Of a stretch of DNA of 21,957 bases, positions 1 through 21,957 are shown in pieces. A program made the translations under genes and the position numbers. The notes under the pieces are model-generated. The model was not told the origin of the DNA and ran no database searches. It was given only the letters and a program-made list of their open reading frames with translations. This stretch comes from Phycisphaerales bacterium UBA1845 (GTDB lineage Bacteria > Planctomycetota > Phycisphaerae > UBA1845): contig DDIR01000044.1 of the NCBI GenBank assembly GCA_002338715.1, positions 24,538 through 46,494 of the forward strand. The letters are read 5' to 3'. Every line of letters begins with the position of its first letter. Within the stretch, counting starts at the first letter, position 1.

Positions 1-1661
1 GGTTTCAAGGGCGCGATCTGCGAGCGCCCGATTCGCTGCTTGCCTGCGCGAAACACTTCGCCGCGTACGGTGCGCCGGAAGCGGGGAAGGATTACAACAC
101 CGTCGACATTTCGCTCGCAACGTTTTTCGAAGTGCATCTGCCGCCGTTTCGAGCGGCTGTCGATGCGGGCGTTGGAACATTGATGAGCGCGTTCAACGAA
201 ATCAACGGCGTGCCCGCAACCGCAAACCGATTCCTGATGACCGACATACTGCGAAGGCAATGGGGATTCGACGGATTCGTTGTCAGCGACTGGACAGCCG
301 TCACCGAACTTGTCGCGCATGGTTATGCCCGCGACGAAGCCGATGCGGCCGCCCTTGCGATTCATGCCGGTGTGGACATGGACATGACGTCGCAGGCGTT
401 TCGCACGCATCTCGCGAAAGCGGTTGACGAAGCCCGCATCGATATCCGCACGATCGATGAAGCCGTCCGCCGCGTCTTGATGGGCAAGGAATCGATCGGG
501 CTTTTTGAAAACCCGTACACCGATACGACGCTACACGACAAGGTGATACTCTGCGACGAACATCGCCATGCCGCGCGCGAGTCCGCCGGGCGCTCGATGG
601 TCCTTCTCAAAAACGAGGGATCCGTTTTGCCCTTAAATTCCAGCGTCAAGAAGATCGCGCTCATCGGTCCATTGGCTGACAACCAGCGCGAGTTACTGGG
701 TACGTGGGCGTCTATCGGGAAGGCTGAAGACGTCATCGCGATCCGCACCGCGCTAACGGAAGCCGTTGGGGACGGTGTCGACGTTGCCTACGCAAAGGGG
801 TGCGAAATCGAAGGCGGTTATACGTCTGGTATCGCAGGCGCTGTCGAAGTCGCCAACGAAAGCGACGTTGCGATCGTGGTCGTGGGCGAGACGGCTAGCA
901 TGAGCGGTGAAGCCAGTTGCCGATCGAACATCGACCTGCCGGGACATCAACTGGAACTCGTCAAAGCGATTCAAGCGACCGGCAAGCCGGTCGTTGTACT
1001 CGTTGCGAGTGGGCGGCCTTTGGCGATTCCTTGGGTGGCAGCAAATGTTCCTGCGATTGTGCAGATCTGGCATCCGGGTGTGGAAGCTGGGCATGCGGTG
1101 GCGGACGTTTTGTTTGGCAAGATCAATCCGTCGGCGAAGTTGCCGATCACGATTCCGCGCAACGTCGGGCAGGTTCCGATTTACTACGCCCACAAATCGA
1201 CGGGTCGGCCTCCCACCGATTCCTTCTTCACGTCCAAGTACAGCGATGTGCCATGGACGCCGCTTTATCCGTTTGGGTTTGGATTGAGTTACACAACGTT
1301 TGAATACGCCGACCTGGCATTGTCGCAAAGCAAAATGAAACCGGGCGAATCGATCACCGCCAGCGCGACCATCACCAACACGGGCAAGGTCGCCGGCGAA
1401 GAAATCGTCCAGCTCTACATCCGCGACAAAGTGGGTTCACGCACGCGGCCGGTCCGACAGCTTCGCGGTTTCAAACGCGTGTCACTCGCACCGGGCGAAT
1501 CGCAAACGGTTGAATTCAAGCTGACCGAAAATGACCTCGCCTACTGGGACAACAAGTTCGGATTCGAAGCCGAACCAGGCGATTTCACCGTATGGATCGC
1601 TCCGAACTCAGCCGACGGGTTGTCCGCGGAATTTGAACTCATCGGACAACAAAAGAACTAA
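1..1661 (+). CDS. GH3 beta-glucosidase (BglX-like), 5' end outside window
   Basis: This is a glycoside hydrolase family 3 enzyme that removes terminal beta-glucose from oligosaccharides. The reading frame is open from base 3, so the start lies upstream; 552 residues are visible. In order one sees the end of the N-terminal TIM-barrel domain, with the KHF..YG substrate-binding motif (bases 51-68) and the nucleophile motif GFVVSDW (Asp codon 288-290). The C-terminal alpha/beta domain follows, with VVGETASMSGEA and the LPGHQ motif. Last comes a fibronectin-III-like domain (EEIVQLYIRD, RQLRGFKRV). Localisation cannot be judged because the N-terminus is missing. The sugar symporter starts 25 bases downstream, so the two probably share a transcript. 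In Bacteroidota, GH3 enzymes acting on sophorose and sophoro-oligosaccharides are found beside GH144 genes, which fits this locus, but linkage specificity cannot be read from the sequence. Confidence 0.93.
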   Translation, partial: FQGRDLRAPDSLLACAKHFAAYGAPEAGKDYNTVDISLATFFEVHLPPFRAAVDAGVGTLMSAFNEINGVPATANRFLMTDILRRQWGFDGFVVSDWTAVTELVAHGYARDEADAAALAIHAGVDMDMTSQAFRTHLAKAVDEARIDIRTIDEAVRRVLMGKESIGLFENPYTDTTLHDKVILCDEHRHAARESAGRSMVLLKNEGSVLPLNSSVKKIALIGPLADNQRELLGTWASIGKAEDVIAIRTALTEAVGDGVDVAYAKGCEIEGGYTSGIAGAVEVANESDVAIVVVGETASMSGEASCRSNIDLPGHQLELVKAIQATGKPVVVLVASGRPLAIPWVAANVPAIVQIWHPGVEAGHAVADVLFGKINPSAKLPITIPRNVGQVPIYYAHKSTGRPPTDSFFTSKYSDVPWTPLYPFGFGLSYTTFEYADLALSQSKMKPGESITASATITNTGKVAGEEIVQLYIRDKVGSRTRPVRQLRGFKRVSLAPGESQTVEFKLTENDLAYWDNKFGFEAEPGDFTVWIAPNSADGLSAEFELIGQQKN

Positions 1662-1686
1662 TCGCGCGATCCATTCGAGAAACAAT

Positions 1687-3135
1687 ATGTCACAGATGCG
1701 ACAAACCGCCGAGTCCGATCGAATTCCTTTTGCTCAGAAGCTGGCGTTTGGATTCGGGATGGCCACCCCGATCGCATTTGTAAACTCGGTCAACCAACTC
1801 ACCAACCTTATCTACAACATCGCGCTCGGCGTCAGCCCCGTTTTGCTGGGCGTCGCTCAAATGATCCCGCGCCTTTGGGATGCGATTTCCGATCCGTTGG
1901 CTGGTTATCTTTCCGACAACACCCGAAGTCGATGGGGTCGAAGAAAACCGTACATCGTCATCGGCGGGATCAGTGTTGCGCTGACGTACGTGCTCGTCTG
2001 GACGGTTCCCAGCGGGCTGAGTGAAAACGCTGTATTTGCTTACTACCTCGGGATGAGTTTGCTCTTTTACACAGCCGTCACCGCCATGTCCGTCCCATTG
2101 GTTGCACTCGGTTGCGAAATGAGTGCGGACTATCACGAGCGGACTCGTCTCTTTGCATACGGAGGATTCATTGGCAACGTCTTTGCAATCCTGACGCCGT
2201 GGATGTACTGGCTCGCGACGCAACCCTATCTGTTCGACGACGAGGTCGAGGGGATGAAAGTTGTCGCGATCTTTGTCGCTGGCATCATCCTGGCATCGGC
2301 GCTGGTCTCCGGAATTGTCTGCCGCGAACCAAAGATTGAGCAGGTTCGCAAGCAGCGGAAGATCAAGTTCTGGGCCAGCATCGCCGCGACGATGAAGAAC
2401 AAGACGTACCTGCGCCTTATTGGCATCGTGTTCTGTGTGACTGCCGGTTTCAATCTCGTGAACAGTTTCGCCAACTACATCATGATTTACTACCTGTTCG
2501 ACGGCGTGAAGGACAAGGCATCATTTATCATGGGCGTCAATGGAACCGCTTGGGCAATCGCCGCATTGATCGCGGTTTTTCCAATGGCTTGGACAAGCAA
2601 ACGCCTCGGCAAGGCGAAGACCGTGCAGATTTCCGCGTTGATTATGTTGATTGGGTGCCTCCTCAAGATCGTCTGCTACAACCGTACTTATCCCTGGTTG
2701 ACGTTGATTCCCACCGTGTTGATCGCGATCGGCATGCTCGTGTTGTACACGATGGCTGGCGCGATGATCGCGGACATTTGCGACGAAGATGAACTGGAAA
2801 ACGGCGTCCGGCGGGAAGGCAGCTACTCCGCGGTATACAGCTGGTGGCTGAAGTTCGCGGTGTCCACAGGAATTCTGATCGCGGGATTGTTGTTGGAATC
2901 AACGGGTTATACGAACGTCCTGGACCAACAGCACTCGTTGACACTGTTCTGGTTGCGGGCGTTTGAAATCGGTTTGCCAGCGATCTTCTGCGCGATCGGA
3001 TACCGCTTGTTGGCCAACTACCCGCTGACCGAAGACCGCGTTTACGAAATCAAAGAAGCGTTGGCCCGGCGGCATAAATTGGAAGATGCAGCCGAGGCTA
3101 ATGGGCTTTCGGACAACCACACGACTGACGCGTGA
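1687..3135 (+). CDS. GPH-family sugar:cation symporter (MFS superfamily)
   Basis: A 482-residue inner-membrane transporter of the glycoside-pentoside-hexuronide:cation symporter family (MelB/XylP/GusB relatives), expected to import a glycoside with Na+ or H+. The family signature DAISDPLAGYLSDNTRSRWG is at about residues 65-84, followed by RRKPYI. Many hydrophobic segments follow, consistent with 12 helices. A second family motif, MIADICDEDELENG, lies in the loop late in the protein. The open frame extends upstream into the GH3 gene, but the ATG at 1687 (or 1696) gives the normal family N-terminus and clears the GH3 stop; the ribosome-binding site is weak (GAG about 8 bases upstream). Its place directly behind GH3 suggests import of oligosaccharides released by the locus. 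The last 38 bases overlap the end of the convergent lacI-type gene. Confidence 0.9.
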   Translation: MSQMRQTAESDRIPFAQKLAFGFGMATPIAFVNSVNQLTNLIYNIALGVSPVLLGVAQMIPRLWDAISDPLAGYLSDNTRSRWGRRKPYIVIGGISVALTYVLVWTVPSGLSENAVFAYYLGMSLLFYTAVTAMSVPLVALGCEMSADYHERTRLFAYGGFIGNVFAILTPWMYWLATQPYLFDDEVEGMKVVAIFVAGIILASALVSGIVCREPKIEQVRKQRKIKFWASIAATMKNKTYLRLIGIVFCVTAGFNLVNSFANYIMIYYLFDGVKDKASFIMGVNGTAWAIAALIAVFPMAWTSKRLGKAKTVQISALIMLIGCLLKIVCYNRTYPWLTLIPTVLIAIGMLVLYTMAGAMIADICDEDELENGVRREGSYSAVYSWWLKFAVSTGILIAGLLLESTGYTNVLDQQHSLTLFWLRAFEIGLPAIFCAIGYRLLANYPLTEDRVYEIKEALARRHKLEDAAEANGLSDNHTTDA

Positions 3136-4114
3136 CGAGTTCGGGGCGCAGGGCGATGTGGCGTTTGGGCAGGGTGGGGTCGTCGAGGCGCTGACAGACC
3201 AGTTCGATTGCGGTCGCGCCCATCTCAGCCAGCGGAACGCGCACGGTGGTCAGTTGCGGGCGGGTCATGCGGGCGATGCGCGTGTCGTCGAAACCCACCA
3301 CCGCGATATCCCGAGGCACCCGCAGTTGCAGCGCGTGGGCCGCATCGATAAATCCGCAGGCCATCTCGTCGTTCGCCGCAAACACACAGTGCTTTTCACC
3401 CTTCCAGTTGGGCAGATGCTGAATCGCGAATGCGTACGCGGTGTCGTAGTCGTAGTCGAGGTGGTGCACATCTTCGTTGCGAAATGGTGTACCCGTTTCG
3501 GCGAGGATTTCCTGATACGCCTTGAAACGTGCGATCGAGTCCATGTTCGTTTCCCAACCACCGACGAAGAAAATCCGCTTGGCATGGCAGGTGTTGATCA
3601 GGTGTCGCATCATCGCTGACGCGCCAGCCCGCTGGTCGATCACAACGCTGTCGTGCGATGTACCCGGTACGTCGGTGTCGATCAGCACGAGCGGCAGGTG
3701 AAGGTCGGCCAACGCTTGCTCAATGTGGTCGGTGACTTCCGCAACCATGATCGCGATGCCGTCCATGAACTGGCGCTGGCGCAAACTGCCGACGAGTCCG
3801 CGCGTATCCAGTGGATCGTGAGCCGACGACAACACGAGGCTGTACCCAAGCTCATGCGCCCGCAGATTCGCCCCACGGATGATCCCGGAATAAAACTCAC
3901 CGTGCATGTCGGGCAGGACCAGACCGATCATCTCGCTCTTGCGAAGCATCAAGCCGCGGGCGAAGGCGTTGGGGTGGTAACCGAGTTCGCGGATGGCGGC
4001 TTCGACGCGCTCGCGCGTTTGTGCGTTGACCAGTGCGGGGCGGTTGATCGTGCGCGAAACGGTGCTGATCGATACGTTTGCCCGAAGGGCGACGTCTGAG
4101 ATTGAGGCGGCCAT
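3098..4114 (-). CDS. LacI-family transcriptional regulator
   Basis: A 338-residue LacI/GalR-type regulator. Residues 4-25 are the helix-turn-helix (SISDVALRANVSISTVSRTI). The hinge-helix region follows (ELGYHPNAFARGL, about 44-56). The rest is the periplasmic-binding-protein-like effector domain, with typical strands (IGLVLPDMHGEFYSGII; DIAVVGFDD). Longer frames are possible (an ATG 36 bases upstream), but the ATG at 4114 has a strong AGGAAGGAA ribosome-binding site six bases ahead and gives the standard family start. It is divergent from the GH144-like gene at 4181 and overlaps the symporter gene tail-to-tail. The likely effector is a sugar from the glycan degraded here. Two LacI-type palindromes at 5774 and 12250 are its best candidate operators; none is evident in the short region between this gene and 4181. 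Confidence 0.93.
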   Translation of the reverse strand: MAASISDVALRANVSISTVSRTINRPALVNAQTRERVEAAIRELGYHPNAFARGLMLRKSEMIGLVLPDMHGEFYSGIIRGANLRAHELGYSLVLSSAHDPLDTRGLVGSLRQRQFMDGIAIMVAEVTDHIEQALADLHLPLVLIDTDVPGTSHDSVVIDQRAGASAMMRHLINTCHAKRIFFVGGWETNMDSIARFKAYQEILAETGTPFRNEDVHHLDYDYDTAYAFAIQHLPNWKGEKHCVFAANDEMACGFIDAAHALQLRVPRDIAVVGFDDTRIARMTRPQLTTVRVPLAEMGATAIELVCQRLDDPTLPKRHIALRPELVTRQSCGCPKAH

Positions 4115-4120
4115 GCCGTG

Positions 4121-4129
4121 TTCCTTCCT
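4121..4129 (-). promoter_or_regulatory. Ribosome-binding site of the LacI-family gene
   Basis: On the minus strand AGGAAGGAA sits six bases before the ATG at 4114. It decides this start over the in-frame ATG at 4150, which has no comparable site. Confidence 0.7.
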
Positions 4130-4143
4130 GAACCACTGGTCTG

Positions 4144-4172
4144 TTGACATAGCCAGCGGGCCCTAGTATCTG
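4144..4172 (+). promoter_or_regulatory. Possible promoter of the GH144-like gene
   Basis: An exact TTGACA (4144-4149) is followed by a 17-base spacer and a poor -10 (TATCTG, 4167-4172). A start site near 4179 would nearly coincide with the ATG at 4181, giving a leaderless or almost leaderless message. Only the -35 is convincing. Confidence 0.3.
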
Positions 4173-4180
4173 CTGACAGG

Positions 4181-5587
4181 ATGAATCGTCAACACATGTT
4201 ATCGTTGCTGATAGGAACGTCGGTGTTTGCGGCCAATCCTTCGCCCGACATTTTGCGGTCTGACGACACGAAATCCGTTGCATCGTATCGTTTTTTGGGC
4301 GCGGACGAGAAGCTGCTCGACGACGTTCAGCGGGGTTGCTTCGAGTATCTCTGGCACGAAGTAAGACCGCCCGCATATGTGGTCAAGGATCGCAAGAAAG
4401 CGCCGGTCGCGAGCGTTGCAGCCGTCGGGTTTCAGCTTTCGGCGATACCGATCGGCGTCGAACGCGGTTGGATCACGCGCGACGAGGGAGAGACGCGGGC
4501 GCTGGCGATTCTCGATGCGCTGCTTGGTCGAGACGACAACCGCCATGAAGGCATCTTCCTGCATTTCGTTGATCTGGAAACTGCCGGCCTGTCGACGACT
4601 GCTTACGAAGTGCTCGCGAGCACGATCGATACGTCGCTGTTGCTGCCCGGCGCGATGACCGTGTCGGAATATTTTGGCGGTAAGGTGCGTGAGCGTGCGG
4701 ACCAGATGCTGCGTGAGGCGAACTGGCGCGCGTTTGTCGACAAGGCGAGCGGGCTGGTCTGCATGGGGTGGCGGCCCGACGATCGCAGCAAGATGAACGG
4801 TTCGGGTAAATATCACAAATCGCTGTGGCAACTGTCCAGCGCAGAAGAGCATCTGGTCTATTGGTTGGCGATTGGTTCACCGGTCGAAGCACACGCCGCC
4901 GATCCCAAGTCATACTACAAGCTTCGTCGCGAAATCAAGCAGCACGGCGACATGCAGCCGTACGTGGTGTCATGGAGTGGCACTTTGTTTCACTACTTCT
5001 TCGATCACTGCTGGATTGATTACCGATCGTTGGCGGCTGACAATCCCAAGGAATTTGGCGTTGACGCGCCGCGGGTGGATTGGTTTGAAAATTCGCGCCG
5101 GGCGGTCTTGACCCATCGGCAGCGATGCATCGAAGCCGCGAAGCAATTCAAGACGTTCGGTCCCAATGTGTGGGGGCAAAGCGCGTGCGACGGTCCGGAC
5201 GGATACGCGGTGCCCCATGTCGGGCCCAACATCTCGAACGACGACAAGTGGTTCGGTGGAATTGTCGCGCCTTATGCCGCGGCATCGGCGATCATGTTCA
5301 CACCGGAAGAAAGCATGGCCGCCATTCGCGAAATGCGATCGTTGAAAGATGAGAACGGAAATCCTTTGATCTGGCGCGACCCGGCAAAGGGCGGATACGG
5401 GTTCGCCGACAGTTTCAATCTGGATCGCGGTTTTGTCAGCGACGATTACGTGGGTATCGATGAAGGGCCGATGATCCTGGCGATCGAGAACGCGCGGACG
5501 GGTTTGATCTGGCGGTTGTTCATGCAGCATCCAGCCAGTCAGCGGGCGGTTGGGCGGTTGAAGCTCTCAAAGGCGGCGGACCGTTAG
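4181..5587 (+). CDS. Divergent GH144 / glucoamylase-like family protein
   Basis: A 468-residue protein of the glucoamylase-like (PF10091) fold, an (alpha/alpha)6 barrel; the best known relatives are GH144 endo-beta-1,2-glucanases. Family blocks are visible in order: STIDTSLLLPGA (147-158), the barrel segment with E222 (SAEEHLVYWLAIGSP), FENSRRAVLTHRQRCIEA (302-319), WGQSACDGPDGY (331-342), APYAAASAIMFTPEESM (363-379) and GYGFADSFN...YVGIDEGPM (405-431), then IENARTGLIWRLFMQHP. Length fits a single catalytic domain. The N-terminus (LSLLIGTSVFA before AN) could be a short signal peptide, implying export. No earlier start is available in frame; an ATG at 4196 is an alternative. It departs from the canonical pattern seen in its paralogue at 8402 (SAEE instead of YNEA; NDDKWFGGIVAP instead of a NGTISPTAA-type block), so substrate or mode of action may differ. 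Confidence 0.8.
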   Translation: MNRQHMLSLLIGTSVFAANPSPDILRSDDTKSVASYRFLGADEKLLDDVQRGCFEYLWHEVRPPAYVVKDRKKAPVASVAAVGFQLSAIPIGVERGWITRDEGETRALAILDALLGRDDNRHEGIFLHFVDLETAGLSTTAYEVLASTIDTSLLLPGAMTVSEYFGGKVRERADQMLREANWRAFVDKASGLVCMGWRPDDRSKMNGSGKYHKSLWQLSSAEEHLVYWLAIGSPVEAHAADPKSYYKLRREIKQHGDMQPYVVSWSGTLFHYFFDHCWIDYRSLAADNPKEFGVDAPRVDWFENSRRAVLTHRQRCIEAAKQFKTFGPNVWGQSACDGPDGYAVPHVGPNISNDDKWFGGIVAPYAAASAIMFTPEESMAAIREMRSLKDENGNPLIWRDPAKGGYGFADSFNLDRGFVSDDYVGIDEGPMILAIENARTGLIWRLFMQHPASQRAVGRLKLSKAADR

Positions 5588-5745
5588 CGATTGAAACGTT
5601 GACGGTAGTTCGCATAATCAGGGCATATGCATTCGGGCCAAAGCATTAACGGAACACAAGTTAAGGGCCAATTCGGGGTGACCTGCCCGAGCGGGTTTGC
5701 GTGGAGACGGTTATAGGACGCCATCTTGCGATAGCGAGTTTGCGA

Positions 5746-5774
5746 TTGATCGTATCCGGCGGATGGGTTAGGAT
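5746..5774 (+). promoter_or_regulatory. Candidate promoter for GH94
   Basis: TTGATC (5746-5751), a 17-base spacer and TAGGAT (5769-5774) make a plausible sigma70-type promoter. The operator palindrome starts at its last base and would cover the transcription start, a standard repressor position. Confidence 0.4.
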
Positions 5775-5787
5775 GAAAGCGCTTTCA
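5774..5787. promoter_or_regulatory. LacI-type operator, perfect palindrome
   Basis: TGAAAGCGCTTTCA is a perfect 14-base palindrome with the central CG typical of LacI/GalR-family operators (compare the cre consensus TGWAANCGNTNWCA). It lies 113 bases upstream of the GH94 start and about 1.66 kb from the lacI-type gene at 4114. A near-copy is at 12250-12263. Confidence 0.8.
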
Positions 5788-5899
5788 GTATGCCCAGCGA
5801 TGGGGCGGCAGAAACCTCGATCCACCTCGCTTCAACTGACGTTGCGACGGGCGGTTTCGATTTGGGTTTGGGAGACCCGCCTCGGAAAGGATCCGTTCC

Positions 5900-8323
5900 A
5901 TGACCATTGCAACAACCCCGCATTCCCATCTGGGCGGTGCGGTTGATTTGAAAAATCTCTTGCCCAATCGATACGGTCATTTTTCACCCGATGGTCGGGA
6001 ATACCAGATCACCGACTGGCGCACACCGCGCCCATGGGTCAACATCATCGGCAACACGCGGCAGGGGTTGGCCGTCAGTCAAACCGGCAGCGGTTTCAGT
6101 TGGATCGACAACTCGCAACTCGGCGTCATCACCCGTTGGCAGCAGGAATTCGTTCAGGATTCGTCCGGCAAGTTCCTTTACGTGCGCGATGCAGACAAGA
6201 AAGATGTGTGGTCGCTCGCGCCCGCACCATGTTGGCCGGCGTATGACGAGTTCCTCTGTCGTCACGGACTCGGCTACACCGTTTTTGAAACCACGATCAA
6301 AGGCATCAACGCAAAGTGGACGCTGTGGGTCGATCCGGTCACGACGGCTGAGCTTTGGCTGGTCGAGTTAAAGAATCTTTCCGATGGTCCGCGACGACTC
6401 GAGTTGTGCGGGGCGCTGGAGTGGAATTGTGGTGTCGCACCGTCGCCGCGCCGCGAGTTCCACAAGCTCTTTCTCGAAACGCATTACGACCTGGACCGCC
6501 GCGCAATCATCGCCCGCAACCACATGTGGGAAGTGAATCACAAAAAGTATGGCCACTGGAATCGCCCCTGGCCTTTTGTTGCTGCGTTTTCCGCGACCGA
6601 ACCCGTGCAAGCCGCACAAGGCGACAAAGCTGAGTTCGCCGGGCGCTATCGCGGGATGGACAAACCGGCAGCGCTTGAAGCCAACAACTGGCAGCCGCGT
6701 TTCGGACGGCATCAGGATCCGATCGGGGCGCTGCGCTGTGAGGTTGAACTTCGCGGCGGCGAGTCGCGCACGATGGGCTTCGTGATTGCGGCGGCTGACG
6801 ATGACGATGCGTTGGCGAATGTGCTCAAGCAGTTTGAATCGTGCGACGCGATCGCCAATTCGCTCGAAAGCGTGAAGCAGGATTGGGTCGAGCGGTTGTC
6901 GGAGCATCGCATCGAAACGCCCGATCCCAGCATCGATCTGTTGACCAACGATTGGCTGCGCTATCAAGCGATCGTCGGGCGCATGTGGGGGCGCGGTGGA
7001 TATTATCAGCAGAGCGGGGCGTATGGTTTCCGCGATCAGTTGCAGGATTCGCAGGTCTGGCTGACGATCGATCCGGAGAAGTGTCGCGAGCAAATCAACC
7101 TGCACGCGTCACATCAGTTCAAAGATGGATCGGTGTATCACTGGTGGCATCCGCTTAGTGAAGACGGTTTGATCACGACGATGACGGATGACCTGCTGTG
7201 GCTGGCGTTTGTGTCGGCCAACTACATCCGCGAAACTGGCGATGTTTCGATCCTCTGCGACGAAACGCCGTTTCTCGATGACAAGAATCCCGCAACGCTT
7301 CGCGAGCACGTGTTCCGTGCGTTCGAGCGCGTTTTTCGCAGGACGAGTCCGCGCGGTTTGCCGTACATCGGCGCCGGCGATTGGAACGATGGATTGAGTG
7401 CGGCTGGCTTGCAGGAAAAAGGCGAGTCGATTTGGCTTGGGCATTTCTTTGCGGGCATCCTTGGTGACTGGGCGCACATCCTGACGTCATTGGGCGAGCA
7501 GGATGAGGCCAACGTGCTCCGGCAGCGTCGGGCGAAGTTGGTTGCGGCGATTAATGAACACGGGTGGGATGGCGAATGGTATTCACGCGCGACGCTCGAC
7601 GACGGTTCCAAACTCGGTAGCGCCGAATGCGATGCCGGTAAGATTTTCCTCAACGCGCAGACCTGGGCGATCCTCAACAACATCGCCGATGCACCGCGGG
7701 CCGAGCAGTGTTGGAAAGCTGTCTGCGAAAACCTCGTCAGCGAAGCCGGCGCGTTGCTGTTGGCACCTGCATTCACCAAGCCGGCAGAGCAGATCGGTTA
7801 CATCACCCGTTATGCACCGGGGCTCCGTGAGAATGGCGGGGTCTATACGCACGCGGCGACCTGGGCGATCGCAGCCGCTGCAAAGATGCGCGATCACGAA
7901 ACGCTTGGGCAACTGCTAACTGCGATCAATCCGACCAACAAGGATCCGGAGCGTTACTGGGCTGAGCCTTACGTGACGCCGGGCAATGTGGACGGACCCC
8001 TTTCGCCGAACTTCGGCCGCGGTGGTTGGACGTGGTACACCGGATCAGCGGCTTGGCTCCACCGGGTGATTTGCGAGTGGGTGCTTGGCGTGCGTCCGAC
8101 CTGGGAAGGGTTGCTCGTCGATCCGTGTATGCCGAAGGGTTGGACGACCGCGAAGATCACGCGCCCCTATCGCGGCAACGTATACGACATACAAATCGAC
8201 GTGACGAATCAAAACGGCAAGCAAGCGAAGTTGACGCTCGACGGCAAAGAGATTTCCGGAAATGTGATCCCGCCAACGAAGGTGACGGGTCAGCGACACC
8301 AAGTCAAATTGCAATACGTGTAG
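5900..8323 (+). CDS. GH94 inverting glycoside phosphorylase
   Basis: An 807-residue family GH94 phosphorylase. Such enzymes cleave a beta-glucoside with phosphate and release alpha-sugar-1-phosphate. The start (NRYGHFSPDGREYQITDWRT) and the beta-sandwich block (FLCRHGLGYTVFETTI) match the family. The barrel carries GAYGFRDQLQDS (G376-D379) and GAGDWNDG, whose Asp494 is at the position of the GH94 general acid; GGVYTHAATW and GRGGWTWYTGSAAWLHR follow. There is no signal peptide, so it acts in the cytoplasm on imported sugars. Length matches disaccharide phosphorylases (about 800) rather than 1,2-beta-oligoglucan phosphorylases (about 1100). The active-site motifs resemble the chitobiose-phosphorylase / NdvB-like branch more than cellobiose phosphorylase (which has ADWNDCLN). 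The true substrate, perhaps sophorose or another beta-diglucoside, is open. The AAAGGA site eight bases upstream supports the ATG. Confidence 0.92.
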   Translation: MTIATTPHSHLGGAVDLKNLLPNRYGHFSPDGREYQITDWRTPRPWVNIIGNTRQGLAVSQTGSGFSWIDNSQLGVITRWQQEFVQDSSGKFLYVRDADKKDVWSLAPAPCWPAYDEFLCRHGLGYTVFETTIKGINAKWTLWVDPVTTAELWLVELKNLSDGPRRLELCGALEWNCGVAPSPRREFHKLFLETHYDLDRRAIIARNHMWEVNHKKYGHWNRPWPFVAAFSATEPVQAAQGDKAEFAGRYRGMDKPAALEANNWQPRFGRHQDPIGALRCEVELRGGESRTMGFVIAAADDDDALANVLKQFESCDAIANSLESVKQDWVERLSEHRIETPDPSIDLLTNDWLRYQAIVGRMWGRGGYYQQSGAYGFRDQLQDSQVWLTIDPEKCREQINLHASHQFKDGSVYHWWHPLSEDGLITTMTDDLLWLAFVSANYIRETGDVSILCDETPFLDDKNPATLREHVFRAFERVFRRTSPRGLPYIGAGDWNDGLSAAGLQEKGESIWLGHFFAGILGDWAHILTSLGEQDEANVLRQRRAKLVAAINEHGWDGEWYSRATLDDGSKLGSAECDAGKIFLNAQTWAILNNIADAPRAEQCWKAVCENLVSEAGALLLAPAFTKPAEQIGYITRYAPGLRENGGVYTHAATWAIAAAAKMRDHETLGQLLTAINPTNKDPERYWAEPYVTPGNVDGPLSPNFGRGGWTWYTGSAAWLHRVICEWVLGVRPTWEGLLVDPCMPKGWTTAKITRPYRGNVYDIQIDVTNQNGKQAKLTLDGKEISGNVIPPTKVTGQRHQVKLQYV

Positions 8324-8328
8324 TTGTC

Positions 8329-8402
8329 GGGTGGGCCATGCCCACCATGTCGTTGGCGTTTGAGAATGTTGGCAATCAAACGGCGGTGGGCACGGCCCAC
8401 CC
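8329..8402. repeat. Nested palindromic element between convergent genes
   Basis: GGGTGGGCCATGCCCACC (8329-8346) and GGTGGGCACGGCCCACCC (8385-8402) are inverted copies with one mismatch. Each arm is also a small hairpin by itself (GGTGGGC/GCCCACC). Inside them CGTTTGA (8357-8363) pairs with TCAAACG (8376-8382). The element fills nearly all the space between the GH94 stop (8323) and the stop of the convergent GH144 gene (8404). It could serve as a bidirectional terminator or mRNA 3'-end structure. From memory, GTGGGC...GCCCAC palindromes recur in planctomycete genomes as REP-like elements; that needs a genome search. Confidence 0.7.
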
Positions 8403-10696
8403 TACGGTGTGTCGTATAGCGTGATGAAGGTTACCGCATCGTAAAGATCGACGTCCCCATCATTGTCCAGATCCGAATCGGCGAATTCGCCGGCAGAGCA
8501 TCCGGCGGGCGGCGTCGTCGTGTTGGGCCCACCAATACACTCGGCAAACACCGCGTAGTCCGCACCATCGATGTCGCCATCGGTGTCGAAGTCCACTTCA
8601 AAGTACATCCCGATCGCCGTCATCATCGGGCGAATCTCGGGGTTGGACATGAAAACCCGCCAGCACAAACCGGTGCGGTAGTTTTCGATCATCGGCGCGA
8701 TGGGCCCCTGGTCGATCGCGATGTAACCCGGTGCGATCCAATTCTCACCGGGATGGTACGCGTCATAGAAGCCGGCTGGTCCGAGCAGCGATGACCCGTA
8801 GGTGTCGTAGAAGTATCGCATTGTCGCCAATGATTCTTCCGGCGTGTATGGCGTGGCGCTCGCAGCCGCTGTCGGTGAAATCGTTCCGTTGTCGTTGGTC
8901 GGTGAGTGAGCGCTGTACCCGAACGGATCGAAGCTTGCGGTCAAGCCCCATCCGAACGCATTGTACCCGACGAAGTCGTTGGGGTTGTCGATCGCGTATT
9001 CGCGATGAAGCAGGGAGATGTTGCGGGCGTTCTCGAAATAGTTGGTGTGGCTGTCACGCTTGTATCGTGGGTCGAAACCGAGATTGGAATAGTGCGTGAA
9101 GAACAGCGGTCCGCCGCCGATCGGTCCAACATCCTGCGTGATACCGTAGAACGTGTTGCCATTGTCATACCCGCCGACGCCTGCCCAGCCCGACGTATAC
9201 GCCGCTGCCGGCATGGGGTGGGTCGGTGATGCAACCGCGAGCAGGTACACCATCATCGCCTCATTGTAGCCGCGCACCTGATGATTCAGCGCGAAATCAA
9301 AATCGGGCGACCAGTGCCAGTACAAGATATTGCTGCCCGGGAAGCGGCGATACCAATCCCATTCGACGCCTTCCCACATGCTCGTCGCCCGCGAACGAAT
9401 CTCAACTTCAACCGGATCGACCGGATCATCGAAGTACTGGCGAACGGACAAAATGCCTTCGACGAGAAATGCCGTCTCGACCAGGTCGCCACCGTTGTCC
9501 ATCGCGCCTGCGAATGCAATGGTTGCACCGGTGACGCCGTTGTAGTGATGCGACCATGCACCGTGATATCGCGGTGTTGTGTCTTCAAGGAACGTGAGGA
9601 TTTGAAGGACGCGGGCTGCGATGTCGGCGCGGGTTTCGTATCCGCGTTCAGCCCCAACGATGAACGTGATCAAACCCATTCCAGTGCCACCAGTTGTCAC
9701 TGTGTTGAGCGAATGGCCCATGTTGATGCCTTCGCGGGCCAACCCGCAATTGGGATGACCGAAGTTCCAGAAATAACGGAAGTGGCTTTCCTGGATCAGG
9801 TCAAGCAGGGCGTCATCGGTCAGTCCGTTGTAGGCGGCTTCGACCACCGTGCTGTTGGCCAACTCGTTACCACCGACTTGCGTGGCGACGTAGTAATAGC
9901 CGGTCGGTGCGCCCGGTCCGACGTTGTCGCGGTAGCTGGTGGTGGTCAGCGGTGGGCCATTGAGTTTAACGAATGGTCCGCCGACATTGTCGCCGCGGTA
10001 GACGTTGTAGCCGTCAAGCCCGGGTTCATCCGACGCATTCCACGCGAGGTCGACATGGTCTTCGAATGCGACCAATGCGAGTTCGCTTGGTTGTGGTGGG
10101 TCTTGCGGATTCCGCAGTCGCATGTTGTCGACGAAAACCGTTCCGGTTGAGCCGGCTAAGTTCTCAAAGACGAACGCGAAGATGTCATTCAAGCCGGTTT
10201 GCGATCGGTTTGAAACGTCGAGTGAAACCGTAGTCCACACGTCGGCTGTGATTGGAAGTGACGTGGCTTGTTGCCAGTTGTCGGGCGGGTTCCAGGATGG
10301 ACTCCACACGCCCATGATGCCGGGGATCATTGACGGGGTAACCGCGTAAACGTCTACGAGCAACTCATCGTTGCCATCGAGGTCATACGTGGTTGAAGAC
10401 CAGTTGTGGCGAATCTCGAACTTGCCGTCGAGTTCGTTGACGAGGTCCAACCGCAGCATGAATCCGCCATCGGTCGCAGTCGGTGCGCCCCCGGTGCCCG
10501 ACGCGACGATCGAAAGAGACAAGCCGGCATCACCCGCATTGGGCGTGACGGTGAGGTCGGTTTCAGAGGGTTCGTAGCTGGCCAGCGGCGTGAAGATGTC
10601 GGCGCGTGCGAATGTCGTGAAAATCGCCAAGACGCATCCGACCAACGGGACGAGGCGCGCGTGATGCCGTGTTGAAGTGTTTATGATTCCATGCAT
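8402..10696 (-). CDS. Secreted modular GH144 (endo-beta-1,2-glucanase family) with CBM-like, Fn3 and dockerin-like domains
   Basis: A 764-residue exported enzyme. Residues 1-32 are a signal peptide (LVPLVGCVLAIFTTFARA before DIF). Residues 33-195 form a beta-rich carbohydrate-binding-like module ending in GTVFVDNMRLRNP. About 200-292 is a fibronectin-III domain (LAWNASDEPGLDGYNVYRG). About 295-695 is a canonical glucoamylase-like/GH144 domain: HFRYFWNF, GGTGMGLITFIVGAERGY, WEGVEWDWYRRFP, YWHWSPDFDF, GYNEAMMVYLLA (E479), GGPLFFTHYSNLGFDPR, AIDQGPIAPMIENYRTGLCW. Residues 700-764 are dockerin-like, with two Ca2+-type loops (DTDGDIDGAD, DLDNDGDVDLYD) and two Cys between them. The known GH144 activity is endo-cleavage of beta-1,2-glucan. 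The start has AGGGGA upstream and lies inside the end of the GH1 gene (16-base overlap), so translation is probably coupled. Confidence 0.87.
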   Translation of the reverse strand: MHGIINTSTRHHARLVPLVGCVLAIFTTFARADIFTPLASYEPSETDLTVTPNAGDAGLSLSIVASGTGGAPTATDGGFMLRLDLVNELDGKFEIRHNWSSTTYDLDGNDELLVDVYAVTPSMIPGIMGVWSPSWNPPDNWQQATSLPITADVWTTVSLDVSNRSQTGLNDIFAFVFENLAGSTGTVFVDNMRLRNPQDPPQPSELALVAFEDHVDLAWNASDEPGLDGYNVYRGDNVGGPFVKLNGPPLTTTSYRDNVGPGAPTGYYYVATQVGGNELANSTVVEAAYNGLTDDALLDLIQESHFRYFWNFGHPNCGLAREGINMGHSLNTVTTGGTGMGLITFIVGAERGYETRADIAARVLQILTFLEDTTPRYHGAWSHHYNGVTGATIAFAGAMDNGGDLVETAFLVEGILSVRQYFDDPVDPVEVEIRSRATSMWEGVEWDWYRRFPGSNILYWHWSPDFDFALNHQVRGYNEAMMVYLLAVASPTHPMPAAAYTSGWAGVGGYDNGNTFYGITQDVGPIGGGPLFFTHYSNLGFDPRYKRDSHTNYFENARNISLLHREYAIDNPNDFVGYNAFGWGLTASFDPFGYSAHSPTNDNGTISPTAAASATPYTPEESLATMRYFYDTYGSSLLGPAGFYDAYHPGENWIAPGYIAIDQGPIAPMIENYRTGLCWRVFMSNPEIRPMMTAIGMYFEVDFDTDGDIDGADYAVFAECIGGPNTTTPPAGCSAGEFADSDLDNDGDVDLYDAVTFITLYDTP

Positions 10697-12081
10697 GATT
10701 CGCGTTCCCCTGCCGAGTTTGAGTCAAGATGTTGTGGTGATTCGATAGCGTTCCAACCTCCACGGGCGATCCAGTCGGCATACCAGAGTCCGCTATCTTT
10801 GATTGTACGCACCTGCGTTTCGAAATCGCAATGAACCAAGCCGAATCGCTTGGCAAAACCGTGCGCCCATTCAAGGTTATCGATCAACGACCACACAAAA
10901 TATCCGCGTAAATCGACGCCTTTTTCTACTGCCCTGCGAGCGGATTCAAAGTGCGTCCGAATATAGTCGATGCGCTCGGGGTCGTGGACGAAGCCGTCCT
11001 CGACGATTTCGTTCTCTTTGGCCATCCCGTTTTCCGTGAGATACACGGGAAGGTTGCCGTATCGTTGAGTCAGCCAGATCAGCAGCGATTCAAGACCTTC
11101 CGCAACGATGGGCCAACCCATCGCGGTTTTCGGTCGATTCGGATCCGACCTGCGGATGTAACCCATCGGATTCTCACCGGGGGCTGCGCTGACGAGATCG
11201 CTGAAGTAGTAATTCGTCGCGATGAAGTCGATCGATTGCTTGACGAGCTTTTGATCTTCATCGGAAAACTGCGGGATCAAATCACCGTATGCGCTACGCA
11301 TTTCATTCGGGTAGTCACCGAACCAGACGGGGTCGCCAAACCAGCCGGCCATGTCGATCAAAGCCCGCTGCGCTGCGTCGCGATCATCGATCGTGTCGCT
11401 GGCGGGATACATGAACTCGCAATTGAGATTGATGCCAATTTCGCCGCGGTATCCACCGGCCCGAAACGCTGCGACTGCAAGTGCGTGGGCGCGGAGCAGT
11501 TGATGACCGACCTGAAATCCGCGTCGGCGATCCTGAACTCCTGGCGCGAATGCACCATTGAAGTAGCCGAAATATGCAACGCACCACGGCTCGTTGATGG
11601 TAAACCAATGCGACACACGATCGCCGATGCGATCAAAGATGAGTCTTGAGTAGTCTGCAAAGTGGCGGGCGGTGTCGGGGTGTTCCCAGCCGCCAAGTTT
11701 CATTTGCAATGCTTGCGGAAGATCCCAGTGATAAAGCGTGACGTATGGGGCGATGTCGGCTGCGATGAGTTCATCAACGAGACGGTCATAAAAATCGAGA
11801 CCGGCTTGGTTGACCGTGCCGGTACCTTCCGGCAGGACGCGGGGCCAACTGATGCTGAACCGGTATCCCTGAAGGTTGAGCGCCTTCATCAAGGCGACAT
11901 CATCGCGGTAATGGCTGACATGGTTGCAGGAGCGCAATCCGTTTGCACCGCCCGCGATCTTGCCCGGAATTTCACAGAAAACGTCCCAAATACTGGTCCC
12001 GCGCTGCCCGATTTCGCCTGATCCTTCGATCTGGAAGGCGGAGGTGGCTGCCCCCCAGGTGAATGGTCTTTTGGTCGTCAT
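10681..12081 (-). CDS. GH1 beta-glucosidase
   Basis: A 466-residue family 1 retaining beta-glucosidase, which hydrolyses terminal beta-glucose from short oligosaccharides. The N-terminus FTWGAATSAFQIEGS is the family signature. The acid/base is E164 in FTINEPW and the nucleophile is E350 in YLTENGM. LRGYFVWSLIDNLEWAHGF, which forms part of the sugar-binding subsite, is at 391-409. There is no signal peptide, so it acts in the cytoplasm. The open frame runs 33 codons further upstream, but the ATG at 12081 gives the normal family start; its ribosome-binding site is weak. The gene leads a two-gene minus-strand unit with the secreted GH144 gene, which it overlaps by 16 bases. The operator at 12250 lies about 170 bases upstream. 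It is probably an alternative to GH94 for imported disaccharides such as sophorose (inference). Confidence 0.95.
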   Translation of the reverse strand: MTTKRPFTWGAATSAFQIEGSGEIGQRGTSIWDVFCEIPGKIAGGANGLRSCNHVSHYRDDVALMKALNLQGYRFSISWPRVLPEGTGTVNQAGLDFYDRLVDELIAADIAPYVTLYHWDLPQALQMKLGGWEHPDTARHFADYSRLIFDRIGDRVSHWFTINEPWCVAYFGYFNGAFAPGVQDRRRGFQVGHQLLRAHALAVAAFRAGGYRGEIGINLNCEFMYPASDTIDDRDAAQRALIDMAGWFGDPVWFGDYPNEMRSAYGDLIPQFSDEDQKLVKQSIDFIATNYYFSDLVSAAPGENPMGYIRRSDPNRPKTAMGWPIVAEGLESLLIWLTQRYGNLPVYLTENGMAKENEIVEDGFVHDPERIDYIRTHFESARRAVEKGVDLRGYFVWSLIDNLEWAHGFAKRFGLVHCDFETQVRTIKDSGLWYADWIARGGWNAIESPQHLDSNSAGERESCMES

Positions 12082-12249
12082 TATTGGAGTTTTCCGAAGC
12101 CCTGACAGGGGGTTTGACCAATTCGATGACAGATCTAAGATCTTTTCTAGAATAAAGTTGCGCGATACATCGTGGCCCATTGAAACCGGGGCGCGAATTC
12201 AATGTGATCATAGGTCAGTTCGGCGCTAAAATACATCGTAACAAGGTAT

Positions 12250-12263
12250 GAAAGCGCTTGCAA
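12250..12263. promoter_or_regulatory. Second LacI-type operator
   Basis: TGAAAGCGCTTGCA differs by one base from the perfect palindrome at 5774 and keeps the AAAGCGCTT core. Its right half overlaps the -35 of the plus-strand promoter at 12259, a position suited to repression. It may also serve the divergent GH1 gene. Confidence 0.75.
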
Positions 12264-12287
12264 TGGTGGGTCGGCGCGTTTATGATG
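12259..12287 (+). promoter_or_regulatory. Promoter for the PEP-CTERM gene
   Basis: TTGCAA (12259-12264), a 17-base spacer and TATGAT (12282-12287) form a good sigma70-type promoter. The operator at 12250-12263 covers the -35. The predicted leader is about 110 bases long. Confidence 0.55.
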
Positions 12288-12393
12288 GACTATAGTCCGA
12301 GGGCGTCTCTACCGCTGCACCGGACTCTCTTCCGCGGCAGCGATTATTGTGAGCAAATGTGGCTCTGCGGCGACTTTTCAAATCTCTCATTTT

Positions 12394-12400
12394 GGAGGAG
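12394..12400 (+). promoter_or_regulatory. Ribosome-binding site of the PEP-CTERM gene
   Basis: GGAGGAG ends five bases before the ATG at 12406, a near-perfect Shine-Dalgarno. It settles the start in favour of 12406 rather than the upstream in-frame GTG at 12349. Confidence 0.8.
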
Positions 12401-12405
12401 TAAAG

Positions 12406-13215
12406 ATGCAACAAAGGAAAGGCACAAGCTATTCACTGCTGGTCGCAGTGGCTACGGTCACCGCGCTGGGTGTTGCGGTTGAGGCCATGGCGGCTCCAAC
12501 GGTCACGGGTGCGCTGCTCAATACCCGCGTCTTCAATGACGATGGCGGTTCAACGCTCAACACAATCAACAACTTTCCCACTCAGGTGCAGTTCGACGAC
12601 ACAACGAATTCAGGTGCCGGTTTCGCAAATCTGCACAACTTCCACCTCGCCAGCGATTTCATCACCGAAGCCGTGTTCAACAACGGCGACAGCTTTGACT
12701 TCTCAGCCGACCTGACAATCAGCGGCGACGGTCAAGGCGAAGGCGGTCTTCAAGTCGCACCCTGGTGGTCGCACAATGTCGACGGCCGCTTCAACTTCCG
12801 GACCACCGATGGCGAAATCGCCGTTTTCGGTGGTCGTCTTCCTTTTTACAGCTTCACCGGTTCGCAGGGCCTGACCTACACCAAGGGTGACACGGTCAAT
12901 GTCGGCGTGAAGTATCGCGCGAATGGCCTCAGCTCAGGTTCACCCGCGACGATTGAGTATTTGCTGACCCTCGGTGGAAATGATTACACCAGCGGCCCGT
13001 TGGCATTCGATGAAGGCAATGCAGCTGAAGGCATGGGCACGTGGGGCATGCTCGATGACGCCCGCGTTGGTGGTTATGTCCAGTACTTCACCGGTGGCAG
13101 TGGTGCAGGCAACGGTCTGGTCGCGAACTTTGGCAACATGAGCTTTGTACCTGAACCGGCAAGTCTCGCGCTGTTGGCGATGGGTGCCGTGACGATGCTT
13201 CGTCGTCGTCGCTAG
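12406..13215 (+). CDS. PEP-CTERM sorting-signal surface protein
   Basis: A 269-residue exported protein. Residues 1-29 are a signal peptide (SLLVAVATVTALGVAVEAMA). Residues 248-269 form a classic PEP-CTERM tail: a VPEPAS motif, a hydrophobic stretch and four terminal arginines. In this system exosortase handles the tail and the protein ends up at the cell surface or in exopolysaccharide. The mature part is beta-rich, with many Gly, Asn and aromatic residues and no Cys; I do not recognise a catalytic domain. A jelly-roll or lectin-like fold is possible but unproven. It is the first gene behind the operator-controlled promoter at 12259, which suggests induction along with the glycan-degrading enzymes and a role in glycan capture or surface attachment. 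A stem-loop follows at 13297. Confidence 0.85.
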   Translation: MQQRKGTSYSLLVAVATVTALGVAVEAMAAPTVTGALLNTRVFNDDGGSTLNTINNFPTQVQFDDTTNSGAGFANLHNFHLASDFITEAVFNNGDSFDFSADLTISGDGQGEGGLQVAPWWSHNVDGRFNFRTTDGEIAVFGGRLPFYSFTGSQGLTYTKGDTVNVGVKYRANGLSSGSPATIEYLLTLGGNDYTSGPLAFDEGNAAEGMGTWGMLDDARVGGYVQYFTGGSGAGNGLVANFGNMSFVPEPASLALLAMGAVTMLRRRR

Positions 13216-13296
13216 TCAAATGAAGTTTGAATGCTGCGCGTTGACGCGCCTGATCCAATGGCGCGATGCGTGCGGACGATTGTTTTCCTTCATTGC

Positions 13297-13326
13297 GATG
13301 CGGCAGCAGCGAATCGCTGCCGCATC
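13297..13326 (+). terminator. Strong stem-loop after the PEP-CTERM gene
   Basis: GATGCGGCAGC (13297-13307) and GCTGCCGCATC (13316-13326) form a perfect 11-base stem with an 8-base loop. No T-run follows on either strand, so it may be a weak terminator or a 3'-end stabiliser that lets the surface gene be expressed more than the genes behind it. Confidence 0.55.
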
Positions 13327-13379
13327 GGACTGAGGGGAATACGCAGATGAATTCGGGGGAACACGGGGACGTATGAAGC

Positions 13380-13385
13380 AAGGGA
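13380..13385 (+). promoter_or_regulatory. Ribosome-binding site of the pseudopilin gene
   Basis: AAGGGA lies eight bases before the ATG at 13394. The earlier in-frame ATGs (13373, 13385) lack a well-spaced site. Confidence 0.5.
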
Positions 13386-13393
13386 TGGCCAAC

Positions 13394-14272
13394 ATGCGAT
13401 TGAGAAGAAACCGAGCTGGATTCACGCTGGTCGAACTGTTGGTGGTGATATCCATCATCGCTTTGCTTGTCTCGATCCTGCTGCCTTCCCTCAAGAAGGC
13501 GCGCGATCAGGCGAAGGACACATTGTGCAAGGCGAACATGCATCAACTGGGTCTCGCGGTTCAATACTACGTGCAAGATTCCCAAGATCACCTGCCATGG
13601 ATTCCGGGCGTTCCGATTGGCGGTGGCAGCCCGTACCACAAAGCCCCCTTCAAACAATACCGACATATCCTGCAACTCTGGCCTTACCTTAAAGATCTGA
13701 AAATCTACGAGTGCCCAAAGGCGAAGTCGGCCAACGCAAAAGGTGGCCAACCCGGTGCTCGGTCAATCACGGCAGAAGAATTCGTTTCGATGCAGGATAG
13801 TGCCAGTCCTTCGATGACCCAGTACTTCGCGGTCAAGAGCGACCCGCTCGTCAAGAAGTTTGTTCAGAATCGTGAATTCTCGTTCGTCAGCGTGCAGGAG
13901 TTTCAGGACCCAAGCACGAAGTTGCTGAAGAATGTGTACACAGAGTATTGGTTCAACGATTGGAATGACGGAGCCGGTGACATTCCGGCGATCAGCGGAA
14001 ATCTGATCAACATGATTCCGTTCCCCGATTTGTCGGTGATGTTCAGCGATGCATTGCCACAGCGTCCGCGTCACAACGGCGGGCATCACATTCTCTTCCT
14101 CGACACCCACGTCGAGTGGTTCAAGCAAGAACGATATTTCGACTACGAAGCCGGCAGTTATCAAGAGGCGAACGATAAAGATCGGTTTGGTAATCGCCCG
14201 TATTGGTCGTGGGGTTTGAGCAAGGGCGGAAACAAGGTCGTGGACGGTTCGACGGGTCAGTACTCGAACTAG
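13394..14272 (+). CDS. Type II secretion / type IV pilin-like pseudopilin (prepilin N-methylation protein)
   Basis: A 292-residue protein with a class III prepilin signal. A short basic leader (MRLRRNRAG) precedes [19 protein letters not shown], and prepilin peptidase would cut between G and F. The [12 protein letters not shown] continuation is characteristic of Phycisphaerae. The C-terminal part has the RHNGG...[11 protein letters not shown] motif found in the large planctomycete pseudopilin group (H-X9-DG / DUF1559-like). Such proteins are inserted in the inner membrane and may be built into a pseudopilus; planctomycetes carry many of them, often next to secreted or surface proteins. Starts at 13373 or 13385 would only lengthen the leader. 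It lies between a PEP-CTERM gene and a multi-module binding protein, suggesting a role in exporting or displaying them (inference). Confidence 0.88.
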
Positions 14273-14436
14273 GCGGATTGCGCATTCGGCGGATCAGGTC
14301 GAAAGCCAATCGCGCGTGGTTGCGGTCCAAGAGGTTGAACGAAGTCAACAGGTTTGATTGAAGATCAAAACGTCGCACGAGTGCAGTCCACTTGGGCGGA
14401 AAGCGGCAAAGTTCAAGAGGCGGAAGGAAAGCAGTG

Positions 14437-16257
14437 ATGAAAGCTCAAAAAACATTGGTATTGGCGATGCTTGCGTCGCTGATTTCGTTCGGAGCAGCAA
14501 ATGCAGCTCAAAATATCTTGCTCAACGGCAGCATCGAAGACAGCGACGCAAATGCGCTGGATCCGTTTGTTCCCGGTGGATGGGAACTCAGCGGCAACGT
14601 GATTGAACGCTCGTCGGAGGCGAATCTCGTCCCGGTCGGCGCAGGACACGCGCTGAAGGCATTCCAAAGCAACCCGACCGAACTGGCGTTCCAGGATATC
14701 CCGGTCGCGGGTGGCTCGGACAGTGTCACGGTCAGTGCTCAGTTGTATACCAGAACAGGTGACAAAGTCGGCGGGAACGCGATTGCGGGTATCGCACTCG
14801 GATTCTTCGACAACGGAGGCAATCAGGTCGGCGGTGCCACGCAGTTTAACTTCGTGATGGATGCGTCTTCGCCGGCTGACACCTGGATTCCGGCGTCAAT
14901 CGGCCCGGTGGCGGCGCCTGCGGGAGCAACCAAAGCCAGAATGACCTGCGTCTGGATTGCAAGCTCCGGTTCCGGTGCTGCGTTTTGGGACGACGCACGG
15001 TTGACCCTCAACGGCGATCCGACCAACCTCCTCGCCAACGGTGATTTTGAGTTGGCTGGTCCCGGTGAAGCGTCCCCCAATGCAGTGGCTGAATGGGGCG
15101 GATTCGGTGATCAGCGTCCTTCAGAAGATCATTCGCTTCACGGTGATGTCAGCTTGAAGATCGGCACCGATTCGGCGTTCAGTGGACTGTTCCAGAACAT
15201 GACCGAGGTCTTTGAAGGCGAACGCGTTTTGCTCAAAGGACGCGTGTTGCACACCTCGACCAACGGTTTGACGAACAACGCCCTTGCCGGTTTGAAGCTT
15301 GAATTCTCACCGCCCGGTGGTTCATCGCTGCCGCCGCCTTCGGAAAACTTCCCATTCGGTGCGGACTCGACGTCCAACGCGTGGGTGATGATCGACATCG
15401 GTACCATTGGTGTTGAAGTTCCGGATGATGCCGGTCTCGCCCGTATTACGATGATCATGTTCCCCGATGCGTCGACCAACAGCGTCGTTTATTTTGATCA
15501 GGCGTTCGCGGCATTGTCCCGCGCCCCGTCAACGAACCTGTTGACCAACTCGAGTTTTGAAAACGGATTCGGTGGTCCCAACGGAATCGACGATTGGCAG
15601 GAGTTTGGTCCGGAAGCACAGCTTTCGTTTGAAGTCGGTGGGTTGGAGAACAACCTGGTGGATGAAGATGTGTTTGGTGCCAGTGCGAAGATGGCTGGTT
15701 CCGATTTCACCGGTATCTCGCAAGAAATTTCGCTGCCATCGACGCTTCTGCCAAATGAAACGTTGTACGTGCGGGCTTTCGTCAGGCAGCAGGATGTCGA
15801 AGCCCAGCAGCTTCACGGTACCGCAAAAGCCGGCGTCAAGATCGAATGGATCGCGGGAACGCTTCCCGGCGTTATCGATATTGGCAGCAGTGCCGATGAT
15901 CATACGATTGACTCCACCAGTCCGACCGATGTCTGGATTCCATTGGAAATCGACTTCACGATGCCAGCCGGCAATGCCGCGTTGACGCGAGCTGTCTGCA
16001 TTGTGTCAGCCGGCACGGGAACGGGCGAAGTCTTCTTTGACAATCTTGAAGCCGTCATCACCAATCGTTTCGATGGCGCAGATGCCGACGGCGACGACGA
16101 CGAAGACCTGTTCAACTTCGGCGAGTTCCAACGGTGTTTCACCGGTAGCGGTGCGGGCGATCTCGATTGGAATTGCACGGTGTTCGACAACGACGAAGAT
16201 ATCGACATCGATCTGGTTGACTTCAACTACTTCCACCCGAGAATCACGGGCCCGTAA
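14437..16257 (+). CDS. Secreted protein with three tandem CBM-like modules and a dockerin-like C-terminus
   Basis: A 606-residue exported protein with no recognisable catalytic domain. Residues 1-23 are a signal peptide (LVLAMLASLISFGAANA). Three repeats of about 170 residues start at NILLNGSIED (26), NLLANGDFEL (197) and NLLTNSSFEN (367). Each closes with a similar strand: AAFWDDARLTL, VVYFDQAFAAL, EVFFDNLEAVI. This is the pattern of CBM4/9-like (CenC-type) carbohydrate-binding modules. Residues 545-606 are dockerin-like: two acidic Ca2+-type loops (DADGDDDEDL, DNDEDIDIDLVDF) separated by a segment with two Cys. The frame extends 15 codons upstream, but the ATG at 14437 has a GGAAGG site and yields the signal peptide. 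It probably binds the target glycan outside the cell and presents it to the enzymes. A terminator follows at 16303. Confidence 0.8.
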   Translation: MKAQKTLVLAMLASLISFGAANAAQNILLNGSIEDSDANALDPFVPGGWELSGNVIERSSEANLVPVGAGHALKAFQSNPTELAFQDIPVAGGSDSVTVSAQLYTRTGDKVGGNAIAGIALGFFDNGGNQVGGATQFNFVMDASSPADTWIPASIGPVAAPAGATKARMTCVWIASSGSGAAFWDDARLTLNGDPTNLLANGDFELAGPGEASPNAVAEWGGFGDQRPSEDHSLHGDVSLKIGTDSAFSGLFQNMTEVFEGERVLLKGRVLHTSTNGLTNNALAGLKLEFSPPGGSSLPPPSENFPFGADSTSNAWVMIDIGTIGVEVPDDAGLARITMIMFPDASTNSVVYFDQAFAALSRAPSTNLLTNSSFENGFGGPNGIDDWQEFGPEAQLSFEVGGLENNLVDEDVFGASAKMAGSDFTGISQEISLPSTLLPNETLYVRAFVRQQDVEAQQLHGTAKAGVKIEWIAGTLPGVIDIGSSADDHTIDSTSPTDVWIPLEIDFTMPAGNAALTRAVCIVSAGTGTGEVFFDNLEAVITNRFDGADADGDDDEDLFNFGEFQRCFTGSGAGDLDWNCTVFDNDEDIDIDLVDFNYFHPRITGP

Positions 16258-16302
16258 GGAAGACGCCCAGTACGCTGAATGTCAGCAAAACAAAGACAAC
16301 CG

Positions 16303-16337
16303 AATGCCCTGCCGGATCTTCCGCGCAGGGCATTTTT
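16303..16337 (+). terminator. Intrinsic terminator after the triple-CBM gene
   Basis: AATGCCCTGC (16303-16312) pairs with GCAGGGCATT (16325-16334) around a 12-base loop, and a T-run (16333-16337) closes the structure. It lies only 43 bases before the next ATG. Confidence 0.85.
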
Positions 16338-16380
16338 ATGCGCAGACGACAACTCTTGCAGAATTCGAGGCAAATCAATA

Positions 16381-19300
16381 ATGCGTAAATCCAAATTGGC
16401 CGTCGATCGCAGCACCTGGGCTTTGATTACCGCGCTTCTCATCGCAACATCCCTCGCCAATGCCGCACCAACTATATTGGATGACTTTGAGACGTTGGAT
16501 CGGTGGACCGTCAACGCGAATGATGGAGTCGTGGCCTCCATCAAGCCGGCGCCCGGCGTTGATGGCAAGTGCATGCAGCTGGATTTCGATTTTCGCGCGG
16601 GGGCGGGGTTTGTTGTGATCCGTCGCGTCGTTGACTTTGAACTGCCGGAAAACTATCGGTTCGCATTTGCGCTGAGGGGGGAAGCGCCTTCAAACAATTT
16701 GGAATTCAAACTTGTCGATCCGTCGGGTGACAACGTTTGGTGGGTCAATCGACGGAACCTGACCTTCCCCAAAACATGGGAGACCACACGCTACAAAGCC
16801 AGACACTTCGAGTTCGCATGGGGACCGGCTGGCAATGTCCCGATGAAGCGACTCGGCGCCATCGAATTCGCGGTGGCGGCTAGCAGCGGTGGGAAAGGGC
16901 GCGTGTTCATCGATTCACTCACTTACGAAGCCCTGCCCAAACCCAAGCCGGTCACGACTGCGCCGGGCATCCGGTTTTCTTCAAATACCAGCGTCGACTC
17001 CGCGAAACTCAAGACGCTTCCGCAAGACGGTACTGTTCACTGGCGACCGGCTGACGATGACGAATCGCGTTGGCTCGAACTCGACTTTCACGATGTGCGC
17101 GAATTGGGCGGTATCGTCATCGATTGGGCGGCTGACAATTATGCACGCAACTACGACGTTGAATTGACGCTCGACGGTTCGACTTGGGAACGCGCGGCGA
17201 GCGTTCGTGATGGCAATGGCCGACGTGACTACATACCGACGCGCGACGCCGAGGCGCTGGGCGTGCGCGTGGTGATTGCGGATGACGGACCGATCGAGAT
17301 GCGCAGCGTGACCGTGCGCGATGTTGAATTTTCGCAGGATCAGAACCGGCTCTTTGAATCGATCACAGCCGAGTCGCCTCGCGGAAATTTCCCGGCGTAC
17401 TTTCTAAGAGAGCATGCGCCCTGGACGATCGTCGGTGTATCCGGTGATACGAATGAAGCGCTCGTTGGTGCGTACGGACAGGTGGAGGTCAAACGCAGCG
17501 GCTGGTCGCTCGAACCGTTCTTGAATATTGGGGGCAAACTGCAAACCTGGGCGGATGCATCGATCAAACAATCGTTGGTGGAGGGCTACATTCCGATCCC
17601 GTCCGTCACGTGGGGCATCGACGGTTTGCAACTGACAACGACCGCGTTTGCGGATGGCGACGCCGAATCTTCGGAACTCGTCGTGTCATACGCGATACAA
17701 AACCAAAGCGCCGAGTCGGTCGAAGGCAATTTTTTCCTGGCCATCCGACCTTTTCAGGTGTTGCCACCGTGGCAGAATCTGAACATCACCGGGGGCGCGA
17801 CATCCATCGATGCGATTTCAAGAGATGGTACAGGCGTTCACGTCAATGAAGATCCGCCGCTTGAACTTTGGACAACACCGGACGGATTTGGAGCGACCAC
17901 TTTCGATGGCGGCGATATCAGCGAATACCTGGCCGCCAACGAACTGCCTATATCGCAAATGGTAGCGTGTAGCGATGGCAGTGCGTCGGGGGGGCTGCGC
18001 TATGCGTATGAACTTGCGCCCGGTGAAGACAAACTTGTCGTCGTCTCGATTCCGATGCATAAGGCGGCTAAGGCGGTGGCAAGTGGGGTCTCAGATCGCG
18101 ATTACGCAAAACGCCTAACCAAGGCCGCTGATTCCTGGCGGACCATGCTCAATCGGGTGCGTTTGAAGCTCCCGCAATCACTGAAGCAATTGGAGGACAC
18201 GTTCCGCGCGACGCAGGCGTATATCCTGATCAATCGCGACGGGCCAGCGATTCAGCCGGGTTCGCGGACGTACGAGCGCAGTTGGATTCGCGATGGATCG
18301 GTGACATCCACGGCGCTGCTGTCGTGCGGACATACGGATGCGGTGCGCGAATATCTGGATTGGTATGCGGGCAATCAATACCCCGATGGCAAGGTGCCAT
18401 GCGTGGTTGATCGACGCGGTCCGGACCCGGTTCCGGAGCATGACAGCAGCGGCGAGTTGATCTACGCGATCAACACCTTCTATCGATTCACGCACGATCG
18501 AGCGTTTCTCGAATCCAAAGTCTCGAATGTGAAGCGAGCGGTGGACTACGTCGAAGCGCTTCGCAATCAACGCACCACCGATCATTACAAACACGGTGAA
18601 GGCGTGACCCGGGCGTGCTATGGCCTCGTGCCCGAATCGATCAGTCACGAGGGATACAGTGCCAAGCCCATGCATTCCTACTGGGACAATTTCTTCGTTG
18701 TCAAAGGTTTTAAGGATGCGGCTTCGATCGCAAATGAGTTGCAGGATTCTGAATTCGCGAAGCGTTGCACGAAGCTACACGATGCCCATCGCGACGCCCT
18801 GTATGACTCGCTCGATCTGTCGATGAAGCTGCACGACATCAAATACCTTCCTGGTTGCGCAGAGTTGGGCGACTTCGACGCGACGTCGACCGCGATCGCG
18901 GTCTTCCCATGCGAGCAACTTCAACACCTGCCTTCGGAGGCACTCGCGTTTACATTTGATCGCTACTTCGATTTCTTCCAGAAACGTGCGTCTGGTCAGG
19001 TGGAGTGGAACGATTACACGCCGTATGAGATTCGGATTGTCGATGCGTACGTGCGGATGGGGCAGCCGAAGCGGGCCCGCGCACTGCTTGATTTCTTTTT
19101 GAAGGATCAGCGACCAAACGCATGGCGACAGTGGGCCGAGGTGGTCTGGCGCGATCCGAAGGCGCCGCGATTTCGCGGCGACATGCCGCATACCTGGGTG
19201 GGAAGCGCGCTGATCAATTCGGTGCGATCGATGTTCGTGTACGAACGCGATGGTCAATTGGTGTTGCTAGCCGGCGCGGGCGAGACTTGGCTCGCCGAAG

Positions 19301-19548
19301 ATTCGGGCGTGGAGATTGAAGGTTTCCCGACGTACTTTGGAACACTGAATCTGCGCGCGTCTATGACCGGTAACACGATGACTGTCGAACTGGCCGGTGA
19401 TGCTCGCCCACCGAAAGGATTCGAGTTGACACTACCGCGCAAAGCCGCGCCAACCGATGTCGTGGTAGATGGAAAACCCGTTGCTGTTCCAACCGGTCAG
19501 CGTATCGCTCTGGACAGCGCGCGGCGCATTGTTGTCACTTGGCGCTGA
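16381..19548 (+). CDS. Large secreted discoidin-domain six-hairpin glycosidase-like protein
   Basis: A 1055-residue exported protein. Residues 1-28 are a signal peptide (ALITALLIATSLANA). About 32-182 is a CBM-like module (DDFETLDRW...GRVFIDSLTY). About 190-335 is a discoidin/F5-8C domain (DDDESRWLELDFHDVRELGG; YDVELTLDGSTWERA). About 345-590 is a large beta-sandwich. About 600-965 is an (alpha/alpha)6-type region with ERSWIRDGS (D638), PDGKVPCVVDRRG and VEWNDYTPYE (E875, D878). A C-terminal beta domain closes it. This order resembles GH15/GH65/GH94-like enzymes, but I cannot name the family. The acidic motifs are candidate catalytic residues by analogy only. The frame runs 34 codons upstream, through the terminator at 16303; the ATG at 16381 (GAGG ten bases ahead) is the sensible start. 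It is probably a glycan-cleaving enzyme of this locus. The small convergent gene at 19573 follows. Confidence 0.75.
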   Translation: MRKSKLAVDRSTWALITALLIATSLANAAPTILDDFETLDRWTVNANDGVVASIKPAPGVDGKCMQLDFDFRAGAGFVVIRRVVDFELPENYRFAFALRGEAPSNNLEFKLVDPSGDNVWWVNRRNLTFPKTWETTRYKARHFEFAWGPAGNVPMKRLGAIEFAVAASSGGKGRVFIDSLTYEALPKPKPVTTAPGIRFSSNTSVDSAKLKTLPQDGTVHWRPADDDESRWLELDFHDVRELGGIVIDWAADNYARNYDVELTLDGSTWERAASVRDGNGRRDYIPTRDAEALGVRVVIADDGPIEMRSVTVRDVEFSQDQNRLFESITAESPRGNFPAYFLREHAPWTIVGVSGDTNEALVGAYGQVEVKRSGWSLEPFLNIGGKLQTWADASIKQSLVEGYIPIPSVTWGIDGLQLTTTAFADGDAESSELVVSYAIQNQSAESVEGNFFLAIRPFQVLPPWQNLNITGGATSIDAISRDGTGVHVNEDPPLELWTTPDGFGATTFDGGDISEYLAANELPISQMVACSDGSASGGLRYAYELAPGEDKLVVVSIPMHKAAKAVASGVSDRDYAKRLTKAADSWRTMLNRVRLKLPQSLKQLEDTFRATQAYILINRDGPAIQPGSRTYERSWIRDGSVTSTALLSCGHTDAVREYLDWYAGNQYPDGKVPCVVDRRGPDPVPEHDSSGELIYAINTFYRFTHDRAFLESKVSNVKRAVDYVEALRNQRTTDHYKHGEGVTRACYGLVPESISHEGYSAKPMHSYWDNFFVVKGFKDAASIANELQDSEFAKRCTKLHDAHRDALYDSLDLSMKLHDIKYLPGCAELGDFDATSTAIAVFPCEQLQHLPSEALAFTFDRYFDFFQKRASGQVEWNDYTPYEIRIVDAYVRMGQPKRARALLDFFLKDQRPNAWRQWAEVVWRDPKAPRFRGDMPHTWVGSALINSVRSMFVYERDGQLVLLAGAGETWLAEDSGVEIEGFPTYFGTLNLRASMTGNTMTVELAGDARPPKGFELTLPRKAAPTDVVVDGKPVAVPTGQRIALDSARRIVVTWR

Positions 19549-19572
19549 GACTTGGCATCACCGGAGCGGAAC

Positions 19573-20061
19573 CTATTTCACCGGCTCGAAGATCTCGCGG
19601 GCAAACGGCGGACCATCTTCAGTCGGTGTAAACTCGAAGCGATAGGTTTTGCCTTCCGAGACCTTCGGCGTGTAGTCAAAGACGTATGGCTTACCGATTT
19701 CAAGGCGGCCGGTCAGATACGAATCGGGCGTGCCGACTTTGTGATCGGGAATCAAGCTGGCGAAGTGGCCGCGTTCGAGTACGACCGGTTCGGATGACCC
19801 TGTGCGGAGGTTGAAGTGCTCGGGAATCCACTCATCCCAAAGCTCCACGGATGAGTTTCCAACGAATTCGACTTTGGGCGGGTCGATGCGTACCATGGCA
19901 ATCGGAATGGCGATTTGAATTTCGACCGTTTGTCCATCGGACTTGCCGCAGGCGAATGCAACCATGTGATCCGGGCCACTCGACAGCATCGAGCCCAATC
20001 CGTAGTAACCACCCAGTACGAGGATGCCCGCGATGACGGCAAAAGTAACCAGCCCCTTCAT
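19573..20061 (-). CDS. Small membrane-anchored protein of unknown function
   Basis: A 162-residue protein I do not recognise. Residues about 5-27 are one hydrophobic segment (LVTFAVIAGILVLGGYYGLG) that could be a membrane anchor or an uncleaved signal. The rest is soluble, beta-rich and contains a single Cys (ACGKSDG). The ATG at 20061 has AAAGGA seven bases upstream, and the codon pattern is open throughout, so it is likely a real gene. It ends 24 bases from the stop of the convergent glycosidase-like gene and is divergent from the lipoprotein gene at 20120. Nothing ties it to sugar use. Confidence 0.7.
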   Translation of the reverse strand: MKGLVTFAVIAGILVLGGYYGLGSMLSSGPDHMVAFACGKSDGQTVEIQIAIPIAMVRIDPPKVEFVGNSSVELWDEWIPEHFNLRTGSSEPVVLERGHFASLIPDHKVGTPDSYLTGRLEIGKPYVFDYTPKVSEGKTYRFEFTPTEDGPPFAREIFEPVK

Positions 20062-20119
20062 GATCTATCCTTTCCGTTTCGGTTTGATTAATTCGTTTAT
20101 TATGGTACGGATCGAGCAA

Positions 20120-21568
20120 ATGACTACCATTGTCCGCAGGATTAGTAGTGAATTCCAGTTGGCTCTCATTGTAGCCATTACAGTAGTAGGATGCACGCCT
20201 CCGGCTGACAACGTTGGAGACTCTGGTGGCTCGGGCGACTCCGGCGATCTGGGTGGGGTGGATGGGGCTGGCGCTGCACAGCTTGTGGACAATGAATTGG
20301 TATTGAGTGTTGCGAGTTCGCGTGAGGGCGAGATTCTCAAGACGGTGGTGACAGATGGCAATGGTGATGTTCAATTCGATCTTGAGGTCGGACGGGAGCG
20401 TGTCATATTTCTGCGTCATCGTGACAATACGGAAGCCGAGCTAGAGTTCCCCGAGCCTTTGACTGATCTTCCATCGGAGGCAGCGGCTGACGCTCTTGGA
20501 CGCTTTCTTGCAGCACAGGACTATGAGGCAAGCCTCGCCGAGCGGGGTAGGATCATCGATAATCCCGGATGCGATTGGGTGCCGAACGATCCGGCATGCA
20601 TGGTGCGGTGCTGTGCAGCCCACGACGAGTGCTACTACAACGATGACTGTTCGGCATTGTCGTGGATCACCGGGCCACTGGATTTTGACTGCTACTTGTG
20701 CAATGTGCAGGCGATCCTGTGCATTCTAAGCCGCTGTCCATTCTCCGAAGGCGACCCGGATGAGATTGGTTGCTTCGACGCGGCATGCGGCGCGGGATAC
20801 GCGTGTCCGAGCTTGGACTGTGACGAGTGCGAGTCACCGTGTGTTGGTGATGACTCAACATGCGAGGGGAGTGAAAATGTCCGCCATATAAGCAGTTCTG
20901 CGTATTGGGATATGGGCGTGGGCTCGTTTGGAACCGGTCAAGATCTCCTCGGTGATAAAGCGTTTGTCGAGGGCGAGTTATTCCGTGTGCCTGAAGTGTT
21001 CACAGATGAACTCCCCTGTTCGGACGATCTGTCGTACTCGACCGCGGGTCGACTTGAGATTATTGGAATGAACACCAGTCCGTGTTCTGGGCAAATTGCG
21101 ATGAATTACGATCGCGAGCTTTCAACTCTGCCGTTCTCGGGGATTGGAGCCCTCGGCGGTGCCGATTATTGTCGTGCGCCTGGCCGGTCAGTTCAAATTA
21201 GCATTTTCTACGAAGTCGAACTCTTTCCCTGGCAGACCTTGCATCTTGACAGTTCGTACGATCATCGGACGGATAAAACGGCGATGATTGATCAGTTGAA
21301 CATCCATGTGGCGGACTTTGATATCCGGTATGTGAACGGGCTTACAAGCGGGTGCACATTCGGACCAGGACAGAGTCCTTATACGGAAGAGTTCTGCGTC
21401 GAGGGTTCAGATTCGGTTGAGCGAGAATGGGCCTATGCGGATTTCGGCGGTGGTTCAGTTGACGAGCCGATTACCGTGCACATCACAGTGTCCTTTGTGA
21501 CCTCTGCTTATCCAACTGAACCGTCGCAATCGTCGAATCTCGCCCAATGGCAGATCAGCGTCAGGTGA
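20120..21568 (+). CDS. Lipoprotein with phospholipase A2-like motif
   Basis: A 482-residue predicted lipoprotein. The signal ends in a lipobox (ITVVGC, Cys25), followed by a Gly/Ser/Asp-rich linker (about 31-52). Residues 147-206 contain DNPGCDWVPNDPACMVRCC and then AAHDECYYNDDC. This matches the phospholipase A2 active-site pattern CCxxHDxCY, with H168 and D169 as the candidate dyad. A Cys-rich stretch follows (to about 250), then a beta-rich C-terminal region I do not recognise. PLA2 enzymes release fatty acids from phospholipids using Ca2+; the glycine-rich Ca2+ loop of animal PLA2 is not evident, so activity is uncertain. Starts at 20102 or further upstream are possible; 20120 gives the cleanest lipoprotein signal, although no strong ribosome-binding site is seen. 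It may act at the outer membrane or surface, and no link to the sugar locus is evident. Confidence 0.72.
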   Translation: MTTIVRRISSEFQLALIVAITVVGCTPPADNVGDSGGSGDSGDLGGVDGAGAAQLVDNELVLSVASSREGEILKTVVTDGNGDVQFDLEVGRERVIFLRHRDNTEAELEFPEPLTDLPSEAAADALGRFLAAQDYEASLAERGRIIDNPGCDWVPNDPACMVRCCAAHDECYYNDDCSALSWITGPLDFDCYLCNVQAILCILSRCPFSEGDPDEIGCFDAACGAGYACPSLDCDECESPCVGDDSTCEGSENVRHISSSAYWDMGVGSFGTGQDLLGDKAFVEGELFRVPEVFTDELPCSDDLSYSTAGRLEIIGMNTSPCSGQIAMNYDRELSTLPFSGIGALGGADYCRAPGRSVQISIFYEVELFPWQTLHLDSSYDHRTDKTAMIDQLNIHVADFDIRYVNGLTSGCTFGPGQSPYTEEFCVEGSDSVEREWAYADFGGGSVDEPITVHITVSFVTSAYPTEPSQSSNLAQWQISVR

Positions 21569-21880
21569 GAGAATCTTTTTCGCCTTTGTTTGCCCATTTG
21601 AATAACTGTGTTAGACTTTAAGAACAATCGATGTCCGGTAGCTCTGGTGGCGGTACAGGCCGACCTAGTCGCTTGGGACAACGCATTTCAGTCTGCCCAA
21701 GCCGGGCCCATACTTCACAAACACTCTAGCTACCAACCATAGCAATTGTGGACTCACGGCGCGTCGGTCCTACGGGGCCAGACGGGTTGGCCGATGCCGT
21801 CTGCTGCACGCCAACCGACCCCACTCTGCACCCCGCCCCAAGGCCCACCATTTGAAACCATCTTGAAATGGGGACGGCCA
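21569..21880. other. Gene-free stretch
   Basis: No credible coding region is seen in these 312 bases. There is a weak promoter-like pair (TTGCCC at 21590 and TAGACT at 21612, 16-base spacer). A small hairpin (CCATTT/AAATGG, 21849-21871) ends just before the ribosome-binding site of the next gene. The Cys-rich lipoprotein gene ends without an obvious terminator. Confidence 0.4.
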
Positions 21881-21957
21881 ATGTTCAGGCGATTGATTCT
21901 TGTTGTGGTCGCGGCCGCGCTGGTTCTCGCGCTTTGTGGCGGATGCCCACCGGATTG
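21881..21957 (+). CDS. Start of a lipoprotein gene, cut by window end
   Basis: Only the first 25 codons are present. They encode a textbook lipoprotein signal: basic MFRRL, a hydrophobic run (ILVVVAAALVLAL) and a lipobox-like CGGC at the expected place, then PPD. A GGGGA ribosome-binding site sits eight bases ahead of the ATG. Function cannot be judged from this fragment. Confidence 0.6.
   Translation, partial: MFRRLILVVVAAALVLALCGGCPPD

Follow-up and report, generated by a model that had tools for sequence, protein, structure and literature searches.

The window analysed here is a stretch of 21,957 nucleotides (24538-46494 of a 51 kb contig), and the locus within it spans from a GH3 gene, whose 5' part lies upstream of the window, to a gene for a 1089-aa protein (hereinafter designated GHx) that ends at 19548. 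The start of the GH3 gene lies behind a scaffold gap (a run of N) and encodes an N terminus that looks secretion-like by eye; the genes upstream of it are carAB-like by eye and unrelated to the locus. Pfam and NCBIfam searches confirmed what a sequence-only reading had listed in this one stretch, namely GH94, GH3 and GH1 enzymes, two PF10091 proteins (hereinafter designated P4 and P6), a GPH symporter, a LacI regulator and secreted proteins. They also agreed with its view that a SusCD system is lacking, as the Pfam scan of 13 window proteins revealed neither SusC nor SusD families.

Table 1 Features of the locus, with positions in the window
Feature	Position	Strand	Basis
GH3 beta-glucosidase, C-terminal part	3..1661	+	Pfam GH3_N, GH3_C, Fn3-like
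GPH/MelB-type cation symporter (MFS_2)	1687..3135	+	PF13347 232 bits
LacI-family regulator	3098..4150	-	PF00356, PF13377
P4, PF10091 protein, clan GH-S	4181..5587	+	PF10091 167 bits; signal-like N terminus (by eye)
GH94 phosphorylase	5900..8323	+	PF17167 342 bits, PF06165 216 bits; N terminus without signal-like look (by eye)
P6, assigned to GH144	8402..10696	-	PF10091 238.5 bits against a cut-off of 27; signal-like N terminus (by eye)
GH1 beta-glucosidase	10681..12081	-	PF00232 521 bits; TIGR03356 546 bits, above cut-off
PEP-CTERM surface protein	12349..13215	+	PF07589
Pseudopilin-like DUF1559 protein	13373..14272	+	PF07963, PF07596
621-aa secreted-looking protein	14392..16257	+	Carbohydrate-binding-like repeats (by eye)
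GHx, 1089-aa F5/8 and six-hairpin protein	16279..19548	+	Pfam; likely start 16378

The GH1 reading frame extends to 12180 and its likely start is an internal ATG; the protein is probably cytoplasmic, judging by eye from an N terminus that is not signal-like. The 621-aa protein gave no match in the Pfam scan, and both it and the PEP-CTERM protein are kept in relatives. The gene order, which the sequence-only reading suggested looking for in other Phycisphaerae, recurs in related genomes: that of the window is found again in two genomes of the same genus and parts of it in genomes of the same family, the same order and elsewhere in the class, so the locus is not a chance assembly. It is nevertheless accessory and patchy among relatives, with no PF10091 match in the same-genus genome G022 and in 19 same-family genomes among those listed; G022 likewise has no match for free-standing GH94, SOGP or GHx.

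The PF10091 proteins and the GH94 phosphorylase

P4 and P6 are the sole PF10091 genes found in this genome. P6 consists of an N-terminal domain, an Fn3-like region and a weak dockerin-like C-terminal match, and its best PDB matches are 4gl3 (434 bits), 5z06 (416 bits, Fn3 region included), which we take to be BDI_3064, and 5gzh (CpSGL, 389 bits). The spacing of P6 D400, D404 and E407 is identical to that of CpSGL D135, D139 and E142, and P6 E479 aligns with the Glu that solved relatives carry at the general-acid position (CpSGL E211); roles of the catalytic and clan residues of CpSGL and XcSGL are given in the accessible part of PMC12102758. In a PF10091 tree of 37 selected rows (11 P4, 9 P6, 3 solved, 7 fusion domains, 4 P4 from SOGP loci and 3 synthase, with CpSGL left out), P6 groups with 4gl3 and 5z06 (support 100/100 and 98/94). 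We thus assign P6 to GH144 as a predicted beta-1,2-glucanase.

P4 has E222 as the counterpart of the acid, F270 of the clan Phe and D150 of the base, by comparison with E239, F286 and the general base of XcSGL, in a register that assumes E239Q in the solved chain and then places F286 and I453 on F270 and I426. Y367, the clan Tyr of XcSGL, is aligned to P4 I351, beside an insertion, and we guess that its counterpart may be Y342. The P4 profile retrieves XcSGL and other GH144-type chains first (257 to 185 bits), followed by 8xuk (62 bits), taken as GH194, and by 8wy1 (30 bits), named glycosyltransferase 36 and taken as a GH189 chain. In the tree P4 branches outside XcSGL, 4gl3, 5z06, P6 and the fusion domains, all of which share a 100/100 branch, and the P4 rows are spread over more than one group. 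The two PF10091 proteins are therefore best read as one clear GH144 member and one deep relative: where the sequence-only reading had two GH144 proteins, P6 falls inside the family and P4 is not clearly GH144, but probably a deep-branching clan GH-S relative, set apart from the three solved relatives of the tree. The outcome that this reading had named as refuting, with both proteins outside GH144, thus did not occur. A search for GH193 references (SkSGL, SGR_2427) via plasmid records recognised none among 40 of 99 matches listed, at 27-33% identity.

The GH94 protein resembles the GH94 domain of the synthase. D494 of its DWND motif is invariant in 15/15 sequences and aligns with the DWND of synthase and cellobiose phosphorylase (CBP), and its profile scores 656 bits to the synthase versus 509 to CBP, the latter being the second-best kind of solved GH94 relative (384 bits with a single sequence). 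A GH94 tree of 53 rows (49 different), for which 24 of 80 named loci were chosen and one of these (L154) dropped out for want of a long ORF, separates 24 free-standing rows and 15 synthase-domain rows (only 11 different sequences) from 14 other GH94s, CBP included, by a 100/100 branch, on which grounds we rejected an assignment as cellobiose phosphorylase; the free-standing group itself has support of 90/78. An assignment as SOGP (1,2-beta-oligoglucan phosphorylase, EC 2.4.1.333) was also rejected: the SOGP structure 5h3z (LpSOGP) reaches only 21 bits by sequence and, over a partial match, 50 by profile, whereas an SOGP from another locus (L090, see below) reaches 652 bits over its full length. 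By name, the nearest relatives are Phycisphaerae MAGs with 97% and 85% identity, and an Ignavibacteriota MAG falls inside the same clade. The window GH94 is thus a putative cytoplasmic phosphorylase from a free-standing clade adjoining the synthase GH94 domain, for which phosphorolysis that trims beta-1,2-glucan chains is described in the available text of PMC11842490. This type is already known in kind, since Kobayashi et al. (PMC8861115, as far as its accessible text goes) described IALB_1177 of Ignavibacterium album, a free-standing homolog in a GH144 cluster that is expected to leave sophorose; the idea of phosphorolysis in such a setting is accordingly not new. The term 'sophorose phosphorylase' was not found in the literature searched.

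Genomic neighbours and natural fusions

Across 298 genomes of the class, the window's own among them, PF10091 occurs in 94 (synthases included), many of them with neither phosphorylase. Free-standing GH94 was found in 18 at a cut-off of 791 bits that we set ourselves (two matched in two pieces; below it come synthase domains, none of them above 528), and SOGP in 13 at a likewise author-set cut-off of 538 bits (next match 58). The two never share a genome, a mutual exclusion that is not significant alone (Fisher p = 1; kinship ignored), and absences in all these counts are soft because at most three GH94, two SOGP and six GHx candidates were scored per genome. P4, whose presence in 27 genomes was assigned from best tblastn/blastp matches and the PF10091 table, accompanies free-standing GH94 in 18/18 genomes. 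In 16 of these no more than 1.5 kb separates the two genes (a small ORF intervenes in three), while in G077 they are far apart and in G095 they lie on different contigs.

A wider set of 80 named GH94 loci, drawn from Planctomycetota, Acidobacteriota, Calditrichota, KSB1, Ignavibacteriota and others, contains P4 or P6 in 62, GHx in 40, GH1 in 31 and GPH in just 9, so that GPH import is not universal; SOGP and GH35 occur in none of the 80. The 18 loci without a P4/P6-like gene by tblastn fall to 7 (against 36 with one) when only the 43 loci flanked by 7 kb or more on either side are considered. LacI adjoins P4 in most relatives retrieved.

The most telling comparison comes from loci in which a different phosphorylase stands in the place of GH94. 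Four loci (L090, L091, L092 and L093) have the order LacI-P4-X-GPH and a fifth (L096) the order P4-X-GPH, where X is a protein of 1,107-1,175 aa that in L090 is the full-length SOGP match to 5h3z mentioned above. As the order in the window is GPH, LacI, P4, GH94, the exchanged gene is the one after P4. A GH35 near the SOGP of L090 scores 537 bits to the beta-1,2-glucosyltransferase 7vkw, and GH35 beta-1,2-glucosyltransferases occur in 5/13 SOGP loci. P4- or P6-like genes are present in 10 of these 13 loci and a GPH homolog in 6; one of them, L089, from the window's own taxonomic order, combines SOGP with a window-type GPH (73%), P6 (57%), GHx and a PEP-CTERM protein, with P4 absent from the locus. 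The LacI of SOGP loci, where beside P4, is just 34-35% identical to that of the window and need not be the same regulator. With SOGP at the place of GH94 beside P4, often together with a beta-1,2-glucosyltransferase and GPH, beta-1,2-glucan becomes the very probable substrate. In our view no other observation argues more strongly that GH94 of the window would handle beta-1,2-gluco-oligosaccharides and that GPH would import them.

Natural fusions point in the same direction. The window GH3, with JMB19063 (557 bits) and 5xxl (521 bits; presumably the B. thetaiotaomicron enzyme) as its best solved relatives, shares 47-53% identity with the corresponding half of 9 natural GH144-GH3 fusions. The best 120 of 276 proteins contain at least 9 GH144-GH3 and at least 9 GH144-GHx fusions (query included); they were retrieved with a size filter of 0.55-1.75 x 1,481 aa that favours fusions; both counts are minima because 21/120 of the listed proteins were blasted. 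Taken together with the catalytic residues, the GH94 phylogeny, the SOGP exchange and the beta-1,2-glucosyltransferase neighbours, the fusions lend support to the earlier proposal of beta-1,2-glucan use, and the same comparative evidence, including GPH in SOGP loci, favours its proposal of GPH import followed by phosphorolysis.

GHx, a candidate family

GHx is a secreted-looking protein with an F5/8 domain, a beta-sandwich, an (alpha/alpha)6 catalytic domain (about 18139-19263) and a C-terminal beta domain. The sequence-only reading had counted secreted binding proteins here and missed GHx as a putative enzyme; secreted-looking proteins are indeed present, and this one is better described as a candidate enzyme. 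Its predicted model has a pLDDT of 91.1 (91.6 for the catalytic domain alone). With the whole model as query, Foldseek puts GH94 phosphorylases at the top; the catalytic fold of the predicted model appears GH15-like, with alpha-1,6-active enzymes among its best matches. GHx gives no match to PF00723 (GH15) at E 0.1, and PF00723 is weakly matched by 5/25 of its homologs (best 1.5e-5). It shares 14-17% identity with dextran dextrinase, glucodextranase, a 5z3a-type glycosidase and bacterial glucoamylase, all of which we take to be GH15, and differs from them in its F5/8 domain, its beta-1,2-glucan gene context and its failure to reach PF00723. A family search matched 7,928 of 7,998 scored candidates at E <= 0.001, of which the best 120 were listed. 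On this basis GHx is a putative GH15-like enzyme and a candidate new family, large and without a Pfam or NCBIfam name. Two invariant glutamates, E791 and E954 of the 1089-aa ORF, are candidates for residues needed for activity.

Counted at E <= 1e-20, GHx is present in 25/31 class genomes that have either phosphorylase versus 0/267 that have neither, and its genomic partners therefore lead us to predict action on beta-1,2-glucans or their decorations. We know of no degradation route for alpha-1,6-cyclised beta-1,2-glucans. Both alpha-1,6-cyclised and beta-1,6-branched forms are among the natural beta-1,2-glucans according to the available text of PMC11228985. Because the best matches of the catalytic fold include alpha-1,6-active enzymes, an alpha-1,6 link may be the target of GHx, a guess that the whole-model GH94 match does not favour. 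More speculatively still, GHx might be the founder of a GH15-like family for bacterial beta-1,2-glucans, an exo-acting enzyme that would remove the one alpha-1,6 glucosidic bond from alpha-1,6-cyclised beta-1,2-glucans after ring opening by GH144 and trimming by GH3 to a stub; we consider this doubtful, though if true, such loci would digest alpha-1,6-cyclised beta-1,2-glucans. 'Discoidin domain-containing' and GH144 were not found together in the literature searched.

Proposed route, alternatives and known systems

Many bacteria have beta-1,2-glucans in the periplasm and outside the cell. These polymers play a part in symbiosis and infection, and few routes for their degradation are known to us. 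We propose, with a probability of roughly 0.8, that the locus enables an uncultured planctomycete to use beta-1,2-glucan, on the basis of gene content, recurring order, catalytic residues, phylogeny, the exchange of GH94 for SOGP beside P4, fusions and co-occurrence; from such sequence comparisons we infer all substrate specificities, the transport direction, regulation and localisation. Secreted P6 and P4 would cut beta-1,2-glucans to oligosaccharides (Sopn), which secreted GH3 would trim and the GPH symporter would import when short. In the cytoplasm, GH94 would release glucose-1-phosphate from Sopn by phosphorolysis, probably down to sophorose, which GH1 would hydrolyse. LacI is the likely switch, and GHx may contribute an extracellular accessory step. 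A Streptomyces GH1 enzyme acting on sophorose is described in the accessible part of PMC12369401, and Streptomyces SGR_2426 was not recognised by chain name among 60 of 193 GH1 chains.

Several observations weigh against this proposal: GH1 and GH3 are broad families, P4 branches outside the three solved relatives, many PF10091 genomes have neither phosphorylase, and GPH, P4/P6-like genes and a similar LacI are each missing from part of the loci compared. With the breadth of GH1 and GH3, and with CBP as the second-best solved kind of GH94 relative (384 bits), one could imagine a locus for another beta-glucan, such as cellulose or laminarin oligosaccharides, with a cellobiose-type GH94, general beta-glucosidases and PF10091 proteins acting on some other substrate. 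We find this improbable given the GH94 phylogeny, SOGP in the same place and the GH35 beta-1,2-glucosyltransferase neighbours; moreover, all six clan enzymes in Table 1 of PMC12102758, in its available text, are specific for beta-1,2-glucan. Even less credible is a split synthase, although P4 and GH94 follow each other as do the PF10091 and GH94 domains within the synthase, and the window GH94 adjoins the synthase domain in the tree. The P4 profile (30 bits to 8wy1 vs 257 to XcSGL) and the absence of a glycosyltransferase domain from the 13 window proteins scanned with Pfam led us to reject this idea, and uptake is also suggested by the signal-like P4, the importer and a GH94 that looks cytoplasmic.

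A closer variant keeps the proposed utilisation route, but has an exo-acting P6 of the BDI_3064 kind supply sophorose (Sop2), with GH94 as the phosphorylase acting on it. Disaccharides are frequent substrates of GPH carriers, as this variant would have it, and P6 matches 5z06 with 416 bits, Fn3 region included, and groups near it. We take the exo-acting enzyme of two published studies to be 5z06/BDI_3064. The accessible text of these studies (PMC8861115, PMC11842490) describes exo action on Sopn and does not use the name BDI_3064, which was not found in the literature searched on whether P6 is exo- or endo-acting. P6 lacks about 17 residues present in 5z06, however, a cytoplasmic GH1 would be redundant, SOGP requires DP >= 3 (PMC5309861, available text) and the Ignavibacterium homolog is expected to leave Sop2 (PMC8861115, likewise), which makes the variant unlikely, if less so than the other two.

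The utilisation system proposed here has partial counterparts elsewhere. Closest is the Ignavibacterium album cluster IALB_1177-1187, which according to the available text of PMC8861115 is assigned to beta-1,2-glucan and, like the window, pairs two GH144-type genes (in the window, P6 and its deep relative P4) with a free-standing homolog of the synthase-type phosphorylase. ABC and possibly TonB transport and a GH35 glucosyltransferase are found there only; the window lacks GH35 and differs by its GPH, LacI, GH1, GH3, GHx and surface proteins of planctomycete type. From the accessible part of PMC12369401, Listeria innocua Lin1839-1841 resembles the window in combining a phosphorylase, a GH3 beta-glucosidase and an importer, but uses an ABC transporter and an SOGP-type GH94 (the window GH94 profile gives just 50 bits to the SOGP structure 5h3z). 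In Streptomyces griseus SGR_2422-2427, as in the window, a clan GH-S glucanase neighbours a GH1 beta-glucosidase; the glucanase there is GH193, the transporter is of the ABC type, and that same text mentions no phosphorylase for it. The synthase, finally, shares with the window the succession of PF10091 and GH94 and holds the nearest GH94 relatives, but is one protein of ~2,900 aa with a glycosyltransferase, in contrast to the separate genes of the window, where the scan of 13 proteins showed no glycosyltransferase domain. Compared with these systems, what appears new is GPH import together with a synthase-type phosphorylase in planctomycetes, and GHx as a candidate family; for such a route, the GPH importer and the second phosphorylase type would both be testable with few recombinant proteins.

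Fusions of the GH144-type domain

Natural fusions of GH144 with GH3 occur in at least nine proteins (P0122, P0165, P0178, P0182, P0192, P0193, P0194, P0201 and P0204) and in both domain orders, the count being a minimum drawn from 21 proteins compared by BLAST among the best 120 of 276. ABC-type sugar-binding domains are joined to PF10091 in further proteins among the matches listed, for example P0179.

Interrupted genes and scaffold gaps

The GH3 gene is broken by an N-run scaffold gap. Because the same few residues are repeated on both sides of this gap, the two flanking contigs probably overlap. A second N-run gap of this kind lies in the downstream flank L005. In the same-order relative G089, the GHx gene is made up of two overlapping ORFs; the split may be genuine, or it may come from a frameshift error in the sequencing.

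Coordinates of the features discussed
Feature	Window	Fetched locus
GH3 gene with gap	1	L004:11302-13698
514-aa protein	20024-21568	
L005	starts within last 500 bases	
Split GHx gene, G089		L089:11342-14636

A secreted-looking protein downstream

The 514-aa secreted-looking protein gave no match in the Pfam scan of the window proteins. By eye, its CCAAHDECY stretch resembles a motif of secreted phospholipase A2.
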